Shown here piece after piece: positions 1 through 64,000 of a DNA stretch of 64,000 bases (positions are counted from its first letter, which is position 1; the number at the start of each line of letters is the position of its first letter). The DNA is from Geodermatophilus nigrescens (lineage in GTDB: Bacteria > Actinomycetota > Actinomycetes > Mycobacteriales > Geodermatophilaceae). The stretch spans positions 1,219,663 through 1,283,662 of the forward strand of contig NZ_FQVX01000002.1 in NCBI RefSeq assembly GCF_900129495.1. Direction: 5' to 3'. Both the position numbers and the translations under genes were made by a program. Under the pieces are notes generated by a model. The model was not told the origin of the DNA, made no database searches, and was given only the letters and a program-made list of their open reading frames with translations.

Positions 1-411
1 GAGCATCCAGGTCAGCTCGTGCTCGAAGACCTCGGCGTCGCCCTCGGTGGCGAAGTAGCCGTGCTCGCGACCGGCCGCGCCGTAGGTGAGCACCACGCGG
101 TCGATCAGCTGGCGCAGGCTGGTCTCCCGCTGCGGGGTGCCGACCGCGCCGCGGAAGTACTTCGTCGTGACGATGTTGGTGGCGTTGATGCTCCACTCGG
201 CGGGGAACTCCACGCCGCGCTGCTCGAAGTTGATCGAGCCGTCGCGCCAGTTGGTCATGACGACGTCGCGGCGCTCCCAGGTCACCTCGTCGTACGGGTG
301 CACACCGGCGGTGGTGAAGACGCGCTTGATCTTCAGGCCCTTCCCCCGGGTCGGCGCCTTGGCGGCGGCGCGACGCGTACGGCCTGCCACGCGGTCCTCG
401 GTCTCGGTCAC
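1..411 (-). CDS. nrdJ: Vitamin B12-dependent ribonucleotide reductase, N-terminal part (runs off the window)
   Basis: Class II ribonucleotide reductases reduce ribonucleotides to deoxyribonucleotides with adenosylcobalamin, independently of oxygen. Only the first 137 codons are inside the window. The translation starts MTETEDRVAGRTRR and continues through a basic stretch to GLKIKRVFTTAGVHPYDEV and later NATNIVTTKYFRGAVG, the typical N terminus of actinobacterial NrdJ. The start is a GTG preceded by GGGAGAG about 6 bases upstream, so it is leadered. It lies 133 bases downstream of nrdR in the same direction, the usual nrdR-nrdJ arrangement, so NrdR control is expected. The catalytic barrel and cysteines are outside the window. 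Family call is firm from position and sequence; activity cannot be judged from the fragment. Confidence 0.9.
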   Translation of the reverse strand, partial: MTETEDRVAGRTRRAAAKAPTRGKGLKIKRVFTTAGVHPYDEVTWERRDVVMTNWRDGSINFEQRGVEFPAEWSINATNIVTTKYFRGAVGTPQRETSLRQLIDRVVLTYGAAGREHGYFATEGDAEVFEHELTWML

Positions 412-544
412 GAGCTCTCCCTTGGTGATCGGTGCGGGCGGCTGGGGAAGAGAGCCGCCCCTGTTCTAGCGGGTGGTGCTGACGGTTCTGGCTGTCCTGC
501 GGGGGCCGTCGGCGGCGCTGCCGGCGGGTGGTGCTCGGGGATGG

Positions 545-1084
545 TCAGGTGCCCGCCGGGGCGCTGCGCCCGCCGCCCCGGCGGCGGGGCACCGGGGGCT
601 CGAGCTGCAGGCCGGGCAGGGGCGGGGTGCCGCCGCGGTGGTGGCGCTCCCGCAGCTCGGTGATCTCCTTCTCGAAGTCCTCGACCGAGGTGAAGGCGCG
701 GTACACGCTCGCGAAGCGCAGGTAGGCGACCTCGTCGAGCTCGCGCAGCGGCTGCAGGATGGCCAGCCCCACCTCGTTGCTCGGGACCTCGGCCACGCCG
801 CTCGCGCGGATGGTGTCCTCCACCTGCTGGGCCAGCTGCTGGAGCTGGTCCTCGTCGACCGGCCGGCCCTGGCAGGCGCGGCGCACACCGGCGACGACCT
901 TGGCGCGGTTGAAGGGCTCGCTGACACCGCTGCGCTTGACGACGGCGAGCACCGCCTCCTCCACGGTGGTGAAGCGGCGACCGCAGGCCGGGCACGAGCG
1001 GCGGCGGCGGGTGGTGGCCCCCTCGTCGGCCTCGCGCGAGTCGATCACCCGGCTGTCGGCGTTGTGGCAGAACGGGCAGCGCAC
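545..1084 (-). CDS. nrdR: Transcriptional repressor NrdR
   Basis: NrdR is a nucleotide-sensing repressor of ribonucleotide reductase genes. The 179-residue protein has the N-terminal zinc ribbon (Cys3, Cys6, Cys31, Cys34) with the conserved [15 protein letters not shown] segment. It is followed by an ATP-cone from about residue 46 to 136 ([16 protein letters not shown], then FASVYRAF). The C-terminal 30 residues are a basic, Pro/Gly-rich tail as in other actinobacteria. The GTG start has an almost perfect anti-Shine-Dalgarno complement, AGGAGGTGAACC, just upstream. Two NrdR-box-like repeats lie at 1193-1241, so autoregulation together with nrdJ is likely. Confidence 0.96.
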
Positions 1085-1192
1085 TGCGGTTCACCTCCTC
1101 CGCGGACGGTCGGGCTGTGGACCCCTCTGGGGACATCCGGTGGAGACGCCGGGGAAGACCTGAGGACGAGCTGTGGAGGACTTCCATCGGTG

Positions 1193-1241
1193 CAACTACT
1201 AGATGTAGGGGGACAGTAGGCCGCCCTCCACTACATCTGCA
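1193..1241 (-). promoter_or_regulatory. Putative tandem NrdR boxes upstream of nrdR
   Basis: Two similar elements face each other: CTACTAGATGTAG at 1196-1208 and CACTACATCTGCA at 1229-1241. Read on opposite strands both contain AGATGTAG. Their centres are about 32 bases apart, three helical turns, which is the spacing known for paired NrdR boxes. Position upstream of nrdR-nrdJ supports the reading. The match to the general NrdR-box consensus is partial, so the assignment is an inference. Confidence 0.5.
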
Positions 1242-1509
1242 AGACGATGCCGGGCGTGTCTCTTCCCGCGCGACGAGACCGTGACTCACTGGTGACCAGG
1301 CGCGAGCAGTTCTCCCAGCCGTCACACGACACGCCGCGGCGCCGCGCGTGTCGGCGCGCGGGAGGCCGGGAGGTGGCGTACACGCGACGGCCGGGGCACT
1401 GCCTCCGCGCGCTGCTCCGGGCACTGCTCCGGGCACTGCTCCGGGCACGCCGGAGGGACGCGGGAGCCGGCCGGACCGGCCCCCGCGGGACGTCCCGGGA
1501 GGAGCGCGC
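1242..1509. other. Intergenic stretch with a 12-bp tandem repeat
   Basis: Together with the nrdR promoter region this is the only gene-free gap of more than 300 bases in the window (1085-1509). It holds three perfect copies of CTGCTCCGGGCA at 1412-1423, 1424-1435 and 1436-1447. I see no credible ORF with a ribosome binding site, no tRNA and no clear terminator. Confidence 0.5.
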
Positions 1510-2160
1510 TCAGGCGGTGGGGACCGCCGGGCGGCCGCCGCGGGGGTTCGGCACGAGGTCGCCGAGCCGGATGGGGCGGGTGAGCAGGTCGGGCTCGGGC
1601 GCGGGCAGGCGCACCGCGGGCGCGACGACGGTCGCGTCACCGACGGGGGCCGCCACGGCAGGGGCCGCGACCGGGATCCCGGCCGGGTTCGCGGCAGAGG
1701 TGGCGGCAGGGTCCACGACGACCGCCGGCATCTCCGTCGTGAGCGCGCGGTGCCGGCCGGGGACGGCCTCGGCCGGCGCGCGGTGGCGGCCGGCGCCGGC
1801 GGCGCCGACGGCCGGCTGCTCGGCGGTGACGTCGCCGCCGTGCCGCCGGGACCGGCGCGACGCACGGGACGCGCGGCGCCCGCCGGCCGGCGCGCCGGAC
1901 CCCTGGTCGAGGACGGGCTCCGGGGCGGGAGCGGGGGCGAGCGCGAGGTGGCGCTCGGGCAGCCGCACGTCGACCAGGCCGACCCACGTGCCGGCGCCCT
2001 CGACGACCCCGGGCACGTCGGCCCGCAGTCGCACCCAGGCCTCGCACGCGCCCGTCGCGTCGTGCCGCCAGCCGAGCATCGCGCCCGGCACCCAGGCGCC
2101 CTCGACGAGCACCTCGACGTCCTGCGGGGACCCGAAGGACACCGCGGCCCTGCTGTTCAC
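1510..2160 (-). CDS. Hypothetical protein, small beta-rich N-terminal domain plus Ala/Pro-rich tail
   Basis: I do not recognise a named family. Residues 1-75 read like a compact beta domain (VEVLVEGAWVPGAMLGW, then TWVGLVDVRLP), reminiscent of SH3/Tudor-like folds. From about residue 80 the protein becomes a low-complexity Ala/Pro/Val region with basic patches and ends in a conserved-looking RPIRLGDLVPNPRGG motif. No signal peptide or membrane segment is visible. The chosen GTG is 13 bases from an AGGAG. A GTG at 2172 is an in-frame alternative but sits only one base from that AGGAG. It lies between the SOS-type LysM gene and nrdR in the same direction. Much longer open frames that include this region are GC-rich artefacts. 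Confidence 0.6.
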   Translation of the reverse strand: MNSRAAVSFGSPQDVEVLVEGAWVPGAMLGWRHDATGACEAWVRLRADVPGVVEGAGTWVGLVDVRLPERHLALAPAPAPEPVLDQGSGAPAGGRRASRASRRSRRHGGDVTAEQPAVGAAGAGRHRAPAEAVPGRHRALTTEMPAVVVDPAATSAANPAGIPVAAPAVAAPVGDATVVAPAVRLPAPEPDLLTRPIRLGDLVPNPRGGRPAVPTA

Positions 2161-2306
2161 GGCTGCTGACACGCTCCTGACCGTAGGTGCCGATCCGACC
2201 TCGGCGGGTGAGCGACCGGGGGCCGATCGTTGACGAACTCCCGCCGCGCTTCTCGTCACTTCTCCGACCACCACACCGACACCGGCCTCAGCACCCGGGA
2301 CCCGGC

Positions 2307-2948
2307 TCAGGGCAGCCGGAGCACCTGGCCGACCTCGACGACGGAGCCCTCGAGGTCGTTGAGCGCCTCGATCGCGTCGACGACGGCGCGCACGTCCTGG
2401 TCGTCGCGGGCGACCTCCGCGGCGATCGACCACACGGTGTCCCCCTCCCCCACCACGACGCTGCTGCCGGCGGCCAGCTGCAGCCCCTCGTCGGGCGCGA
2501 GGACCTCCCGGCCCAGCACCGCGCCGCCCACCCCGGCGGCGAGCACGAGGACGGCGACGAGCCGCCGCCCGCGGCCGGTTAGCCGGACCGGCACCGGGGC
2601 GGGCGCGGCCGGACGGCGGCCGGACCCCCGCGCGGGCTCGGCGCGCACCGGGCGGCCACCGGGCCGCGCCGGGTCGCGCCGGGTGCGCGGCGCCTCGGCG
2701 GCCGGACCGGCGGAGGGACCCGTGGCCCGCGGCGCCGCGACGGCCCGCCGGTCGGGCACCGGGCGCAGGTGACCGGCCACGCGCGGACCGGAGCCCGGCA
2801 GCGCGCCCGCCTCCCCCACGGCGCCGGCGGGCCGGCGCGGCGGCGTCCGGCGGGCCGCGGGCGCCGGTGCCCGCTCGTCGAGGAGCGGCCGCCACGGCAC
2901 CCGCACCGCCGCGTCGAACTCGAGCACTGCCTGCCGCACGCCGCCCAT
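2307..2948 (-). CDS. LysM-domain membrane protein, SOS-regulated, divergent from lexA
   Basis: The 213-residue protein has a basic, Pro/Ala/Arg-rich N-terminal half and one hydrophobic segment near residues 135-152 ([17 protein letters not shown]). A C-terminal LysM module follows ([20 protein letters not shown], then a short turn and [11 protein letters not shown]), which should sit outside the membrane and bind peptidoglycan. The ATG has GAGGAGG 9 bases upstream. A perfect SOS box lies 27 bases upstream. The arrangement matches LysM genes divergent from lexA in other Gram-positives (YneA in Bacillus, Rv2719c in mycobacteria), which delay division or alter the wall after DNA damage. That role is inferred from context; sequence outside LysM is poorly conserved. 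Confidence 0.85.
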
Positions 2949-2974
2949 GACCCGCTCCTCCTCGTCGACCGCCC

Positions 2975-2990
2975 TCGAACGCGCGTTCGA
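2975..2990. promoter_or_regulatory. SOS box (LexA operator), LysM-gene side
   Basis: TCGAACgcgcGTTCGA is a perfect palindromic match to the Gram-positive/actinobacterial LexA operator. It lies 27 bases upstream of the LysM-gene ATG and is expected to repress that gene until RecA-induced LexA cleavage. Confidence 0.92.
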
Positions 2991-3054
2991 TTCGAACGTC
3001 TGTGCGATGTCTACCGCATGCCCCCGACGAGGTCGACACGACACCGCGGGTGTT

Positions 3055-3070
3055 TCGAACACACGTTTGA
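3055..3070. promoter_or_regulatory. SOS box (LexA operator), lexA side
   Basis: TCGAACacacGTTTGA differs from the consensus palindrome by one base in the right half-site. It lies about 170 bases upstream of the lexA start and 80 bases from the first box. The slightly weaker match fits autoregulation of lexA. Confidence 0.88.
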
Positions 3071-3240
3071 AGTGGCGGCCCCGAGGCGCTACGGTCCGAC
3101 CAGCACCCCGTCCGTCCGGTGTCCCCCGCGGGACGTCCGTCCGCTCCCTCCCGGTCCACCCGGGAGCCGGGCGGCCGCCCGGGCGGCACGGCAACCGAGC
3201 AGGAGACCAGGTCGCGGCACGCGGCCGGCGAGGAGGAGAC

Positions 3241-4044
3241 GTGGCGGGCACGAGCGGGACCGGCCGGCGCACGGACGGCGAGACGGCGCGGGGCACCACG
3301 GCCTCTCGCCGCCCGGCCGCCCGGCGGGGAGCGGACGCCGGGGGCGCCGCCACCGCCACGGGCACCGCCGCGGTGCGCACCTTCCCCGACCGGGCCGAGG
3401 CCGGCGACGGGCTCACCCAGCGCCAGCGCCGGGTCCTCGAGGTCATCCGCGACTCGATCGAGCGCCGCGGCTACCCGCCCTCGGTCCGGGAGATCGGCGA
3501 GGCGGTCGGCCTGTCGTCGGCGTCGTCGGTCGCCCACCAACTGTCGGTGCTGCAGAAGAAGGGCTGGCTGCGGCGCGATCCGAACCGCCCCCGCGCGCTG
3601 GACGTCCGGCTGCCCGGCGACACCGCCGCCGAGTCGGCGCCGGCCGCCCCGGCCGCCGACGGCACGGCCGCCCCCACCTACGTCCCGCTGGTCGGCCGGA
3701 TCGCCGCCGGTGGCCCGGTGCTGGCCGAGCAGGCGGTCGAGGACGTCTTCCCGCTGCCGCGCGAGCTCGTCGGCGACGGCACGCTGTTCATGCTCAAGGT
3801 CGCCGGTGACTCGATGGTCGACGCGGCCATCTGCGACGGCGACTGGGTCGTCGTGCGCCAGCAGCCGACCGCGGAGAACGGCGAGATCGTGGCCGCGATG
3901 CTCGACGGCGAGGCCACGGTGAAGACCTACAAGCGGCGCGACGGGCACGTGTGGCTGCTGCCGCACAACCCGGCGTACGAGCCCATCCCGGGCGACGAGG
4001 CGACCATCCTCGGCCGGGTGGTCACCGTCCTGCGCCGGGTCTGA
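3241..4044 (+). CDS. lexA: SOS repressor LexA
   Basis: LexA represses DNA-damage genes and self-cleaves when RecA filaments form. The 267-residue protein has a winged HTH at about residues 58-123 ([15 protein letters not shown], then [11 protein letters not shown] and SSVAHQL). The S24 peptidase domain has the cleavage site Ala156-Gly157, catalytic Ser191 (VAGDSMVDA) and Lys228 (ATVKTYKRR). An Ala/Gly-rich extension of about 55 residues precedes the HTH, longer than usual. The GTG start has AGGAGGAG at the correct distance; an upstream in-frame ATG at 2947 would put coding sequence across the promoter and is rejected. Regulated by the SOS box at 3055 and divergent from the LysM gene. Confidence 0.97.
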
Positions 4045-4052
4045 CGACAGCT

Positions 4053-4084
4053 CCCGGGGTCCGGCCCGCGCGCCGGACCCCGGG
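4053..4084. terminator. Bidirectional hairpin between convergent lexA and the propeller-like gene
   Basis: A perfect 13-bp stem (CCCGGGGTCCGGC at 4053-4065 pairing with 4072-4084) with a 6-base loop sits between convergent genes. It has no clear U-tract, as is common in high-GC actinobacteria. Confidence 0.75.
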
Positions 4085-4114
4085 CGGGTCCGGGGCGACC
4101 CGCGGGCGGTCGCG

Positions 4115-5203
4115 TCAGGCGGCGGGCGGCTGGTCGGGCGAGCGCCGCCAGCGCAGCCGCCCGGCGAGCCACACGAGCAGGGTGGCCACCGCGGCGGCGA
4201 GCAGCCCCGCGGCCAGCGGGGGCGTGCCGTCGTCGCCGCCGTCGAGCAGGCCCGACGGCCCGGCAGCGGTCGACGCGGGCGTCGCGGGTGCCGCCGTCTC
4301 CGCGGGGACGGGCACGAGCGTGACGTCCCCGGGCAGGCCCTCCCCCGCCACCAGCAGCGCGCCGCCGTCGGCAGTGAAGGACACCGCCTCCCCCTGCGGC
4401 GCGTCGGGGAGCGCCACCCGCACCGGCTCGCCGGCGAGCGCGGCCGGGACGTCGGAGCCGGCGAGCGGCCAGACGTAGGCGTCGGTGTAGGTGCGCAGCG
4501 CGATGCGGCTGCCGTCGCGCGCCACCGCGCCACCGGTCACCAGCAGCTGTCCCGCGCGGCCGACCGGCCCGCCCGGCGTGCCGGTCAGGGTGAAGGTCAC
4601 CGTCCCGACGTCGGCCAGCGCGACCGTGCCGCCGTCGACCAGCGGCGCCGCGGGGCGGTAGACGTGGCTCGCGCCCAGCACCTCCTTGGTCACGATGTAC
4701 GGCGTCCCGTCGGGGGCCACGAGCAGCGCCTCGGCGTCGTGCGGCCCGTCGGGATAGGTGAGCCGGTACAGCGCCGTGCCGCCGTCGGGGCGCAGCGCGA
4801 TGAGCGCGACGGTCGCCCGGGTGGCGTTGTTGTCGCCGGTGTCGGCCAGCCACACGGTGCCGTCGGCGCCGACGCCGAGGTCCTCGGGGTCGTAGGGGTC
4901 CAGCGGCGCGGTGGTCACGTCGACGACCTGGCACCCGCCGTCGAGGACGGCGACGCTCACCTGGTCCCCGCCGTCGGGGATGGCCAGCATCCGCTCGCCG
5001 ACGTCGACGAGCCCGGACAGCTCGGCGAGCCGCGGGTCGGTCACCTGGCAGCGCACCGACGGCGCGCCCGTCTCCTCCGCGCGGGCGGGGGCCGCGAGCA
5101 GCGCGGGCAGCAGGGCGAGCGCGAGGGCCGGCGCGAGGACCGCGGCCGATGCCCGTCCCGTGCGCGCGGTCGCGCTAGGCGGGAGGACGGCCGGCTCGGG
5201 CAC
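4115..5203 (-). CDS. Secreted, membrane-anchored beta-propeller-like protein
   Basis: The 362-residue product has a signal peptide (hydrophobic residues about 21-40, AxA-type site near PARA-EE). A repetitive extracellular region follows with motifs such as DPYDPEDLGVGADGTVWLAD, DGTPYIV and DGSRIALRTYTDAYVW, which suggest beta-propeller blades. A C-terminal hydrophobic helix (LAAGLLAAAVATLLVWLAG) and basic residues end the protein, giving a type-I membrane topology. No catalytic motif is evident. The GTG start overlaps the end of the PAP2 gene by 29 bases, so the two are probably cotranscribed. Function is unknown; the propeller assignment is by pattern only. Confidence 0.75.
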   Translation of the reverse strand: MPEPAVLPPSATARTGRASAAVLAPALALALLPALLAAPARAEETGAPSVRCQVTDPRLAELSGLVDVGERMLAIPDGGDQVSVAVLDGGCQVVDVTTAPLDPYDPEDLGVGADGTVWLADTGDNNATRATVALIALRPDGGTALYRLTYPDGPHDAEALLVAPDGTPYIVTKEVLGASHVYRPAAPLVDGGTVALADVGTVTFTLTGTPGGPVGRAGQLLVTGGAVARDGSRIALRTYTDAYVWPLAGSDVPAALAGEPVRVALPDAPQGEAVSFTADGGALLVAGEGLPGDVTLVPVPAETAAPATPASTAAGPSGLLDGGDDGTPPLAAGLLAAAVATLLVWLAGRLRWRRSPDQPPAA

Positions 5204-5924
5204 TCGCCCAGCGTGACAGGACGGATGCGTCGAGTGCGTGCACCACGCCCAGGAGGAGCAGCCCGACGGCCGCGCCGACGACCGCGTCGGTGACCCAGTG
5301 GAAGTCCAGCGACACCATCGCGATCCCGGTGGCGACCGGGCCGACGACGGCGAGCCACCACAGCAGCGTCTGCACGCGCGGGGGCAGGGCGTACTCGGCG
5401 GCCTGCCAGCGCGCGACGCCCCACATGAGCACGGCGTTGGCCACGTGCCCGGAGGGGTAGCTGGCGCCGTCGCGGTGGAAGAAGGACCCCGGGTAGGCGG
5501 GGGCGGTCCGGCCGGTGCCGAACTTGAAGGCGTAGACCACGACGGTGAGCAGGACCAGCGCAGTGAGCACCCGGACCAGGGGCAGCAGGGTGCGCCCGCG
5601 CACGCACAGCCAGGCCACCAGCCCGGCGAAGACGATGAGGATGGTGCCGCGGCCGCCGACCTGGGTGACCACCCAGACCGGCCAGTAGGCCGGCGAGTCC
5701 CGCAGGTCCCAGCGGCTCACGACCTCCGAGACCTGCAGGTCCAGCCGCTCGAGGACGCCGCGGCTGAGCAGGTCGGCGGTGACCGCGACTGTCACGGCGA
5801 ACGCGACCAGCAGCAGCCACCACGGCGGCCGGCCCGCGCGCACGGCGGGCGGCGGCACGGACGCGTCGCCGTCGGCCGGCGTCCCGCCCCGCACGGCGCC
5901 GCTCATGACACGGCCGCTGGTCAC
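5175..5924 (-). CDS. PAP2-family membrane phosphatase
   Basis: Type-2 phosphatidic acid phosphatase family enzymes dephosphorylate lipid phosphates such as undecaprenyl or phosphatidyl phosphates at the membrane. The 249-residue protein has about six hydrophobic segments and the three signature motifs: KFGTGRTAP (KxxxxxxRP-like), YPSGHVAN (PSGH) and SLDFHWVTD (with the catalytic His and Asp). The start is set at a GTG because TACCGT lies exactly 6 bases upstream, a leaderless -10 seen repeatedly in this window. An ATG at 5906 is possible. It overlaps the downstream propeller-like gene. Confidence 0.87.
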   Translation of the reverse strand: MTSGRVMSGAVRGGTPADGDASVPPPAVRAGRPPWWLLLVAFAVTVAVTADLLSRGVLERLDLQVSEVVSRWDLRDSPAYWPVWVVTQVGGRGTILIVFAGLVAWLCVRGRTLLPLVRVLTALVLLTVVVYAFKFGTGRTAPAYPGSFFHRDGASYPSGHVANAVLMWGVARWQAAEYALPPRVQTLLWWLAVVGPVATGIAMVSLDFHWVTDAVVGAAVGLLLLGVVHALDASVLSRWASARAGRPPA

Positions 5925-5930
5925 GTCGTC

Positions 5931-5936
5931 ACGGTA
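5931..5936 (-). promoter_or_regulatory. Leaderless -10 element of the PAP2 gene
   Basis: On the minus strand TACCGT ends 6 bases before the GTG. No Shine-Dalgarno is present, so transcription probably begins at the start codon. Confidence 0.6.
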
Positions 5937-6047
5937 CCGGCCCGTGACCCACCCGTGACCTCCCGAACGGGGGACGGCGAGCCGCCCGGGTGACCGGCGG
6001 GGGCCGGACACCCGGGCGGACGCCGGGAGGGGACGCGGGAGGAGCGG

Positions 6048-7544
6048 TCAGGCGACGGGGACGGCGAACCGCTCGAGCGCCGCGGCCAGGCCCCCGTCGA
6101 CGCGGGCGGTCAGCCGGGTGCCGGCCGCCTCGTGCAGCTCGCTGAGCACCTCGCCGTCGCGGTGCACGCGGGCCACCAGGTCGCCCCGGTCGTAGGGCAC
6201 CAGCACCTCGACCTCGACGTCGGGGTGCGGCAGCCGCGCCGACACGATCTCGCGCAGCTTCTCGATGCCCTCGCCGGTGCGCGCCGAGACCGACACCGCG
6301 CCGGGCAGCGCCTGACGGAGGGTGAGCACGTCGTCCTCGGTCATGGCGTCGACCTTGTTGACGACGACGAGCTCCGGCACCGCGGCGGCGTCAATCTCGC
6401 GCAGCACCACGTGCACCGCGTCGATCTGGCCGAGCGGGTCGGGGTCGGAGCCGTCGACCACGTGCAGCAGCAGGTCGGCGCCGGCCACCTCCTCCAGCGT
6501 CGACCGGAACGCGTCGACGAGCTGGTGGGGCAGGTGCCGCACGAACCCGACGGTGTCGGTGAGCGTGTACTCGCGGCCGTCGGGCGACTGGGCCCGGCGC
6601 ACCGTCGGGTCGAGGGTGGCGAACAGCGCGTCCTCCACCAGCACGCCCGCCCCGGTCAGCCGGTTGAGCAGGCTCGACTTGCCGGCGTTGGTGTAGCCGG
6701 CGATCGCCACGCTCGGGACGGCGTTGCGGCCGCGGGCCGAGCGCTGGGTGGCGCGCGCGGTGGCCATGCCGGCGATCTCGCGGCGCAGCTTGCTCACCCG
6801 CGCGCGGATCCGCCGGCGGTCGGTCTCGATCTTCGTCTCACCGGGACCGCGGGTACCGATGCCGCCACCGCCGGCGACGCGGCCACCGGCCTGCCGGGAC
6901 AGCGACTCACCCCAGCCGCGCAGGCGCGGCAGCATGTACTGCATCTGCGCCAGCTCGACCTGGGCCTTGCCCTCCCGGCTGGTGGCGTGCTGGGCGAAGA
7001 TGTCGAGGATCAGCGCGGTCCGGTCGACCACCTTCACCTTGAGGATCTTCTCCAGCGCGTTGAGCTGGCCGGGGGTCAGCTCGCCGTCGGCGATGACGGT
7101 GTCGGCGCCGGTCGCGGCCACGATGTCGCGGATCTCGGCGGCCTTGCCCGAGCCCACGTAGGTGCCGGCGTCGGGCTTGTCGCGCCGCTGGCTCACGGCC
7201 TCGAGCACCTCCGAGCCCGCCGTCTCGGCGAGCGCGGCCAGCTCGGCCAGCGAGCGGTCGGCGTCGGCCTGGGTGCCCTCGGTCCAGACGCCCACGAGCA
7301 CCACGCGCTCGAGGCGCAGCTGCCGGTACTCGACCTCGCTGACGTCGGCGAGCTCGGTGGACAGGCCCGCCACGCGGCGCAGCGCGCCACGCGCCTCGAG
7401 GTCGTAGGAGCCGGTGGTCCCGTCGACGTCGTCGGGGGTGTCCCACTGCCCGGCCGGGGCGGGGCGGACGTCGGCCGGCGAGGCGGCACGGTCGGCCCGG
7501 TCCTGTGCGTCGGCGAGCACGGCGCGGTTCTGTGCGGTCGTCAT
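6048..7544 (-). CDS. hflX: Ribosome-associated GTPase HflX
   Basis: HflX is a GTPase that binds the 50S subunit and splits stalled 70S ribosomes. The 498-residue protein has the N-terminal HflX domain (EVEYRQLRLERVVLVGVW, SGKAAEIRDIV, VKVVDRTALILDIFAQHA) and the Gly-rich linker GGGIGTRGPGETKIETDRRR. The GTPase domain has G1 GYTNAGKSSLLN, G3 DTVGF and G4 NKVD. The first 70 residues are variable and acidic. The ATG at 7544 is preferred because CACATT lies 7 bases upstream on the minus strand; an in-frame ATG at 7607 would add 21 residues. It stands alone between PAP2 and a small acidic gene and is divergent from the latter. Confidence 0.95.
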   Translation of the reverse strand: MTTAQNRAVLADAQDRADRAASPADVRPAPAGQWDTPDDVDGTTGSYDLEARGALRRVAGLSTELADVSEVEYRQLRLERVVLVGVWTEGTQADADRSLAELAALAETAGSEVLEAVSQRRDKPDAGTYVGSGKAAEIRDIVAATGADTVIADGELTPGQLNALEKILKVKVVDRTALILDIFAQHATSREGKAQVELAQMQYMLPRLRGWGESLSRQAGGRVAGGGGIGTRGPGETKIETDRRRIRARVSKLRREIAGMATARATQRSARGRNAVPSVAIAGYTNAGKSSLLNRLTGAGVLVEDALFATLDPTVRRAQSPDGREYTLTDTVGFVRHLPHQLVDAFRSTLEEVAGADLLLHVVDGSDPDPLGQIDAVHVVLREIDAAAVPELVVVNKVDAMTEDDVLTLRQALPGAVSVSARTGEGIEKLREIVSARLPHPDVEVEVLVPYDRGDLVARVHRDGEVLSELHEAAGTRLTARVDGGLAAALERFAVPVA

Positions 7545-7707
7545 CACGTCCAATGTGACACGGGCGGGAGCGGCGGTCACCTGGGTTGTCTTCTCTGCAG
7601 TCGTCATACGCCGGGTACAACACCGGAACGGGTCAGGTGCATCCCGCGGGGAGCCGGGTAGGGCGCGACGAGGACCACGACGACGACGCCGACCCCAGGA
7701 GGCACCC

Positions 7708-7923
7708 GTGAGCACCAGCAGCAGCGAGGGCATCGAGGACCCGGGCCGCGACCCCGCCGGCCTCGAGGTCCCCCGCAACCCCTTCGGCGGCGCCGACCAG
7801 GACACCGGTCGCGGCGAGCCGCGCGGCACCGGCAACGTGGGCCCCGGCGACAAGCCGGAGGCGCCGACCGACGAGCCGGAGACCCGCGCCGACACCCCGG
7901 ACGACCCCGCGGCCGACCGCTAG
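7708..7923 (+). CDS. Small acidic hypothetical protein (71 aa)
   Basis: The protein is highly acidic, Pro/Gly/Glu-rich and apparently disordered, with no Cys, no membrane segment and no recognisable domain. Support for the gene is a GTG start with a full AGGAGG 5 bases upstream (7697-7702), strong third-position GC and a terminator just after the stop. Similar short acidic proteins of unknown function are common in actinobacteria. It is divergent from hflX and convergent with the TetR gene. I cannot assign a function. Confidence 0.7.
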   Translation: MSTSSSEGIEDPGRDPAGLEVPRNPFGGADQDTGRGEPRGTGNVGPGDKPEAPTDEPETRADTPDDPAADR

Positions 7924-7929
7924 CGGCAG

Positions 7930-7959
7930 CCGGCCGGGTCCCGCTGCGGGCCCGGCCGG
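7930..7959. terminator. Bidirectional hairpin between the 71-aa gene and the TetR gene
   Basis: CCGGCCGGGtCCC at 7930-7942 pairs with GGGcCCGGCCGG at 7948-7959 around a 5-base loop with one internal irregularity. It fills the gap between convergent stops. Confidence 0.65.
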
Positions 7960-7960
7960 G

Positions 7961-8575
<615 letters not shown>

Positions 8576-8593
8576 GACCGCATCCTGCCACTG

Positions 8594-8638
8594 ATGTTGA
8601 CGCCGTTCACACCTCGGCCTATGTTGATGCCGTTCACA
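8594..8638. promoter_or_regulatory. Two TetR operators overlapping a consensus promoter
   Basis: Two 18-bp direct copies, ATGTTGACGCCGTTCACA (8594-8611) and ATGTTGATGCCGTTCACA (8621-8638), are spaced 27 bases apart. Each is an imperfect palindrome of the form TGTnnAcGnCgTnnACA. The plus-strand promoter is embedded in them: TTGACG at 8597-8602, a 17-base spacer, then TATGTT at 8620-8625. AGGAGG and a GTG follow. Repressor bound at both copies would cover both the -35 and the -10. Confidence 0.8.
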
Positions 8639-8651
8639 CAGGAGGTGTGCG

Positions 8652-9341
8652 GTGTACGTGTCGTGGACGGCCCTGGAGCTCGGGGCCCCGGCCGCGGTGT
8701 GCCCCTGGCGGCCCGCCGGTGCCGCGTCCAGCCAGGCCGGCATCGCCGGTGCCGGACGGGCCGAGCTGCCCGAGGACCCCGGCACCTGGTGGTCGGTCCT
8801 CGGGACGTGGGACGACCCGGTGGAGGCGCTGCGCGCGGCACCGGCGCCCGGCGGCCCGGTGCGCGCCGCCTGGCACGTCGTCGTCCAGCCGGTGTCCTAC
8901 CGGGGCGACGCGGTGCTCGCCGGCGGCGCACGCCCCTTCGACCGGCTCCCCCGCCGCGGGAAGGTGGCCGGCGCCGCCGCCGTGATCACCCTGGCCGGGC
9001 TGGGGGACGACGCCGCGCGCACCGGGGAGTTCCTCGAGCGCTTCGGGGTCCTGGGCCGGCAGGTGGGCGACGCCCCCGGCTCCCTGGCCGCGCTCGTCCA
9101 GGCGCCGGACGACGGCGCCGTCCTCACCTTCTCCGCGTGGCGCACCCTGCGCGACGCCGTCACGTGGGCCTACCACCGGCCGGAGCACGCCGCCGCGGTC
9201 GCGCGGCACGAGGCCCACCGGCTGCTGCCGAGCACCGGCTTCCTCCGCTGTGCCGTCCTGGGCAGCTCCGGCACGCTCGGCGGCACCGACCCCCTCGCCG
9301 GCCTCACCGGCACCCCCGTCCTCCCGGAGGAGACCCCGTGA
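8652..9341 (+). CDS. Spheroidene monooxygenase (CrtA)-like / dimeric alpha-beta barrel protein
   Basis: The 229-residue protein shows the pattern of the CrtA-like family: GKVAGAAAVITLAGL, a GRQVGDAPG turn, then VLTFSAWRTLRDAVTWAYHR, followed by HEAHRLLPSTGF near the C terminus. Known members oxygenate carotenoids, but none of the carotenoid genes are nearby and sequence similarity is modest. A strong AGGAGG precedes the GTG. The stop overlaps the next gene by 4 bases (GTGA), so the pair is translationally coupled. The promoter is covered by two TetR operators. Substrate is unknown; a haem or flavin ligand is not evident from sequence. Confidence 0.65.
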   Translation: MYVSWTALELGAPAAVCPWRPAGAASSQAGIAGAGRAELPEDPGTWWSVLGTWDDPVEALRAAPAPGGPVRAAWHVVVQPVSYRGDAVLAGGARPFDRLPRRGKVAGAAAVITLAGLGDDAARTGEFLERFGVLGRQVGDAPGSLAALVQAPDDGAVLTFSAWRTLRDAVTWAYHRPEHAAAVARHEAHRLLPSTGFLRCAVLGSSGTLGGTDPLAGLTGTPVLPEETP

Positions 9342-9712
9342 CCACTGCCGATCACCTCGACCCCGTGGACGCCTACGGGGCGGCCTGGCTCGCCACCGAT
9401 GCCGCCGAGCGGCTGTCCCTGCTCGAGCGGGCCTGGGCGCCCGACGGCGTCTACTGCGACCCGCTCGCCCACGTCACCGGGCGCCAGGCGCTCTCCGACC
9501 ACATCGCCGGGACGCAGGAGCAGCTCGCCGGTGGCCGCGTGGAGGTGACCAGCCGCCCCGTGCGCCACCACGACAGCGCGCTGTTCCACTGGCGCATTAC
9601 CGACGCCGCCGGCACGACGGTGCTCACCGGCCTCGACGTGGTCCAGGTCGACGACGAGGGCCGCATCCGCCGGCTGACCGGCTTCTTCGACGACGCCCCG
9701 GCCCCATCCTGA
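9338..9712 (+). CDS. SnoaL/NTF2-like protein
   Basis: The 124-residue protein has the NTF2-like pattern: a helical start (DAYGAAWLATDAAERLSLLE), the WAPDGVYCDPLAHVTG motif, LSDHIAGTQEQL, and beta strands SALFHWRITD and GLDVVQVDDEGRI ending in LTGFF. Members act as small isomerases/cyclases or ligand binders. It is coupled by a GTGA overlap to the CrtA-like gene and so shares the TetR-regulated promoter. The pairing suggests both act on one small hydrophobic molecule. The specific reaction is not predictable. Confidence 0.8.
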   Translation: MTTADHLDPVDAYGAAWLATDAAERLSLLERAWAPDGVYCDPLAHVTGRQALSDHIAGTQEQLAGGRVEVTSRPVRHHDSALFHWRITDAAGTTVLTGLDVVQVDDEGRIRRLTGFFDDAPAPS

Positions 9713-9718
9713 CCGGCG

Positions 9719-10615
9719 TCAGGCCCGGAGCCACTCCGGGGTGAGGTCCCCGGTCGCGACGACGACCGCGGGGCCGCGCAGCACCGTCGTCGCCGGGGAG
9801 ACGTCGACCGTCAGCCGCCCACCCGGGACGTCGACGACGACCGTGCCGTGCTGCGGCCCCTCGGGTTCCGGCGACCGGGCGGCCAGCGCCGCGTAGGCCG
9901 TGGCGCACGCGCCGGTGCCGCAGGAGCGGGTCTCCCCCACCCCGCGCTCGTGCACCCGCAGGCGGACGTGCGCGTCGGCGCCCTCGGCGGGGCTCGCCAG
10001 CACCTGCACGAACTCGACGTTGACGCCCTCGGGGAACAGGCCGTCGTCGAAGCCCGGCTGGGCGGTCAGGTCGAGGGTGCCGAGGTCCGCGTCGGTCAGG
10101 CAGACCAGGTGCGGGTTGCCCATCGACACCGCCTGGCCGGGGAACGCCCGCCCGGCGACGGTGGCCTCGCCGTGCCCGAACGGCCGGGCGGGGCCCATGT
10201 CGACCCAGTAGCCGCCGCCCGCGTCGGCGCCCACCCGCCGCGGCCCGCCGCGGGTGCCCACGAGCACGCCGTCGGCGCAGGCGGCGCGGTCGAGCAGGCC
10301 CTCGGTGACCAGCACGTGCAGGAACAGCCGGATGCCGTTGCCGCACATCTCCGCGTGCGAGCCGTCGGCGTTGCGGTGGTCCATGAACCACTCGCACGCG
10401 TCGAGGTGATCGCCGAGGACGGCGGGGGCGTCGGGCACGTGCCGGCTGCGCACCACCCGCAGGACGCCGTCGCCGCCGAGGCCGGACCGGCGCTCGCACA
10501 GGCACCGGACGAGGGCGGCGTCGAGGCGGTCCTCGGGCCAGCGGTCCCCGTCGGGGTCGGGCAGGACGACGAAGTCGTTCTCGGTGCCGTGCCCGAGGAG
10601 GAACCGGTCGCTCAC
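9719..10615 (-). CDS. dapF: Diaminopimelate epimerase
   Basis: DapF converts LL- to meso-diaminopimelate for lysine and peptidoglycan synthesis. The 298-residue protein has both catalytic cysteine motifs: AEMCGNGIRLF and ETRSCGTGACATAYAAL. NPHLVCL and FPEGVNVEFVQV are the other conserved blocks. The GTG start overlaps the miaA stop by 4 bases, giving the operon order (235-aa dioxygenase-like)-miaA-dapF, all with GTGA junctions. Its 3' end is only 6 bases from the convergent SnoaL-like gene. Confidence 0.96.
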   Translation of the reverse strand: MSDRFLLGHGTENDFVVLPDPDGDRWPEDRLDAALVRCLCERRSGLGGDGVLRVVRSRHVPDAPAVLGDHLDACEWFMDHRNADGSHAEMCGNGIRLFLHVLVTEGLLDRAACADGVLVGTRGGPRRVGADAGGGYWVDMGPARPFGHGEATVAGRAFPGQAVSMGNPHLVCLTDADLGTLDLTAQPGFDDGLFPEGVNVEFVQVLASPAEGADAHVRLRVHERGVGETRSCGTGACATAYAALAARSPEPEGPQHGTVVVDVPGGRLTVDVSPATTVLRGPAVVVATGDLTPEWLRA

Positions 10616-11544
10616 CGCCCGATCGTACGGCCGGCGAGCAGCGCCTCGACCGCGCCGGCGAGGTCGGGGCGGGCGGCGTCGAACCACGCCGTCGCCGGGT
10701 CGCGGCGGAACCACGACCGCTGCCGGCGGACGAAGCGGCGGGTGGTGGTCACCGTGCGCTCGCGCGCCTCCTCGGGGGTCAGCTCGCCGTCGAGCTGGGC
10801 GAGCACCTGCGCGTAGCCGAGCGCCCGGGAGGCGGTGGGGCCCTCCCGCAGGCCCTCGGCCACCAGCGCCTCCACCTCGGCGACGAACCCGGCCGCCCAC
10901 ATCCGGTCCACCCGGGCGGCGACCCGCCCGTCGAGCTCGGCGACCTCCCGGTCCAGGCCGACGACGACGGCCGGGTAGCGCGGCCGCGGCTCGGGCAGCG
11001 TGGCGCGGAACGGCCCGCCGGTCAGCTCCACCACCTCCAGCGCGCGCACGATCCGCCGGCCGTTGGAGGGCAGGACGGCGGCCGCGGCGGCCGGGTCGAC
11101 GGCGGCCAGCCGGGCGTGCAGCGCAGCGGGCCCGGACGCCTCCAGCTCGGCCTGCAGGCGGGCCCGCACGGCGGGGTCGGTGCCGGGGATGTCGAGGTCG
11201 TCGAGGACGGCGCGCGCGTACAGGCCCGACCCGCCGACCAGCAGCGGGAGCCGGCCCGCCGCCCGCAGCCGGTCGACCTCCGCCCGGGCCAGCCGCGCGT
11301 ACTCCGCCACCGACGCCGCCTGCCGCACCGGCCAGACGTCGAGCAGGTGGTGCGGCACGCCCCGGCGCTCGGCGGCGTCGGGCTTGGCGGTGCCGATGTC
11401 CATGCCGCGGTAGAGCTGCATGGAGTCGGCGTTGACCACCTCGCCGCCGAGCCGCCGCGCCAGCTCCACCGCCAGCGCGGTCTTGCCGGTGGCGGTGGGG
11501 CCCACCACCGCGACCACGGGCGGCAGCGCACCCCCCGCGGTCAC
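10612..11544 (-). CDS. miaA: tRNA dimethylallyltransferase
   Basis: MiaA adds the dimethylallyl group to A37 of tRNAs reading UNN codons, the substrate later methylthiolated by MiaB. The 310-residue protein has the P-loop VVGPTATGKTALAVELA, NADSMQLYRGMDIGTAKP, HHLLDVW, LVGGSGLYARAVLDDL and RRFVRRQRSWFRRD. A longer open frame running in from upstream is an artefact; the GTG chosen overlaps the upstream stop by 4 bases. miaB lies about 2.7 kb away on the same strand. Confidence 0.96.
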   Translation of the reverse strand: MTAGGALPPVVAVVGPTATGKTALAVELARRLGGEVVNADSMQLYRGMDIGTAKPDAAERRGVPHHLLDVWPVRQAASVAEYARLARAEVDRLRAAGRLPLLVGGSGLYARAVLDDLDIPGTDPAVRARLQAELEASGPAALHARLAAVDPAAAAAVLPSNGRRIVRALEVVELTGGPFRATLPEPRPRYPAVVVGLDREVAELDGRVAARVDRMWAAGFVAEVEALVAEGLREGPTASRALGYAQVLAQLDGELTPEEARERTVTTTRRFVRRQRSWFRRDPATAWFDAARPDLAGAVEALLAGRTIGR

Positions 11545-12248
11545 CGGGCGGTCCAGGACGCCACCAGGTAGCCGACGCCGAACGGCGCCTCGTCGGCGAG
11601 CAGCCGCGCCTCGACGTGGCGCCCGGCCAGCAGCGCCCCGACCGCCCGCCACACCGGCACGCCGGCCGCCATCAGCCGCGCCCCCTCGGCGGCGTCGAGG
11701 CCGGCCAGCGCGGCGGCGTCCCCGGTCGCGAGCGCGGCGGCGACGGCGGCGTCGAAGGGGGCGGCGGCCTCGTCGAGGTGCCCGGGCGCCTTGACGCCAC
11801 GCCGCGCCGACCCGTCCCCCAGAGCCAGCACGCCGACCGTCCCGGACAGCCCCGCGACGACGGCGGCGAGGTCCCGCGGGCCGGCGCCCACCCGGGTCCC
11901 GGCGTGCCCCGCCTCGTCCAGCAGCCAGGCGCCGACGGTCAGGCCGGGCGGCGTCCGGCGCCCGCCCGGCCGCACCCCGCCGGACAGCGGCACCTCGACG
12001 TCGACGCCGAAGCCGCGCAGGTCCCCGGCGTCGCCCTGCCCGTAGCGGCCCTCGGCGTCGGGGGACACGAGGACGACGACCTCGGGACCGGCCGCGAGCA
12101 GCGCGTCGAGGGCCGCGGCGCAGGCGGCGCGCAGCCCGGCGGTGTCCGCGGCGGCGCGGCCGGCGACCCGCGGGAGGAGCAGCGGGGGGCACGGGCAGAA
12201 GGCGACCGACAGCGGCGGCGTGCCGGTCGGGCCGGGCGGGCTGCTCAC
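11541..12248 (-). CDS. Class III extradiol dioxygenase-like (LigB/MEMO-fold) protein
   Basis: The 235-residue protein resembles the conserved actinobacterial LigB-like protein found next to miaA. It starts with LSVAFCPCPPLLLPRVAG and continues with PEVVVLVSPDAEGRYG and VGVLALGDGSARRG, ending EAPFGVGYLVASW. The usual metal-binding histidines of true extradiol dioxygenases are not obvious: Cys and Pro occupy the N-terminal motif. It may therefore be a non-catalytic MEMO-type protein. The GTG start is 40 bases from the divergent DUF349 gene, and the stop overlaps miaA. Confidence 0.75.
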   Translation of the reverse strand: MSSPPGPTGTPPLSVAFCPCPPLLLPRVAGRAAADTAGLRAACAAALDALLAAGPEVVVLVSPDAEGRYGQGDAGDLRGFGVDVEVPLSGGVRPGGRRTPPGLTVGAWLLDEAGHAGTRVGAGPRDLAAVVAGLSGTVGVLALGDGSARRGVKAPGHLDEAAAPFDAAVAAALATGDAAALAGLDAAEGARLMAAGVPVWRAVGALLAGRHVEARLLADEAPFGVGYLVASWTAR

Positions 12249-12275
12249 CGCACGAGTGTCGCGGATGCGGCGTGG

Positions 12276-12281
12276 GACACT
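12276..12281 (+). promoter_or_regulatory. Leaderless -10-like element of the DUF349 gene
   Basis: GACACT ends 7 bases before the GTG start, with no Shine-Dalgarno. The same GGGGACACT or GGGACACT string precedes lhr and nei at the same distance. Confidence 0.45.
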
Positions 12282-12288
12282 GCGGTGC

Positions 12289-13767
12289 GTGTCGAGCACG
12301 GAGAACCCCGGAGACGGGTCGCAGCAGGTCCCCACGCCCGAGACGGCGGGTCCCGACGCGGTCACCCCCGACGCGGGGACGCCCGCCGCCCCCACCCCGG
12401 AGGCGGCCGCGCTGGCCGACCCGACGGCGGATGCGGCGCCCGTCGCGGAGCCGACGACCGAGCCAACCGCGGAGACCCCCGCCGAGGTCCCGGCCGAGGC
12501 CGCCCCGGAGCAGGCCGCCCCGGTGCCGCACGCCCCGGAGACCGCGGTGGCCGCCACCTCGGACCCCGCGCAGTGGGGCCGCGTCGACGACGAGGGCACC
12601 GTCTACGTGCGCACCGCCGACGGCGAGCGCGCCGTCGGGTCCTGGCAGGCCGGCGAGCCCGCCGCCGGGCTCGCGCACTTCGCCCGCCGCTACGACGACC
12701 TCGCCACCGAGGTGTCGCTGCTCGAGGCACGGCTCAAGGCGCACACCGGAAACCCCTCGGAGATCAAGACCAAGGCGCAGGCGCTCGCCGAGACCATCCC
12801 CACCGCCACCGCCGTCGGCGACCTCGACGGCCTGGCCGCCCGCGCCCGCGCGATGGTGGAGACCGCCGACTCCGCGGCCGCCGAGTCGCGCGCCGAGAAG
12901 GCCGCCGCCCGCGCCGCGCAGGTCGCCCGCAAGGAGGCGCTGGCCGCCGAGGCGGAGCAGATCGCCGCGGAGTCGACGTCGTGGAAGGCCGCCGGCGACC
13001 GCCTCAAGGCGATCGTCGAGGAGTGGAAGACCATCCGCGGCATCGACCGCAAGACCGACGAGGCGCTGTGGACCCGGTTCGCCGCGGCCCGCGACGCCTT
13101 CGGCCGGCGGCGCGGCGCGCACTTCGCCGCGCTCGACGCGCAGCGCGGTGAGGCGCGGGCGGCCAAGCAGGAGCTGATCGCCGAGGCGCAGCGGCTGTCG
13201 GCGTCGACCGACTGGGGCCCGACCAGCGCCGCCATGCGCTCGCTGATGGACCGGTGGAAGGCCGTGCCGCGCACCGGCCGCGACGGCGACGACGACCTGT
13301 GGAAGCAGTTCCGCGCCGCGCAGGACGTCTTCTTCAGCGCCCGCTCCGAGTCCGACAAGGCGCGCAACAGCGAGCAGGCCGCCAACCAGCAGGCCAAGGA
13401 GGAGCTGCTCGCCGAGGCCGAGAAGCTCGACCCCTCCACCGACCTGCGCGGCGCCCAGGCGGCGCTGCGGCGGATCCAGGAGCGCTACGACGCGATCGGC
13501 CACGTGCCGCGCGGCGCGATGCGCTCGCTGGAGGACCGCATGCAGGCCGTCGAGCAGCGGGTGCGCGGCGCGGCCGACGCCGGCCGGGTGCGCACCGCGC
13601 CGGAGAACCCGATGGTCACCTCGATGCGCGCAGCGGTGACCAAGGCCGAGGAGCAGCTGGCCAAGGCCGAGGCGTCCGGGGACGCCCGGCGCATCTCGCA
13701 GGCGCAGGCCGACCTGGCCACCCGCCGCGAGTGGCTGGCCGAGGCCGAGAAGGCCGCCCGGCGGTGA
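12289..13767 (+). CDS. DUF349 coiled-coil protein
   Basis: The 492-residue protein has an N-terminal Pro/Ala/Glu/Thr-rich disordered region (residues 1-90), then a WGRVDDEGTVYVRT strand region. Several DUF349 repeats rich in Trp and charge follow (TSWKAAGDRLKAIVEEWKTI, STDWGPTSAAMRSLMDRWKA, DLRGAQAALRRIQERYDAIG). The C terminus is a long charged coiled coil. DUF349 proteins are widespread in actinobacteria beside miaA/miaB; no biochemical role is established that I can rely on. The GTG lacks a Shine-Dalgarno and has a GACACT element 7 bases upstream. The stop overlaps the GNAT gene (GTGA). Confidence 0.88.
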   Translation: MSSTENPGDGSQQVPTPETAGPDAVTPDAGTPAAPTPEAAALADPTADAAPVAEPTTEPTAETPAEVPAEAAPEQAAPVPHAPETAVAATSDPAQWGRVDDEGTVYVRTADGERAVGSWQAGEPAAGLAHFARRYDDLATEVSLLEARLKAHTGNPSEIKTKAQALAETIPTATAVGDLDGLAARARAMVETADSAAAESRAEKAAARAAQVARKEALAAEAEQIAAESTSWKAAGDRLKAIVEEWKTIRGIDRKTDEALWTRFAAARDAFGRRRGAHFAALDAQRGEARAAKQELIAEAQRLSASTDWGPTSAAMRSLMDRWKAVPRTGRDGDDDLWKQFRAAQDVFFSARSESDKARNSEQAANQQAKEELLAEAEKLDPSTDLRGAQAALRRIQERYDAIGHVPRGAMRSLEDRMQAVEQRVRGAADAGRVRTAPENPMVTSMRAAVTKAEEQLAKAEASGDARRISQAQADLATRREWLAEAEKAARR

Positions 13768-14267
13768 CCGGGCCGGGGCACGCCCCCGGGGTCCGTGTGC
13801 GCGAGGCGGGCGACGGCGACCACGCCGCCGTCCGGCGGATGCTGACCGCCTACCACCTCACGACCGAGCGCGAGAAGGGCTGCCCGGTCGACGACGCCGC
13901 CCGGCTCCCCTCCGCGTACCGCGCGGAGATCGCCGCCGGGCGGCCCGCGACCGGCCGGCTCTTCCTCCTCCTCGACGACGACGCGGGCGCGGTCGGCACG
14001 TACGTGCTCGCGCCGACGCCGGACCGGTCGACCGCCGAGCTCAAGCGGCTCTGGGTCGAGCCGGCGGAGCGGGGCCGGGGGCTGGGCGAGCTGGCCCTCC
14101 GGGACGCCGTCCGGCGGTGCGCGGAGGCCGGGACCGGGACGCTCCGGCTCAGCGTGTGGGAGTGGCGGTCCGCGGCGATCTCGCTCTACCGCCGGATGGG
14201 CTTCACCGACCACCCGCCGTGGGACCCGCGCCCCGGCCTCGTCTGCCTGGGACGGCGCACGGGCTGA
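13764..14267 (+). CDS. GNAT-family N-acetyltransferase
   Basis: The 167-residue protein has the acetyl-CoA-binding motif A (LKRLWVEPAERGRGLGELAL, with Q/RxxGxG as RGRGLG) and motif B (LSVWEWRSAAISLYRRMGF). The acceptor substrate is not deducible. It is translationally coupled to the DUF349 gene and convergent with miaB, with a shared hairpin at the 3' end. Confidence 0.85.
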   Translation: MTGPGHAPGVRVREAGDGDHAAVRRMLTAYHLTTEREKGCPVDDAARLPSAYRAEIAAGRPATGRLFLLLDDDAGAVGTYVLAPTPDRSTAELKRLWVEPAERGRGLGELALRDAVRRCAEAGTGTLRLSVWEWRSAAISLYRRMGFTDHPPWDPRPGLVCLGRRTG

Positions 14268-14268
14268 C

Positions 14269-14292
14269 GCCGGCTGCCGGTCAGCAGCCGGC
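14269..14292. terminator. Hairpin shared by convergent GNAT gene and miaB
   Basis: GCCGGCTGC at 14269-14277 pairs with GCAGCCGGC at 14284-14292 with a 6-base loop. It overlaps the last codons of miaB. Confidence 0.55.
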
Positions 14293-15756
14293 GGTCGCCG
14301 GGAGCGGCGCGGGGACGCCGATCGACGGCATGCCCAGGGAGACGCCGGGCGTCGTCGGCCGGGTGCCGGCCTCGTGCGCGTCGCCGGCGCGGGTGCGGCG
14401 GTGCGACAGCAGCGGCCCGTCGGCGACCAGGTGGTGCGGCGCGGCCGCCGTCACGACGGTCTCGACGACGTCGCCCGGGCGCACGCCCTCGCCGCCCGCG
14501 AAGTGCACCAGCCGCCCGTCGCGGGCGCGGCCGCTCATCCGCCCGGTGCGGGCGTCCTTGCTGCCCTCCCCCGCCGCGGCCAGCAGCTCCACCGTGCGCC
14601 CGACCTGCGCGCGGTTCTCGGCCCAGCTGATCTCGTCCTGCAGGGCGGTCAGCCGCAGGTAGCGCTCCTGCACGACCTCCTTGGGCAGCTGGCCGTCCAT
14701 CTCGGCGGCCGGCGTCCCGGGACGCTTGGAGTACTGGAAGGTGAAGGCGCTGGCGAAGCGCGCCTGCCGGACCACCTCGAGGGTCTGCTCGAAGTCGGCC
14801 TCGGTCTCGCCGGGGAACCCGACGATGACGTCGGTGGTGATGGCGGCGTCGGGCATCGCGGCGCGGACCCGGTCGATGATCCCGAGGTAGCGCTCCTGCC
14901 GGTAGCCGCGGCGCATGCGGCGCAGGACGTCGTCGGACCCGCTCTGCAGCGGCATGTGCAGCTGGTGGCACACCGCGGGCGTCCCGGCCATGGCCTCGAT
15001 GACGTCGTCGGTGAACTCCCGCGGGTGCGGGCTGGTGAACCGGACCCGCTCCAGGCCCTCGATGCGGCCGGTGGCGCGCAGCAGGTCGGCGAAGGCGCCG
15101 CGGTCGCGGAAGCCGACGCCGTAGGCGTTGACGTTCTGGCCGAGCAGGGTCACCTCGAGCACGCCCTGGTCTACGAGCGCCTGCACCTCGGCGAGGATCT
15201 CGCCGGGCCGTCGGTCCTCCTCCTTGCCGCGCAGCGACGGGACGATGCAGAACGTGCAGGTGTTGTTGCACCCCACGCTGATCGACACCCAGCCGGAGTA
15301 GGCCGAGTCCCGCTTGGCGGGCAGCGTGGACGGGAAGACCTCGAGCGCCTCGGCGATCTCCACCTGGGCCTCGGCGTTGTGCCGGGCGCGCTCGAGCAGC
15401 GCCGGCAGCGACCCGACGTTGTGGGTGCCGAAGACGACGTCGACCCAGGGCGCGCGACGCACGATCTCGCCGCGGTCCTTCTGCGCCAGGCACCCGCCGA
15501 CGGCGATCTGCATCCCCGGGTGCGCGTCCTTCACCGGGCGCAGGTGGCCGAGGTTGCCGTAGAGGCGGTTGTCGGCGTTCTCCCGCACCGCGCAGGTGTT
15601 GAGCACGACGACGTCGGCGTCGGCCCCCTCGGGCGCGGCGGCGTACCCCGCGGCCTCGAGCAGGCCGGAGAGGCGCTCGGAGTCGTGCACGTTCATCTGG
15701 CACCCGTAGGTGCGCACGCGGTAGGTGCGCTGCGGGCTGTCGACCTCGGTTCCCAT
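14281..15756 (-). CDS. miaB: tRNA-2-methylthio-N6-dimethylallyladenosine synthase
   Basis: MiaB is a radical-SAM enzyme with two iron-sulfur clusters that methylthiolates i6A37. The 491-residue protein has the N-terminal UPF0004 cysteines ([30 protein letters not shown]) and the radical-SAM motif [15 protein letters not shown] (CxxxCxxC). A C-terminal TRAM-like domain follows ([20 protein letters not shown]). A TACCCT hexamer lies 10 bases before the ATG, so the mRNA leader would be only a few bases. miaA upstream in the pathway is close by on the same strand. Confidence 0.97.
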
Positions 15757-15855
15757 GGCGGCATCGAGGGTACGGCGCGGCTCCGGTCACACGGCGTCAC
15801 CGACTCCGTTACTGGATCGTGACGGCCCCGGGACCACCGCGTCCCCGCGCGGCCC

Positions 15856-15861
15856 TAGGGT
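15856..15861 (+). promoter_or_regulatory. Leaderless -10 element of gluA
   Basis: TAGGGT ends 7 bases before the gluA GTG. The same hexamer precedes the 36-aa gene (27809) and the PfkB kinase gene (38635) at nearly the same distance. Confidence 0.65.
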
Positions 15862-15868
15862 CCTCCTG

Positions 15869-16624
15869 GTGACCAGCCAGCTAGCCGGAGGACCTCTCGT
15901 CCAGCTGACCGGCGTCAACAAGTGGTTCGGTGAGCTGCACGTGCTGCAGGACATCGACCTCTCGATCGACCGCGGCGAGGTCGTCGTCGTCATCGGGCCG
16001 TCGGGCTCGGGCAAGTCGACGCTGTGCCGGACGATCAACCGGCTCGAGACGATCCAGCAGGGCGAGATCCGCATCGACGGCGAGAAGCTGCCCGAGGAGG
16101 GCAAGGCGCTCGCCCGGCTGCGCAGCGACGTCGGGATGGTGTTCCAGAGCTTCAACCTGTTCGCGCACAAGACGATCCTCGAGAACGTCACGCTCGCCCC
16201 GACGAAGGTGCGCCGGCAGTCGAAGGCGCAGGCCGAGCAGCGGGCGCGGGAGCTCCTGGACCGGGTCGGCGTCGGCCACCAGGCCGACAAGTACCCGGCA
16301 CAGCTGTCCGGCGGCCAGCAGCAGCGGGTGGCGATCGCCCGGGCGCTGGCCATGGACCCCAAGGTGATCCTCTTCGACGAGCCGACCTCGGCGCTCGACC
16401 CGGAGATGATCAACGAGGTCCTCGACGTCATGACGACGCTGGCCCGCGAGGGCATGACCATGGTCGTCGTCACCCACGAGATGGGCTTCGCCCGCCGGGC
16501 GGCCAACCGCGTCGTCTTCATGGACGGCGGCCGGATCGTCGAGGCCGCCGAGCCGGAGACGTTCTTCTCGAACCCGCGCTCGGAGCGGGCCCGCGACTTC
16601 CTCTCCAAGATCCTCAACCACTAG
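15869..16624 (+). CDS. gluA: Amino-acid (glutamate-type) ABC transporter ATP-binding protein
   Basis: This 251-residue ATPase energises a polar amino-acid importer. It has Walker [15 protein letters not shown]-loop [11 protein letters not shown], signature [17 protein letters not shown], Walker [12 protein letters not shown] and the H-loop VVVTHEMGF. The close match to HisP/GlnQ/GluA and the gluABCD gene order, as in Corynebacterium, point to glutamate uptake, although aspartate or glutamine cannot be excluded. First gene of the operon, apparently leaderless. Confidence 0.94.
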
Positions 16625-16644
16625 AACCCACGGGAGGACACCCC

Positions 16645-17538
16645 ATGCGCACCACCCGGAAGGTGGCGGCCCTCGCCGCCCTCGGCCTCACCCTCGCCGC
16701 CTGCTCCAGCGAGGCGGGCAGCCAGGCCGAGGAGTCGGCGTCCAGCGCCCCCACCGCCGCCGAGGACGTCGACTTCCCCGAGGGCTCGACGATGGCCGAG
16801 CTCAACGAGGCCGGCGCGATCACCATCGGCACCAAGTACGACCAGCCCGGGTTCGGCCTGCTCAACCCGCAGTCGGGCGCCCCCGAGGGCTTCGACGTCG
16901 AGATCGCCAAGATCGTGGCCGCCGAGCTCGGCATCCCCGAGGACGGCATCACCTGGACCGAGACGGTGTCGGCCAACCGCGAGCCGTTCATCCAGAACGG
17001 CCAGGTCGACATGGTCGTGGCCACCTACACGATCAACGACGCCCGCAAGCAGGTCGTCGACTTCGCCGGCCCGTACTACGTCGCCGGCCAGGACATCATG
17101 GTCGCCGAGGGCAACCCCGAGGGCATCGAGGGCCCGGAGGACCTGGCCGGCAAGACGGTCTGCTCGGTCGAGGGCTCCACCCCCGCCCAGCGGATCCGGG
17201 ACGAGTACCCCGAGGCCAACCTCGTGACCTACGACGTCTACTCCAAGTGCGCCGACGACCTGCGCAACGGCGGGGTCCAGGCCGTCACCACCGACAACGT
17301 CATCCTCACCGGCCTGGTCGCCGGCAGCGACGGCGCGTTCGAGCTCGTGGGCAACCCCTTCACCGAGGAGCCCTACGGCATCGGCATGGAGCTCGGCGAC
17401 ACCGACTTCCGCAACTTCGTCAACGACGTGCTCGAGGAGTCCTTCGAGGACGGCCGCTGGGCCGACGCCTGGGACCGCACCGCCGGAGCGATCACCGGCG
17501 AGGAGGCCCCCGAGCCGCCGTCGGTCGACCGCTACTGA
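16645..17538 (+). CDS. gluB: Glutamate-type ABC transporter substrate-binding lipoprotein
   Basis: The 297-residue protein has a lipoprotein signal with lipobox LAAC at Cys22. An SBP_bac_3 (cluster F) fold follows: AITIGTKYDQPGFGL, EGFDVEIAKIVAAELG, VDMVVATYTINDARKQVVDFAGPYY, and KTVCSVEGSTPAQRI. Two extracytoplasmic cysteines (CSVEGS and YSKCADDL) probably form a disulfide, as in other GluB proteins. ATG with GGGAGGA upstream, 20 bases after gluA. A strong hairpin follows the gene, expected to raise binding-protein levels relative to the permeases. Confidence 0.94.
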   Translation: MRTTRKVAALAALGLTLAACSSEAGSQAEESASSAPTAAEDVDFPEGSTMAELNEAGAITIGTKYDQPGFGLLNPQSGAPEGFDVEIAKIVAAELGIPEDGITWTETVSANREPFIQNGQVDMVVATYTINDARKQVVDFAGPYYVAGQDIMVAEGNPEGIEGPEDLAGKTVCSVEGSTPAQRIRDEYPEANLVTYDVYSKCADDLRNGGVQAVTTDNVILTGLVAGSDGAFELVGNPFTEEPYGIGMELGDTDFRNFVNDVLEESFEDGRWADAWDRTAGAITGEEAPEPPSVDRY

Positions 17539-17546
17539 GCACCGCG

Positions 17547-17581
17547 GTGCCGCCGGGCGGGTCTCCCCCGCCCGGCGGCAC
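17547..17581 (+). terminator. Intercistronic hairpin between gluB and gluC
   Basis: A perfect 15-bp stem, GTGCCGCCGGGCGGG at 17547-17561 pairing with 17567-17581, around a 5-base loop, starts 9 bases after the gluB stop. Such hairpins behind binding-protein genes act as partial terminators or 3'-end stabilisers. No U-tract is present. Confidence 0.7.
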
Positions 17582-17662
17582 CGGCTCGCGCCCGGACGAC
17601 GGGCCCCGACCAGCTCTCCCTGGCGACCTCCCCTGACGACCTCCCCCTGACGACGAGGCGCG

Positions 17663-18313
17663 ATGCAGTTCCTGAGTGACAACGCCGACCTGCTGTGGAG
17701 CGCGTTCCTGACGACGCTCTCGCTGGCCGTGGTCAGCGGCGTGTGCGCCCTGGTGCTCGGCACCGTGCTGGCCGGCATGCGGGTCAGCCCGATCGCGCCG
17801 CTGCGCGGCCTGGCCACGTTCTACGTCGAGGTCTTCCGCAACACCCCGCTGACGGTGGTGTTCTTCTTCCTCGCCTTCGGCATCGTGCAGATCGACCTGC
17901 AGTTCCCGAGCCGCTTCATCACCGCCGTCGCCGCCCTGTCGCTCTACACCGCGGCATTCGTCTGCGAGGCGCTGCGCTCGGGCATCAACGCCGTCCCGTC
18001 CGGGCAGGCCGAGGCCGCCCGCGCGCTCGGGCTGACGTTCGGGCAGTCGCTGCGCCAGATCGTGCTGCCGCAGGCGTTCCGCACCGTCGTGCCGCCGCTG
18101 GGCAACGTGTGGATCGCGCTGGCCAAGAACACCTCGATCGCCGCCGGGTTCGCCGTCACCGACCTGACCGCGGCGCTGCAGCGCCTGGCCAACGCCAACG
18201 CCGACCAGCTGCTGGCCGTCTTCGCCGCCGTCGTCGCCGGCTACCTGGTCATCACACTGCCCTCCGCCTGGCTCATCCGGGTGGTCGAGAACCGGGTGGC
18301 GATCGTCCGATGA
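17663..18313 (+). CDS. gluC: Glutamate-type ABC transporter permease
   Basis: The 216-residue inner-membrane permease has five or so membrane segments. It carries the HEAAM-type EAA loop (PSGQAEAARALGLTFGQSLRQIVLPQAF) that contacts the ATPase. FYVEVFRNTPLTVVFFFLAFG is the conserved His/Glu/Gln-permease motif. Its stop overlaps gluD by 4 bases (ATGA). The 124-base gap from gluB contains a terminator-like hairpin. Confidence 0.94.
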   Translation: MQFLSDNADLLWSAFLTTLSLAVVSGVCALVLGTVLAGMRVSPIAPLRGLATFYVEVFRNTPLTVVFFFLAFGIVQIDLQFPSRFITAVAALSLYTAAFVCEALRSGINAVPSGQAEAARALGLTFGQSLRQIVLPQAFRTVVPPLGNVWIALAKNTSIAAGFAVTDLTAALQRLANANADQLLAVFAAVVAGYLVITLPSAWLIRVVENRVAIVR

Positions 18314-19212
18314 GCACCAACGTCCTGTTCGACCTGCCCGGGCCGCGCGCCCGCCGCCGGCAGCGCATCGGCACCGTCGTCGGCGCGCTGCTCATCGCGG
18401 CGCTCATCGGGCTGGCGCTCTACCGCCTGGGCGCCAACGGCCAGCTCGAGGCCGACCGCTGGGCGGTGCTGTTCGACCCGGCGTCGGGGGTGCCGCAGGC
18501 GCTCGGCGAGGGGCTGCTCAACACCCTGAGCGTGGCCGCGGTGGGCATGGTGCTCGCGACGGTGTTCGGCGCGCTGCTGGCCGTGGGGCGGCTGTCAGAC
18601 CACGCGTGGGTGCGCGGTCCGGTGGGCGTGGTCATCGAGCTCTTCCGCGCCGTGCCGCTGCTGATCCTCATCCTGTTCTGCCTGTTGTTCCTGCCGACCG
18701 TCGGCGTCCCGATGACCGCCTTCCGGGCGCTGGTGCTGGGGCTGACGCTCTACAACATGGCCGTGCTGGCCGAGATCTTCCGGGCCGGCATCCTGTCGGT
18801 CGACCGCGGGCAGCGCGAGGCCGCCTTCGCCCTCGGCATGCGCAAGACCCAGGTGATGACGCTCGTCCTGCTGCCGCAGGCGGTCCGCCGGATGCTGCCG
18901 GTCCTGGTGGCGCAGCTGGTCGTCCTGCTCAAGGACAGCTCGCTCGGCTTCATCGTCAGCTACCTGGAGTTGCTGCGGACCGCGCGCAGCCTGGTCGAGT
19001 TCTTCAACTTCAGCTTCGGCAACCGCTACACCTTCCAGCTCTACGTGGCGGCCGGGCTGATCTACATCGTCGTCAACGTGCTGCTCTCGCAGCTGGCGAA
19101 GTACGTGGAGAAGCGCACCCGCCGCAACCGCAAGACGGCGGGCACCGGGCAGGTCGAGCTGCCGGCCGACGCGCAGATGGGCGGCGGCAGCGGGGTGGCC
19201 GCGACGCCCTGA
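18310..19212 (+). CDS. gluD: Glutamate-type ABC transporter permease
   Basis: The 300-residue second permease has a basic cytoplasmic N terminus, membrane segments from about residue 22, the motif VIELFRAVPLLILILFCLLF and the EAA loop SVDRGQREAAFALGMRKTQVM. The cytoplasmic C-terminal tail is charged and Gly-rich. It starts with ATG overlapping the gluC stop, and with gluC forms a heterodimeric channel. Confidence 0.94.
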   Translation: MSTNVLFDLPGPRARRRQRIGTVVGALLIAALIGLALYRLGANGQLEADRWAVLFDPASGVPQALGEGLLNTLSVAAVGMVLATVFGALLAVGRLSDHAWVRGPVGVVIELFRAVPLLILILFCLLFLPTVGVPMTAFRALVLGLTLYNMAVLAEIFRAGILSVDRGQREAAFALGMRKTQVMTLVLLPQAVRRMLPVLVAQLVVLLKDSSLGFIVSYLELLRTARSLVEFFNFSFGNRYTFQLYVAAGLIYIVVNVLLSQLAKYVEKRTRRNRKTAGTGQVELPADAQMGGGSGVAATP

Positions 19213-19377
19213 CCGGCGCCGGAGGGCCGCGGGGTGCGTGCGCCCCGGGTGGCCGGTGGGCCGGGCGGGGCGGGTGCGGCGGTCACCGGACGGTCACGCG
19301 GTGTCCCGCGCGTCCCGCGGTCCGCGACGGCCCCGTGTGTCGTCCGGCTCCGGGGCGCGGCTGCCGAGAGAGACGGC

Positions 19378-19941
19378 GTGGACACCGCTCTCCGCCCCGT
19401 CGTGCCGCCGCTGCCGTCCGTGGTGCGCGTCCCCGAGGGGCAGGCCGACGCCGCGCAGGAGTTCGTGAACCGGCTCCGTGCCGCGGCGCCGCGCTTCGCG
19501 GAGGCCGCGCTGGCGGAGTCCGCGGTGGTCCGCGAGGTGGTGCCGCCGGCGCGGCACCGGCGGGCGCGCTGCCGCATCGTGCTGCGGGCCGCCGACGGCG
19601 GTGAGCGCGACCTGACCTTCGTCGGCACGGTGGACCGCCCCTCCCCGCGGCCCGGCCCGGCGTTCGAGGAGCAGATCGCGCGCTGGCTGACCGCCGCGCC
19701 CGCCGAGGAGGACGCGGGCCTGGTCGACGACGACGAGTCGCCCGACGGCCTGGCGATCGACCTGACGGCCTGGACGCCGCCGGTCGCCGCTCCCACCCCT
19801 CCCCCGGCCTCCGTCCCCGGGGCGCCCGCCGTCTCCCCGGTTGTGCCGCCGGTCACCACGCTGCCCACGGTCGCCATGCCGGCCGTGGCCCCCGGCGCCG
19901 GGCTGCCGACCCAGGTGAGGGGGATCCCGGTCGCCGGCTGA
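19378..19941 (+). CDS. Hypothetical protein with Pro/Val-rich C terminus
   Basis: The 187-residue protein has a helical-beta core at about residues 15-105 (GQADAAQEFVNRLRAAAPRF, RARCRIVLRAADGGERDLTF) and a long Pro/Ala/Val tail. I do not recognise a family. The GTG at 19378 is chosen because GAGAG precedes it; open reading frame continues upstream to 19234 without a ribosome binding site. It follows gluD by 165 bases and is convergent with the metallo-hydrolase gene. Confidence 0.55.
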   Translation: MDTALRPVVPPLPSVVRVPEGQADAAQEFVNRLRAAAPRFAEAALAESAVVREVVPPARHRRARCRIVLRAADGGERDLTFVGTVDRPSPRPGPAFEEQIARWLTAAPAEEDAGLVDDDESPDGLAIDLTAWTPPVAAPTPPPASVPGAPAVSPVVPPVTTLPTVAMPAVAPGAGLPTQVRGIPVAG

Positions 19942-19950
19942 CCGGACCGC

Positions 19951-20640
19951 TCAGCCGAAGGGGTCGGTGGCCGCGCGCAGGGCCGCGGCCGCTCCCCCGG
20001 CGACCGGCTGCCCGTGGCCGGGACAGACGACGTCGGCCTCCAGGCCGGCCAGGCGCTGCAGCGAGTCCCAGGCACGCCCCCGGTCGGCGTTGAACGGCCC
20101 GAGGACCAGTCCGCCCTCGTGCTCGGCGACCGTGTCGCCGGTGATCAGCACACCGGCCGCGGGCAGGTGCACCGCGAGGCTGCCGGGCGTGTGCCCGGGG
20201 ACGGCCACCGCCACGGCGCCACCGCCCAGGTCGGCCCCGTCGGCGACCGGTGTGGCCGCCCGGCAGGCCGGCGCCCGCGGCAGCCCCGTCGACACGCGGG
20301 CGTGCAGGGCGCGCTCGGCGGGGGTGAGCACCGGCTCGGGGCCGGGCCGGTCGCGGCGGATGACCGGGACGTCGGCCGCGCCGGCGACCACCGGCGCGCG
20401 GCCCCAGGCGCGCACCGCCGCGGCCGAGCCGACGTGGTCGTCGTGGAAGTGGGTGAGCACGACGCGGCGCACGTCCTCGCGGCGCAGGCCGAGGGCGCCG
20501 AGCGCCTCCGCGATGGCGGGCGCGCTGCCGGCCGGCCCGGTGTCGACCAGCGTGACGCCGCCGTCGTGGCGCCACAGGTAGGCGTTGCTGATGCCGAGCG
20601 GGAGCAGGTGCAGGCCGGGGACCACCTCGGACACGCCCAT
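19951..20640 (-). CDS. MBL-fold metallo-hydrolase
   Basis: The 229-residue protein has the metallo-beta-lactamase-fold signature THFHDDHVGS. The later metal ligands are in AVPGHTPGS, ITGDTVAEH and VVCPGHGQPV. It is of the glyoxalase-II/hydrolase branch rather than a beta-lactamase. The ATG has TAGCGT 6 bases upstream and no Shine-Dalgarno, so it is probably leaderless. Substrate unknown. It lies downstream of recX with a 133-base gap, so it is not clearly in the recA operon. Confidence 0.88.
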   Translation of the reverse strand: MGVSEVVPGLHLLPLGISNAYLWRHDGGVTLVDTGPAGSAPAIAEALGALGLRREDVRRVVLTHFHDDHVGSAAAVRAWGRAPVVAGAADVPVIRRDRPGPEPVLTPAERALHARVSTGLPRAPACRAATPVADGADLGGGAVAVAVPGHTPGSLAVHLPAAGVLITGDTVAEHEGGLVLGPFNADRGRAWDSLQRLAGLEADVVCPGHGQPVAGGAAAALRAATDPFG

Positions 20641-20773
20641 GCCGGAACGCTAGGCCCGCCGGGCCCGGAGCCCCGCGTGTCGTCCGCGCGGGGCGGACAG
20701 GCCTGCGCGGGTCGTGCAGGGCGGTGGACAGCGCGAGTGGCACCGCAGGCGGCGCGGGCTCGGGCGGCGCGGG

Positions 20774-21520
20774 TCAGGCGTCCTCGGTGTCCCAGCCGTC
20801 GGCGTCGGGGTCCTCGGTGCCGAAGCCGGTCTCGTCCATCACCTCGCGGACGACGCCGGCGGCCAGCCCGCCGTTGTAGCCCTTGCGGGCGAGCATGCCG
20901 ATCAGCCGGCGGGTGGCGGTCTGCCGGTCGACGCGGCGCAGCGCGGGCAGCCGCCGCTCGACCAGGTGGCGGGCGGCGGCCCGCTCGTCGTCGTCGTCGA
21001 CCTCGGCGAGGGCCTGCTCGGCCTCCTCGCCGTCGACGCCCTTGGCGCGCAGCTCGGCGCGCAGGGCGCGGCGGGCGAGGCCGCGGCCGGCCTGGCGGGA
21101 GGTGACCCAGGCCCGGGCGAAGGCGGCGTCGTCGATCAGCCCGACCTCGGTGAACCGGTCGAGGACGGCGGTGGCCGCCTCCTCCGGGATGCCGCGCCGC
21201 TCGAGGAGGTCGGCGAGCTGCTGCCGGGTGCGGGCGGCGCCGGTGAGCGCCCGCAGGCAGATGGCGCGGGCGACGGACTCGGGATCGCCGGCCTCGTCGG
21301 CCGGGTCCCCGTCCACCGCACCCTCGGGGAGGCCGGAGTCCTGGCCGGGGAGGGCGGCGGCCGGGCCGTCCGGGTCAGGGGACGGCCCGGCGCGCCGCCG
21401 CCCGCGGCCGGCACGGTCACCGGGACCCGGTGCACGGGTCCGGCGTCCGCGCCGGCCGCCGGGGCGGCCGGTCAGCTCGGGGTCGACCTCCTCGGAGGCC
21501 GGGCCGGGCCAGCCGGTCAC
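20774..21520 (-). CDS. recX: RecA-modulating protein RecX
   Basis: RecX binds RecA filaments and limits their growth. The 248-residue protein has the RecX three-helix repeats: AICLRALTGAARTRQQLADLL, DRFTEVGLIDDAAFARAWV, RQAGRGLARRALRAELRAKGV and ATRRLIGMLARKGYNGGLA. The first 80 residues are an acidic/basic Pro-rich extension typical of actinobacteria. The GTG starts 8 bases after the recA stop, so recA and recX form one operon. Confidence 0.94.
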   Translation of the reverse strand: MTGWPGPASEEVDPELTGRPGGRRGRRTRAPGPGDRAGRGRRRAGPSPDPDGPAAALPGQDSGLPEGAVDGDPADEAGDPESVARAICLRALTGAARTRQQLADLLERRGIPEEAATAVLDRFTEVGLIDDAAFARAWVTSRQAGRGLARRALRAELRAKGVDGEEAEQALAEVDDDDERAAARHLVERRLPALRRVDRQTATRRLIGMLARKGYNGGLAAGVVREVMDETGFGTEDPDADGWDTEDA

Positions 21521-21528
21521 GGGGCGGC

Positions 21529-22560
21529 TCAGAAGTCGGCGGTCTCGGCGGCCGGCGCGTCGACCTGCGGGCCGATGCCCAGCTTCTCCTTGACCTTCTT
21601 CTCGATCTCGTCGGCGAGGTCGGGGTTGTCGCGGAGGAACGTGCGGACGTTCTCCTTGCCCTGGCCGAGCTGGTCGCCCTCGTACGTGTACCAGGCGCCG
21701 GACTTGCGGATGAAGCCCTGCTCGACGCCGGCGTCGATCAGGCCGCCCTCGCGGCTGAAGCCGTGGCCCCACAGCAGGTCGAGCTCGGCCTGCTTGAACG
21801 GGGCGGCGACCTTGTTCTTGACGACCTTCACCCGGACCCGGCTGCCGACGGCGTCGGTGCCCTGCTTGAGGGTCTCGATGCGGCGCACGTCGAGGCGGAC
21901 CGACGAGTAGAACTTCAGCGCGCGACCACCGGTGGTGACCTCGGGCGAGCCGTAGACGATGCCGACCTTCTCGCGCAGCTGGTTGATGAAGATCGCGGTG
22001 GTGCCGGAGTTGTTCAGCGCACCGGTGATCTTCCGCAGCGCCTGGCTCATGAGGCGGGCCTGCAGACCGACGTGGCTGTCACCCATCTCGCCCTCGATCT
22101 CGGCGCGGGGCACGAGGGCCGCCACGGAGTCGATGACGATGATGTCGAGCGCGCCGGAGCGGATCAGCATGTCGGCGATCTCGAGCGCCTGCTCACCGGT
22201 GTCGGGCTGGCTGACCAGCAGCGCGTCGGTGTCGACGCCGATGGCCCGGGCGTACTCGGGGTCGAGCGCGTGCTCGGCGTCGATGAAGGCCGCGATGCCG
22301 CCGGCGGCCTGGGCGTTGGCCACCGCGTGCAGGGCGACGGTGGTCTTACCGGAGGCCTCCGGGCCGTAGACCTCGATGACGCGGCCGCGCGGCAGACCGC
22401 CGATGCCCAGGGCGATGTCGAGGGCGATCGAGCCGGTCGGGATGACCTTGATCGCCTGGGCGGCACTGTCGCCCAGGCGCATGACCGAGCCCTTGCCGAA
22501 CTGCTTGTCGATCTGGGCGAGGGCCATGTCGAGGGCCTTGTCGCGGTCGAGCGTTGCCAT
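21529..22560 (-). CDS. recA: Recombinase RecA
   Basis: RecA forms ATP-dependent filaments on single-stranded DNA, drives strand exchange and triggers LexA self-cleavage. The 343-residue protein has Walker A GPEASGKT at residues 66-73, Walker [12 protein letters not shown], loop L1/L2 sequences ending INQLREKVG, and a C terminus with EEKV-type acidic/basic residues. There is no intein, unlike some mycobacterial recA genes. ATG chosen over the GTG 9 bases upstream because GGTGAG fits it. An SOS box and a PafBC-type promoter motif lie upstream. Confidence 0.98.
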
Positions 22561-22614
22561 GCTGCTCACCTTCGGGAAGTCGCGTGTCGTGGAGTCGATG
22601 CGGTGTCGGAGGCG

Positions 22615-22637
22615 ACGCTAGGCCGGGGGTCTGACAT
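22615..22637 (-). promoter_or_regulatory. Putative RecA-NDp (PafBC-type) promoter of recA
   Basis: On the minus strand ATGTCAGAC is followed by exactly 8 bases and then TAGCGT. The mycobacterial RecA-NDp promoter consensus is TTGTCRGTG-N8-TAnnnT; six of nine upstream positions, the spacer and the -10 match. The start site would fall near 22608, giving a leader of about 48 bases that includes the ribosome binding site. Confidence 0.6.
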
Positions 22638-22700
22638 TTCCGGGGACCGACCGGACCTGTGGAGGGACGACCTCCCTGTGGACGCGCCCGCCACTGTAGG

Positions 22701-22716
22701 ACGAACACGTGTTCGA
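22701..22716. promoter_or_regulatory. SOS box (LexA operator) of recA
   Basis: ACGAACacgtGTTCGA matches the LexA operator except for the first base. It lies about 140 bases upstream of the recA ATG and about 65 bases upstream of the RecA-NDp motif, so the two damage-responsive promoters are separate. Confidence 0.88.
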
Positions 22717-22747
22717 GTCGAGCGACACGCGGAGGACGCCAGGTCCC

Positions 22748-23395
22748 TCACACCAGACCGTGCGTGTGCGCGAAGACCGCGGCCTGCGTGCGGTCGCGTA
22801 GACCCAGTTTGCCCAGGATGCGGGCCACGTGCGTCTTGACCGTCAGTTCCGACAGGACCAGCACGCCGGCGATCTCGGCGTTCGACTCCCCGCGGGCGAC
22901 CGCCCTGAGCACCTCGAGTTCGCGCTCGGTGAGCAGGGCGACGCGCGGGTCGGGCGGCGTGACCGCGGGCAGCCGGTGCGCCAGCGTCTCGAGCAGCCGC
23001 CGGGTGACCCGCGGGGAGAGCACCGCGTCGCCGCGGGCCACCGCCCGCACCGCCCGGAGGAGCTCCGCGGGCTCGGCGTTCTTGAGGAGGAACGCGCTCG
23101 CGCCGGCCCGCAGCGCGGCGAACGCGTACTCGTCCAGGTCGAAGGTGGTCAGCACCAGCACCCGGCTGGACAGCCCCTCGGCGACGATGCGCCGGGTCGC
23201 CTCGACGCCGTCGACACCGGGCATGCGGACGTCCATCACGACGACGTCCGGCCGCAGCTCACGCGTCAGCGAGACGGCCCGGGCGCCGTCCCCGGCCTCC
23301 CCGACCAGGACGAGGTCGTCCTGGGCCTGCAGCACCATCGAGAAGCCGAGCCGGACCAGCGGTTCGTCGTCGACGAGCAGCACGCGGGTGCTCAC
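22748..23395 (-). CDS. NarL/LuxR-type response regulator
   Basis: The 215-residue protein has a receiver domain (VLLVDDEPLVR, phospho-acceptor Asp in VVVMDVRMPGVDG, Thr/Lys in VLTTF and FLLKNAEP). A C-terminal LuxR HTH follows (LTERELEVLRAVARGESNAEIAG, then ELTVKTHVARILGKLG). It is the last gene of a four-gene coupled operon (ATPase, permease, kinase, regulator) and overlaps the kinase stop by 4 bases. It probably activates this operon in response to envelope stress or an antimicrobial; the palindrome at 26421 is a candidate site. Confidence 0.93.
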   Translation of the reverse strand: MSTRVLLVDDEPLVRLGFSMVLQAQDDLVLVGEAGDGARAVSLTRELRPDVVVMDVRMPGVDGVEATRRIVAEGLSSRVLVLTTFDLDEYAFAALRAGASAFLLKNAEPAELLRAVRAVARGDAVLSPRVTRRLLETLAHRLPAVTPPDPRVALLTERELEVLRAVARGESNAEIAGVLVLSELTVKTHVARILGKLGLRDRTQAAVFAHTHGLV

Positions 23396-24600
23396 GGCGC
23401 CGCCGTCCCGGCACCCTCGGCGCCGACCACGGCGAGCGGGAGGACCGCGGCGACGCGCCAGCCACCCTCCGGACGCGGGCCGGCCACGACGGTGCCGTCC
23501 CACGCCGCGACGCGCTCCCGCATGCCGACCAGCCCGTGCCCGGGCCGCTCCGGCAGGACGGCGGGCCCGCCCTCGTCGGTCACCTCGACGGCGAGCTCGC
23601 CCGCGCGCCAGTCCAGGCGCACGGCGGCCGATCGCGCCCCGCGCGCGTGCCGCAGGGTGTTCGTGAGCGCCTCCTGCACGAGACGGTGGACGGCGAGCTG
23701 GGCGCCGGCCACGAGCGGGGCCGGCCGGCCGGTCACCGTGAGCGAGGTGGGGAGCCCGGCGGCCCGGACCTGCTCGACGACCGCGGATAGTCCGTCGAGA
23801 CCGGGCGCCGGCGCACGCCCCGGGCCGTCGTCGTCGGTGCGCAGCACGCCGACGAGTCGGTGCATCTCCGCCAGCGCCTCGCGTCCGGTCGTGGCGATCT
23901 GCCGCACCGCCCGGGCGGCCTGCTCGCCGTCCTGCGCGTACCCGGCGCCGTCGGCCAGCGCCGTCATCACCGAGAGGTTGTGCGCGACGACGTCGTGGAG
24001 CTCGCGGGCGATCCGCGCGCGCTCCTCCATGACCGCGACCCGGGCGCGCGCGTCCCGCTCCCGTTCGGCGCGCTCGGCGCGGTCCTGCAGCGCCACCAGG
24101 TAGGCCCGCCTGGTCCGCCGGTCACGCCCGACGACGGCCGCCGTCACGGTCACCGCGACCAGCGGCACCACGGCGGCACCGTCACCAGGGCCGGTCAGGG
24201 CTGCTGCACCGAGGGCCAGCGGCACCACCAGGCAGACCCCGAGCGCCGTGGCGACGCGCCGCGGATCGCACCGGTCGGCGACCCAGACCAGCAGCCACCA
24301 CACCACCACCCCGGCCGGGAGCAGCGCCCGGGCCTCCAGCCCGTGCAGCACCCACCAGCCGACCACGACGGCGGCAGAGGCGAGGAAGGCGGCGAAGGGC
24401 GCCCGCGCGCGGGCGACCGCGGGCGCCCAGGCCAGGGCGGTCACGGCGACCTCCGCCGCGGTCGGGCCACCGAAGCGCACCAGCGGGCCGATGGCGAGGA
24501 CGGCACCGGCCACCACGGGCCCCACCGACCACACCACCGACCCGCCCACCCGCCGCACGGACGACATGCTGCCGCCCGCGCCTCCCGGTCCGGAAGTCAC
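23392..24600 (-). CDS. NarL-partner sensor histidine kinase
   Basis: The 402-residue kinase has five or six N-terminal membrane segments (about residues 20-165) with almost no extracellular loop. This indicates intramembrane sensing, as in BceS/LiaS-like systems. A coiled linker leads to the HisKA_3 box ERARIARELHDVVAHNLSVM with the phospho-acceptor His, then the ATPase domain (HRLVQEALTNTLRHA N-box; GHGLVGMRERV G-box). The GTG start overlaps the permease stop by 4 bases. An internal ATG at 24567 is possible. The stimulus may be detected together with the linked ABC transporter. Confidence 0.9.
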   Translation of the reverse strand: MTSGPGGAGGSMSSVRRVGGSVVWSVGPVVAGAVLAIGPLVRFGGPTAAEVAVTALAWAPAVARARAPFAAFLASAAVVVGWWVLHGLEARALLPAGVVVWWLLVWVADRCDPRRVATALGVCLVVPLALGAAALTGPGDGAAVVPLVAVTVTAAVVGRDRRTRRAYLVALQDRAERAERERDARARVAVMEERARIARELHDVVAHNLSVMTALADGAGYAQDGEQAARAVRQIATTGREALAEMHRLVGVLRTDDDGPGRAPAPGLDGLSAVVEQVRAAGLPTSLTVTGRPAPLVAGAQLAVHRLVQEALTNTLRHARGARSAAVRLDWRAGELAVEVTDEGGPAVLPERPGHGLVGMRERVAAWDGTVVAGPRPEGGWRVAAVLPLAVVGAEGAGTAAP

Positions 24601-25433
24601 GCGTCGCGTCGCCGCACCGTGACGACCGCCGCTGCGAGCAGGACCGCCAGGTAGCCGCAGAGCACCCCGAACCCCGTCCACGGGGCGAACTCGCCGGGGC
24701 CGGTCGCGACCTGCACGATGCTCGCGCCGGCCTGCCCCGGCAGCCACCGCACCACGTCGGGCCCCCAGCTCGAGGGCAGCAGGCCGCCCAGCACCGGGAG
24801 CAGGAAGACGACGCCGAACAACGTGCCGACTGCCCCTCCGGTCGAACGCAGCAGCCACCCGAGCGCGGTGCCGAGAACCCCGATCGCCGTCACGTACAGG
24901 CCGGCGCCGAGCACCGCCCGGGCCACGCCGTCGTCGGCGAGCGAGACCCCGGTGTCGCCGAGCGCGGCCTGCCCGACGAGGAACGCCGCCAGCGCGGCGA
25001 GCGAGGTCGCGACCACGGTGACCACGGCGAGGACGCCGGAACGGGCCAGGAGCACCGGCCACCGGCGGGGCACCGCCGCGAAGAGGACCCGCACCGTGCC
25101 GCTGGTGTACTCGCCGGTGACCAGCAGGACCCCCAGCACCCCCACCGCCAGGGCCGCCAGGTTGTAGCCACCCAGGCTCAGCCCGACGGGGTCGGCGGGG
25201 TCCAGGCCGGGCGGCCCGCCCTGGTCCCCGGCTCCCGCGGTCGCGGTGAACAGCAGGGAGAGCAGCACCATCGCGACGGACGCCCCGCCGAGCACCCACC
25301 AGGTGGTGCGCAGGGACCGGACGGCGGCCCACTGGCCGGCGACCAGGCCGCCCGGACCGCCGCCGGCGGGCCCCCGGGGCGCGCGGCCCGCGCCGGGTGC
25401 GTCGAGGACGCGGGTGCTGGTCCGGTCGCTCAC
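24597..25433 (-). CDS. ABC-2-type transporter permease
   Basis: The 278-residue protein has an N-terminal cytoplasmic segment and about six membrane helices in the ABC-2 pattern. The motif GVLLVTGEYTSGTVRVLFAAVPRR is characteristic of exporter permeases partnered with DrrA/NatA-like ATPases. The GTG overlaps the ATPase stop by 4 bases. It forms the channel of the exporter in the TCS operon. Confidence 0.9.
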   Translation of the reverse strand: MSDRTSTRVLDAPGAGRAPRGPAGGGPGGLVAGQWAAVRSLRTTWWVLGGASVAMVLLSLLFTATAGAGDQGGPPGLDPADPVGLSLGGYNLAALAVGVLGVLLVTGEYTSGTVRVLFAAVPRRWPVLLARSGVLAVVTVVATSLAALAAFLVGQAALGDTGVSLADDGVARAVLGAGLYVTAIGVLGTALGWLLRSTGGAVGTLFGVVFLLPVLGGLLPSSWGPDVVRWLPGQAGASIVQVATGPGEFAPWTGFGVLCGYLAVLLAAAVVTVRRRDA

Positions 25434-26353
25434 GTCAGGGCCTCCTGCCGCAGGTCGGTGCGGTACTCCCGGTCGTCGCGGGTCAGGTCCATGAAGGCCT
25501 CCTCGAGCGAGGCCGACACGGGGGTCAGCTCGTGCACCGGGATGCCGGCGCGCAGGGCGCGGTCGCCGATCTCGTCCGCGCCCAGCCCCTGGACCTCCAG
25601 CAGTCCCCGCTCGGGCGAGGCCAGGCTCACGCCGTCACCGGCGAGGACGCCCACGAGGTCGTCGGGGCGGGGGCTGCGCACCCGCACCGACCGGGTCCCG
25701 GCCCGCCGGAGGACCGTGGCCGTCGGCTCGTCGGCCACGAGCCGGCCGCGGCCGAGGACGACGAGGTGGTCGGCGGTCACGGCCATCTCGCTCATCAGGT
25801 GCGAGGAGACGAGAACCGTCCGGCCCTCGGCGGCCAGCTGCCGCGTCAGCGTCCGGATCCACAGGACCCCGTCGGGGTCCAGGCCGTTGACCGGCTCGTC
25901 CAGCACGACGGTGGCGGGGTCGCCCAGCAGCGCCGTCGCGACGCCGAGGCGCTGGCCCATGCCCAGGGAGAAGCCACCGACGCGGCGGTCGGCGACCGGC
26001 GTCAGGCCGCAGAGCTCGAGGACCGTGTCCACGCGCGAGCGCGGCAGCCCGGCGGTGGACGCGAGGACCCGCAGGTGGTCCCGGGCGGTGCGCCCCGGAT
26101 GCGCGGAGCGGGCCTCCAGGAGGGCCCCGACGGCGCGCAGCGGGACGGGGAGGTCGGCGTAGCGGCGGCCGTCCACCCGGACGGTGCCGGCGGTCGGCCG
26201 GTCGAGGCCGACGACGACCCGCATCGTCGTCGACTTGCCTGCCCCGTTGGGCCCGAGGAAGCCGGTGACACGGCCCGGGTGGACGGTGAGGGTCAGGTCG
26301 TCGACGGCGGTGCGGTCGCCGTAGCGCTTGGTCAGTCCACGGATCTCGATCAC
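25430..26353 (-). CDS. ABC exporter ATP-binding protein
   Basis: The 307-residue ATPase has Walker A GFLGPNGAGKSTTMR, signature FSLGMGQRLGVATALLG, Walker B TVVLDEPVNGLD and H-loop VLVSSHLMSEM. A C-terminal 90-residue extension (EEAFMDLTRDDREYR) is typical of the CcmA/NatA/BcrA-type drug exporters. The GTG start is fixed by TAGCGT 7 bases upstream; an ORF extending to 26407 would cover the promoter. First gene of the four-gene operon. The exported substrate is unknown; self-resistance or antimicrobial-peptide resistance is typical. Confidence 0.92.
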   Translation of the reverse strand: MIEIRGLTKRYGDRTAVDDLTLTVHPGRVTGFLGPNGAGKSTTMRVVVGLDRPTAGTVRVDGRRYADLPVPLRAVGALLEARSAHPGRTARDHLRVLASTAGLPRSRVDTVLELCGLTPVADRRVGGFSLGMGQRLGVATALLGDPATVVLDEPVNGLDPDGVLWIRTLTRQLAAEGRTVLVSSHLMSEMAVTADHLVVLGRGRLVADEPTATVLRRAGTRSVRVRSPRPDDLVGVLAGDGVSLASPERGLLEVQGLGADEIGDRALRAGIPVHELTPVSASLEEAFMDLTRDDREYRTDLRQEALT

Positions 26354-26360
26354 GCCGTCG

Positions 26361-26366
26361 ACGCTA
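26361..26366 (-). promoter_or_regulatory. Leaderless -10 element of the ABC/two-component operon
   Basis: On the minus strand TAGCGT ends 7 bases before the GTG of the ATPase gene. No Shine-Dalgarno is present. Confidence 0.6.
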
Positions 26367-26420
26367 GGGACGGCGGGGCACCCAGCGCGTCCGCCGCCGG
26401 GACGCACCTGCCGGGCGCCG

Positions 26421-26440
26421 CGTACTCCGCGCGGAGTACG
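26421..26440. repeat. Perfect 20-bp palindrome upstream of the ABC/two-component operon
   Basis: CGTACTCCGCGCGGAGTACG is a perfect inverted repeat with no loop. Its centre is about 77 bases upstream of the predicted transcription start of the operon, a normal position for an activator site. It lacks a following T-run and so is a poor terminator for DUF3046. Confidence 0.75.
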
Positions 26441-26461
26441 GCCGCCCCTCCGGGAGCGGGC

Positions 26462-26656
26462 TCAGCGCTCCTTGAGGGGCACGTCGAACTCCTCGCAGAT
26501 GGCCAGCCACACGCGGCGCACCGGCAGCCCGGCCTCGAGCGCCTCGACGGCGGTGCGCCCGCCGAGGACGGAGAAGACGTGGTCACGCGCCACGCTCTGC
26601 GCCCGCATCGACCCGAACCGCTCGTCGAGCCGGGACCAGAACTCCTGCAGGCGCAC
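26462..26656 (-). CDS. DUF3046 protein
   Basis: The 64-residue protein (MRLQEFWSRLDERFGSM, later RTAVEALEAGLPVRRVWLAI) is the conserved actinobacterial DUF3046, normally found next to recA. Its function is unknown. The GTG has TAGCGT 6 bases upstream, so it is probably leaderless. Here it is separated from recA by the 3.6-kb ABC/two-component operon. Confidence 0.9.
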   Translation of the reverse strand: MRLQEFWSRLDERFGSMRAQSVARDHVFSVLGGRTAVEALEAGLPVRRVWLAICEEFDVPLKER

Positions 26657-26662
26657 GCCCCG

Positions 26663-26668
26663 ACGCTA
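26663..26668 (-). promoter_or_regulatory. Leaderless -10 element of the DUF3046 gene
   Basis: TAGCGT on the minus strand ends 6 bases before the GTG and overlaps the stop codon region of the PH-domain gene. Confidence 0.55.
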
Positions 26669-27307
26669 GCGCGCGTCCGCGTCGGGGGTGGCGGCCGCGT
26701 GCCCGGCCAGGCCCGCCCGGAGCCGCCGCACGAGCGCGGCCGGGTCGTCGGCGGCCAGGCGCAGCTCGTCGACCGGCCGCCCACCGGTGCGCGCGAGCGG
26801 CAGCACCAGCGGCGTCCGCAGCTCGACGTCGACCTGGGTGGAGGCGACGACGGCGACCGACACCGCCCGCCGCCCGCCCTCCTCGGCGACGACGACGGTG
26901 CGCGAGCCCTCCACCGAGCGCCGCCGCACCCGGACCGCCGCGATCGCCTCCCACGGCACCCGCACGTCCACGGCGAAGCTGTTGCGCACGCGCAGCCCCT
27001 CGTCGTCGACGGTGTGCGGGTGGACGTGCATCCCCCCGAGCATGCCGAGCATCCACAGCAGCCCGTAGACGCCGACGACGAGCAGCGCCACGCGCGCCGC
27101 GGGCCACGGCAGCAACCAGTCGACCAGCGGGATCTCGACGGCCGACAGGACGACGAAGGTCCACAGCACCGGCGAGGCGGCCGAGACGTAGCCGAACGCC
27201 TCCGCGCCGGCCGGGACGTCGGGCCGGCGCGCCACCCAGCGCCCGAGGCTGCGCCAGGTGCCGAGCTCGAAGGCGACGGCGCGGCGCACGAGCCCCGCGG
27301 CGCTCAC
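26666..27307 (-). CDS. Membrane protein with PH-like domain
   Basis: The 213-residue protein has two hydrophobic helices (SPVLWTFVVLSAVEIPLVDW and ARVALLVVGVYGLLWMLGML, about residues 45-95). A soluble C-terminal half follows with alternating beta strands like a bacterial PH domain (VRVPWEAIAAVRVRRRSVEG, RTVVVAEEGGRRAVSVAV, TQVDVELRTPLVL). Function unknown. The GTG overlaps the MarR-gene stop by 4 bases, so it is cotranscribed with the regulator and may be its target. Confidence 0.75.
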   Translation of the reverse strand: MSAAGLVRRAVAFELGTWRSLGRWVARRPDVPAGAEAFGYVSAASPVLWTFVVLSAVEIPLVDWLLPWPAARVALLVVGVYGLLWMLGMLGGMHVHPHTVDDEGLRVRNSFAVDVRVPWEAIAAVRVRRRSVEGSRTVVVAEEGGRRAVSVAVVASTQVDVELRTPLVLPLARTGGRPVDELRLAADDPAALVRRLRAGLAGHAAATPDADAR

Positions 27308-27765
27308 GGGGTCTCCTCCGCGGCGCTGCCCGGGACCAGCGGCCGCAGCCGCTCCAGGACGTCGTCGAGGGCGGACACCAGCGCGTCGAGCCGGTCGGGC
27401 GGCAGCCCGCCGAACAGCTGGCCGGCGAGCTCGGCCTGCCCGCGCCCGAGCTCGTCGAGCAGCTCCCGCCCGCGCGCGGTGGGCGTGACGAGGGTGGCCC
27501 GGCGGTCGTCGGGGTGGGGCTCGCGGGTGACCAGGCCTGCGGCGGCCAGCCCGTCGACCAGGCCGGTGACGTTGCGGGCGCTGACCCCGAGCGCGTCGGC
27601 CAGTGCGCGCTGGGTGCTCGGGCCGGCGGCGCGCAGGTGCCACAGCAGCGTCGTGCGGGCCACCGTCAGGCCGGAGGCGGCCAGCGAGGCCGTCATGTCC
27701 CGGCCGAGCAGGACGGTCAGCTCCAGCACCCGGTCGAGCGCGGCCACCCGGGCGTCGTCCGGCAT
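27304..27765 (-). CDS. MarR-family transcriptional regulator
   Basis: The 153-residue protein has the MarR winged helix: TTLLWHLRAAGPSTQRALADAL, the recognition helix SARNVTGLVDGLAAAGLV and the wing EPHPDDRRATLVTPT. The ATG is preceded by AGGGGG and, on the minus strand, TATCGT about 30 bases upstream. A CGTGAAG-n3-CTTCACG inverted repeat overlaps this -10, indicating autorepression. It probably also controls the divergent 36-residue peptide gene and the coupled PH-domain gene. Ligand unknown. Confidence 0.92.
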   Translation of the reverse strand: MPDDARVAALDRVLELTVLLGRDMTASLAASGLTVARTTLLWHLRAAGPSTQRALADALGVSARNVTGLVDGLAAAGLVTREPHPDDRRATLVTPTARGRELLDELGRGQAELAGQLFGGLPPDRLDALVSALDDVLERLRPLVPGSAAEETP

Positions 27766-27781
27766 CGTGAGCCCCCTACAC

Positions 27782-27798
27782 CGTGAAGTGGCTTCACG
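27782..27798. promoter_or_regulatory. Putative MarR operator
   Basis: CGTGAAG at 27782-27788 and CTTCACG at 27792-27798 form a 17-bp inverted repeat with a 3-base centre. It overlaps the marR -10 (TATCGT, 27796-27801) and lies in the -35 region of the divergent 36-aa gene. Confidence 0.75.
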
Positions 27799-27820
27799 AT
27801 AGCAGGACTAGGGTGAGGCC

Positions 27821-27931
27821 GTGTTCCCCACCACCGGCTCCGCCACCTGGGACACCGTCCTGGAGATCGGCATCGCGCTGTGCATGCTCGTGTCGCTGGT
27901 GCTGCTCTGGCGCGGGATGCGCGGCCGCTGA
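27821..27931 (+). CDS. 36-residue single-pass membrane peptide
   Basis: GTG at 27821 opens a 36-codon frame ending TGA at 27929. It starts MFPTTGSATWDTVLEIG, then a hydrophobic helix of about 18 residues (IALCMLVSLVLLW) and a basic end RGMRGR: one membrane-spanning segment with a positive C terminus, so N-out/C-in. TAGGGT lies at 27809-27814, exactly 6 bases before the GTG, and matches the gluA and PfkB-gene leaderless promoters. A MarR operator lies just upstream. The frame is too short for routine gene finders. Function unknown; a regulatory or accessory membrane peptide is plausible. Confidence 0.65.
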   Translation: MFPTTGSATWDTVLEIGIALCMLVSLVLLWRGMRGR

Positions 27932-27935
27932 GGCG

Positions 27936-29192
27936 TCAGCGGCGCAGCGCCCAGACCAGGGCCAGCGGCAGCACCAGGGCCGCCGAGACGCCGGCCACCA
28001 GGCCGAAGCCGCCGGCCGCCAGCAGCGGCCCGCCGGCCGCCCCCGCGACGGCGGCGCCGAGCCCCATGAGCAGGTCCGTGCCGCCCTGCGCGGCGGGCCG
28101 CGTGGCCGCGGGCACCGACTCGGTGACCAGCGTGGAGCCCGCGATCAGCCCGCAGGACCAGCCGAGGCCGAGCAGCAGCAGCCCCACGCCGAGCCGGCCC
28201 GCGGCCTCCGGCGGGGCGGTGCCCGCGATCGCCGCGGCGGCCAGCAGCAGCATCCCGCCCGCGGCCACGGTCGCCCGGCGTCCGGCCCGGTCGGCGAGCC
28301 AGCCGACGAGCGGGGAGAACAGGTACATCCCGGCCACGTGCACGCTGATCACCACGCCGACGAGGCGCAGCGTCGTCGCGTCGTCGTGCCCACCCGCGTG
28401 CCCCATGTGCACCGGCGTCATGACCATGACGCCGACCATCACGGAGTGGGCCACGACGACGGCGACCACGCCGAGCCGCCCGTCGGCCGAGGCCCACACC
28501 TCCCGCAGTGCCGCCCGGGTGCGCCCGCGGTTGCCGGCCGGCCGCGCGCCGTCGCCGCCCGCCAGCCGCCGCGACAGGAGCAGCGGGTCGGGACGCAGCA
28601 GGGCCAGCAGGACCGCCGCGACGACGGCGAACCCCACCGCCGACACCACGAAGCCGCCGCCGAGCTCCGGCAGGCCGACCGCGCGCCCCAGCGCGGCGCC
28701 GGGCGCGGCGAGGTTCGGGCCGAGGACCGAGCCGACCGTCGTCGCCCAGACCACCAGCGACAGGTCGCGGCCGCGGCGCTCCGGCGTCGCGAGGTCGGCG
28801 GCGGCGTAGCGCGCCTGCAGGCCGCACGCGGTGGAGGCGCCGAAGGCGAACAGCCCGGCGAGCAGCAGCGGCAGCGACGACAGCGCCGCGGCGAGCACGG
28901 TGACCAGCGCACCGGCGACGGCGACGGCGTAGCCGGCGGCGAGCCCCGCGCGCCGGCCGGCCCGGTCGGACAGCCGGGCCAGCGGGACGGCGAGCACCGC
29001 GGCGCCGAGGACGCCGGCGGTCTGCCCGAGGCCGGCCGCGGCGTCGCTGCCGGCGACCTCCCGGGCGAGCAGTCCGCCGATGGTGATCCCGACGGTGACG
29101 CCCAGGCCCGCGAGTGCCACGGCGCCGGACAGGACGCCGACGGTGCGCCGCTGGACCCGCGCGACGTCGGGCGCCGCCTGCTGCGTCGTCAC
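27936..29192 (-). CDS. Major facilitator superfamily transporter
   Basis: The 418-residue protein has 12 predicted membrane segments with the MFS motif LARLSDRAGRRAGLAAGY between helices 2 and 3 and the repeated WLADRAGRRATVAAGG in the second half. This marks a two-domain drug/metabolite transporter. A His-rich cytoplasmic/periplasmic loop (HMGHAGGHDDA) is unusual. The GTG starts 7 bases after the acyl-CoA dehydrogenase stop, so both are likely one transcript. The substrate is not predictable. Confidence 0.9.
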   Translation of the reverse strand: MTTQQAAPDVARVQRRTVGVLSGAVALAGLGVTVGITIGGLLAREVAGSDAAAGLGQTAGVLGAAVLAVPLARLSDRAGRRAGLAAGYAVAVAGALVTVLAAALSSLPLLLAGLFAFGASTACGLQARYAAADLATPERRGRDLSLVVWATTVGSVLGPNLAAPGAALGRAVGLPELGGGFVVSAVGFAVVAAVLLALLRPDPLLLSRRLAGGDGARPAGNRGRTRAALREVWASADGRLGVVAVVVAHSVMVGVMVMTPVHMGHAGGHDDATTLRLVGVVISVHVAGMYLFSPLVGWLADRAGRRATVAAGGMLLLAAAAIAGTAPPEAAGRLGVGLLLLGLGWSCGLIAGSTLVTESVPAATRPAAQGGTDLLMGLGAAVAGAAGGPLLAAGGFGLVAGVSAALVLPLALVWALRR

Positions 29193-29199
29193 CGGCCCG

Positions 29200-30345
29200 T
29201 CACAGCCCCAGCGACCGGCCGATGATCTCGCGCATGATCTCGTTCGTGCCGCCGTAGATCGACTGCACGCGGGCGTCGCGCCAGGCCCGGGACACCGGGT
29301 ACTCGTCCATGTAGCCGTAGCCGCCGTGCAGCTGCAGGCAGCGGTCGGCCACCTTGTTCTGCAGCTCGGTCGTCCAGTACTTGGCCATCGCCGCGTCGAC
29401 GGCGGTCAGCTCCCCGGCGCCGAGCTGGCGGACGCACTCGTCGACGAAGGTGCGCGCGATCGTCGTCTCGGTGGTGAGCTCGGCGAGCACGAAGCGGCTG
29501 TGCTGGAAGCTGCCGACCGGCCGGCCGAACGCCGTCCGGCCGGTCACGTACTCGCGGGTCTGCGCGAGCACCGTCTCGCAGGCGGCGACCGCGCCGACGG
29601 CGATCGACAGCCGCTCCTGCGGCAGGTTCTCCATGAGGTGGGCGAAGCCGCGGTTCTCGGTGCCGAGCAGGTTGTCGGCGGGGACGCGGACCTCGTCGAA
29701 GAACAGCTCGGCGGTGTCCTGCGCCTTGAGGCCCACCTTGTCCAGGTTGCGGCCGCGGGTGAAGCCGGGCATGCCGCGCTCGACGACGAGCAGGCTGGTG
29801 CCCTTCGCGCCGGGGGCGTCGGGGTCGGTGCGCGCCACCACGATCACCAGGTCGGCGTTGATCCCGTTGGTGATGAACGTCTTGGCGCCGCTGAGCACCC
29901 ACTCGTCGCCGTCGCGGCGGGCGGTGGTGCGGATGGCCTGCAGGTCGCTTCCGGTGCCGGGCTCGGTCATCGCGATGGCGGTGATCAGCTCGCCGCGGCA
30001 GAAGCCGGGCAGCCAGCGCTGCGCCTGCTCCTCGGTGCACAGGTCGCGCAGGTAGGGGGCGACGACGTCGTTGTGCAGGCCGAAGCCGAGGCCGCTGGCG
30101 CCGATGCGCGTGACCTCCTCGTCGAGGACGGCGTTGTAGCGGAAGTCGCGCACCCCGCCGCCGCCGTACCGCTCGTCGACGTCGAAGCCGAGCAGGCCCT
30201 GCTCCCCGCCGGAGAGCCAGACCTCGCGCGGCACGATCCCGTCGCGCTCCCACTGGCCGTGGAAGGGGGCGACGTTCTTCTCCAGCCACGTGCGGACCGT
30301 CTGCCGGAAGTCCTCGTGGTCGGCCTCGTAGAGGGAGGAGCGCAT
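29200..30345 (-). CDS. Acyl-CoA dehydrogenase
   Basis: The 381-residue FAD enzyme would introduce the alpha-beta double bond in an acyl-CoA. Motifs: ITAIAMTEPGTGSDLQAI (FAD/substrate), WVLSGAKTFITNG, and the C-terminal LHGGYGYMDEYPVSRAWRD with IYGGTNEIMREIIGRSL. The catalytic base region YGGTNEIM is intact. Its length is typical. The ATG at 30345 fits a CACACT hexamer 7 bases upstream on the minus strand. It is divergent from lhr with 101 bases between. Substrate chain length cannot be inferred. Confidence 0.94.
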   Translation of the reverse strand: MRSSLYEADHEDFRQTVRTWLEKNVAPFHGQWERDGIVPREVWLSGGEQGLLGFDVDERYGGGGVRDFRYNAVLDEEVTRIGASGLGFGLHNDVVAPYLRDLCTEEQAQRWLPGFCRGELITAIAMTEPGTGSDLQAIRTTARRDGDEWVLSGAKTFITNGINADLVIVVARTDPDAPGAKGTSLLVVERGMPGFTRGRNLDKVGLKAQDTAELFFDEVRVPADNLLGTENRGFAHLMENLPQERLSIAVGAVAACETVLAQTREYVTGRTAFGRPVGSFQHSRFVLAELTTETTIARTFVDECVRQLGAGELTAVDAAMAKYWTTELQNKVADRCLQLHGGYGYMDEYPVSRAWRDARVQSIYGGTNEIMREIIGRSLGL

Positions 30346-30434
30346 GCCCGGCAGTGTGCCGCACGCCACCCTCCGTCCGGGCGACCCTCCGCCCGCGGCG
30401 TACGCGCAGGCCAGCGGACTGTCGTACCCGCGGG

Positions 30435-30440
30435 GACACT
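30435..30440 (+). promoter_or_regulatory. Leaderless -10-like element of lhr
   Basis: GACACT (within CGGGGACACT) ends 6 bases before the lhr GTG. No Shine-Dalgarno. The same string precedes the DUF349 gene and nei. Confidence 0.5.
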
Positions 30441-30446
30441 GGGGAC

Positions 30447-33400
30447 GTGCCCGCTCTCGACCGGTTCTCCGCGCCCACCCGGGCCTGGTTCACGGGCGCG
30501 TTCGCCGAGCCCACGGCCGCCCAGGAGGGCGCCTGGCAGGCCATCAGCAGCGGCGGGCACGCCCTCGTCGTCGCCCCCACCGGCTCGGGCAAGACGCTGG
30601 CGGCCTTCCTCTGGTCGCTCGACCGGCTCACCAGCACCGCACCGGCCGACGAGAGCCGGCGCTGCCGCGTGCTCTACGTGTCCCCGCTCAAGGCGCTGGC
30701 GGTCGACGTCGAGCGCAACCTGCGGGCGCCGCTGGCCGGCATCGGGCAGGCCGCGATGCGCCTGGGCCTCCCCCGGCCGGAGATCACCGTCGGCATCCGC
30801 TCCGGCGACACCCCGGCCGACGAGCGGCGGGCCTTCACCCGGCGGCCCACCGACATCCTCATCACCACGCCCGAGTCGCTGTTCCTCATGCTCACGAGCT
30901 CGGCGCGGGAGGCGCTGCGCGGCGTCGAGACGGTGATCGTCGACGAGGTGCACGCCGTCACCGACAGCAAGCGCGGCGCGCACATGGCCGTCTCCCTCGA
31001 CCGGCTCGACGAGCTGCTCGACCGCCCGGCGCAGCGGATCGGCCTCTCGGCCACCGTGCGGCCCATCGAGGAGGTGGCCACCTTCCTCGCCGGCGGCCGG
31101 CCCGTGGAGGTCGTGCAGCCGCCGTCGGTCAAGCAGTGGGACCTCTCGGTCGTCGTGCCGGTCGAGGACATGAGCCAGCTGGGCCAGCCCACCGGCGAGC
31201 TGGAGGGCTCGGCCGCGGGTGACCAGCCGCGGACGTCGATCTGGCCGGCGGTCGAGGAGCGGGTGCTCGACCTGGTCGAGGCCCACCGCAGCACCATCGT
31301 CTTCGCCAACTCCCGCCGGCTGGCCGAGCGGCTGACCAGCCGGCTCAACGAGATGGCCTTCGAGCGGGTCACCGGGGAGCCGGTCCCGCCCGGCACCAAC
31401 GCCGCGGCGCTCATGGCGCAGGCCGGCTCCGGCGGCGGCGTCCCCGAGGGCGTGCGGCCGGTCGCCGCGGCGCACCACGGCTCGGTGTCCCGCGAGCAGC
31501 GCGCCGTCGTCGAGGAGGCGCTGAAGTCCGGGCAGCTCCCGGCGGTCGTGGCGACGTCGTCACTCGAGCTCGGCATCGACATGGGCGCGGTCGACCTCGT
31601 CGTCCAGGTCGAGGCGCCGCCCACCGTGGCCGCCGGCCTGCAGCGGGTGGGCCGCGCCGGGCACCAGGTCGGCGCGGTCAGCCGCGGCGTGCTGTTCCCC
31701 AAGTACCGCGGCGACCTCGTGCAGTGCGCGCTGGTCGCCGAGCGGATGAAGGCCGGCGCGATCGAGTCGATCCGCTACCTGCGCAACCCGCTCGACGTGC
31801 TCGCCCAGCAGATCGTGGCGATCGTGTCGGAGGGCCCGCGCACGGTGGAGGAGGTCGGCGCGCTGCTGCGCCGGTCGGCGCCCTTCTCCGGCCTGCCCGA
31901 CTCCGCGCTGCACGCCGTGCTCGACATGCTCGCCGGCCGCTACCCCTCCGACGCGTTCGCCGAGCTGCGGCCACGGCTGACCTGGGACCGGGTCACCGAC
32001 ACCCTCACCGCCCGCAACGGCGCGCAACGGCTGGCGGTCACCAGCGGCGGCACGATCCCCGACCGCGGGCTGTTCGGCGTCTTCCTCGTCGGCGGCGAGG
32101 GCTCCGGCGGGCGCCGCGTCGGTGAGCTCGACGAGGAGATGGTCTACGAGTCGCGGGTGGGCGACGTCTTCCTCCTCGGCTCGTCGTCGTGGCGGATCGA
32201 GGAGATCACCCACGACCGGGTGCTCGTCTCCCCCGCTCCCGGCCAGCCCGGGAAGATGCCGTTCTGGCACGGCGACGCCCCCGGCCGGCCGCTGGAGCTC
32301 GGCCGCGCGCTCGGTGCCTTCCTCCGCGAGGTCGGATCGGCGACGCCGGAGCGGGGCCGCGAGCGGGCGCAGGCCGCGGGCCTCGACGACTGGGGCGCGG
32401 CCAACCTGCTCGCCTACCTGGCCGAGCAGAAGGCGGCCACCGGCCATCTGCCCGACGACCGGACACTCCTGGTCGAGCGGTTCCGCGACGAGCTCGGCGA
32501 CTGGCGGCTGGTCGTGCACTCCCCCTTCGGCGCGCAGGTCAACGCCCCGTGGGCGCTGGTGCTCGCGGCGAGGCTGCGGGAGCGCTACGGCGTTGACGTC
32601 GCCTCCATGCACTCCGACGACGGCATCGTGCTGCGGCTGCCCGACACCACCGGCGAGCCGCCCGAGGCCGACCTCGCCGTCCTCGACCCCGACGACGTCG
32701 AGCGGGAGGTGACCGCCGAGGTCGGCAGCTCGGCGCTGTTCGCCAGCCGGTTCCGCGAGTGCGCCGCCCGCGCGCTGCTGCTCCCCCGCCGCGACCCGCG
32801 CCGGCGCACCCCGCTGTGGCAGCAGCGCCAGCGCGCCGCCCAGCTGCTCAGCGTGGCCAGCGAGTTCTCCAGCTTCCCCATCACGCTCGAGGCCGCCCGC
32901 GAGGTGCTGCAGGACGTCTACGACGTGCCCGGCCTGGTCGAGCTGATGCGCGACGTCCGCTCCCGGCGGGTGCGCGTGGTCGACGTGCAGACCCAGGCCG
33001 CGAGTCCCTTCGCCCAGTCGCTGCTGTTCGGCTACGTCGGGCAGTTCCTCTACGAGGGCGACGCCCCGCTGGCCGAGCGCCGCGCGCAGGCGCTGGCCCT
33101 GGACACCGGCCTGCTCGCCGAGCTGCTGGGCCGCTCGGAGCTCCGCGAGCTGCTCGACGCCGAGGCGCTGGCCGAGGTGGAGCGGGAGCTGCAGCGGCTG
33201 CCGGCCGAGCGGCACCCCCGCGACGTCGACGGCGCCTCCGACCTGCTCCGCGGCCTGGGCGACCTCACCCCGGCCGAGGCGGCGCTGCGCGGCGTCCCGG
33301 CGGAGTGGCTGGCGGAGCTGGTGGCCTCGCGGCGGGCGATCGTCGTGCGGATCGCCGGCGAGGAGCGGCACGTCGCCATCGAGGACGCCGGCCGGCTGCG

Positions 33401-35051
33401 CGACGCGCTGGGCACCGCGCTGCCCGTCGGCGTCCCGGAGGCCTTCACCGAGCCGGTCGCCGACCCGCTGGGCGACCTCGTCGGCCGCTACGCCCGCACG
33501 CACGGCCCGTTCCAGCCCACCGAGGTGGCCACCCGCCTGGGCCTCGGCGTCGCGGTCGTCACCGCCACGCTGCAGCGGCTGGTCGGCACCGGCCGGCTGG
33601 TCACCGGCGAGTTCCGGCCCGGCGGCACCGGGCAGGAGTGGTGCGACGCCGAGGTGCTGCGCTCGGTGCGCCGCCGCAGCCTGGCCAAGCTGCGCCAGGA
33701 GGTCGAGCCGGTGCCGATCGGCACGCTGGCCCGCTTCACCCCGTCCTGGCAGTCGGTCGGCAGCCGGATGCGCGGCGTCGACGGCGTCCTCGCGGTGGTC
33801 GAGCAGCTGGCCGGGGCGCTGGTGCCGGCCAGCGCGCTGGAGTCGCTGGTGCTGCCGTCCCGGGTGCGCGACTACCGCCCCGCGATGCTCGACGAGCTCA
33901 CCAGCGCCGGCGAGGTGCTGTGGGCCGGCGCCGGCGGACTGCCCGGCGGCGACGGCTGGGTGAGCCTCGTGCCCGCCGACCTCGCGCCGCTGCTGCTGCC
34001 CGACCCGGTGGAGCTACCGGAGGAGGGCGGCGTCGGGTTCGCCGTCCTCGAGCAGCTCTCGGCCGGGCAGGCGGTGTTCTTCCGCGGCCTGTCCGATCTG
34101 GTCGGCGCCACCGACGACACGGCGCTCGCCGACGTCGTGTGGGACCTGGTGTGGGCCGGGCTGCTCACCAACGACACCCTCGCCCCGCTGCGCACCCGGC
34201 TGTCCGGGGGCGGCACGCACAAGCGCGCCCCGGCTCCCCCGCGCGCCCGGGTGGACCGCACCCGCTACGGCCGCCCGCGCCTGGGCCGCCCGGCGATGCC
34301 CACCCGCACCGGCCCGCCCACGGTCGCCGGCCGGTGGTCGCGTCTGCCCGAGCGCGAGCCCAACCCGACCCGGCGCACCACCGCCCGCGCCGAGGCGCTA
34401 CTCGAGCGGCACGGCGTGCTCACCCGCGGCGCGGTGATGGCCGAGCAGGTGCCCGGCGGGTTCTCCGCCGTCTACCCGGTGCTGCGCGCGTTCGAGGAGA
34501 ACAACCGGGCCCGCCGCGGCTACTTCGTCGAGACCCTGGGCGCCGCCCAGTTCGGCACGCCGGGCTCGGTCGACCGGCTGCGCGCCTTCGCCACCCCCGA
34601 CCGCGCGCCGGAGGGCGCGGTCGTGCTCGCCGCCACCGACCCGGCTAACGTGTACGGCGCGGCGCTGCCCTGGCCCGACCGCACCGGCCCGTCCGACGGC
34701 GAGTCGGCCGACCAGGTCGCAGTCGACGTCGGCGAGGGCACCGGCGGCGGGAAGCGGCCCACCGGGCACCGCGCCGGGCGCAAGGCCGGCGCGCTGGTGG
34801 TGCTGGTTGACGGCGACCTGGTGCTCTACGTGGAGCGCGGCGGCAAGACGCTGCTGTCGTGGACCGAGGACGAGCAGACGCTCAAGGAGGCGGCCACCGC
34901 GCTGTCGGGCGCCGTCGCCGCCGGGGCGCTGGGCCGCATGGTGGTGCAGAAGGCCGACGGCGCCTCGGTGCACCAGGACACCCCGCTGTCGTCGGCGCTG
35001 CAGGCCGCCGGCTTCGCGGCCACCCCGCGTGGGCTACGCCTGCGCGGCTGA
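30447..35051 (+). CDS. lhr: ATP-dependent helicase Lhr (DEAD/DEAH box)
   Basis: Lhr is a large 3'-5' DNA translocase/helicase, DNA-damage inducible in mycobacteria. The 1534-residue protein has Walker A APTGSGKT at residues 43-50, Ib TPES at about 141, the Walker B DEVH at 166-169, SAT at about 204, then GTSSLELGIDMGAVDL-type motif V and QRVGRAGHQ motif VI. A winged helix, a beta-barrel and the long Lhr-specific C-terminal half follow (EEVGALLRRSAPFSGLP, LPDTTGEPPEADL, RKAGALVVLVDGDLVLYVERGG). Its length agrees with mycobacterial Lhr. It is single-copy here, with GTG start and probably leaderless. Confidence 0.96.
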   Translation: MPALDRFSAPTRAWFTGAFAEPTAAQEGAWQAISSGGHALVVAPTGSGKTLAAFLWSLDRLTSTAPADESRRCRVLYVSPLKALAVDVERNLRAPLAGIGQAAMRLGLPRPEITVGIRSGDTPADERRAFTRRPTDILITTPESLFLMLTSSAREALRGVETVIVDEVHAVTDSKRGAHMAVSLDRLDELLDRPAQRIGLSATVRPIEEVATFLAGGRPVEVVQPPSVKQWDLSVVVPVEDMSQLGQPTGELEGSAAGDQPRTSIWPAVEERVLDLVEAHRSTIVFANSRRLAERLTSRLNEMAFERVTGEPVPPGTNAAALMAQAGSGGGVPEGVRPVAAAHHGSVSREQRAVVEEALKSGQLPAVVATSSLELGIDMGAVDLVVQVEAPPTVAAGLQRVGRAGHQVGAVSRGVLFPKYRGDLVQCALVAERMKAGAIESIRYLRNPLDVLAQQIVAIVSEGPRTVEEVGALLRRSAPFSGLPDSALHAVLDMLAGRYPSDAFAELRPRLTWDRVTDTLTARNGAQRLAVTSGGTIPDRGLFGVFLVGGEGSGGRRVGELDEEMVYESRVGDVFLLGSSSWRIEEITHDRVLVSPAPGQPGKMPFWHGDAPGRPLELGRALGAFLREVGSATPERGRERAQAAGLDDWGAANLLAYLAEQKAATGHLPDDRTLLVERFRDELGDWRLVVHSPFGAQVNAPWALVLAARLRERYGVDVASMHSDDGIVLRLPDTTGEPPEADLAVLDPDDVEREVTAEVGSSALFASRFRECAARALLLPRRDPRRRTPLWQQRQRAAQLLSVASEFSSFPITLEAAREVLQDVYDVPGLVELMRDVRSRRVRVVDVQTQAASPFAQSLLFGYVGQFLYEGDAPLAERRAQALALDTGLLAELLGRSELRELLDAEALAEVERELQRLPAERHPRDVDGASDLLRGLGDLTPAEAALRGVPAEWLAELVASRRAIVVRIAGEERHVAIEDAGRLRDALGTALPVGVPEAFTEPVADPLGDLVGRYARTHGPFQPTEVATRLGLGVAVVTATLQRLVGTGRLVTGEFRPGGTGQEWCDAEVLRSVRRRSLAKLRQEVEPVPIGTLARFTPSWQSVGSRMRGVDGVLAVVEQLAGALVPASALESLVLPSRVRDYRPAMLDELTSAGEVLWAGAGGLPGGDGWVSLVPADLAPLLLPDPVELPEEGGVGFAVLEQLSAGQAVFFRGLSDLVGATDDTALADVVWDLVWAGLLTNDTLAPLRTRLSGGGTHKRAPAPPRARVDRTRYGRPRLGRPAMPTRTGPPTVAGRWSRLPEREPNPTRRTTARAEALLERHGVLTRGAVMAEQVPGGFSAVYPVLRAFEENNRARRGYFVETLGAAQFGTPGSVDRLRAFATPDRAPEGAVVLAATDPANVYGAALPWPDRTGPSDGESADQVAVDVGEGTGGGKRPTGHRAGRKAGALVVLVDGDLVLYVERGGKTLLSWTEDEQTLKEAATALSGAVAAGALGRMVVQKADGASVHQDTPLSSALQAAGFAATPRGLRLRG

Positions 35052-35120
35052 GCTGGGGCCGGTGCGCGCGGGACGCGTACCGTGGACCGTCGCAGTACGT
35101 GAGGGATGAGGGATACAGAC

Positions 35121-35960
35121 ATGGCAGCCGGCACGGTCCGCTGGTTCGACGCGGACAAGGGCTTCGGGTTCATCGAGCCGCAGGACGGCGGGGACGACGT
35201 GTTCGTCCACTTCTCGTCGATCGAGGACACCGGGGGCTTCCGCACCCTCGACGAGGGGCAGCCGGTCGACTACGACGCGAGCCCCGGCCCGCGCGGCCCC
35301 CAGGCCGACCGGGTCCGCCCGACCGGCGGCGCGCCCCGCGCCCGCCGTGACGACCGGCGGGACGACCGCGGCTCCGGCCGTGACGACCGGGGCGGCTCCC
35401 GCGACGACCGTGGCCGCTCCGGCGGCGGCCGGGCGCCCCGCGGGATCGTCGTCTCGGGCACCGTGGCGCGCTTCGACGCCGACCGCGGCTTCGGGTTCAT
35501 CGTCCCCGAGGACGTCTTCGTGCACGTCTCCGCGCTCAGCGGGCGCGGCGGCGAGCTCGAGGAGGGCGACCGCGTCGAGTTCGAGCTGGTCGAGGGCAAC
35601 CGCGGCCTGCAGGCGGAGTCGGTGCGGCTGGTCGGCGGCGGCCGGCGCGGCGGCTACGACCGGCCCGCGCCGCGCGAGCGCCGGGACGACCGGGGCGGCC
35701 GCGACCAGCGTCCCGCCCGCTCCGCCGGCCGCGGCGGGGACGCCGGCGGTGACGCGCAGGGCACCGTGCAGTGGTTCAACCCCGACAAGGGCTTCGGCTT
35801 CATCACGCCCGACGACGGCGGCGACGACGTCTTCGTGCACTTCTCCGAGATCGAGGAGACCGGCGGCTACCGCGAGCTCCAGGAGGGCCAGCGGGTCGCG
35901 TTCTCCCGCACCTCCGGCTCCCGGGGCGTCAGCGCCGCCGGCGTCCGCCCGCTCGACTGA
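35121..35960 (+). CDS. Protein with three cold-shock domains
   Basis: The 279-residue protein contains three cold-shock (OB-fold, RNA-binding) domains. CSD1 (about 1-67) has KGFGFIEP and [12 protein letters not shown]2 (about 110-170) is shortened, with RGFGFIVP directly followed by [12 protein letters not shown]3 (about 213-278) has KGFGFITP and DVFVHFSEI and is close to CSD1. The linkers are Arg/Asp/Gly-rich and RGG-like ([16 protein letters not shown], then GGRRGGYDR). Usual CspA proteins have a single 67-residue domain. ATG chosen after GAGGGAT; an ATG at 35106 would add five residues. It lies 69 bases downstream of lhr and ends at a strong bidirectional terminator. Confidence 0.9.
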
Positions 35961-35965
35961 GACCG

Positions 35966-36001
35966 GCTGACGCCGGTCCCGTCCGCGGGACCGGCGTCAG
36001 C
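35966..36001. terminator. Bidirectional hairpin between cold-shock and ABM-domain genes
   Basis: A perfect 15-bp stem (35966-35980 with 35987-36001; core CTGACGCCGGTCCC) and a 6-base loop lie between convergent stops and include the last bases of the ABM-domain gene. Confidence 0.8.
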
Positions 36002-36587
36002 GGCGGCCGCGCAGCCAGGGGCCGAACCAGCGGGTCAGCCGTGGCATGACCACCTGGCCGAGCAGCACGACGACCACGGTCGCCGAGAGCAGCAGGCGCA
36101 GCGGCAGCGGCCACGACCCGACGTGCGGAGCCACCAGCAGCTGGAAGCCCAGCGTGATGGCGAAGACGGCCGCGATGGTGAGCACCGTGAGCCGCCAGCG
36201 CGGGCCGGGCCGCGGCGGGGTCATCGCGGTGAAGAAGCTGTCCAGGCCGGCCACGCGCGCGTAGTCGGCGCCGCCGGACAGGTGCTCCACGCGCTCCAGC
36301 GCCGCCTGCCGCTCGGCCGACCGCTCCCAGCGGGCCAGCGACTCGCCGTCGGAGAACCGGTACACCAGGTGGTACCGGGTGGATCCGGCGCCCGGGCGCA
36401 GCAGGCTGGTGCCGAGGTTGCCGGGGAACCGCTCCGCCAGGCCGAGGATCTCCCCGGCCCACTCCTCGAACGGCGCCCGCTGCTCGGGGCGCACGTCACG
36501 GGCTACGGTCACCGTCACCGGCTCGGCCACCCCCGCCACGTGCTCGGGGGCGATGGCCGGGTCGCGCGGGTCGGGACGTCGCTGCAC
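35997..36587 (-). CDS. Antibiotic-biosynthesis-monooxygenase-like domain with two membrane helices
   Basis: The 196-residue protein has an ABM/dimeric alpha-beta barrel domain at about residues 22-115 (PVTVTVARDVRPEQRAPFEE, TRYHLVYRFSDGESLARWER, RVAGLDSFF). Two C-terminal membrane helices follow (LTVLTIAAVFAITLGFQLLV and LPLRLLLSATVVVVLLGQVV). Such ABM-membrane fusions are widespread with unknown role; a monooxygenase reaction is not established. The GTG at 36587 is chosen on coding pattern; start is uncertain. Divergent from nei. Confidence 0.8.
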   Translation of the reverse strand: MQRRPDPRDPAIAPEHVAGVAEPVTVTVARDVRPEQRAPFEEWAGEILGLAERFPGNLGTSLLRPGAGSTRYHLVYRFSDGESLARWERSAERQAALERVEHLSGGADYARVAGLDSFFTAMTPPRPGPRWRLTVLTIAAVFAITLGFQLLVAPHVGSWPLPLRLLLSATVVVVLLGQVVMPRLTRWFGPWLRGRR

Positions 36588-36673
36588 GGCACCCTCAGCG
36601 CCGCGCGGCGCCCGGCGCTTCCCCGCCCGGGCGTGACGTCCCTCGCTCCTGAGCACGCCCTTCGCGTCCAGGG

Positions 36674-36679
36674 GACACT
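36674..36679 (+). promoter_or_regulatory. Leaderless -10-like element of the nei-type gene
   Basis: GACACT (within GGGGACACTGG) ends 6 bases before the GTG. This is the same configuration as lhr. Confidence 0.5.
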
Positions 36680-36685
36680 GGACGG

Positions 36686-37540
36686 GTGCCCGAGGGAGAC
36701 ACCGTCTGGCTGGCGGCCCAGCGGATGAACACCGCGCTGGCCGGCCAGACGCTGCGCCGCGGCGAGCTCCGGGTGCCCCAGCTGGCCGCCACCGACCTCG
36801 CCGGCCGCACGGTCGCCGAGGTGGTCCCCCGCGGCAAGCACATGCTGACCCGCTTCACCGACGGCTGGACGCTGCGCACCCACTACCGGATGGACGGCAG
36901 CTGGCACATCTACAAGAAGGGCGCCCGCTGGCACGGCGGCCCCGCCTTCTCCATCCGCGCGGTCCTCGCCACCGACCGGTGGGACTGTGTCGGCTACCGG
37001 CTGCACGACGTCGCGATGGTGCGCACCAGCCAGGAGGACACCGTCGTCGGGCACCTCGGCCCCGACGTCCTCGGCCCCGACTGGGACCTCGACGAGGCGC
37101 TGCGCCGGCTGCGGTCGCACCCCGACCAGCAGATCGGCGTCGCGATCCTCGACCAGCGCAACCTCTGCGGCCCGGGCAACCTCTACAAGGTCGAGGGGAT
37201 GTTCGTCTGCGGCGTGCACCCCTGGATGCGGGTGGCCGACGTCGAGGACCTCGCCGGGCTGGTCGAGCGCACCCGCACCCTCATGCTGGCCAACCGCGAC
37301 CGCCCGGAGCAGAGCACCACCGGCGACCTGCGCCGCGGCCGCGACCACTGGGTCTACGGCCGCAAGGACAAGCCCTGCTACCGCTGCGGCACCCCGATCC
37401 TGCGCGGCGACCAGGGCCCCGACCTGCAGGAGCGGATCACCTACTGGTGCCCGACCTGCCAGGCCACCGACGCCCCCGTCGACCCGATGGCCCGCACCGG
37501 GGAGTCCGACCACCCGCGGCCGCTCGCCAGCGCCACCTAG
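36686..37540 (+). CDS. nei: Fpg/Nei-family DNA glycosylase/AP lyase (endonuclease VIII type)
   Basis: This base-excision enzyme removes oxidised bases and nicks the abasic site. The 284-residue protein keeps the catalytic N terminus PEGDTVW (Pro2 nucleophile, Glu3), the conserved Lys in PRGKHMLTRF and the H2TH region (DQRNLCGPGNLYKVEGMF). A C-terminal zinc finger with four Cys follows (CYRCGTPI and WCPTCQ). PEGDT and the short N-terminal loop favour the actinobacterial Nei2 branch. GTG start without Shine-Dalgarno. A strong terminator follows. Confidence 0.94.
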   Translation: MPEGDTVWLAAQRMNTALAGQTLRRGELRVPQLAATDLAGRTVAEVVPRGKHMLTRFTDGWTLRTHYRMDGSWHIYKKGARWHGGPAFSIRAVLATDRWDCVGYRLHDVAMVRTSQEDTVVGHLGPDVLGPDWDLDEALRRLRSHPDQQIGVAILDQRNLCGPGNLYKVEGMFVCGVHPWMRVADVEDLAGLVERTRTLMLANRDRPEQSTTGDLRRGRDHWVYGRKDKPCYRCGTPILRGDQGPDLQERITYWCPTCQATDAPVDPMARTGESDHPRPLASAT

Positions 37541-37556
37541 GCACGCCCCGGACACG

Positions 37557-37597
37557 CCGCGGCCCGGCTCCACCCGAGGGCGGGAGCCGGGCCGCGG
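37557..37597. terminator. Bidirectional hairpin between nei and pspA
   Basis: A perfect 15-bp stem (CCGCGGCCCGGCTCC at 37557-37571 with 37583-37597) and 11-base loop lie between convergent genes. Confidence 0.8.
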
Positions 37598-37604
37598 CGG
37601 TGCG

Positions 37605-38441
37605 TCAGGCGTTCTCGGGGCGCTGCGCCGTCTGCTCGGTCTTCTCGAACGACGGCGACGCGGCGCCCGGGCCGATCGCGCCGGCCGCGCCGGTGCCGCT
37701 CTCGACGGCCGGCGTATGCCCGCCGCCCATGCCGGCCCGGATCTGCTCCAGCCGCGAGGCGCCGGCGACGTCGAGGGTGGCCTTCTGCACCTCGAGCATC
37801 CGGCCCTCGACGGAGGTCTGCGCGAGCTCGGCCTGGCCCAGCGCGTTGGCGTAGCGGGCCTCGATCTTGTCGCGGACCTCGGCCAGGCTCGGCGTGTTGC
37901 CCGGCGCGGACAGCTCGTTGACCTGGCGCATCGACGCGGCCACGTGCTCCTGCATCTTGGCCTGCTCGAGCTGGCTCATGAGCTTGGTGCGCTCGGCCAG
38001 CGTGGTCTGCAGCCGCATCCGGCTCTGCTCGACCGCGCCGCGCGCCTGCTCGGCGGCCTGCAGCGCCTCGTCGTGGCTGCGCTTGAGGTCCTCCATCGCC
38101 TGCTCGGCGGCGACGAGCTGGGTGGCGAACGCCTGCGCGGCCTGCTCGTACTCGGCGGCCTTGGGGGCGTCACCGCGGCCGCGGGACTGGTCGGCGAGGA
38201 CGAGCGCCTGGCGGGCGGAGGCCTGCAGCTTCTCGACCTCGCCGAGCTGCCGGTTCAGCCGCATCTCCAGCTGGCGCTGGTTGCCCAGCACCGCGGCCGC
38301 CTGGTTGGCCAGCGACTGGTGCCGCTGCTGCTCGGCCTCGATCGCCTGCTGGATCTGGATCTTGGGGTCGGCGCGCTGGTCGATCTGCGCGTTGGCCGAC
38401 GCCGTCAGGTACCGCCACAGCTTGACGATCGGGTTGGGCAT
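37605..38441 (-). CDS. pspA: Phage-shock protein A / IM30 family membrane-repair protein
   Basis: PspA polymerises on damaged inner membranes and lowers proton leakage. The 278-residue protein starts [21 protein letters not shown], the amphipathic membrane-binding helix. Long coiled-coil helices of the ESCRT-III-like fold follow ([57 protein letters not shown]). A Gly/Ala/Pro tail ends the protein. ATG with AGGAGGAG upstream, so it is leadered. In mycobacteria pspA is controlled by ClgR, encoded here 9 kb away. A 21-bp inverted repeat lies in its leader region. Confidence 0.92.
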
Positions 38442-38495
38442 GGCGAGCTCCTCCTGCTCCGGCGCCCGTCCGGCGCCGCCTCGTGGCTCCTGCGC

Positions 38496-38516
38496 ACCGC
38501 CGTCGTCGACGGCGGT
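38496..38516. repeat. 21-bp inverted repeat upstream of pspA
   Basis: ACCGCCGTC at 38496-38504 and GACGGCGGT at 38508-38516 are perfect inverted arms around a 3-base centre. It lies 55-75 bases upstream of the pspA ATG and is a candidate operator. It does not match the ClgR motif I know. Confidence 0.5.
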
Positions 38517-38634
38517 CCTCCTCCCCCATCGTCCCAGCAACAGCGGTACCCGGCCCAGCAGGGAGTCCCCCGGTCCTGCGGACCTCCCCCGTCCGGGGAC
38601 TCCCGGGTGTCCCGCGGGGGACGACCCGCGCCAC

Positions 38635-38640
38635 TAGGGT
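38635..38640 (+). promoter_or_regulatory. Leaderless -10 element of the PfkB kinase gene
   Basis: TAGGGT ends 6 bases before the ATG with no Shine-Dalgarno. Confidence 0.65.
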
Positions 38641-38646
38641 CGGGCG

Positions 38647-39669
38647 ATGGACAGCGACGGCCCCGTCCTCACCGTGCTCGGCGAGCTCGTCGTCGACCTC
38701 CTCCCGGTCGCCGGCGCCGACGCCGGGCCCGAGGGCACCGCCCCTCACTACGTCGCCCGCCCCGGCGGCAACGCGCTCAACGTGGCCGTCGCGGCCGGCC
38801 GGCTCGGCACCCGGGTGGCGCTGCTCGCCCGCCTCGGCACCGGCCCCATGGCCCCGGCCCTGCGCCGGCACGCCGAGCTCTCCGGCGTCGACGTCTCCGG
38901 CTTCGTCGCCGCGGCCGAGCCGGTCAGCCTCGCCGTCGTCGGCCTCTCCCCCGACGGCTCGGCCGACTACGGCTTCCACGTGCAGGGCGCCGCCGACTGG
39001 CAGTGGACCGGCGCGGAGCTCGACGCCGCCCTGCCCGAGGGGACGGCGCTGCTGCACGTCGGGTCCATCTCCTCCTGGACGCCGCCCGGGTCCGAGGCGA
39101 TCGCCGCGCTCGCCGAGCGCCTGGCGGGCACCGCCCTGGTCAGCGTCGACCCCAACCTGCGGCCCATGCTGGCCGGCGGCCCGGTGGGCACCGCGCTCGG
39201 CAACGACCCCGACGGCGTCCGCGCCCGGCTCGACCGGCTGGTCGCCGTCGCCGACGTGGTGAAGGTCAGCGCCGAGGACCTCGCCTGGCTCGAGCCGGAC
39301 ACGACCGACCTCGACGACGCCGCCCGGCGCTGGGCCGGCCGCGGCCCGGCGCTGGTGCTGCTCACCGACGGCGGCGACCCGCTGCGGATCGCCCGGCCCG
39401 GCCGCCCGCTGCTGCACCGCGAGCCGCCGCGGGTGACCGTGGCCGACACCGTCGGCGCCGGCGACTCCCTCGCCGCGGGCCTGTTCGCCGGGCTGCTGGG
39501 CGCCGGCGTCACCGGCCGCGCGGCGCTGGAGGCCCTGTCCGACGACGACCTGCTCGCCCTGGTCGACGACGCCGCGCTGGTCGCCGCGCTCAACTGCACC
39601 CGCGTCGGCGCCGACCCGCCCACCGCCGCCGAGCTCGCCGCCGCGAAGGAGCAGCGGGCGACCGCCTAG
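38647..39669 (+). CDS. PfkB-family carbohydrate kinase
   Basis: The 340-residue protein is a ribokinase-fold sugar kinase. It has the N-terminal motif GGNALNVAVAAGRLGTRVALL and the C-terminal signature VADTVGAGDSLAAGLFAGLL (catalytic Asp in GAGD), which resemble fructokinases. VSVDPNLRPML is the usual substrate-site segment. It is likely leaderless. The stop overlaps the stop of the convergent GH13 gene (shared CTAG). Together with the neighbouring GH13 enzyme and importer a role in sugar use is reasonable; fructose or a deoxy-sugar cannot be separated by sequence. Confidence 0.9.
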   Translation: MDSDGPVLTVLGELVVDLLPVAGADAGPEGTAPHYVARPGGNALNVAVAAGRLGTRVALLARLGTGPMAPALRRHAELSGVDVSGFVAAAEPVSLAVVGLSPDGSADYGFHVQGAADWQWTGAELDAALPEGTALLHVGSISSWTPPGSEAIAALAERLAGTALVSVDPNLRPMLAGGPVGTALGNDPDGVRARLDRLVAVADVVKVSAEDLAWLEPDTTDLDDAARRWAGRGPALVLLTDGGDPLRIARPGRPLLHREPPRVTVADTVGAGDSLAAGLFAGLLGAGVTGRAALEALSDDDLLALVDDAALVAALNCTRVGADPPTAAELAAAKEQRATA

Positions 39670-41294
39670 GGCGCGAGCCAGGCGGCGGTGTCCGGGGGCA
39701 GCCCCGCGGACACGTCCCCGCTGGTGAGCAGGACCCGGCCGAGCCCGTCGAGCGGGATAGCGCGGTCCGACAGGTTGACCACGCACCGGAACGCCGGCCC
39801 GCGGGAGAAGGCCAGCACGCCGTCGCCGAGGTCGAGCCAGGACAGCGGCTGCTCGCCGAGGAGCTCCCGGCGCAGCCGCAGCGCCGCCCGGTACAGCGAC
39901 AGCGTCGAGGACGGGTCGGCGTCCTGCGCGGCCACGGTGAGCGCCCGCCACCCCTCCGGCTGCGGCAGCCACGGCGCCACGCCGTCCGGGGCGAACCCGA
40001 ACGGCGGCCGCTCCCCCGACCACGGCAGCGGCACCCGGCAGCCGTCGCGGCCCCGGGCGGTGCGGCCCGACCTCTCCCAGGTCGGGTCCTGCAGCGCGTC
40101 GGCGGGCAGGTCCTCGACCTCCGGCAGGCCGAGCTCCTCGCCCTGGTACAGGTAGGCGCCGCCCGGCAGCGCCAGGGTGAGCAGCGCGGCGGCGCGCGCC
40201 CGCCGCAGCCCCAGGGCGAGGTCGGCGGGACCGGCCGCGTCGAACCCCATGACGGCCGCGCCGCTGTGCGCCCGGCCGAAGCGGGTGACGTGCCGGGTCT
40301 CGTCGTGGCTGGACAGCACCCAGGTGGCCGGCGCGCCGACCGGCGCCAGCGCGGCCAGCGTCCCGTCGACCACCCGCCGCAGCGCGCCCGCGTCCCACGG
40401 CGCCTTGAGGTAGTCGAAGTTGAAGGTGGTGTGCAGCTCGTCGGGCCGGACGTAGCGCGCCAGCCGCTCGGGCCCGTTGACCACCGCCTCGGAGACGAAC
40501 AGCCGGTCGCCGTCGTAGGTGTCGCCGATGCGCCGCCACCGGCGGAACACCTCGTGCACCTCGTCGACGTCCCAGTGCGGGTTGCCCACCCACTCGCTGC
40601 TGGCGAACGTCGCGCCCGGCGGGTGGCCGGCGTCGGGCAGCCCGGGCACCTTCGCCATGGCCGGCGCGGCGTCGACGCGGATGCCGTCGACCCCGCGGTC
40701 GAGCCAGAAGCGCACGACGTCGTCGAACTCCTCCTGCACCTCCGGTGAGGTCCAGTCCAGGTCCGGCTGCTCGGGGGCGAACAGGTGCAGGTACCACTGG
40801 CCGGGCCGGCCGTCGGGCTCGGTCACCCGGGTCCAGGCCGGCCCGCCGAAGGCGCTGATCCAGTCGTTGGGCGGGGCGGCGCCGCCGTCGCGGCCGTCCC
40901 GGAACAGGTAGCGGCTCCGCTCCGGCGCGCCCGGGCCGCCGGCCAGCGCGGCGCGGAACCAGGGGTGCTCGGCGGAGGTGTGGTTGGCGACGAGGTCCAC
41001 GACCACCCGCAGGCCGAGCGCGTGCGCGTCGGCGAGCAGCGCGTCGACGTCGTCGAGCGTGCCGAACCGCGGGTCGATGTCGCGGTAGTCGGAGACGTCG
41101 TAGCCGCCGTCGGCCATCGGCGACGGATACCACGGCGTCACCCACAGCGCGTCGACGCCGAGCCCGGCCAGGTACGGCAGCCGCTCGCGCAGGCCGGGCA
41201 CGTCGCCCAGGCCGTCACCGTTCCCGTCGGCGAAACTGCGCAGGTAGACCTCGTGGACGACCGCCGTCCGCCACCACGGACGGCGGTCGTCCAC
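39666..41294 (-). CDS. GH13 alpha-glucosidase / glycoside hydrolase
   Basis: The 542-residue enzyme has the GH13 catalytic elements: region I VVVDLVANHTS, region II GIRVDAAPAMAK with the nucleophile Asp, region III DRLFVSEAVV with the acid Glu, and region IV SSHDETRH with the transition-state Asp. LYQGEELGLPEVEDLP is the oligo-1,6-glucosidase/alpha-glucosidase signature, so alpha-1,6 or alpha-1,4-glucosidase activity is likely. It starts 8 bases after the SugC-like ATPase stop and closes the importer operon, so it may hydrolyse imported disaccharides. No signal peptide is seen, so it acts in the cytoplasm. Confidence 0.9.
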   Translation of the reverse strand: MDDRRPWWRTAVVHEVYLRSFADGNGDGLGDVPGLRERLPYLAGLGVDALWVTPWYPSPMADGGYDVSDYRDIDPRFGTLDDVDALLADAHALGLRVVVDLVANHTSAEHPWFRAALAGGPGAPERSRYLFRDGRDGGAAPPNDWISAFGGPAWTRVTEPDGRPGQWYLHLFAPEQPDLDWTSPEVQEEFDDVVRFWLDRGVDGIRVDAAPAMAKVPGLPDAGHPPGATFASSEWVGNPHWDVDEVHEVFRRWRRIGDTYDGDRLFVSEAVVNGPERLARYVRPDELHTTFNFDYLKAPWDAGALRRVVDGTLAALAPVGAPATWVLSSHDETRHVTRFGRAHSGAAVMGFDAAGPADLALGLRRARAAALLTLALPGGAYLYQGEELGLPEVEDLPADALQDPTWERSGRTARGRDGCRVPLPWSGERPPFGFAPDGVAPWLPQPEGWRALTVAAQDADPSSTLSLYRAALRLRRELLGEQPLSWLDLGDGVLAFSRGPAFRCVVNLSDRAIPLDGLGRVLLTSGDVSAGLPPDTAAWLAP

Positions 41295-41302
41295 GATCGC
41301 GG

Positions 41303-42595
<1,293 letters not shown>

Positions 42596-42642
42596 CAGAT
42601 CTCGTCCCCTTCGGACGGAGGAGGGGTGGGGAGCACGGCCGG

Positions 42643-43476
42643 TCAGCCCTTGACCGCGCCGTTGGTGAGGCCGGCGACGATGCGCCGCTGGAAGAGCAGG
42701 ACCAGGACGACGACGGGGATGGTGACGATCACCGCAGCCGCGGCGATGGCCCCCGTCGGGTCCTCGAACTGCGAGGCGCCGGTGAACAGACCCAGCGCGG
42801 CGGGGACGGGCCGGGAGGCGTCCGTCGACGTGAGCGAGATGCCGTAGGCGAAGTCGTTCCACGCGATGAAGAAGGCGATGATCGCGGTGGTGAAGACGCC
42901 CGGCGCGGCCAGCGGGACGATGACCTTGCGGAACGCCTGCCACGTCGTCGCGCCGTCGACCTGCGCGGCCTGCTCCATCTCCCAGGGGATCTCCCGGAAG
43001 AACGCCGACATCGTCCAGATGGAGATCGGCAGGGTCAGGGACAGGTACGGGATGATCAGCCCGGGCCAGGTGTCGTAGAGCCCGATCTGCCGCCACAGGT
43101 TGAACAGCGGCGTCACGATCGAGATGACCGGGAAGATCGCGACGGCGAGCGCGGTGCCGAGGATGAGCTTCTTCCCCGGGAAGTCCAGCCGCGCGATCGC
43201 GTAGGCGGCGAACATCGACAGGATGCAGGAGATCGCCGTGGCGATCAGGCAGATCCCGAAGCTGTTGCGCAGCGCCGGCAGGAACAGGTCACTCGCCGAG
43301 CCGGTGAGGATCGTCGAGTAGTTCTCGATCGACGGGTCCGTCGGCAGGAACGACTGGTTGGAGATGTCCGACGGCGCCTTGAACGACAGCGAGACGATCC
43401 AGGCGATCGGGAACAGGCAGTAGATGACGATGAGGACGCCACCGACCACCCACCAGACCTTCGACCTCGACGACAT
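42643..43476 (-). CDS. Carbohydrate ABC transporter permease (SugB/MalG type)
   Basis: The 277-residue permease has six membrane helices and the EAA loop EIPWEMEQAAQVDGATTWQA, the MalG-type ATPase contact. SFKAPSDISNQSFLPTDPSI is the large periplasmic loop. The ATG overlaps the stop of the upstream permease by one base (TGATG). It pairs with the 320-residue permease as an importer channel. Confidence 0.94.
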   Translation of the reverse strand: MSSRSKVWWVVGGVLIVIYCLFPIAWIVSLSFKAPSDISNQSFLPTDPSIENYSTILTGSASDLFLPALRNSFGICLIATAISCILSMFAAYAIARLDFPGKKLILGTALAVAIFPVISIVTPLFNLWRQIGLYDTWPGLIIPYLSLTLPISIWTMSAFFREIPWEMEQAAQVDGATTWQAFRKVIVPLAAPGVFTTAIIAFFIAWNDFAYGISLTSTDASRPVPAALGLFTGASQFEDPTGAIAAAAVIVTIPVVVLVLLFQRRIVAGLTNGAVKG

Positions 43477-44438
43477 CAGCGCTCACCTCTCGCCTGGGCC
43501 AGGTCGACCTTGAAGCCCTTGATGAACAGGAACGCGATCAGCACGACGGCGAGGAAGAGCAGCACGGAGACCGCCGATCCCAGGCCGATCTCCACCCGCG
43601 CGATCGTCTGCCGGTAGGCGAGGAAGGACACCGACTCGGTGCCGTTGGCCCCCGCGGTCATGATGTAGATGCTGTCGAACACGCGGAACGCGTCGAGGGT
43701 GCGGAACAGCAGGGCCACCATGATCGCGGCCTTCATGTTCGGGATGGTCACCCGCGCCATCCGCTGCCACCGCGTGGCGCCGTCGACCTTCGCCGCCTCC
43801 TGCAGCACCTCGGGCACCTGCGCCAGGCCGGCGAGCAGGAGCAGCGAGATGAACGGCGTCGTCTTCCAGATCTCGGCCAGGCAGATGACGAACAGCGAGG
43901 TGCCGGTGCCGCCGAACCAGTCGGTGGTCGCGTCGACGCCGGGCAGCCAGGCGAACCAGCTGTTGACGAAGCCGGTGTTGATGTTGAAGGCGAACTGCCA
44001 GGCGAAGGCGGACACCACGGTGATGACCGCGTACGGGATGAGGATCGCCGCGCGGACCACCGGCCGGATCGACCGCAGCGCCTTGACCATGACCAGCGCC
44101 AGGCCGAAGCCGAGCACCAGCTCGACGGCGACGGTGATCACCGTGATGACGAGGGTGATGAACACCGACTGCCACCACAGCGGGTCGCTGAGGACCACCC
44201 AGTAGTTCTCCAGGCCGTTGAACGACCGGTTCTCCGGGTCGGTGAGCCGGTAGCTGAACAGCGAGTAGTAGACCGCCTGCAGGATCGGGTAGGCGGTCAC
44301 CAGGAGCATGACCAGGAACGCCGGGCCGGCCAGCAGCCAGCCGAGCTTGCGTTCCGCCCGCGAGCGGTCGCTGATGGTCCCGCGGGGGGAGGAGACCGGC
44401 TGGGTCTTCTCCACCGGCGGGAGGGTCGTCTGCGTCAC
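43476..44438 (-). CDS. Carbohydrate ABC transporter permease (SugA/MalF type)
   Basis: The 320-residue permease has a cytoplasmic N-terminal segment, six helices starting at LLAGPAFLVMLLVTAYPILQ, and the EAA loop VPEVLQEAAKVDGATRWQRM. The large loop SYRLTDPENRSFNGLENYW matches MalF/SugA-type subunits. The GTG overlaps the stop of the binding-protein gene by 4 bases (GTGA). Confidence 0.94.
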   Translation of the reverse strand: MTQTTLPPVEKTQPVSSPRGTISDRSRAERKLGWLLAGPAFLVMLLVTAYPILQAVYYSLFSYRLTDPENRSFNGLENYWVVLSDPLWWQSVFITLVITVITVAVELVLGFGLALVMVKALRSIRPVVRAAILIPYAVITVVSAFAWQFAFNINTGFVNSWFAWLPGVDATTDWFGGTGTSLFVICLAEIWKTTPFISLLLLAGLAQVPEVLQEAAKVDGATRWQRMARVTIPNMKAAIMVALLFRTLDAFRVFDSIYIMTAGANGTESVSFLAYRQTIARVEIGLGSAVSVLLFLAVVLIAFLFIKGFKVDLAQARGER

Positions 44439-45790
44439 AGCAGCTGCTCCCCTCGCAGGACTGCGCCGATGAGGTCCTGGGCGCGCTGGCCCGAGTCGGC
44501 CGAGGCCGACGACGGCGGGTGGTACTCCCGCTGGAGACCGCCGGAGACCTCGCTGTAGTACGGGGTCTGCGGCCGCGGGGCCGCCTGCTCCAGCGACTCC
44601 CGGATGGTGTCGGCCATCGGGAAGGCCTCCTGCACCTCCGGGTCGTCGTAGACCGCCTGCGACGACGCCGGGTTGCCGTTGGTGATCATGTACTCGGCCT
44701 GGTTCTCGTCCGAGACGATGCACTCGGTCGCCTCGTACGCCAGGTCGACGTTGTCGCTGAAGGCGCCCACGCCGAGGTTGATCCCGCCGTAGGGCGGTGC
44801 GCTCGGGGTGCCCTCGTCGACGGCCGGGTAGAGCGCCCAGCCGTAGTCGTCGGGCACGGAGGCGTCGAGGGTGCCCGCCTCCACCGCGCTGAGCGCGCGG
44901 GACCAGACGAACGGCCAGTTGACCATGAAGCCGCCGTCCTCGGACTCGAACTGCGTGGCGCTGGTGTCCTCGCTCGAGGTCGAGAAGGCCGAGCCGACGA
45001 CGCCGGAGTCGGCGACCAGGGCCATCACCTCGGCGGCCCGCTGGCCGGCCTCGTCGGTGAGCCCGAGCTGGATCTGCTCCGGGTCGGTCGAGTTCTCGGT
45101 GATGACCGAGCCGCCCGCGGACTCGATGAGGGCGTTGAACCACACCGTGAGCGACTCGGCCCGCCGGCCCTGGGCGCTCACGATCGTCCCGGTGTCCTGG
45201 GCGGCCTGGACGATCTGCTCCCAGGTGACCGGCCCGCTCATGTCCAGGCCCGCGGCCTCGGCCACGGACTTGCGGTACCAGAGCAGCTGGGTGTTGGCCC
45301 AGAAGGGGACGGTGACGAGCTCGTCGTCCCACGTCGCACCCTCGATGGAGCTCTGGACGACGCCCTCGGTGACCCGGCCGGCGAGGTCCTCCGGCACCGG
45401 GGCGAGGAACCCGGCCTGCGCGAACTCCGGGATGTAGGGCGGGTCCAGGCTGATGATGTCGATCGAGGCGTCGTTGGCCGCGAGGCGCCGCACGAGCTGC
45501 TCGCGCTGGGCCGAGGACTCGCGGGGCAGGATCGACACCGCGATCCGGTAGGCGCCGCCGGACTCCTCCGAGCACCGGTCGGCGATGGTCTGCTGACCGC
45601 CCGAGTCGGGGTTGATGTACCAGTTGAGGACCGGGGTGGCACCGCTGTCGCCGCCTCCGCCGCACGCGGCGAGCGTCGAGGCGACGACGAGAGCGGCGGC
45701 CGCGCCGCCGATCGCGCGCCGCGGTCGCCGTCGGCGATGCGGACTACCGCTGCCTCCGGCCCCCGGGATCCGACCTGTTGCGATGGACAA
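44435..45790 (-). CDS. LpqY-like sugar-binding lipoprotein
   Basis: The 451-residue lipoprotein has a long basic signal region and lipobox LAACGG (Cys43). The mature protein matches mycobacterial LpqY in pattern: WYINPDSGGQQTIADRC, LPRESSAQREQLVRRLAAND, SIDIISLDPPYIPEFAQAGF and FWANTQLLWYRK. In mycobacteria LpqY-SugABC imports trehalose. The gene order SBP, two permeases, ATPase is the same here. The start is a rare TTG with GGAGG 9 bases upstream; the ATG 7 bases upstream is out of frame. A trehalose or other alpha-glucoside substrate is inferred. Confidence 0.88.
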   Translation of the reverse strand: MSIATGRIPGAGGSGSPHRRRRPRRAIGGAAAALVVASTLAACGGGGDSGATPVLNWYINPDSGGQQTIADRCSEESGGAYRIAVSILPRESSAQREQLVRRLAANDASIDIISLDPPYIPEFAQAGFLAPVPEDLAGRVTEGVVQSSIEGATWDDELVTVPFWANTQLLWYRKSVAEAAGLDMSGPVTWEQIVQAAQDTGTIVSAQGRRAESLTVWFNALIESAGGSVITENSTDPEQIQLGLTDEAGQRAAEVMALVADSGVVGSAFSTSSEDTSATQFESEDGGFMVNWPFVWSRALSAVEAGTLDASVPDDYGWALYPAVDEGTPSAPPYGGINLGVGAFSDNVDLAYEATECIVSDENQAEYMITNGNPASSQAVYDDPEVQEAFPMADTIRESLEQAAPRPQTPYYSEVSGGLQREYHPPSSASADSGQRAQDLIGAVLRGEQLL

Positions 45791-45910
45791 GACTCATCGC
45801 CTCCGTTTCGGCGAGCACCGACGATCACCGCGCTCCCGTACCGTGGCCCAGCCCACAACGGGGCGCAACCCGGGCGTGTCCGCCTCGTGACCAGCGCCCC
45901 CGTGTCCCGC

Positions 45911-47140
45911 TCAGGGGCGGGTGGCGATCACCGACGGGGTGGTGAGCTCCTCGGGCGTCGAGGGCAGCACGTTGCGGAGGTAGGAGCGCGCGGCCGCGGT
46001 CGTGCCGACGTCGCGGCCGGCCTTCTCCGACAGGAACCACCGGTGCTCGAGCACCTCGTGGAAGACCTCCGCCGGGGCCAGCCGGCCGGCCAGCTCGGCG
46101 GGGATCGACTCGATGACCGGCTGGTAGACCTCGGCGAGCCAGCGGGCGCCGGCCACCGGCTCCGACACCGGCCGGCCCTCCTTCTGCTCGAGGTAGGCGC
46201 GGAAGGAGCGCAGGTCGTTAAGCAGCCGCCGGGCCTGGTTCTCCTGCACCTCCAGGCCGGTCAGCCGCATCAGCTCGCGGCGGTGCTGCCCGGGCGCCGA
46301 CACCCGGGTCTCCACCCGCAGGCGGGCACCCTCGTCGTCGGTGACCAGCTCGATCTCGCCGACGTCGAAGCCGAGGTCGTTGAGCCGCTGCAGCCGCTCG
46401 GCGACGCGGTAGCGCTGCTCGTCGGTGCGGAAGACCTCCTCGTGGGTGACCTCGTCCCACAGCGACGCGTAGCGGCCCTGCAGGCTGTCGGCCACCTCGA
46501 TCGGGTCGACGCCGTCGGGCAGCAGGCCGCCGAACTGCAGGTCCAGCAGCTCGGCGCCCACCCGCTCGCGGGCCAGGTCCAGGTCGTAGTGCCGCTGGCC
46601 GCGGGAGAGCTGGGGGTGCCGCTCGGCGGTCTCGGCGTCGACCAGGTGCGCGGCCAGGGCGCCGGCGTCGAGCCGGAAGAGGGTGTTCGACAGCGAGCAG
46701 TCACCCCAGAAGACGCCGGCCAGGTGCAGCCGGACCAGCAGCACCACGAGGGTGTCCATCAGCTGGTCCACCGACTGCCGCGCGCTGGGCCGCGAGAACA
46801 GGTACCGGTAGGACATCGAGTACTCGAGGTAGCGGGTGACCAGGATCGCGTCCTGGCCGTGCGGCCGGTCGACGCAGACCCCGAGCACCGAGACCGAGGG
46901 CAGGCCCTCCGCCTCGAACTCGGCGAGCAGCGCGTACTCGTGCCGCGCGAGGTGCTCGGAGATCTCCTTGAGCGCGAACACGCGGCCCTGCTCGGCGACG
47001 AAGCGGACGACGTGCCGCGAGATGCCGCGCTGCGGCACCTCGAGCAGCAGCTCCGGCGGCCACTCCTCGAGCGGCAGTTGCCAGGGCAGGGCGAGCAGAC
47101 GGGCACCGTCGGTGCCCGGGGGGCGGAACAGGTACCGCAC
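45911..47140 (-). CDS. DUF4032 protein with kinase-like core
   Basis: The 409-residue protein belongs to the actinobacterial DUF4032 family. Its N-terminal half has a protein-kinase-like layout: RVFALKEISEHLARHEYALL (VAIK-like Lys and helix-C Glu), FWGDCSLSNTLF (HRD-loop-like with Asp and Asn), and AHLVDAETAERHP (DFG-like Asp). The C-terminal half is helical and all-basic/acidic (RRELMRLTGLEVQENQARRLL, VFHEVLEHRWFLSEKAGRDVG). GGAGG precedes the GTG. The substrate is unknown; small-molecule or lipid kinase is as likely as protein kinase. It lies between the LpqY-type operon and clgR. Confidence 0.75.
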   Translation of the reverse strand: MRYLFRPPGTDGARLLALPWQLPLEEWPPELLLEVPQRGISRHVVRFVAEQGRVFALKEISEHLARHEYALLAEFEAEGLPSVSVLGVCVDRPHGQDAILVTRYLEYSMSYRYLFSRPSARQSVDQLMDTLVVLLVRLHLAGVFWGDCSLSNTLFRLDAGALAAHLVDAETAERHPQLSRGQRHYDLDLARERVGAELLDLQFGGLLPDGVDPIEVADSLQGRYASLWDEVTHEEVFRTDEQRYRVAERLQRLNDLGFDVGEIELVTDDEGARLRVETRVSAPGQHRRELMRLTGLEVQENQARRLLNDLRSFRAYLEQKEGRPVSEPVAGARWLAEVYQPVIESIPAELAGRLAPAEVFHEVLEHRWFLSEKAGRDVGTTAAARSYLRNVLPSTPEELTTPSVIATRP

Positions 47141-47223
47141 GGCGACCTCCGCTGGTGGCCTGCAGCAACCGGTCACCCGCGGCGGGGAGACCGTCGTCCC
47201 AGCCTGCCACGACCGGCGCGCGA

Positions 47224-47253
47224 CCGCCCGGTGCCCCGCGGGGCACCGGGCGG
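47224..47253 (-). terminator. Terminator of clgR: perfect 30-bp palindrome
   Basis: CCGCCCGGTGCCCCG followed directly by its exact reverse complement forms 15-bp arms with no unpaired loop beyond the turn. It lies 25 bases after the clgR stop and upstream of the DUF4032 gene. Confidence 0.75.
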
Positions 47254-47277
47254 ATGTCGGACGGGGACGTCGGGGTG

Positions 47278-47709
47278 CTAGGCGGCCAGCGAGACCGCGG
47301 CGCCGGCCCGGTGGGCGGCGCGGCTGGTGGCGCCCACCAGGGCGAGCGCCGGCTCGGCGCCGGCGGGGACGAGCGTCTCGGCGGCGGGCGCGTCCTCGCT
47401 CGCCGCGGCCGCCGCGGCGGCGTCGTCGGCCGGGACCCCGGCGGCGACACCGGCGGGCAGGGGGCGGACGCGGACGGCAGGGCCGCGCAGCTCGGTGCTG
47501 ACCTCGGCGAGGAGGTCGGCGAGCTCGACGTCGAGGGCGTCGCAGATCGAGGCGAGCAGCTCGGAGGAGGCCTCCTTCTGCCCCCGCTCGACCTCCGAGA
47601 GGTAGCCCAGGCTCACCCGGGCGGCGCCGGAGACGTCGCGCAGCGTCCGCCGCTGGCGCAGCCGGTGCCCGCGCAGGGTCCGCCCGAGCTCCGTACGCAG
47701 CAGCGTCAT
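47278..47709 (-). CDS. clgR: Clp gene regulator ClgR (XRE-family activator)
   Basis: ClgR activates clp protease, pspA and other proteostasis or membrane-stress genes in actinobacteria. The 143-residue protein has the XRE HTH with the ClgR-specific core [20 protein letters not shown] and [20 protein letters not shown], very close to mycobacterial Rv2745c. The middle is Ala-rich. The C terminus AAVSLAA resembles mycobacterial VVSLAVA and the ssrA-like degron that makes ClgR a ClpP substrate. ATG with AGGAGA upstream. It lies downstream of pgsA; cinA, normally between them, is absent. Confidence 0.94.
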
Positions 47710-47861
47710 GGCCGTCTCCTGTCTGGCTGAGGGAAGAGCGGCGACACCCGGGGGTGCCGTGCGCCCACGGTACGCGGAGCCACCGTCGGTTCCCGGGCCG
47801 GCGGGGCCGCGTCCGCTCATGGCGTAACAGCTGCACCCGCCTGGGCGTTCCCCCGGGGGAC

Positions 47862-48524
47862 TCAGGCGGCGGTGTCGGTGCGCGAGCCGGTGGGCCCGGC
47901 CGCGCGGCGGGCGGCCGCGGCGCGCATCGCCCGGGCGCTCGTCCGGCGCAGGGTCAGCGCCCGGTACACGTAGTCCAGGCCGGTCACCAGCGTGAGCACC
48001 AGCGCCACGGCCATGACCCACCAGCGGGCGGTGGCCAGCAGCCCGGTCAGCGGCAGGATGTACAGGCCGATGGCCAGCGCCTGGACGACGGTCTTGGCCT
48101 TGCCGCCGCGGCTGGCGGCGATCACGCCGTGGCGGATCACCCAGAAGCGCAGCAGCGTCACGCCGACCTCGCGGACGAGGATCGCCAGCGTCACCCACCA
48201 GGGCAGCAGGGCGAGCACCGACAGGCCGATGAGCGCGGTCCCGGTGAGCGCCTTGTCGGCGATCGGGTCGGCCAGCTTGCCGAACTCGGTGACCTGCCCG
48301 GTGCGCCGCGCGATGAGCCCGTCGTAGCGGTCGGTGATGATCGCCAGCGCGAAGAACACCGTGGCCCAGACGCGGCGGTCGTCGTCCATGCCGCCGTCGG
48401 ACAGCAGGAGCACGGCGAACACGGGCACGACGGCCAGCCGCAGCACGGTGAGCGCGTTGGGCAGGTTGACCAGGCGGGCCGACGACGGCGGGGTCGCCGC
48501 CGGGTCGGGGGCGACGGCGCTCAC
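47862..48524 (-). CDS. pgsA: CDP-diacylglycerol-glycerol-3-phosphate 3-phosphatidyltransferase-type enzyme
   Basis: PgsA-type enzymes transfer phosphatidyl from CDP-diacylglycerol to glycerol-3-phosphate, the first step to phosphatidylglycerol. The 220-residue protein has the CDP-alcohol phosphotransferase motif [20 protein letters not shown] followed by ADPIADK (DGxxAR...GxxxDxxxD), and five or six membrane helices. The motif order and neighbours rimO and clgR fit pgsA. The GTG starts 7 bases after the rimO stop. Confidence 0.93.
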
Positions 48525-48531
48525 CGGGCTC

Positions 48532-49956
48532 TCACCGGGCGGCCGGGACCAGTGCGGCCGCCACGAGGTCGATGCCGTCGGTGTCGACGACCTCGGCGGT
48601 GAGCAGCTGCCCGGGGCGGGCGCCGTCGGGCACGCCGGTGACCGTGGTGGTGCCGTCGGCGTCGGGGTCCTGGTGGGCGGCGTGGCCGGCCCACACGCCG
48701 GGGCCCTCCTCCGCCGACAGGTCCTCGGTCAGCAGCACCTCGACGCGGGTGCCGACCCGGTCCTCGGCGCGCTGGGCGGTCAGCTCCTCGACGAGGTCGG
48801 TGATGCGCCGGACCCGCGCGTCGATCTCGGCCTGGTCGAGCTTGCCCGGCAGGCCCATCGCCTCGGTGCCCTCCTCGTCGGAGTAGCCGAAGACCCCGAC
48901 GGCGTCCAGGCGCGCGCCGGTGAGGAACCGCTCGAGCTCGGCGACGTCGTCCTCGGTCTCCCCCGGGAAGCCGAGGATGACGTTGGTGCGGAACCCGGCC
49001 TCCGGCGCGAGCGCGCGGGCCCGCTCGACGAGGGCGAGGAAGTCGTCGGTGCCGCCGAACCGGCGCATCCGGCGCAGCAGCCCCGGCGAGGAGTGCTGGA
49101 AGGACAGGTCGAAGTACGGCGCGACGCCGTCGGTGGTGGCGATGACCTCGAGCAGGCCCGGTCGCAGCTCCGCCGGCTGCAGGTAGGCCACCCGCACCCG
49201 GGCGATGCCCTCGACGGCGGCCAGCTGCGGCAGCAGGCGCTCCAGCGAGCGCAGGTCGCCGAGGTCCTTGCCGTAGGAGGTGGAGTTCTCGCTGACCAGC
49301 ACCAGCTCGGTGACGCCCTGGCCGGCCAGCCAGCGCGCCTCGGTGAGCACGTCGGCCGGCGGGCGGGACACGAACGAGCCGCGGAAGGTGGGGATGGCGC
49401 AGAACGCGCAGCGGCGGTCGCAGCCGGAGGCGAGCTTGAGCGCCGCCGTGGGCCCGGACGCCAGCCGGCGGCGCTGCACCCAGCCGTGACCGGGGATGGC
49501 GGGCGCCTCCGGGGCGGCCACCGCGGCCGTGCGCTCGACCGGGCTGATCGGCAGCAGCGTGCGGCGGTCGCGGGGCGTGTGCGGCACCAGCGGCCGGTCG
49601 GCGAGGACGTCGTCGAGCCGGTCGCCGATCGCGGCGTAGTCGTCGAAGCCGAGCACGGTGGCCTCGGGCAGCGCGCCCGCGAGCTCGGAGCCGTACCGCT
49701 CGGCCATGCAACCGACCGCGACGACACGGGCGCCGGAGTCGGTGGCGGCGAGGATCGCGTCGACCGAGTCCTTCTTCGCCGACTCGATGAACCCGCAGGT
49801 GTTCACGAGCACCGCGTCGGCGCCCTCGGCGTCGTCGACCAGGCGGTAGCCGCCGCCGGCCAGCCGGCCGGCCAGCTCCTCGGAGTCCACCTCGTTGCGG
49901 GCGCACCCGAGGGTCACCACCGCCACGGTGCGGGCAGGGCCGGTCGGAGCGCTCAC
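48532..49956 (-). CDS. rimO: Ribosomal protein uS12 methylthiotransferase
   Basis: RimO methylthiolates Asp of ribosomal protein S12. The 474-residue radical-SAM enzyme has UPF0004 cysteines ([38 protein letters not shown]), [15 protein letters not shown] for the SAM cluster, and a C-terminal TRAM domain. It is distinguished from MiaB by [11 protein letters not shown] and by its neighbours ftsK and pgsA. TACGAT lies exactly 6 bases before the GTG on the minus strand: leaderless. The stop is 7 bases before pgsA. Confidence 0.96.
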
Positions 49957-49962
49957 CCGACC

Positions 49963-49968
49963 ATCGTA
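49963..49968 (-). promoter_or_regulatory. Leaderless -10 element of rimO
   Basis: TACGAT on the minus strand ends 6 bases before the rimO GTG; no Shine-Dalgarno. Confidence 0.6.
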
Positions 49969-50024
49969 GGTGCTGTCCGCGACCGTTCCGGCCCGCGACG
50001 GGGTGACCCTCCCCGCTCGGGGGC

Positions 50025-52592
50025 TCAGTCCTCGCCGCCGGGGAGGGTGCCGCCACGGAGCGTGAACAGCACCGACTCCAGCTCGTCGGGCTTGACCAGC
50101 ACGTCGCGGGCCTTGGAGCCCTCGGACGGGCCGACGACGCCGCGGGTCTCCATGAGGTCCATGAGCCGGCCGGCCTTGGCGAACCCGACGCGCAGCTTGC
50201 GCTGCAGCATCGACGTCGAGCCGAACTGGCTGGTGACCACGAGCTCGACGGCCTGGCACAGCAGGTCCAGGTCCCCGCCGATGTCCTCGTCGATCTCCTT
50301 CTTCTCGCCCTGCGCGGCGCTGAAGACCTCCTCGCGGTACTCCGGCTCCGCCTGGCGCTTGGTGAACTCGACGACCGCCTCGATCTCGGCGTCGGACACG
50401 TAGGCGCCCTGGACGCGGATCGGCTTGCCCGCGCCGATCGGCAGGAACAGGGCGTCGCCCATGCCGATCAGCTTCTCCGCGCCCGGCTGGTCGAGGATGA
50501 CCCGGCTGTCGGTCAGGCTGGAGGTCGAGAACGCCAGCCGCGAGGGCACGTTGGCCTTGATCAGGCCGGTGACGACGTCGACCGAGGGCCGCTGCGTGGC
50601 GAGCACCAGGTGGATGCCGGCCGCGCGCGCCTTCTGGGTGATCCGGACGATCGACTCCTCGACGTCGCGCGGGGCGACCATCATCAGGTCGGCGAGCTCG
50701 TCGACGATCGCGAGGATGTAGGGGTAGGGCCGGTAGACCCGCTCGCTGCCCGGCGGGGCGGTGATCTCGCCGCGCTCGACCTTGCGGTTGAAGTCGTCGA
50801 TGTGCCGGACGCCGGTGGCGCGCATGTCCTGGTAGCGCTGCTCCATCTCCTCGACCAGCCAGGCCAGCGCGGTGGCGGCCTTCTTCGGGTCGGTGATGAT
50901 CGGCGTGATCAGGTGCGGGATGCCGTCGTAGGGCGTCAGCTCGACCATCTTCGGGTCGACCAGGATCATCCGGAGCTGGTCCGGCGTCGCCCGCAGCAGC
51001 AGCGAGGTCAGCAGCGAGTTGATGCAGGACGACTTGCCGGCGCCGGTGGCACCGGCCACCAGCAGGTGCGGCATCTTCGCGAGGTTCGCGCAGACGAAGC
51101 CGCCCTCGATGTCCTTGCCGAGGCCGACCAGCATCGGGTGCGGGTCCTGCTTGGCCGCCTGCGAGCGCATGACGTCGCCGAGGCTGACCGTCTCGCGGTC
51201 GGTGTTGGGCACCTCGACGCCGACGGCGGACTTGCCGGGGATCGGCGCGAGGATGCGGATGTTGTCGTTGGCGACCGCGTAGGCGAGGTTCTTGGTCAGC
51301 GCGGTGATCTTCTCGACCTTGACCGCGGGGCCCAGCTCGATCTCGTAGCGGGTCACGGTGGGGCCACGGGTGAAGCTCGTGACGGCGGCGTCGACGTTGA
51401 ACTGCTCGAGCACCCGCGTGATGGCCTCGATCGCGGCGTCGTTGGCCGACGAGCGGGCGCGCGGCGGGGTGCCGGGGCGCAGCGTGCTGAGCGAGGGCAG
51501 CACGTAGTCGCCCTCGACGGGCTGGATGACCAGCTGCTGCGGCTCCTCGGCCGGCGGCAGGTCCTCCGGCGGGGCGGTGCGGTCGACGACGGCCGGCCGG
51601 GGCGCGGCGGCCGCGGCCGGGGGCTCGGGGGCCGGCTCGTGCCGGACGGCCTCGCGGACGTCGGCGGTCGGCACGTGGTCGATCGGGCCGGTCGGGTGCG
51701 TGTCGGCCGCCTCGTCGGCGAGCATCTCGTCGAGCGCGGCCCGGGTGCGGCGGCCGCGCCGCGGCGGCGCGGGCTCCTCGTCCTCCTCGTAGGCGTCCTC
51801 GTCCTCGTACTCGTCCCACTCCTCGTCGCCGCGGCCGGTGACCCGGTCGACGAAGGCGCGCAGCCGCTCGGGCACCTGGTGCAGCGGGGTGGCGGTGAGC
51901 ACGAGCACCGCGAAGACGGCGAGCAGGGACAGCAGCACGACGGCGACGACGGCGCCGACGCCCGCGGTCAGCGGCGTGCCGACCGCCCAGCCGACGAGGC
52001 CGCCGGTGCCGGGCTCGCCGGCCACCGGGTCGGCGGGCGTGCCGACGACGGAGGCGATGCCGAGCACCGCGACGGTGGCGCACACCCAGCCGATGGCCAG
52101 CCGGCCGCGCGCCTCGGGCCGGGGGGCGCGGCGCAGCAGCCGCAGCGCGGCGAGGAAGAGGACGGCGGGCAGCAGCAGGACCAGCGAGCCGACCACCCAG
52201 CGGGTGGCGTCGGCCATCCCCGCGCCGACCGGGCCGATCCCGTCGAACCAGGCGGCGGCGCCGAGGACGACGGCCAGGCCGAGGACGGCGAGGCCGGCGC
52301 CGTCGCGGCGGTGCTCCGGCGCGAGCGGCTCGGCCTCCTCCGGGCGGGCGATCGATCGGGCCAGGCTGCCTGCGCCGCGGGCGACCAGCCCCCAGGCGCC
52401 GGAGGCGGCGCGCCAGGCGGCCCCGGCGGCGCCGGGGCCCTTCGCGGGGGCGGGCTTGCGGGCCGGGGGCTTGCGGTTGCCGTTGCGCGCGGGCGTGCGC
52501 GGCGCCGGACGCTTCCCCGAGGCCGTCGACCCGGACCGGCCCTTCGGGGCCGACCCGGCCGGCCGGCGCGAGGGCGTGGTGCGGGCAGGCAT
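50025..52592 (-). CDS. ftsK: DNA translocase FtsK/SpoIIIE
   Basis: FtsK pumps chromosomal DNA through the closing septum. The 855-residue protein has a basic, Lys/Pro/Arg-rich N-terminal tail, four membrane helices (about residues 100-235), an acidic linker ([19 protein letters not shown]) and a Pro/Ala linker. The motor domain has Walker [20 protein letters not shown], Walker [14 protein letters not shown] and [22 protein letters not shown]-terminal gamma winged helix ([22 protein letters not shown]) binds orienting KOPS-like sites. Start chosen because TACCGT lies 7 bases upstream of the ATG; a 1733-codon open frame that extends it is artefact. Confidence 0.96.
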
Positions 52593-52599
52593 GCGTCGA

Positions 52600-52605
52600 A
52601 CGGTA
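52600..52605 (-). promoter_or_regulatory. Leaderless -10 element of ftsK
   Basis: TACCGT on the minus strand ends 7 bases before the ftsK ATG; no Shine-Dalgarno. Confidence 0.6.
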
Positions 52606-52654
52606 GCCGCCGTCCAGGCCTCTCCCAGGCAGGCGAGGAGTCGTGTCCCCCGCC

Positions 52655-52660
52655 TACGGT
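52655..52660 (+). promoter_or_regulatory. Leaderless -10 element of the S9 peptidase gene
   Basis: TACGGT ends 7 bases before the ATG; no Shine-Dalgarno. Confidence 0.6.
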
Positions 52661-52667
52661 CGCCCCC

Positions 52668-54611
52668 ATGACCCCACCGGTGTCCCCTCCCCCGGCCGTC
52701 CCGTACGGCAGCTGGCCCACCCCGGTCACCTCGGCGCTCGTCGTCCGCGCCGCCGCCCGGCTCGGTGAGGTCGCCGTGGACGGGGACGACGTCTGGTGGT
52801 CGGAGTCCCGCCCCGGCGAGGGCGGGCGGTCGGCGCTGGTGCGCCGGTCGGCCGGCGGAGCGGTCACCGACGCGCTGCCCGCGCCGTGGAACGCGCGCAC
52901 CCGGGTGCACGAGTACGGCGGCGCGGCGTGGGCGGTCGCCGGCGGCACCCTCTGGTTCACGCACTTCGCCGACCAGCGGCTGTACCGGCTCGACCCGGGC
53001 GCGGACGGCCCGGTCGCCGTCACCCCGGAGCCGGAGCTGCCGGCCGGCGTCCGGTACGCCGACCTGACGCCCACCGGCGACGGCGCGCTGCTCGCCGTCC
53101 GGGAGACGCACACCGCGGGCGGCGCGGCCGCCGACGTCGTCAACGAGGTCGTGCGGGTGCTCCCGGACGGGAGCGCCGAGGTGCTGGTGAGCGGGCCCGA
53201 CTTCGTCTCCGACCCCCGGCCCGGCCCGGACGGGCAGCTGGCGTGGCTGCAGTGGGACCACCCGCACATGCCGTGGGACGCCGCGCAGCTGGTGGTCCGC
53301 GACGCCTCCGGCGCGGAGACCGTCGTGGCCGGCGGCCCCGGGGAGTCGGTGGTGCAGCCGACCTGGGACGACGCCGGCACGCTGTGGTTCGCCTGCGACC
53401 GGACCGGCGTCTGGGCGCTGTGGCGCCGGGAGCCGGGTGCGGAGGCGGAGGTCGCGCTCGACCTGGGCCGCGACCTCGCCGGCCCGCAGTGGCTGTTCGG
53501 CTCGCGCTCGTTCGCCGTCCTGCCGGGCGGCCGGGTGGTGCTCGCCGGCGACGAGGCGCTCGTCGTGCGGGAGCCGGACGGGTCGGTCGCGGAGGTGCCG
53601 CTGCCGGGCTGGCCGGTGCTGCGCTACCTGACGCCCGACGGCGACGGCGTCGTCTGCTCGGCCGGCGGCCCCACGAGCGAGCCGGTGGTGCTGCGCGCGG
53701 GCCTCGACGGGAGCACCGCGGTGCTGCGGCCGGCCCGCGACCTCGGCCTGGACCGGTCGTGGCTGTCGGTGCCCGAGCACGTCGTCTTCCCGACCGAGGA
53801 CCGCGGCGCCGGCATCGGCGAGGCGCACGCGCACGTGTACCCGCCCACGAACCCGGACGTGACCCCTCCGGCCGGCGAGCTGCCGCCGCTGGTGGTGATG
53901 GTGCACGGCGGGCCGACGTCGGCCCACGACCGGACGCTGAACCCGGAGATCCAGTACTTCACCTCGCGCGGGTTCTGCGTCGCGCACGTCGACTACCGCG
54001 GCTCCACCGGCCACGGCCGCCGCTACCGCGACGCGCTGCAGGGCCGCTGGGGCGTGCTCGACCTCGACGACGTCGCCGCCTGCGCCCGGTACCTCGCCGA
54101 CGCCGGGCGGGTGGACCCGGCCCGCATGGCGATCCGCGGCGGGTCGGCCGGCGGCTACACGACGCTGGCCGCGCTCACCCTGCGCCCGGGCACGTTCACC
54201 GCCGGCGCGAGCCACTTCGGCGTCGCCGACCTCGCGGCGCTCGCGGCCGACACGCACAAGTTCGAGTCCCGCTACCTCGACGGGCTGGTGGCGCCGTGGC
54301 CGGCCGGCGCCGCCGTCTACGCCGAGCGCTCCCCCGTCAGCCACGTCGACGCCCTCGACACCCCGCTCGCGGTGTTCCAGGGCGCGGAGGACGCCGTGGT
54401 GCCGCCGGAGCAGGCCGAGGTGATGGTCGCGGCGCTGCGCGCCAGGCGCGTGCCGCACGTGTACCTGCTGTTCGAGGGCGAGCAGCACGGCTTCCGCCGG
54501 GCGGAGAACATCCGCGCCGCCCTCGACGGCGAGCTGTCCTTCTACGCGCAGGTGTGGGGCTTCCACCTGCCGGCCGGGGAGGGCATCGAGCCGGTGACCG
54601 TCGTCCGGTGA
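52668..54611 (+). CDS. S9-family prolyl oligopeptidase-type peptidase
   Basis: The 647-residue enzyme has an N-terminal beta-propeller (repeated [14 protein letters not shown] blades, residues about 20-350) and a C-terminal alpha/beta hydrolase. The nucleophile Ser is in [15 protein letters not shown] (GGSAGG), the catalytic Asp in [12 protein letters not shown] and the His in [28 protein letters not shown] is the oxyanion-hole segment. It hydrolyses oligopeptides; the exact specificity (dipeptidyl or acylaminoacyl) is not clear. No signal peptide. Leaderless start, divergent from ftsK. Confidence 0.93.
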
Positions 54612-54683
54612 GCGGGCGCTGAACCGTCGGGGCCCGGCGGCCGTACGCCTCTCCGACGCAGTCGGCGCGCCGGGAGGTCGCGG

Positions 54684-55217
54684 ATGGGACGGCACACACG
54701 GGCGGCGGCGGAGCCCCTGGACGTGCAGGCGGCCTACGCCGCCCACGGGCCGGAGCTCTACCGGTTCGCGCTGCGCCAGCTCGGCGACGGCGGCGCGGCG
54801 CAGGACGTCGTCCAGGAGGTGTTCCTGCGGGCCTGGCGCGCGTCGGACTCCTTCGACCCGCAGCTGGCCAGCCTGCGCACGTGGCTGTTCGCGATCGCGC
54901 GCAACGTGGTGGTCGACGAGGCGCGGCGGTTCGCCGTCCGCCCCTGGCAGCGGCAGCTGACCGACGACGCCGGCGCCGACACGCCCCCGGCCGCGGCCGC
55001 CGACGAGGGCCTGGTCGACGCGTGGGTGGTCGAGGAGGCGCTGCGCCGGATCAGCCCCGAGCACCGGACGGCGATCGTGCAGACCCACCTGCGCGGCCGG
55101 CCGTACGGCGAGGTGGCCGCCGAGCTCGGGGTGCCGGTGGGCACCGTCCGCAGCCGGGTGTTCTACGGGCTCAAGGCGCTGCGCCTGGCCCTCGACGAGA
55201 TGGGGGTCGAGCCGTGA
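54684..55217 (+). CDS. ECF RNA polymerase sigma factor
   Basis: The 177-residue sigma factor has region 2 ([40 protein letters not shown]) and region 4 ([37 protein letters not shown]). It lies at the head of a two-gene unit with its anti-sigma factor, overlapping by 4 bases. GGGAGG precedes the ATG. The type with a following zinc anti-sigma gene suggests extracytoplasmic or redox stress response. The target promoters cannot be read from the window, though a GAAC-type motif would be expected. Confidence 0.94.
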
Positions 55218-55897
55218 CCGGCGCACACGGGGACGAGCACCGGGAGCTGCGCGAGCAGCTCGGCGCCTACGCGCTCGGGCACCTGACCGGCGCCGAGCGC
55301 GACCGGGTGCGCGCCCACCTCGACGGGTGCGCCGACTGCCGGGCGGAGCTCGCCGACATCGCGCCGCTCGCCGCGCGGCTGGCCGCCGTCGACCCCCGGG
55401 CGCTGGACGAGACGCCGGCTCCCCCGCCCGACCTCGGCGCCCGCGTGCTCACGCGGATCGCCGAGGAGCGGCGGCGGCAGGTCGTGCCGCTGCGCCGCGC
55501 GGCCGTGCGCCGCCGCGCGCTCTCCGCCGCGGCGGTGGCCGGCGTGGCCGCGGCCGGCGGCGTCGTCGGGTGGCTGGTGCGGCCGGTGCCCGACCCGCCG
55601 CCCCTGGAGCCGGTGGCGGTGCAGGCCGTGGAGCCGGGGGTGCGGGCCACCGCGGACCTGGTGCCGCACACCTGGGGCGTGGAGGTGAAGCTGACCGGCA
55701 CCGGCTTCGCCGACGGCGAGGTCTTCCGGGTGGCGGTCACCGACGACGACGGCCGCGAGGTGCCGGCCGGCGAGTTCGTCGGGATCGGCGCGGCGGAGCT
55801 GCGCTGCAACCTCAACTCCTCGGTGCTGCGCGACGACGCGGTCGCCTTCGAGGTCGTGGACGCGTCGGGCGCGGTGGTGGTGCGCTCGGAGTTCTGA
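55214..55897 (+). CDS. Zinc-finger anti-sigma factor, membrane-anchored
   Basis: The 227-residue protein has an N-terminal zinc-binding anti-sigma domain with the HxxxCxxC motif (His35, Cys39, Cys42 in AHLDGCADC). A single membrane helix follows near residues 98-116 ([20 protein letters not shown]). The extracytoplasmic C-terminal domain is beta-rich ([20 protein letters not shown] and [19 protein letters not shown]), an RskA/RsrA-type output arrangement. GTG overlaps the sigma gene stop. It holds the sigma factor inactive until a surface signal triggers release. Confidence 0.92.
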
Positions 55898-55905
55898 CCG
55901 CGGAC

Positions 55906-55940
55906 GAGGGGGGCGCCGCCCCGTGGTCGGCGCCCCCCTC
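55906..55940. terminator. Bidirectional hairpin between anti-sigma and surface-protein genes
   Basis: GAGGGGGGCGCC at 55906-55917 pairs perfectly with 55929-55940 around an 11-base loop, between convergent stops. Confidence 0.75.
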
Positions 55941-55954
55941 TGCCCGTGGCGCGG

Positions 55955-57235
55955 TCAGACCTCGCCGGGCACCGTCGCGCCGTCGACGGTGAACCCGTCC
56001 CCGGCGCCGTCCTGGAACACGTCGGGGCCGACCGGGGCGCTGTTGCCGCTGACGGTCGACCGGGTGACGGTCATGACTCCCGGCTCGGAGTTCCACAGCC
56101 CGCCGCCCTCGTTCGCGGCGGTGTTGCCGGTGACGGTGCTGCGGTCGACCTCCACGGTGCCCGCGCCGGTCAGGTGCAGGCCGCCGCCGTTGCCGGGCAT
56201 CGGGCCGGTGGTGTTGCCGGTGAGCCGGCTGCGCTCCACCCGCGTCGTCCCGGCGAGGGCCTCGATGCCGCCGCCGGCGCGCCGGGCGTCGTTGCCGTCG
56301 ACGACGGTGCGGGTGACGGTGAGCGAGCCGCCGTTGGTGAACAGCCCGCCACCGGAGCCCGCGGTGCCGGTCGCGGCGTTGTCCCGGACCTCGCTGCGGT
56401 CGACGGTGAGCGAGCCGCCGTCGTTGAACAGGCCGCCGCCGCCGTTGTCCGCCGCGGCGCCGCTCGCGGTGTTGCCGCTGACCACGGTGCGGCTGACGGT
56501 CATCGTGCCGGTGGCCGAGTTCCACAGCCCGCCGCCCTCCGCCGCGGCGGTGTTGCCGGTGACGGTGCTGCGGTCGACGGACACGGTGCCGGTGCCGGTG
56601 AGGTGCAGGCCCCCGCCGTTGCCCGGCGCCGCGCCGGTGGCGTTGTGCGACAGCGTGGAGCGGGTGACCGTGGTGGTCGACCCGGCGGTGGCCTCGATGC
56701 CGCCGCCCGCGCGGGTGGCGGTGTTGCCGGTGACGGTGCTCCGGTCGACGACGAGGGTGCCGGCGTTCAGCACCCCGCCGCCGGACGCGCCGCCCGTGGC
56801 GCTGGGCGTGCCCGAGACGGCCCCGCCGGTGACGGTGACCTGCCGCAGGGTCAGCGAGGCGCCGGGCTTGACGTCGAAGACGCGGTCCAGGCGGGCGGCG
56901 TCGACGGTGGCGCCGCGCCCCTCGACCACCAGGTGCCCGGTGACGTCGAGGTCGCCGGTGGCCGCGACGTCGTCGGCGCCGGCGAGCGCGAGCCGGTAGG
57001 TGCGCGCGCTGAGCACGATCGTCCCGGAGCCGGCGGCGTTGGCGGCCTGCACCGCGGCGCGCAGCGACCCGGGGCCGCCGTCCGCGGTGGTCGTGACGGC
57101 GGTGCCGCTCTGGTGGCCGCCCGGATGGCCGCCCGGGCCGCCGGGCCCGGCCGCGGCCGGGGTGGCGGTGAGCAGCAGCAGGGCGAACGCCGACGCGCCG
57201 GCGGCGGTGCCGGCGCGCAGGGTCGTGGGTCGCAT
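55955..57235 (-). CDS. Secreted right-handed beta-helix repeat protein
   Basis: The 426-residue protein has a signal peptide (residues 1-29, AAAG) and a Gly/Pro/His stretch. A CSLREA/POMP-like start follows (TTTADGGPGSLRAAVQAANA), then about ten parallel beta-helix coils with the repeated pattern VTGNTA...GGGLxNxG. An internal duplication of about 80 residues is visible: 176-255 and 319-398 share GGGIEA.AG, GNGGGLHLTG and DRSTVTGNTAA.EGGGLWNS. No membrane anchor is seen. The ATG has GGAGGGG upstream. It probably is a surface or matrix protein; ligand unknown. It sits after the sigma/anti-sigma pair on the opposite strand. Confidence 0.85.
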   Translation of the reverse strand: MRPTTLRAGTAAGASAFALLLLTATPAAAGPGGPGGHPGGHQSGTAVTTTADGGPGSLRAAVQAANAAGSGTIVLSARTYRLALAGADDVAATGDLDVTGHLVVEGRGATVDAARLDRVFDVKPGASLTLRQVTVTGGAVSGTPSATGGASGGGVLNAGTLVVDRSTVTGNTATRAGGGIEATAGSTTTVTRSTLSHNATGAAPGNGGGLHLTGTGTVSVDRSTVTGNTAAAEGGGLWNSATGTMTVSRTVVSGNTASGAAADNGGGGLFNDGGSLTVDRSEVRDNAATGTAGSGGGLFTNGGSLTVTRTVVDGNDARRAGGGIEALAGTTRVERSRLTGNTTGPMPGNGGGLHLTGAGTVEVDRSTVTGNTAANEGGGLWNSEPGVMTVTRSTVSGNSAPVGPDVFQDGAGDGFTVDGATVPGEV

Positions 57236-57299
57236 GGCAGTCCCCTCCGAGATCGCGGCGCCCGCGGACCGGGCGCCGCACACGGAGGGGTACGGCCGC

Positions 57300-57328
57300 G
57301 GCGGCCGGGGCGTTCAGCCCCGGCCGCC
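57300..57328 (-). terminator. Terminator downstream of rnj
   Basis: GGCGGCCGGGGC at 57300-57311 pairs perfectly with GCCCCGGCCGCC at 57317-57328 around a 5-base loop, right after the rnj stop. Confidence 0.75.
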
Positions 57329-57332
57329 GGCG

Positions 57333-59045
57333 TCAGACCTCGAGGACGGTCGGGATGATCATCGGCCGGCGCCGGTACCGGTCGCTGACCCACTTGCCCA
57401 CGGTGCGGCGGATGACCTGCGAGAGCCGGTGGGCGTCGCGCTGGCCGTCGGAGAGCTCGCGCGTGAGGTTGTCCTCGACCAGGCGCAGCACCTCGTCGAA
57501 CGCCTTCGGGTCGTCGGAGAAGCCGCGGGTGGACAGGTGCACCGGCCGCACGATGGTGCCGGTGGAGGGCTCGACGACGACGGTGAGCGCGACGAAGCCC
57601 TCGTCGCCGAGGATGCGCCGCTCCTGCAGCGACTCCTCGCCGACGTCGCCGACGTTGAGCCCGTCGACGTAGACGTTGCCCACCGGCACCGACCCGGTGA
57701 TGGAGGCCTTGCCGTCGACGAGGTCGACCACCACGCCGTCCTCGGCGAGCAGCACCCGGTCGGCCGGCATGCCGGTCTGCTCGGCCAGCGCCGCGTGCGC
57801 CCGCAGGTGCCGCCACTCGCCGTGCACGGGCATGAGGTAGCGGGGCTTGGCCACGTTGAGCAGCGTGCGCAGCTCGCCGGCCGGGGCGTGCCCGGAGACG
57901 TGCACCATCGCCGTCTCCTTGTGCACGACGGTGGCGCCGAGCCGCGCGAGGCCGTTGATCACCTTGTAGACGGCGGTCTCGTTGCCGGGCACGAGCGAGG
58001 ACGCCAGCACGATCGTGTCGCCGGCCTCGATGGTGACCTGCGAGTGCTCGCCGCGGGCCATGCGGCCCAGCGCCGACAGCGGCTCGCCCTGCGACCCGGT
58101 GCTCACCAGCACCACCTGCTCCGGCGGCATGCTCGTGGCCTCGTCGAGGCTGACCATGAGGCCCGGCGCGACGCGCAGCAGGCCGAGGTCGCGGGCGACG
58201 CCCATGTTGCGGACCATCGAGCGCCCGACGAAGGCGCACTTGCGCCCGTGCGCCTCGGCGGCGTCGAGCACCTGCTGGATGCGGTGCACGTGGCTGGCGA
58301 AGCTGGAGACGATCAGCCGCTGGGTGGCGCGGCGGAAGACGTCCTCCAGCACCGGGCCGATGTTGCGCTCGGGAACGACGAAGCCCGGCACCTCGGCGTT
58401 GGTGGAGTCGGCCAGCAGCAGGTCGATGCCCTCGAGCCCGAGCCGGGCGAAGGCGCCGAGGTCGGTGAGCACGCCGTCGAGGGGCAGCTGGTCCATCTTG
58501 AAGTCGCCGGTGTGCACCAGGACGCCGGCGGGGGTGTGCACGGCGACGGCGAGGGCGTCCGGGATCGAGTGGTTAACCGAGACGAACTCGCAGTGGAACG
58601 GCCCGGCGACGTGGTCGTCGCCGGCGGCCACCTGGACCAGCGTCGGCTCCAGCCGGTGCTCCCGCAGCTTCGCCGCGACCAGCGCCAGGGTGAACCGGGA
58701 GCCGACCAGCGGGATGTCGCCGCGCAGCCGCAGCAGGTAGGGGATGGCGCCGATGTGGTCCTCGTGCCCGTGGGTGAGCACGACGGCCTCGACGTCGTCG
58801 AGGCGGTGCTCGATGACGCCGAAGTCGGGGAGGATCAGGTCGATGCCGGGCTGCTCGGCCTCGGGGAACAGCACGCCGCAGTCGATGACCAGCAGCTTGC
58901 CGTCGAACTCGAGCACCGCCATGTTGCGGCCGATCTCGCCCAGCCCGCCGAGGGCGATGACGCGCAGGCCGCCGGCCGGCAGCGGCGGCGGGGCCTTCAG
59001 GTCGAGGTGCGGCTGGGTGGCCTGTCCGGCCGAGCTGACGGTCAC
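57333..59045 (-). CDS. rnj: Ribonuclease J
   Basis: RNase J is a 5'-3' exo- and endoribonuclease that matures rRNA and decays mRNA. The 570-residue protein has the metallo-beta-lactamase motif LTHGHEDHIGAIPYLL, VNHSIPDALAV, VHTGDFKMDQ, a beta-CASP domain (FVGRSMVRNM, VSTGSQGEP) and the C-terminal domain ending TVGKWVSDRYRRRPMIIPTV. The start GTG overlaps the dapA stop by 4 bases, the conserved actinobacterial dapA-rnj pair. Confidence 0.95.
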   Translation of the reverse strand: MTVSSAGQATQPHLDLKAPPPLPAGGLRVIALGGLGEIGRNMAVLEFDGKLLVIDCGVLFPEAEQPGIDLILPDFGVIEHRLDDVEAVVLTHGHEDHIGAIPYLLRLRGDIPLVGSRFTLALVAAKLREHRLEPTLVQVAAGDDHVAGPFHCEFVSVNHSIPDALAVAVHTPAGVLVHTGDFKMDQLPLDGVLTDLGAFARLGLEGIDLLLADSTNAEVPGFVVPERNIGPVLEDVFRRATQRLIVSSFASHVHRIQQVLDAAEAHGRKCAFVGRSMVRNMGVARDLGLLRVAPGLMVSLDEATSMPPEQVVLVSTGSQGEPLSALGRMARGEHSQVTIEAGDTIVLASSLVPGNETAVYKVINGLARLGATVVHKETAMVHVSGHAPAGELRTLLNVAKPRYLMPVHGEWRHLRAHAALAEQTGMPADRVLLAEDGVVVDLVDGKASITGSVPVGNVYVDGLNVGDVGEESLQERRILGDEGFVALTVVVEPSTGTIVRPVHLSTRGFSDDPKAFDEVLRLVEDNLTRELSDGQRDAHRLSQVIRRTVGKWVSDRYRRRPMIIPTVLEV

Positions 59046-59938
59046 AGGGGGACGCCTCCGGAGGCGAGGTCGGCGCGCAGCTGCGCGATCTGCTCGGGCG
59101 TGGCGTCGACCATCGGCGGGCGCACGGGGCCCGCGGGCAGCCCGAGCTCGCGCAGTGCGGCCTTCACCATGATGACGCCCTGGGTGCGGAAGATGCCGGT
59201 GTAGACCGGCAGGAGGGCCTCGTTGACCTCGCGCGCCTTCACGAGGTCGCCGGCCTCGACGGCGGCGATGAGCTCGGCCAGGCGCGGGCCGACGAGGTGC
59301 CCGACGACGCTGACCACGCCGACGGCGCCGAGGGCCAGCAGCGGCAGGTTGAGCATGTCCTCGCCGGAGTAGTAGGCGAGGTCGGTGCGGGCGAGGGTCC
59401 AGGCGACGGCGCCGAGGTCGGCCTTGGCGTCCTTCACCGCGACGATCCGCGGGTGCTCGGCGGCGCGGACCAGCGTCTCGACCTCGATGGGGACCACCGA
59501 GCGCGGCGGGATGTCGTAGAGCATCACCGGCAGGTCGGTGGAGTCGGCGACCGAGGTGAAGTGCCGCAGCAGGCCGGCCTGGGGCGGCTTGTTGTAGTAC
59601 GGCGTCACGACCAGCAGGCCGTGCGCGCCCAGCCGCTCGGCGTCGCGCGCCCGGTCGATGCTGTGCGCGGTGTCGTTGGTGCCCACCCCGGCGACGACGA
59701 CGGCGCGGTCGCCCACCGCGTCGAGGACGGCCTCGAGGACGGCGCGGCTCTCGGCGTCGCTGACCGTCGGCGCCTCCCCCGTCGTCCCGAGGACGACCAG
59801 GCCGTCGTGGGCGCCCCGGTCGACGAGGTGGGCGGCCAGCTCCTGGGCCCCGGCGAGGTCGATCGAGCCGTCCTCGGCGAACGGGGTGACCATCGCCGTG
59901 AGGACGCGCCCGAAGGGCCGGGCGGGGTCGGTGGTCAT
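59042..59938 (-). CDS. dapA: 4-hydroxy-tetrahydrodipicolinate synthase
   Basis: DapA condenses pyruvate with aspartate semialdehyde at the start of the diaminopimelate/lysine branch, whose later enzyme DapF is encoded about 49 kb away in this window. The 298-residue protein has GTTGEAPTVSDAE, the Tyr of TPYYNKPPQAGLL and the Schiff-base Lys in IVAVKDAKADLG. TAGATT lies 7 bases before the ATG on the minus strand, so it is probably leaderless. It overlaps rnj. Confidence 0.96.
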   Translation of the reverse strand: MTTDPARPFGRVLTAMVTPFAEDGSIDLAGAQELAAHLVDRGAHDGLVVLGTTGEAPTVSDAESRAVLEAVLDAVGDRAVVVAGVGTNDTAHSIDRARDAERLGAHGLLVVTPYYNKPPQAGLLRHFTSVADSTDLPVMLYDIPPRSVVPIEVETLVRAAEHPRIVAVKDAKADLGAVAWTLARTDLAYYSGEDMLNLPLLALGAVGVVSVVGHLVGPRLAELIAAVEAGDLVKAREVNEALLPVYTGIFRTQGVIMVKAALRELGLPAGPVRPPMVDATPEQIAQLRADLASGGVPL

Positions 59939-59945
59939 GCGGTCG

Positions 59946-59951
59946 AATCTA
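59946..59951 (-). promoter_or_regulatory. Leaderless -10 element of dapA
   Basis: TAGATT on the minus strand ends 7 bases before the dapA ATG. It overlaps the stop of dfrA, so dapA-rnj has its own promoter rather than depending only on thyA-dfrA transcription. Confidence 0.55.
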
Positions 59952-60473
59952 CCGACCGCCGGGAACGGCGACCGTCCCGGCAGCGGGCGCCCGCTCGTAC
60001 TCGCCGACCGCGTACCGCAGGCCCGACGACGAGGTGGCCCAGCCGTCCTCCGGCGTCCGGGCGACCCGCCGCCACTCCCCGCCGAGCGCGGGGGCGCGGG
60101 TGTCGCCGTCGACGGCGAGGTCGACGTCGGTGACCACCAGCCGGGCGGCGTGCGGCAGGAACGCCGCATAGACCTCCGCGCCGCCGATCACCCAGCAGTC
60201 GGGGGCGTCGGCGAGCACCTCCTCCGGGGAGCCGGCCCGCTCGGCGCCGTCGGCGGCCCAGGCCGGGTCGCGGGTGAGGACGACGTTGCGCCGCCCGGGC
60301 AGCGGCCGGTTGCGCTCGGGCAGCGACTCCCAGGTGCGCCGGCCCATGACGACGGTGGATCCGGTGGTCAGCCGCTTGAACAGCCGCAGGTCCTCGGGCA
60401 GGTGCCAGGGCAGCCGCCCGTCGGCGCCGATGACCCGGTCGCGCGCCTGCGCCCAGATCAGCGAGACCGGCAC
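59949..60473 (-). CDS. dfrA: Dihydrofolate reductase
   Basis: DHFR regenerates tetrahydrofolate used up by ThyA. The 174-residue enzyme has SLIWAQARDRVIGADGRLPW, the catalytic Asp region HLPEDLRLFKRLT, VVMGRRTWESLP and the NADPH site WVIGGAEVYAAFL. Length is typical. The GTG starts one base after the thyA stop, so thyA-dfrA is a tight pair. No change at the common trimethoprim-site residues can be judged with confidence. Confidence 0.94.
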   Translation of the reverse strand: MPVSLIWAQARDRVIGADGRLPWHLPEDLRLFKRLTTGSTVVMGRRTWESLPERNRPLPGRRNVVLTRDPAWAADGAERAGSPEEVLADAPDCWVIGGAEVYAAFLPHAARLVVTDVDLAVDGDTRAPALGGEWRRVARTPEDGWATSSSGLRYAVGEYERAPAAGTVAVPGGR

Positions 60474-60474
60474 C

Positions 60475-61290
60475 TCAGACCGCGACGGCGGCGCGGATGG
60501 CCGGGTGCGGGTCGTACCCGTGCAGGACGAGGTCCTCGAAGCGGTGGTCGAACAGCGACGGCGCGGGCGCGATCTCCAGCGTCGGGAACGGCCGCACCTC
60601 GCGGGACAGCTGCTCGCGGACCTGCTCGACGTGGTTGCTGTACACGTGGCAGTCGCCGCCGACCCAGATGAAGTCGCCCGGCTCCAGCCCGACCTGCGCG
60701 GCGACCATGCGGGTCAGCAGCGCGTAGCTGGCGATGTTGAACGGGACGCCGAGGAACATGTCGGCGCTGCGCTGGTAGAGCTGGCAGGACAGCCGGCCGT
60801 CGTGGACGGCGAACTGGAACAGCGCGTGGCACGGGGCCAGCGCCATCTCCGGCAGCGCGGCCACGTTCCAGGCGGAGACCACCATGCGGCGGGAGTCGGG
60901 GTCCTTCCGCAACGTGTCGAGGACGCCCTGGATCTGGTCCACCGTGCCGCCGTCGGGCGTGGGCCACGAGCGCCACTGGACGCCGTAGACCGGCCCGAGC
61001 TCGCCGTCCGCGTCGGCCCACTCGTCCCAGATGCTGACGCCGTTGTCCTGCAGCCAGCGCACGTTGCCGTCGCCGCGCAGGAACCACAGCAGCTCGACGG
61101 CGACCGACCGCCAGTGCACCTTCTTCGTCGTGACGAGCGGGAACGACGTCGAGAGGTCGTAGCGCAGCCGCTCGCCGAAGGTGCTCACGGTGCCGGTGCC
61201 GGTGCGGTCGGACTTCGGCGTCCCGGTCTCCAGGATCCGCCGGAGCAGGTCCTCGTACTGGGTGTCGACTCCGGTGCTGCTGCTCCCCAC
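60475..61290 (-). CDS. thyA: Thymidylate synthase (ThyA type)
   Basis: ThyA methylates dUMP with methylene-tetrahydrofolate. The 271-residue enzyme has [20 protein letters not shown], the dUMP site [13 protein letters not shown], the catalytic Cys in [11 protein letters not shown], and the product-side [14 protein letters not shown] and [15 protein letters not shown] lies 8 bases before the GTG on the minus strand: probably leaderless. It is the ThyA rather than the flavin-dependent ThyX form. Confidence 0.96.
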
Positions 61291-61301
61291 GGCGGGCCAG
61301 C

Positions 61302-62534
61302 CTAGGCGACGACGGTGCGCCGGGCGGGCAGCACGGAGGTGAGGTCGGCCGCGAGGTCCCCGCGCCCGGCGACCGCGACGTCGTCGAGCTCCAGCCACGA
61401 CGCCGCGAGACGCAGCTCGGCCGCGAGGGCGTCCGCCACCTCCGCGCGGTCGACGCCCTCCTCGGCGTGCACCGCCTGCACCCGCAGGACGCCGGCCTGC
61501 CGGTCGGCCTTGAGGTCGGCGCGGGCCACGAGGCGGTCGCCGAGCAGGAAGGGCAGCACGTAGTAGCCGTGCACCCGCTGGGCGGCCGGCGTGTAGATCT
61601 CCAGGCGGTAGCGGAAGCCGAAGATGCGCTCGACCCGCGGCCGCTCCCAGACGAGCGAGTCGAACGGCGACAGCAGCGCCCGCGCGCGGATCCACCGGGG
61701 CCGGCGGGCGGCGGGGTCGAGCCAGGCGGGGACGCCCCAGCCGGCGACCTCGACCGGCGCCAGCTCCCCGGCCTCCTCCAACTCCGCGATCGCCTGCCGC
61801 GCCTGGGCAGGCCGCAGCCGGAAGTAGTCGCGCAGGTCGCGTTCGGTGGCCACGCCAAGGGCGCGCGCGGCGGTGCGGACGAGCTCCCGGACGGCGTCGG
61901 CGGGCTCGGGCGTGGGCGCCTGCACGACGGCGGCGGGCAGCACCCGCTCGGTGAGGTCGTAGACCCGCTCGAACGACGTCGTGCGAGCCCGGGCGGTGAG
62001 CGCCCCGGTGTAGAAGAGCCACTCGAGCGCGACCTTGCCCGCGTGCCAGTTCCACATCTGCCCGGGCCGGTCGGGGCGCTGCTCGGCGAGGTCGCTGGCC
62101 TTGAGCGGGCCGCTCTCCCGCACCCGGTCGAGCACCTCGGCGACGTAGCCGGGCCGCTCGCGCTGGATGCGCACCATCGAGCCCCAGGCCTGCTCCTCGG
62201 CGGCCGCCATGCGCCAGCGCAGGTGGGGGTGCAGCCGCACCGGCAGGTAGGAGGCCTCGTGCGCCCAGAACTCGAACACCTCGTGCCGGCGGCCGAAGAA
62301 GTCGTCGAGCACCGGCCGCCGGTAACCGCCGAGCCGGCTGAAGTAGGGCAGGTAGTGCGAGCGGGAGACGACGTTCACCGAGTCGATCTGGACGACGCCC
62401 AGCCGCTCGGTGGTGCGCCGCAGCTGCCGGCTGTCGACGACGCCCGCCGGGCGCGGCTCGGCGAAGCCCTGGGCGGCCAGCGCGATGCGCCGGGCGAGCG
62501 CGGCGGGGAGCCGTTCGGCGGTCGGTGCGGGCAC
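61302..62534 (-). CDS. YcaQ-type winged-helix (DNA glycosylase-like) protein
   Basis: The 410-residue protein belongs to the YcaQ/DUF1006 winged-helix family, whose E. coli member unhooks DNA interstrand crosslinks. Visible landmarks: [37 protein letters not shown], the central helical part and C-terminal [19 protein letters not shown] with [19 protein letters not shown]. It would repair crosslinks or bulky lesions, matching other repair genes in the window. GTG start; upstream ORF extension is artefact. thyA starts 11 bases after its stop. Confidence 0.88.
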
Positions 62535-62584
62535 GGAGGGGATCCTGCCCCGCCCGTGTGACGGTCCGCGTCCCGGTGCCGACC

Positions 62585-62590
62585 TAGGCT
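62585..62590 (+). promoter_or_regulatory. Leaderless -10 element of the GNAT gene
   Basis: TAGGCT ends 6 bases before the GTG; no Shine-Dalgarno. Confidence 0.6.
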
Positions 62591-62596
62591 GCCCGC

Positions 62597-63163
62597 GTGG
62601 AGCCCCGTCCCGTCTTCCCGCGCCTGACCGGCTCGGCGGAGGTGTCGGTGCGCCCGGCGCTCCCCTCCGACGCCGCCGACGTCGCCCGCGTCCAGGAGCT
62701 GGCCTGGCGATCGGCACCCGCCGGCGCGGTGCCCGGCGCGGTGCTCGAGTCCTGGGACGGCGCGGCTGTCGCGGCGTCCTGGGCGGCGGCGGTCACCGAT
62801 CCGCCCTCACCGCGGCACGAGGTGCTGGTGGCGCTCGACGGCGACCAGGTGGTCGGCTTCGCCGCGGTGGCGCCCGCGGAGCCGCAGGACGACGGGCCGG
62901 TCACCGAGCTCGTCCTGGTCCTGGTGGAGCCGCGGTGGGGCCGCCGGGGTCACGGGAGCCGCCTGCTCGCCGCGGTCGCCGACCGGGCCACGGCGGCCGG
63001 TGCGGTGCGGCTGGTCGCCTGGCTGGCCGAGCTCGACACCGTGACGGCGGGGTTCCTCGAGTCGGCCGGCTGGGACCGTGACGGCTGGGTCCGCACGCTC
63101 GACACGGGGGCGGATCCCCTGCGCGAGGTCCGCTGGCACACGCTGCTGGGAGGCGGGGCATGA
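62597..63163 (+). CDS. GNAT-family N-acetyltransferase
   Basis: The 188-residue protein has the GNAT fold: VSVRPALPSDAADVARVQEL at the start, HEVLVALDGDQVVGFAAVAP, the acetyl-CoA loop VEPRWGRRGHGSRLLAAVADRA (RxxGxG as RRGHGS) and GFLESAGWDRDGWVRTL. Acceptor unknown. Divergent from the YcaQ-like gene and coupled to the DUF2461 gene by an ATGA overlap. Confidence 0.87.
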   Translation: MEPRPVFPRLTGSAEVSVRPALPSDAADVARVQELAWRSAPAGAVPGAVLESWDGAAVAASWAAAVTDPPSPRHEVLVALDGDQVVGFAAVAPAEPQDDGPVTELVLVLVEPRWGRRGHGSRLLAAVADRATAAGAVRLVAWLAELDTVTAGFLESAGWDRDGWVRTLDTGADPLREVRWHTLLGGGA

Positions 63164-63822
63164 CGTTCAACGGGTTCCCCGACGAGGGGCTCGTCTTCTA
63201 CGAGGGCCTGGAGGCCGACAACTCCAAGACGTACTGGACCCGGTCGAAGGCCGTCTACGACTCGTGCGTGCGCGCTCCCGTCCAGGCCCTGGTGGACGCC
63301 CTCGCCCCGGAGTTCGGGCCGGCCAAGCTCTTCCGTCCGTACCGGGACGTGCGCTTCAGCCACGACAAGACCCCGTACAAGACCCACCAGGGCGCCGTCG
63401 CGGTGCCGGAGGGGCGCGGGGCGGGCGCCTGGTACGTGGAGATCTCCGCGGAGGGGTTGCGGGTGGCCGGCGGCGCGTGGCGCCTGGAGTCCGACCAGGT
63501 GGAGCGCTACCGCCGCGCGGTCGCCGACGACGTGCAGGGTCCGCGGCTGCGCGCCGAGGTGGACCGCCTCGCGGCCGGCGGGTGGGACGTGTCCGGCGAC
63601 CGGCTCACGCGCGTGCCCAAGGGCTACGACGTCGACGACGGCCGCGCCGACCTGCTGCGCCACCGCTCGCTGCACGCCGGGCGGCTGTTCGAGTACGCGG
63701 ACTGGTTGCACGGGCCCGACGCGCTCGAGCGCGTGCGCACCGCCTGGCGGGACCTCACCGCGCTGAACGCCTGGCTCGCCGACAACGTCGGGGCGACGAC
63801 GAAGGAGATCCGCCGGCGCTGA
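63160..63822 (+). CDS. DUF2461 / TIGR02453 family protein
   Basis: The 220-residue protein starts TFNGFPDEGLVFYEGLEADN, followed by FRPYRDVRFSHDKTPYKTHQ and AWYVEISAEGLRVAGGAW. These are the DUF2461 hallmarks (R-D-x-R-F-S-x-D-K-x-P-Y). The family is conserved and of unknown function. It overlaps the GNAT gene (ATGA) and ends 57 bases before the terminator of the rRNA operon. Confidence 0.93.
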   Translation: MTFNGFPDEGLVFYEGLEADNSKTYWTRSKAVYDSCVRAPVQALVDALAPEFGPAKLFRPYRDVRFSHDKTPYKTHQGAVAVPEGRGAGAWYVEISAEGLRVAGGAWRLESDQVERYRRAVADDVQGPRLRAEVDRLAAGGWDVSGDRLTRVPKGYDVDDGRADLLRHRSLHAGRLFEYADWLHGPDALERVRTAWRDLTALNAWLADNVGATTKEIRRR

Positions 63823-63878
63823 CAGTGCGCCGCCGCTCTCCGCACAACGCATTCCGTCACGGCGGCCTCCCGGAAATG

Positions 63879-63916
63879 CAGGAAGGGCCCCCACCGGGTG
63901 GTGGGGGCCCTTCCTG
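63879..63916 (-). terminator. Terminator of the rRNA operon
   Basis: A perfect 17-bp stem (63879-63895 with 63900-63916, core GGAAGGGCCCCCACC) with loop GGGT lies 10 bases beyond the 3' end of the 5S gene. It probably stops both the rRNA operon and read-through from DUF2461. Confidence 0.88.
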
Positions 63917-63925
63917 TGAAGAGTT

Positions 63926-64000
63926 GTCCGGCGGCGTCCTACTCTCCCACCCCGTCTCCAGGGCAGTACCATCGGCGCTGAGAGGCTTAGCTTCCGGGTT
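63926..64000 (-). rRNA. rrf: 5S ribosomal RNA, 3' part (continues beyond the window)
   Basis: On the minus strand the sequence reads AACCCGGAAGCTAAGCCTC, then GATGGTACTGCCC, then GGGAGAGTAGGACGCC, and ends at CGCCGGAC, which matches actinobacterial 5S rRNA from about the middle to the 3' end. The rest of the gene, and presumably 23S and 16S, are beyond the right edge. Confidence 0.95.

Follow-up and report, generated by a model that had tools for sequence, protein, structure and literature searches.

Leaderless genes with a promoter hexamer beside the start codon are well documented in Actinobacteria. In high-GC members, TA-led leaderless genes have TANNNT some 12 bp ahead of the start codon and average 19.2% of genes in 86 of 89 Actinobacteria (Zheng 2011, PMC3160421). 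The leaderless transcriptomes of Mycobacterium tuberculosis and M. smegmatis display the TANNNT signal with no conserved −35 element and ATG or GTG at +1 (26% of M. tuberculosis genes with a primary start), and a 5′-terminal RTG is reported as necessary and sufficient for leaderless translation there (Cortes 2013, PMC3898074; Shell 2015, PMC4633059). An extended −10 class, TGNNANNNT, has been described in M. tuberculosis, and in E. coli the extension is said to compensate for a weaker −10 (PMC4227772, PMC5511352). In Deinococcus-Thermus, a different phylum, the same layout of TANNNT next to the ORF is found, and the −10 motif adjoining ORFs acted experimentally as the promoter of leaderless genes (Zhong 2025, PMC12340547).

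Here, we analyse 64,000 nucleotides from Geodermatophilus nigrescens (the window), for which an earlier note had proposed a fixed leaderless-promoter grammar. We will show that the pattern is real, and that it conforms to what is standard in actinobacteria and does not constitute a new grammar. Related bacteria are known to have this layout, which makes the finding mostly ordinary, the gain lying in the detail. As for the TA-led genes, TANNNT peaks sharply about 12 bp upstream; the excerpts of that study, on the other hand, neither set apart a C/G-ANNNT class nor name this genome. The mycobacterial features, i.e. TANNNT, no −35 element and ATG or GTG starts, also recur here, but while the start sites were mapped in mycobacteria, we infer them from sequence, as we do the sigma factor, the control by PafBC and leaderless translation.

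The hexamers are very probably −10 elements of housekeeping-sigma promoters giving leaderless mRNAs, in two classes. With the hexamer 6–8 bases from the start codon and no classic ribosome-binding site, the messages would likely begin at the start codon, i.e. at its A or G, and their translation would probably proceed from the 5′ end with no Shine-Dalgarno (SD) sequence involved. Both classes share an A at hexamer position 2 and a T at position 6. In the first class (TANNNT), the signal would reside in the hexamer alone, TGN being absent and a −35 element practically so. In the second (C/G-ANNNT), the lost first T would probably be offset by TGN as an extended −10, by a lone G in that place or, alternatively, by an activator, as may be the case for lhr, where TGTC lies 15–16 bases upstream and PafBC is the predicted factor.

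Position of the TANNNT hexamers

On the two strands of the window, TANNNT-N6-8-RTG occurs 15 times: 12 sites are at starts called blind to the motif, the other three are in-frame upstream starts of called genes, and none lies elsewhere. On the plus strand, TAGGGT precedes the ABC-transporter ATPase that the earlier note had called gluA (15856..15861, gap 7 to GTG 15869), a 36-aa gene (27809..27814, gap 6 to GTG 27821) and a PfkB kinase (38635..38640, gap 6 to ATG 38647); an S9 peptidase has TACGGT (52655..52660, gap 7 to ATG 52668) and a GNAT gene TAGGCT (62585..62590, gap 6 to GTG 62597). On the minus strand, TACCGT is found at a PAP2 phosphatase (5931..5936, gap 6 to GTG 5924) and ftsK (52600..52605, gap 7 to ATG 52592), while TAGCGT serves a metallo-beta-lactamase-fold (MBL) gene (20647..20652, gap 6 to ATG 20640), an ABC ATPase (26361..26366, gap 7 to GTG 26353) and DUF3046 (26663..26668, gap 6 to GTG 26656). 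The remaining minus-strand sites are TACGAT at rimO (49963..49968, gap 6 to GTG 49956), TAGATT at dapA (59946..59951, gap 7 to ATG 59938), TAGGCT at thyA (61299..61304, gap 8 to GTG 61290), TACGAT at dapF (10622..10627, gap 6 to GTG 10615) and TACGGT at 2180..2185 (gap 7 to GTG 2172). This last GTG is 10 codons 5′ of the blind-called start, and its ORF has no Pfam match.

The hexamers and gaps that the earlier note had given for 13 main and four weaker genes are all present in the sequence; its list lacked the sites at 10615 (dapF) and 2172. The dapF hexamer lies within the overlapping upstream gene and is the weakest first-class site of the window. In all, 13 of 139 first-class hexamers begin inside the upstream gene, TA[GA] being the stop codon of that gene in seven of them, so that some first-class hexamers may be there by chance.

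In raw number, the window sites are not extreme (15, against a first-order Markov mean of 6.9 and a maximum of 16 in 200 runs); what is non-random in the window is their position. As the raw count was unconvincing on its own, position profiles and the genome were examined instead. With blind gene calls, 12 of the 62 window genes have TANNNT at gaps 6–8, where 0.55 would be expected from other gaps. The discovery set comprised the window and 800 kb of the Geodermatophilus genome (864 kb, 795 genes), with starts called by codon usage and blind to the motif. Here the genome-scale peak at 6–8 bases that the earlier note had suggested looking for does appear: 73 of 795 genes, with about 3 expected (2.8 from other gaps). 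Gaps 6, 7 and 8 hold 35, 25 and 13 genes, while gaps 0–5 and 9–18 together hold 4. Untouched stretches of the same genome gave 66 of 694 genes (32, 22 and 12 at the three gaps), and 43 other actinobacterial loci, which all flank lhr and have some genes in common, gave 77 of 741. Within the 864 kb, 93 of 105 TANNNT-N6-8-RTG sites are at called gene 5′ ends, sites at the extreme ends of stretches being uncounted.

An SD core is found in none of the 216 TANNNT matches of these three sets (0/73, 0/66 and 0/77), as the earlier note had held for the motif genes, compared to 301/795, 264/694 and 220/741 among all genes. The matches are rarer within tight same-strand runs (14/266, 9/205 and 12/212) than at divergent genes (35/256, 38/264 and 37/230). 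Their start codons are 48 GTG and 25 ATG, and 46 GTG and 20 ATG, in the two own-genome sets. No −35 element was found for first-class matches: at spacers of 16–18, TTG occurs in 1/73 of them (second class 4/68).

Counting TANNNT at any plausible start, we roughly estimate 94 of 795 genes (about 11% of genes, about 6 expected); the corresponding estimate for C/G-ANNNT is 171 (about 12% of genes, about 74 expected). Neither motif nor SD core is found in about half of the called genes (251/502 and 145/266 in the discovery set), and some of these starts must have been called wrongly.

One alternative accepts the hexamers as ordinary −10 elements but places the 5′ ends of the transcripts slightly ahead of the start codon or slightly beyond it, or adds extra upstream promoters; many mRNAs would then be short-leadered. 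The gap is indeed not fixed but can be 6, 7 or 8, and a pyrimidine at −1 is favoured just mildly (55/73 match starts vs 441/722 others). However, the peak is only three bases wide, with 1 and 0 of 795 genes at gaps 5 and 9, and there is no SD sequence to serve a leader. The absence of TTG starts among the 216 matches also fits the mycobacterial RTG-only rule, although TTG is scarce in other genes too (11/722, 5/628). We consider this scenario unlikely.

Conservation in orthologues

For comparison with related species, 80 loci were used, 37 from Geodermatophilaceae for footprints and 43 others as outgroup. In the footprint counts for lhr, nei, DUF3046, the 36-aa gene, PfkB and acyl-CoA dehydrogenase, orthologues below 45% identity were dropped; the orthologue and genus counts, being taken from species related to one another, are not independent. 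TANNNT is found in 32/32 orthologues of DUF3046, 17/18 of the 36-aa gene (29/30 copies in another draw that includes its own) and 23/24 of PfkB, with 0, 0 and 1 at control gaps of 14–16. As a further control, an SD-led neighbour gene (37605–38441) has TANNNT in 0/30 and C/G-ANNNT in 1/30 orthologues. For the gene at 35997–36530, TANNNT is found in 0/20. The gene at 35121–35960 codes for three cold-shock domains.

Some genes were left out of the footprints: four with just 3, 4, 4 and 7 orthologues, the MBL gene (20640), for which the search gave no usable match, and the ABC ATPase (26353), whose matches are paralogues of ca 26–29% identity. It is important to point out that the column conservation of the T, A and last T is not used as evidence, the sequences having been chosen by the same pattern.

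The pattern had also been claimed to fix start codons, and for two genes this gains support. The GTG of rimO at 49956 is 10 codons upstream of the codon-model start, and TANNNT is found in 20/20 genus loci (19 genomes; the G051 locus, a paralogue only, is omitted). The ATG of the S9 peptidase at 52668 is 4 codons upstream of its codon-model start, with TACGGT in 15/15 genus loci (a weak second match in G067 is omitted). This conservation supports both starts.

The C/G-ANNNT class and the predicted lhr promoter

Second-class sites in the window are GACACT at lhr (30435..30440, plus strand, gap 6 to GTG 30447) and at nei (36674..36679, plus, gap 6 to GTG 36686), CACACT at acyl-CoA dehydrogenase (30353..30358, minus, gap 7 to ATG 30345), and GACACT with TGN upstream at the DUF349 gene (12276..12281, plus, gap 7 to GTG 12289), whose divergent partner also has GACACT (12255..12260, minus, gap 6 to GTG 12248). 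CACGCT with TGN upstream precedes GTG 5203 with a gap of 6 (5210..5215, minus). For hflX, CACATT (7552..7557, minus) lies 4 bases from GTG 7547 and 7 from the adjoining ATG, so that the gap of 7 reported earlier holds for the second of these tandem GTG-ATG starts.

The hexamers of lhr, nei and the DUF349 gene had been taken for weaker variants. Hexamer and gap are as described, but they are not decayed copies: since all scanned orthologues of lhr and nei keep C/G-ANNNT (37/37 and 31/31), they are better assigned to a second promoter class. For acyl-CoA dehydrogenase the count is 20/20, and none of the 88 orthologues of these three genes has gained the T, for which a single base change would suffice.

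The two classes also differ directly upstream of the hexamer. TGN is found there in 21/68, 17/59 and 22/75 second-class sites of the three sets and in 0/73, 0/66 and 0/76 of the first class, against a background of 9/186, 10/135 and 15/221; pooled for the own genome, it is 38/127 vs 0/139. In 10 genomes of the genus, TGNTA, TCNTA, TGNSA and TCNSA occur 18, 81, 304 and 94 times, with reversed controls of 8, 9, 64 and 43. The TGN enrichment in the second class is the robust part of the class difference, while the depletion in the first class, taken alone, is weakly supported (p 0.048 in the own genome, 0.39 in the others, 0.0099 pooled). It should be noted that the second class includes background, no gap being free of C/G-ANNNT (about 8 each in the discovery set), and that TGN is absent at the window sites of lhr, nei and acyl-CoA dehydrogenase. 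A discriminator GG 3′ of the hexamer, considered as another means of compensation, is somewhat more frequent in the second class (40/127 vs 22/139, p 0.0035), a weak difference.

With the M. tuberculosis TGNNANNNT class, as far as the published excerpts describe it, these sites have in common the TGN, a first T that is not obligatory and one preferred location. They differ in being bound to leaderless start codons, and in that C/G-ANNNT is kept gene by gene across Geodermatophilaceae for three genes. TGN is also reported for 7% of TANNNT primary promoters in the mycobacterial transcriptomes, compared to 0/139 leaderless ones here.

We now turn to lhr. The promoters of PafBC, which respond to DNA damage independently of RecA, have the consensus tTGTCRgtg-8 nt-TannnT, and the mycobacterial lhr-nei2 operon is a reported target (PMC5656591, PMC11323726, PMC11804915). 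In the window, TGTCGT (30420..30425, plus) begins 15 bases before the lhr −10, as a PafBC-like −26 element. TGTC precedes the hexamer in all 36 lhr orthologues examined, by 16 bases (the consensus spacing) in 23 of them and by 15 in the other 13; within 8–29 bases of the hexamer it is found in 0/31 nei and 0/23 PfkB orthologues. On this basis, we predict that PafBC drives lhr in response to DNA damage. Its −10, however, is GACACT (C/G-ANNNT in 37/37 orthologues) instead of TannnT, and lhr is therefore filed as working like a PafBC promoter, not as a member. Further differences are that the R-g-t-g part is just partly preserved, and that nei is here a separate unit without the TGTC element. The genome has eight WYL-domain places, two of them adjacent on the same strand (C3:239216 and 240196), which may be a pafB-pafC pair.

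We have also considered the PafBC-like element as a general trait of the second class, but this was rejected, the element being clear at lhr only among the second-class leaderless sites. A looser form, TGTC[AG][GT]N8-11-hexamer, occurs 116 times in 1.66 Mb vs 40 for the reversed pattern, and 18 of the 116 have a called start no more than 120 bases downstream. The two other leaderless sites with it, before scpA and before an ORF without Pfam match, are both first class and carry no DNA-repair signature.

Promoter or other signal, and implications

Another option is that the TANNNT-like word acts not as a promoter but in the translation of a leadered mRNA, e.g. as a non-SD ribosome-binding element. 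It does occupy the usual place of the SD sequence, but the promoters mapped in M. tuberculosis have TANNNT as their −10 consensus, the second class has TGN directly upstream as in an extended −10, lhr is preceded, at promoter spacing, by an element resembling that of a promoter activator, and the matches are rarer inside operons, which makes this option very improbable. Even less credible is a gene-calling artefact, in which an in-frame upstream TAG or TAA closes the frame and the start is placed just 3′ of it, since, although the gap-6 hexamer is in frame and TAG-led ones are the commonest (51% at gap 6), TAC hexamers, which are not stops, are common too (42% at gap 6), hexamers at gaps 7 and 8 are not in frame, call-free genome-wide counts show the same excess (TANNNT-N6-ATG 84 vs 11 for the reversed pattern), and orthologues of the 36-aa gene, rimO and the S9 peptidase carry the motif at or near the aligned start codon. 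Position, absence of SD, gene context, conservation and the genome-scale peak agree with the earlier proposal that the hexamers are −10 elements and the mRNAs leaderless.

A more speculative reading, which we put forward with considerable doubt, is that there may be two mutually exclusive leaderless promoter codes, with each gene locked in one of them across Geodermatophilaceae. In one code, equally tentatively, the −12 base would be T and TGN would be absent; in the other it would be C/G, accompanied by TGN, a G or an activator element. If true, such locking would imply that basal expression under the second code is kept low and inducible, and the −12 base would thus be a marker of regulated vs constitutive leaderless genes.

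Coming back to the two promoter classes as such, the pattern makes start codons correctable from sequence alone in very GC-rich genomes, here for rimO and the S9 peptidase, and points to small, conserved leaderless genes that may be overlooked in annotation, such as the one for the 36-aa protein. It also offers a testable split of leaderless promoters into two classes, one of which holds a predicted DNA-damage promoter.

Position of the TANNNT hexamer

The earlier note described a -10-like hexamer, TANNNT, ending 6-8 bases before start codons that lack a Shine-Dalgarno (SD) sequence, and on inspection of the upstream sequence of each gene it was seen in all 13 main cases listed there, as were the hexamers of the 4 weaker variants. 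A search of both window strands for TANNNT-N6-8-RTG (RTG being ATG or GTG) gives 15 sites, 13 of them on that list. All 15 are in frame with a called gene and lie at its 5' end, 12 precisely at the blind start, i.e. the start codon picked by codon usage alone, and 3 at an in-frame start further upstream. The raw total is not extreme compared to first-order Markov resampling (mean 6.9, maximum 16, 200 runs); it is the position of the sites, not their number, that carries the weight.

The genome consists of 4.74 Mb in 11 contigs, with the window (G+C of 71-79% in 4-kb blocks) at C3:1219663-1283662. Pfam backs the names PAP2, PfkB, S9 peptidase, GNAT, metallo-beta-lactamase fold, ABC ATPase, DUF3046, FtsK, dihydrodipicolinate synthase, thymidylate synthase, HflX-type GTPase, Lhr, Nei-type glycosylase and DUF349, and a RimO-type radical-SAM protein for rimO. 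The gene named gluA encodes an ABC-transporter ATPase.

For the peak at gaps of 6-8 bases, which the note had proposed to check, the discovery set comprised the window and a further 800 kb taken from the genome at regular intervals, where 796 genes were called by codon usage with the upstream sequence ignored; 795 of these have sufficient upstream sequence. TANNNT is found at gap 6 in 35 genes, at gap 7 in 25 and at gap 8 in 13, and gaps 0-5 and 9-18 add up to 4 genes; the other gaps lead to an expectation of 2.8 genes for gaps 6-8 jointly. The peak is also present in a fresh 800 kb of the same genome (32, 22 and 12; n=694) and in 43 loci from other actinobacteria (43, 29 and 5; n=741), from which ORFs above 4.2 kb, that is the lhr genes, were excluded. 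With gene calls unused, TANNNT-N6-ATG occurs 84 times in the entire genome and the reversed pattern 11 times.

In the first 864 kb, sites at stretch ends excluded, 93 of 105 TANNNT-N6-8-RTG sites are at gene 5' ends, the other 12 being intergenic (5), gene-internal (3), far upstream in frame (2), antisense (1) or in another same-strand gene (1). Matches are rarer in tight same-strand runs (14/266, 9/205 and 12/212 in the discovery, fresh and outgroup sets) than at divergent genes (35/256, 38/264 and 37/230). The stated lack of an SD is borne out as well: its core occurs in none of the matches in the three sets, compared to 220-301 genes with it per set. About half of the called genes in the discovery set have neither a TANNNT-type signal nor an SD, a share to which wrongly placed starts must contribute in part, the blind calls being imperfect. 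In 7 of 139 first-class (TANNNT) genes of the own-genome samples, the hexamer opens with the three bases that also terminate the upstream gene, and stop, promoter and start are thereby packed closely together.

Conservation and start codons

Orthologues with an identity of at least 45% were scanned in 37 Geodermatophilaceae loci, out of 80 fetched by Lhr, over the in-frame start codons close to the aligned start. TANNNT stands at gap 6-8 in 32/32 orthologues of the DUF3046 gene, 17/18 of the 36-aa gene and 23/24 of the PfkB gene, counts that come from related species and are not independent; the identical scan at control gaps 14-16 gives 0, 0 and 1. For the SD-led neighbour at 37605-38441, none of 30 orthologues has TANNNT at gap 6-8. 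In a separate genome draw, the hexamer is found in 29 of 30 copies of the 36-aa gene, the window copy counted.

The pattern had also been said to fix start codons. At the rimO start proposed in the note (49956), TANNNT is present in 20/20 genus loci (19 genomes) at precisely that codon. In 15/15 genus loci of the S9 peptidase, a start codon follows TACGGT after 6-7 bases, and where the N-terminus shifts, the start codon tracks the hexamer. The claim therefore holds for these two genes.

The 36-aa protein (27821-27931, +) has one hydrophobic stretch resembling a membrane helix and is matched in 45/57 family genomes (9/12 genera), mostly with a leaderless-type promoter; a Pfam search gave no match. 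In several relatives the DUF3046 promoter is, by eye, directly divergent from the 36-aa gene. Between the two genes, at 26666-27765 (-), lie a MarR-type regulator gene and another whose product weakly matches a PH domain. A palindrome, GTGAAG-N3-CTTCAC, upstream of the regulator adjoins the 36-aa promoter and is a candidate operator for this regulator.

The second class and lhr

The hexamers of lhr, nei and the DUF349 gene, and by its sequence that of hflX, belong to a second class, C/G-ANNNT, which peaks at gap 6 in the discovery set (67/795 genes, compared to roughly 8 per gap). With SD genes removed, TGN lies upstream of the hexamer in 21/68 second-class genes of this set, where the split was first noticed, compared to 0/73 in the first class and 9/186 in the background. 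It was then tested on fresh stretches (17/59, 0/66 and 10/135) and other actinobacteria (22/75, 0/76 and 15/221). The TGN depletion in the first class, which is half of the split, is statistically weak. Whole-genome pattern counts, independent of gene calls, agree with the split: in the 10 genus genomes common to the searches, TGNTANNNT-N6-ATG occurs 18 times (reversed control 8), TCNTANNNT 81 (9), TGNSANNNT 304 (64) and TCNSANNNT 94 (43).

Orthologues remain second-class in 37/37 cases for lhr, 31/31 for nei and 20/20 for the acyl-CoA dehydrogenase (29200-30345), the first T being gained in none of those scanned. The "weaker variants" thus form a second class and are not decayed first-class copies. 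In the window these three genes have no TGN upstream of the hexamer, and TGN is therefore only part of what defines the class. A divergent pair at 12248 (-) and 12289 (+), with starts 40 bp apart, has the second-class GACACT on each side, at gaps 6 and 7.

Over its best segment, the window Lhr shares 96% identity with Lhr of Geodermatophilus obscurus, G. saharensis and G. dictyosporus. In 36/36 orthologues examined, TGTC precedes the lhr -10 (GACACT), the distance being 16 bases in 23 of them and 15 in the other 13. At 8-29 bases before the hexamer it is found in 0/31 for nei, 0/23 for PfkB and 1/32 for DUF3046 (at 17), and in the 20 acyl-CoA dehydrogenase orthologues no TGTC is closer than 24 bases. 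The RecA-independent promoter consensus, given as tTGTCRgtg-8 nt-TannnT (PMC5656591), implies a distance of 16 bases from TGTC to the -10, and upregulation of the mycobacterial lhr-nei2 operon via the PafBC pathway has been described (PMC11323726). WYL domains are encoded at 8 places in the genome, two of which are adjacent on one strand. The sequence suggests that the lhr promoter works like a PafBC-type promoter; since its -10 lacks the first T, unlike TannnT of the consensus, membership is not claimed.

Leaderless starts at L009:8406-8435 (+) and L029:17331-17360 (+) have TGTCGG at PafBC spacing, a TACCCT -10 and a gap of 8; one of the genes is scpA, the other is without a Pfam match. Beside lhr, 35121-35960 (+) encodes a protein with three cold-shock domains, whose N-terminally aligned orthologues of at least 45% occur in just 3/37 Geodermatophilaceae loci.

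Proposed mechanism and relation to known leaderless genes

The hexamer probably acts as the -10 element recognised by a housekeeping sigma factor. Judging from the spacing, the transcript would begin at the first base of the ATG or GTG start codon, and ribosomes would, by analogy with mycobacteria, load on the bare 5' end of the mRNA. This translation step is proposed because an RTG at the 5' end is described as necessary and sufficient for leaderless translation in mycobacteria (PMC4633059). A rough estimate, with off-gap counts as background, puts the leaderless share at ~11% of genes with TANNNT plus ~12% with C/G-ANNNT.

In 2011, TANNNT lying ~12 bp ahead of the start codon was reported as a leaderless mark, with an Actinobacteria average of 19.2% (PMC3160421), and in 2013 leaderless mRNAs were reported as mapped for 26% of M. 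tuberculosis genes with a primary start (PMC3898074). The identical layout in Deinococcus is described as tested there by experiment (PMC12340547), and TGNNANNNT as a known M. tuberculosis promoter architecture (PMC4227772, PMC5511352). A literature search on leaderless genes in Geodermatophilus brought up no paper that, judged by title and opening of the abstract, deals with the subject. No statement of how first T and TGN divide leaderless starts into two classes, or of the gene-by-gene constancy of this split, was found in the literature cited here on leaderless and extended -10 promoters; this is the new part, and a modest one.
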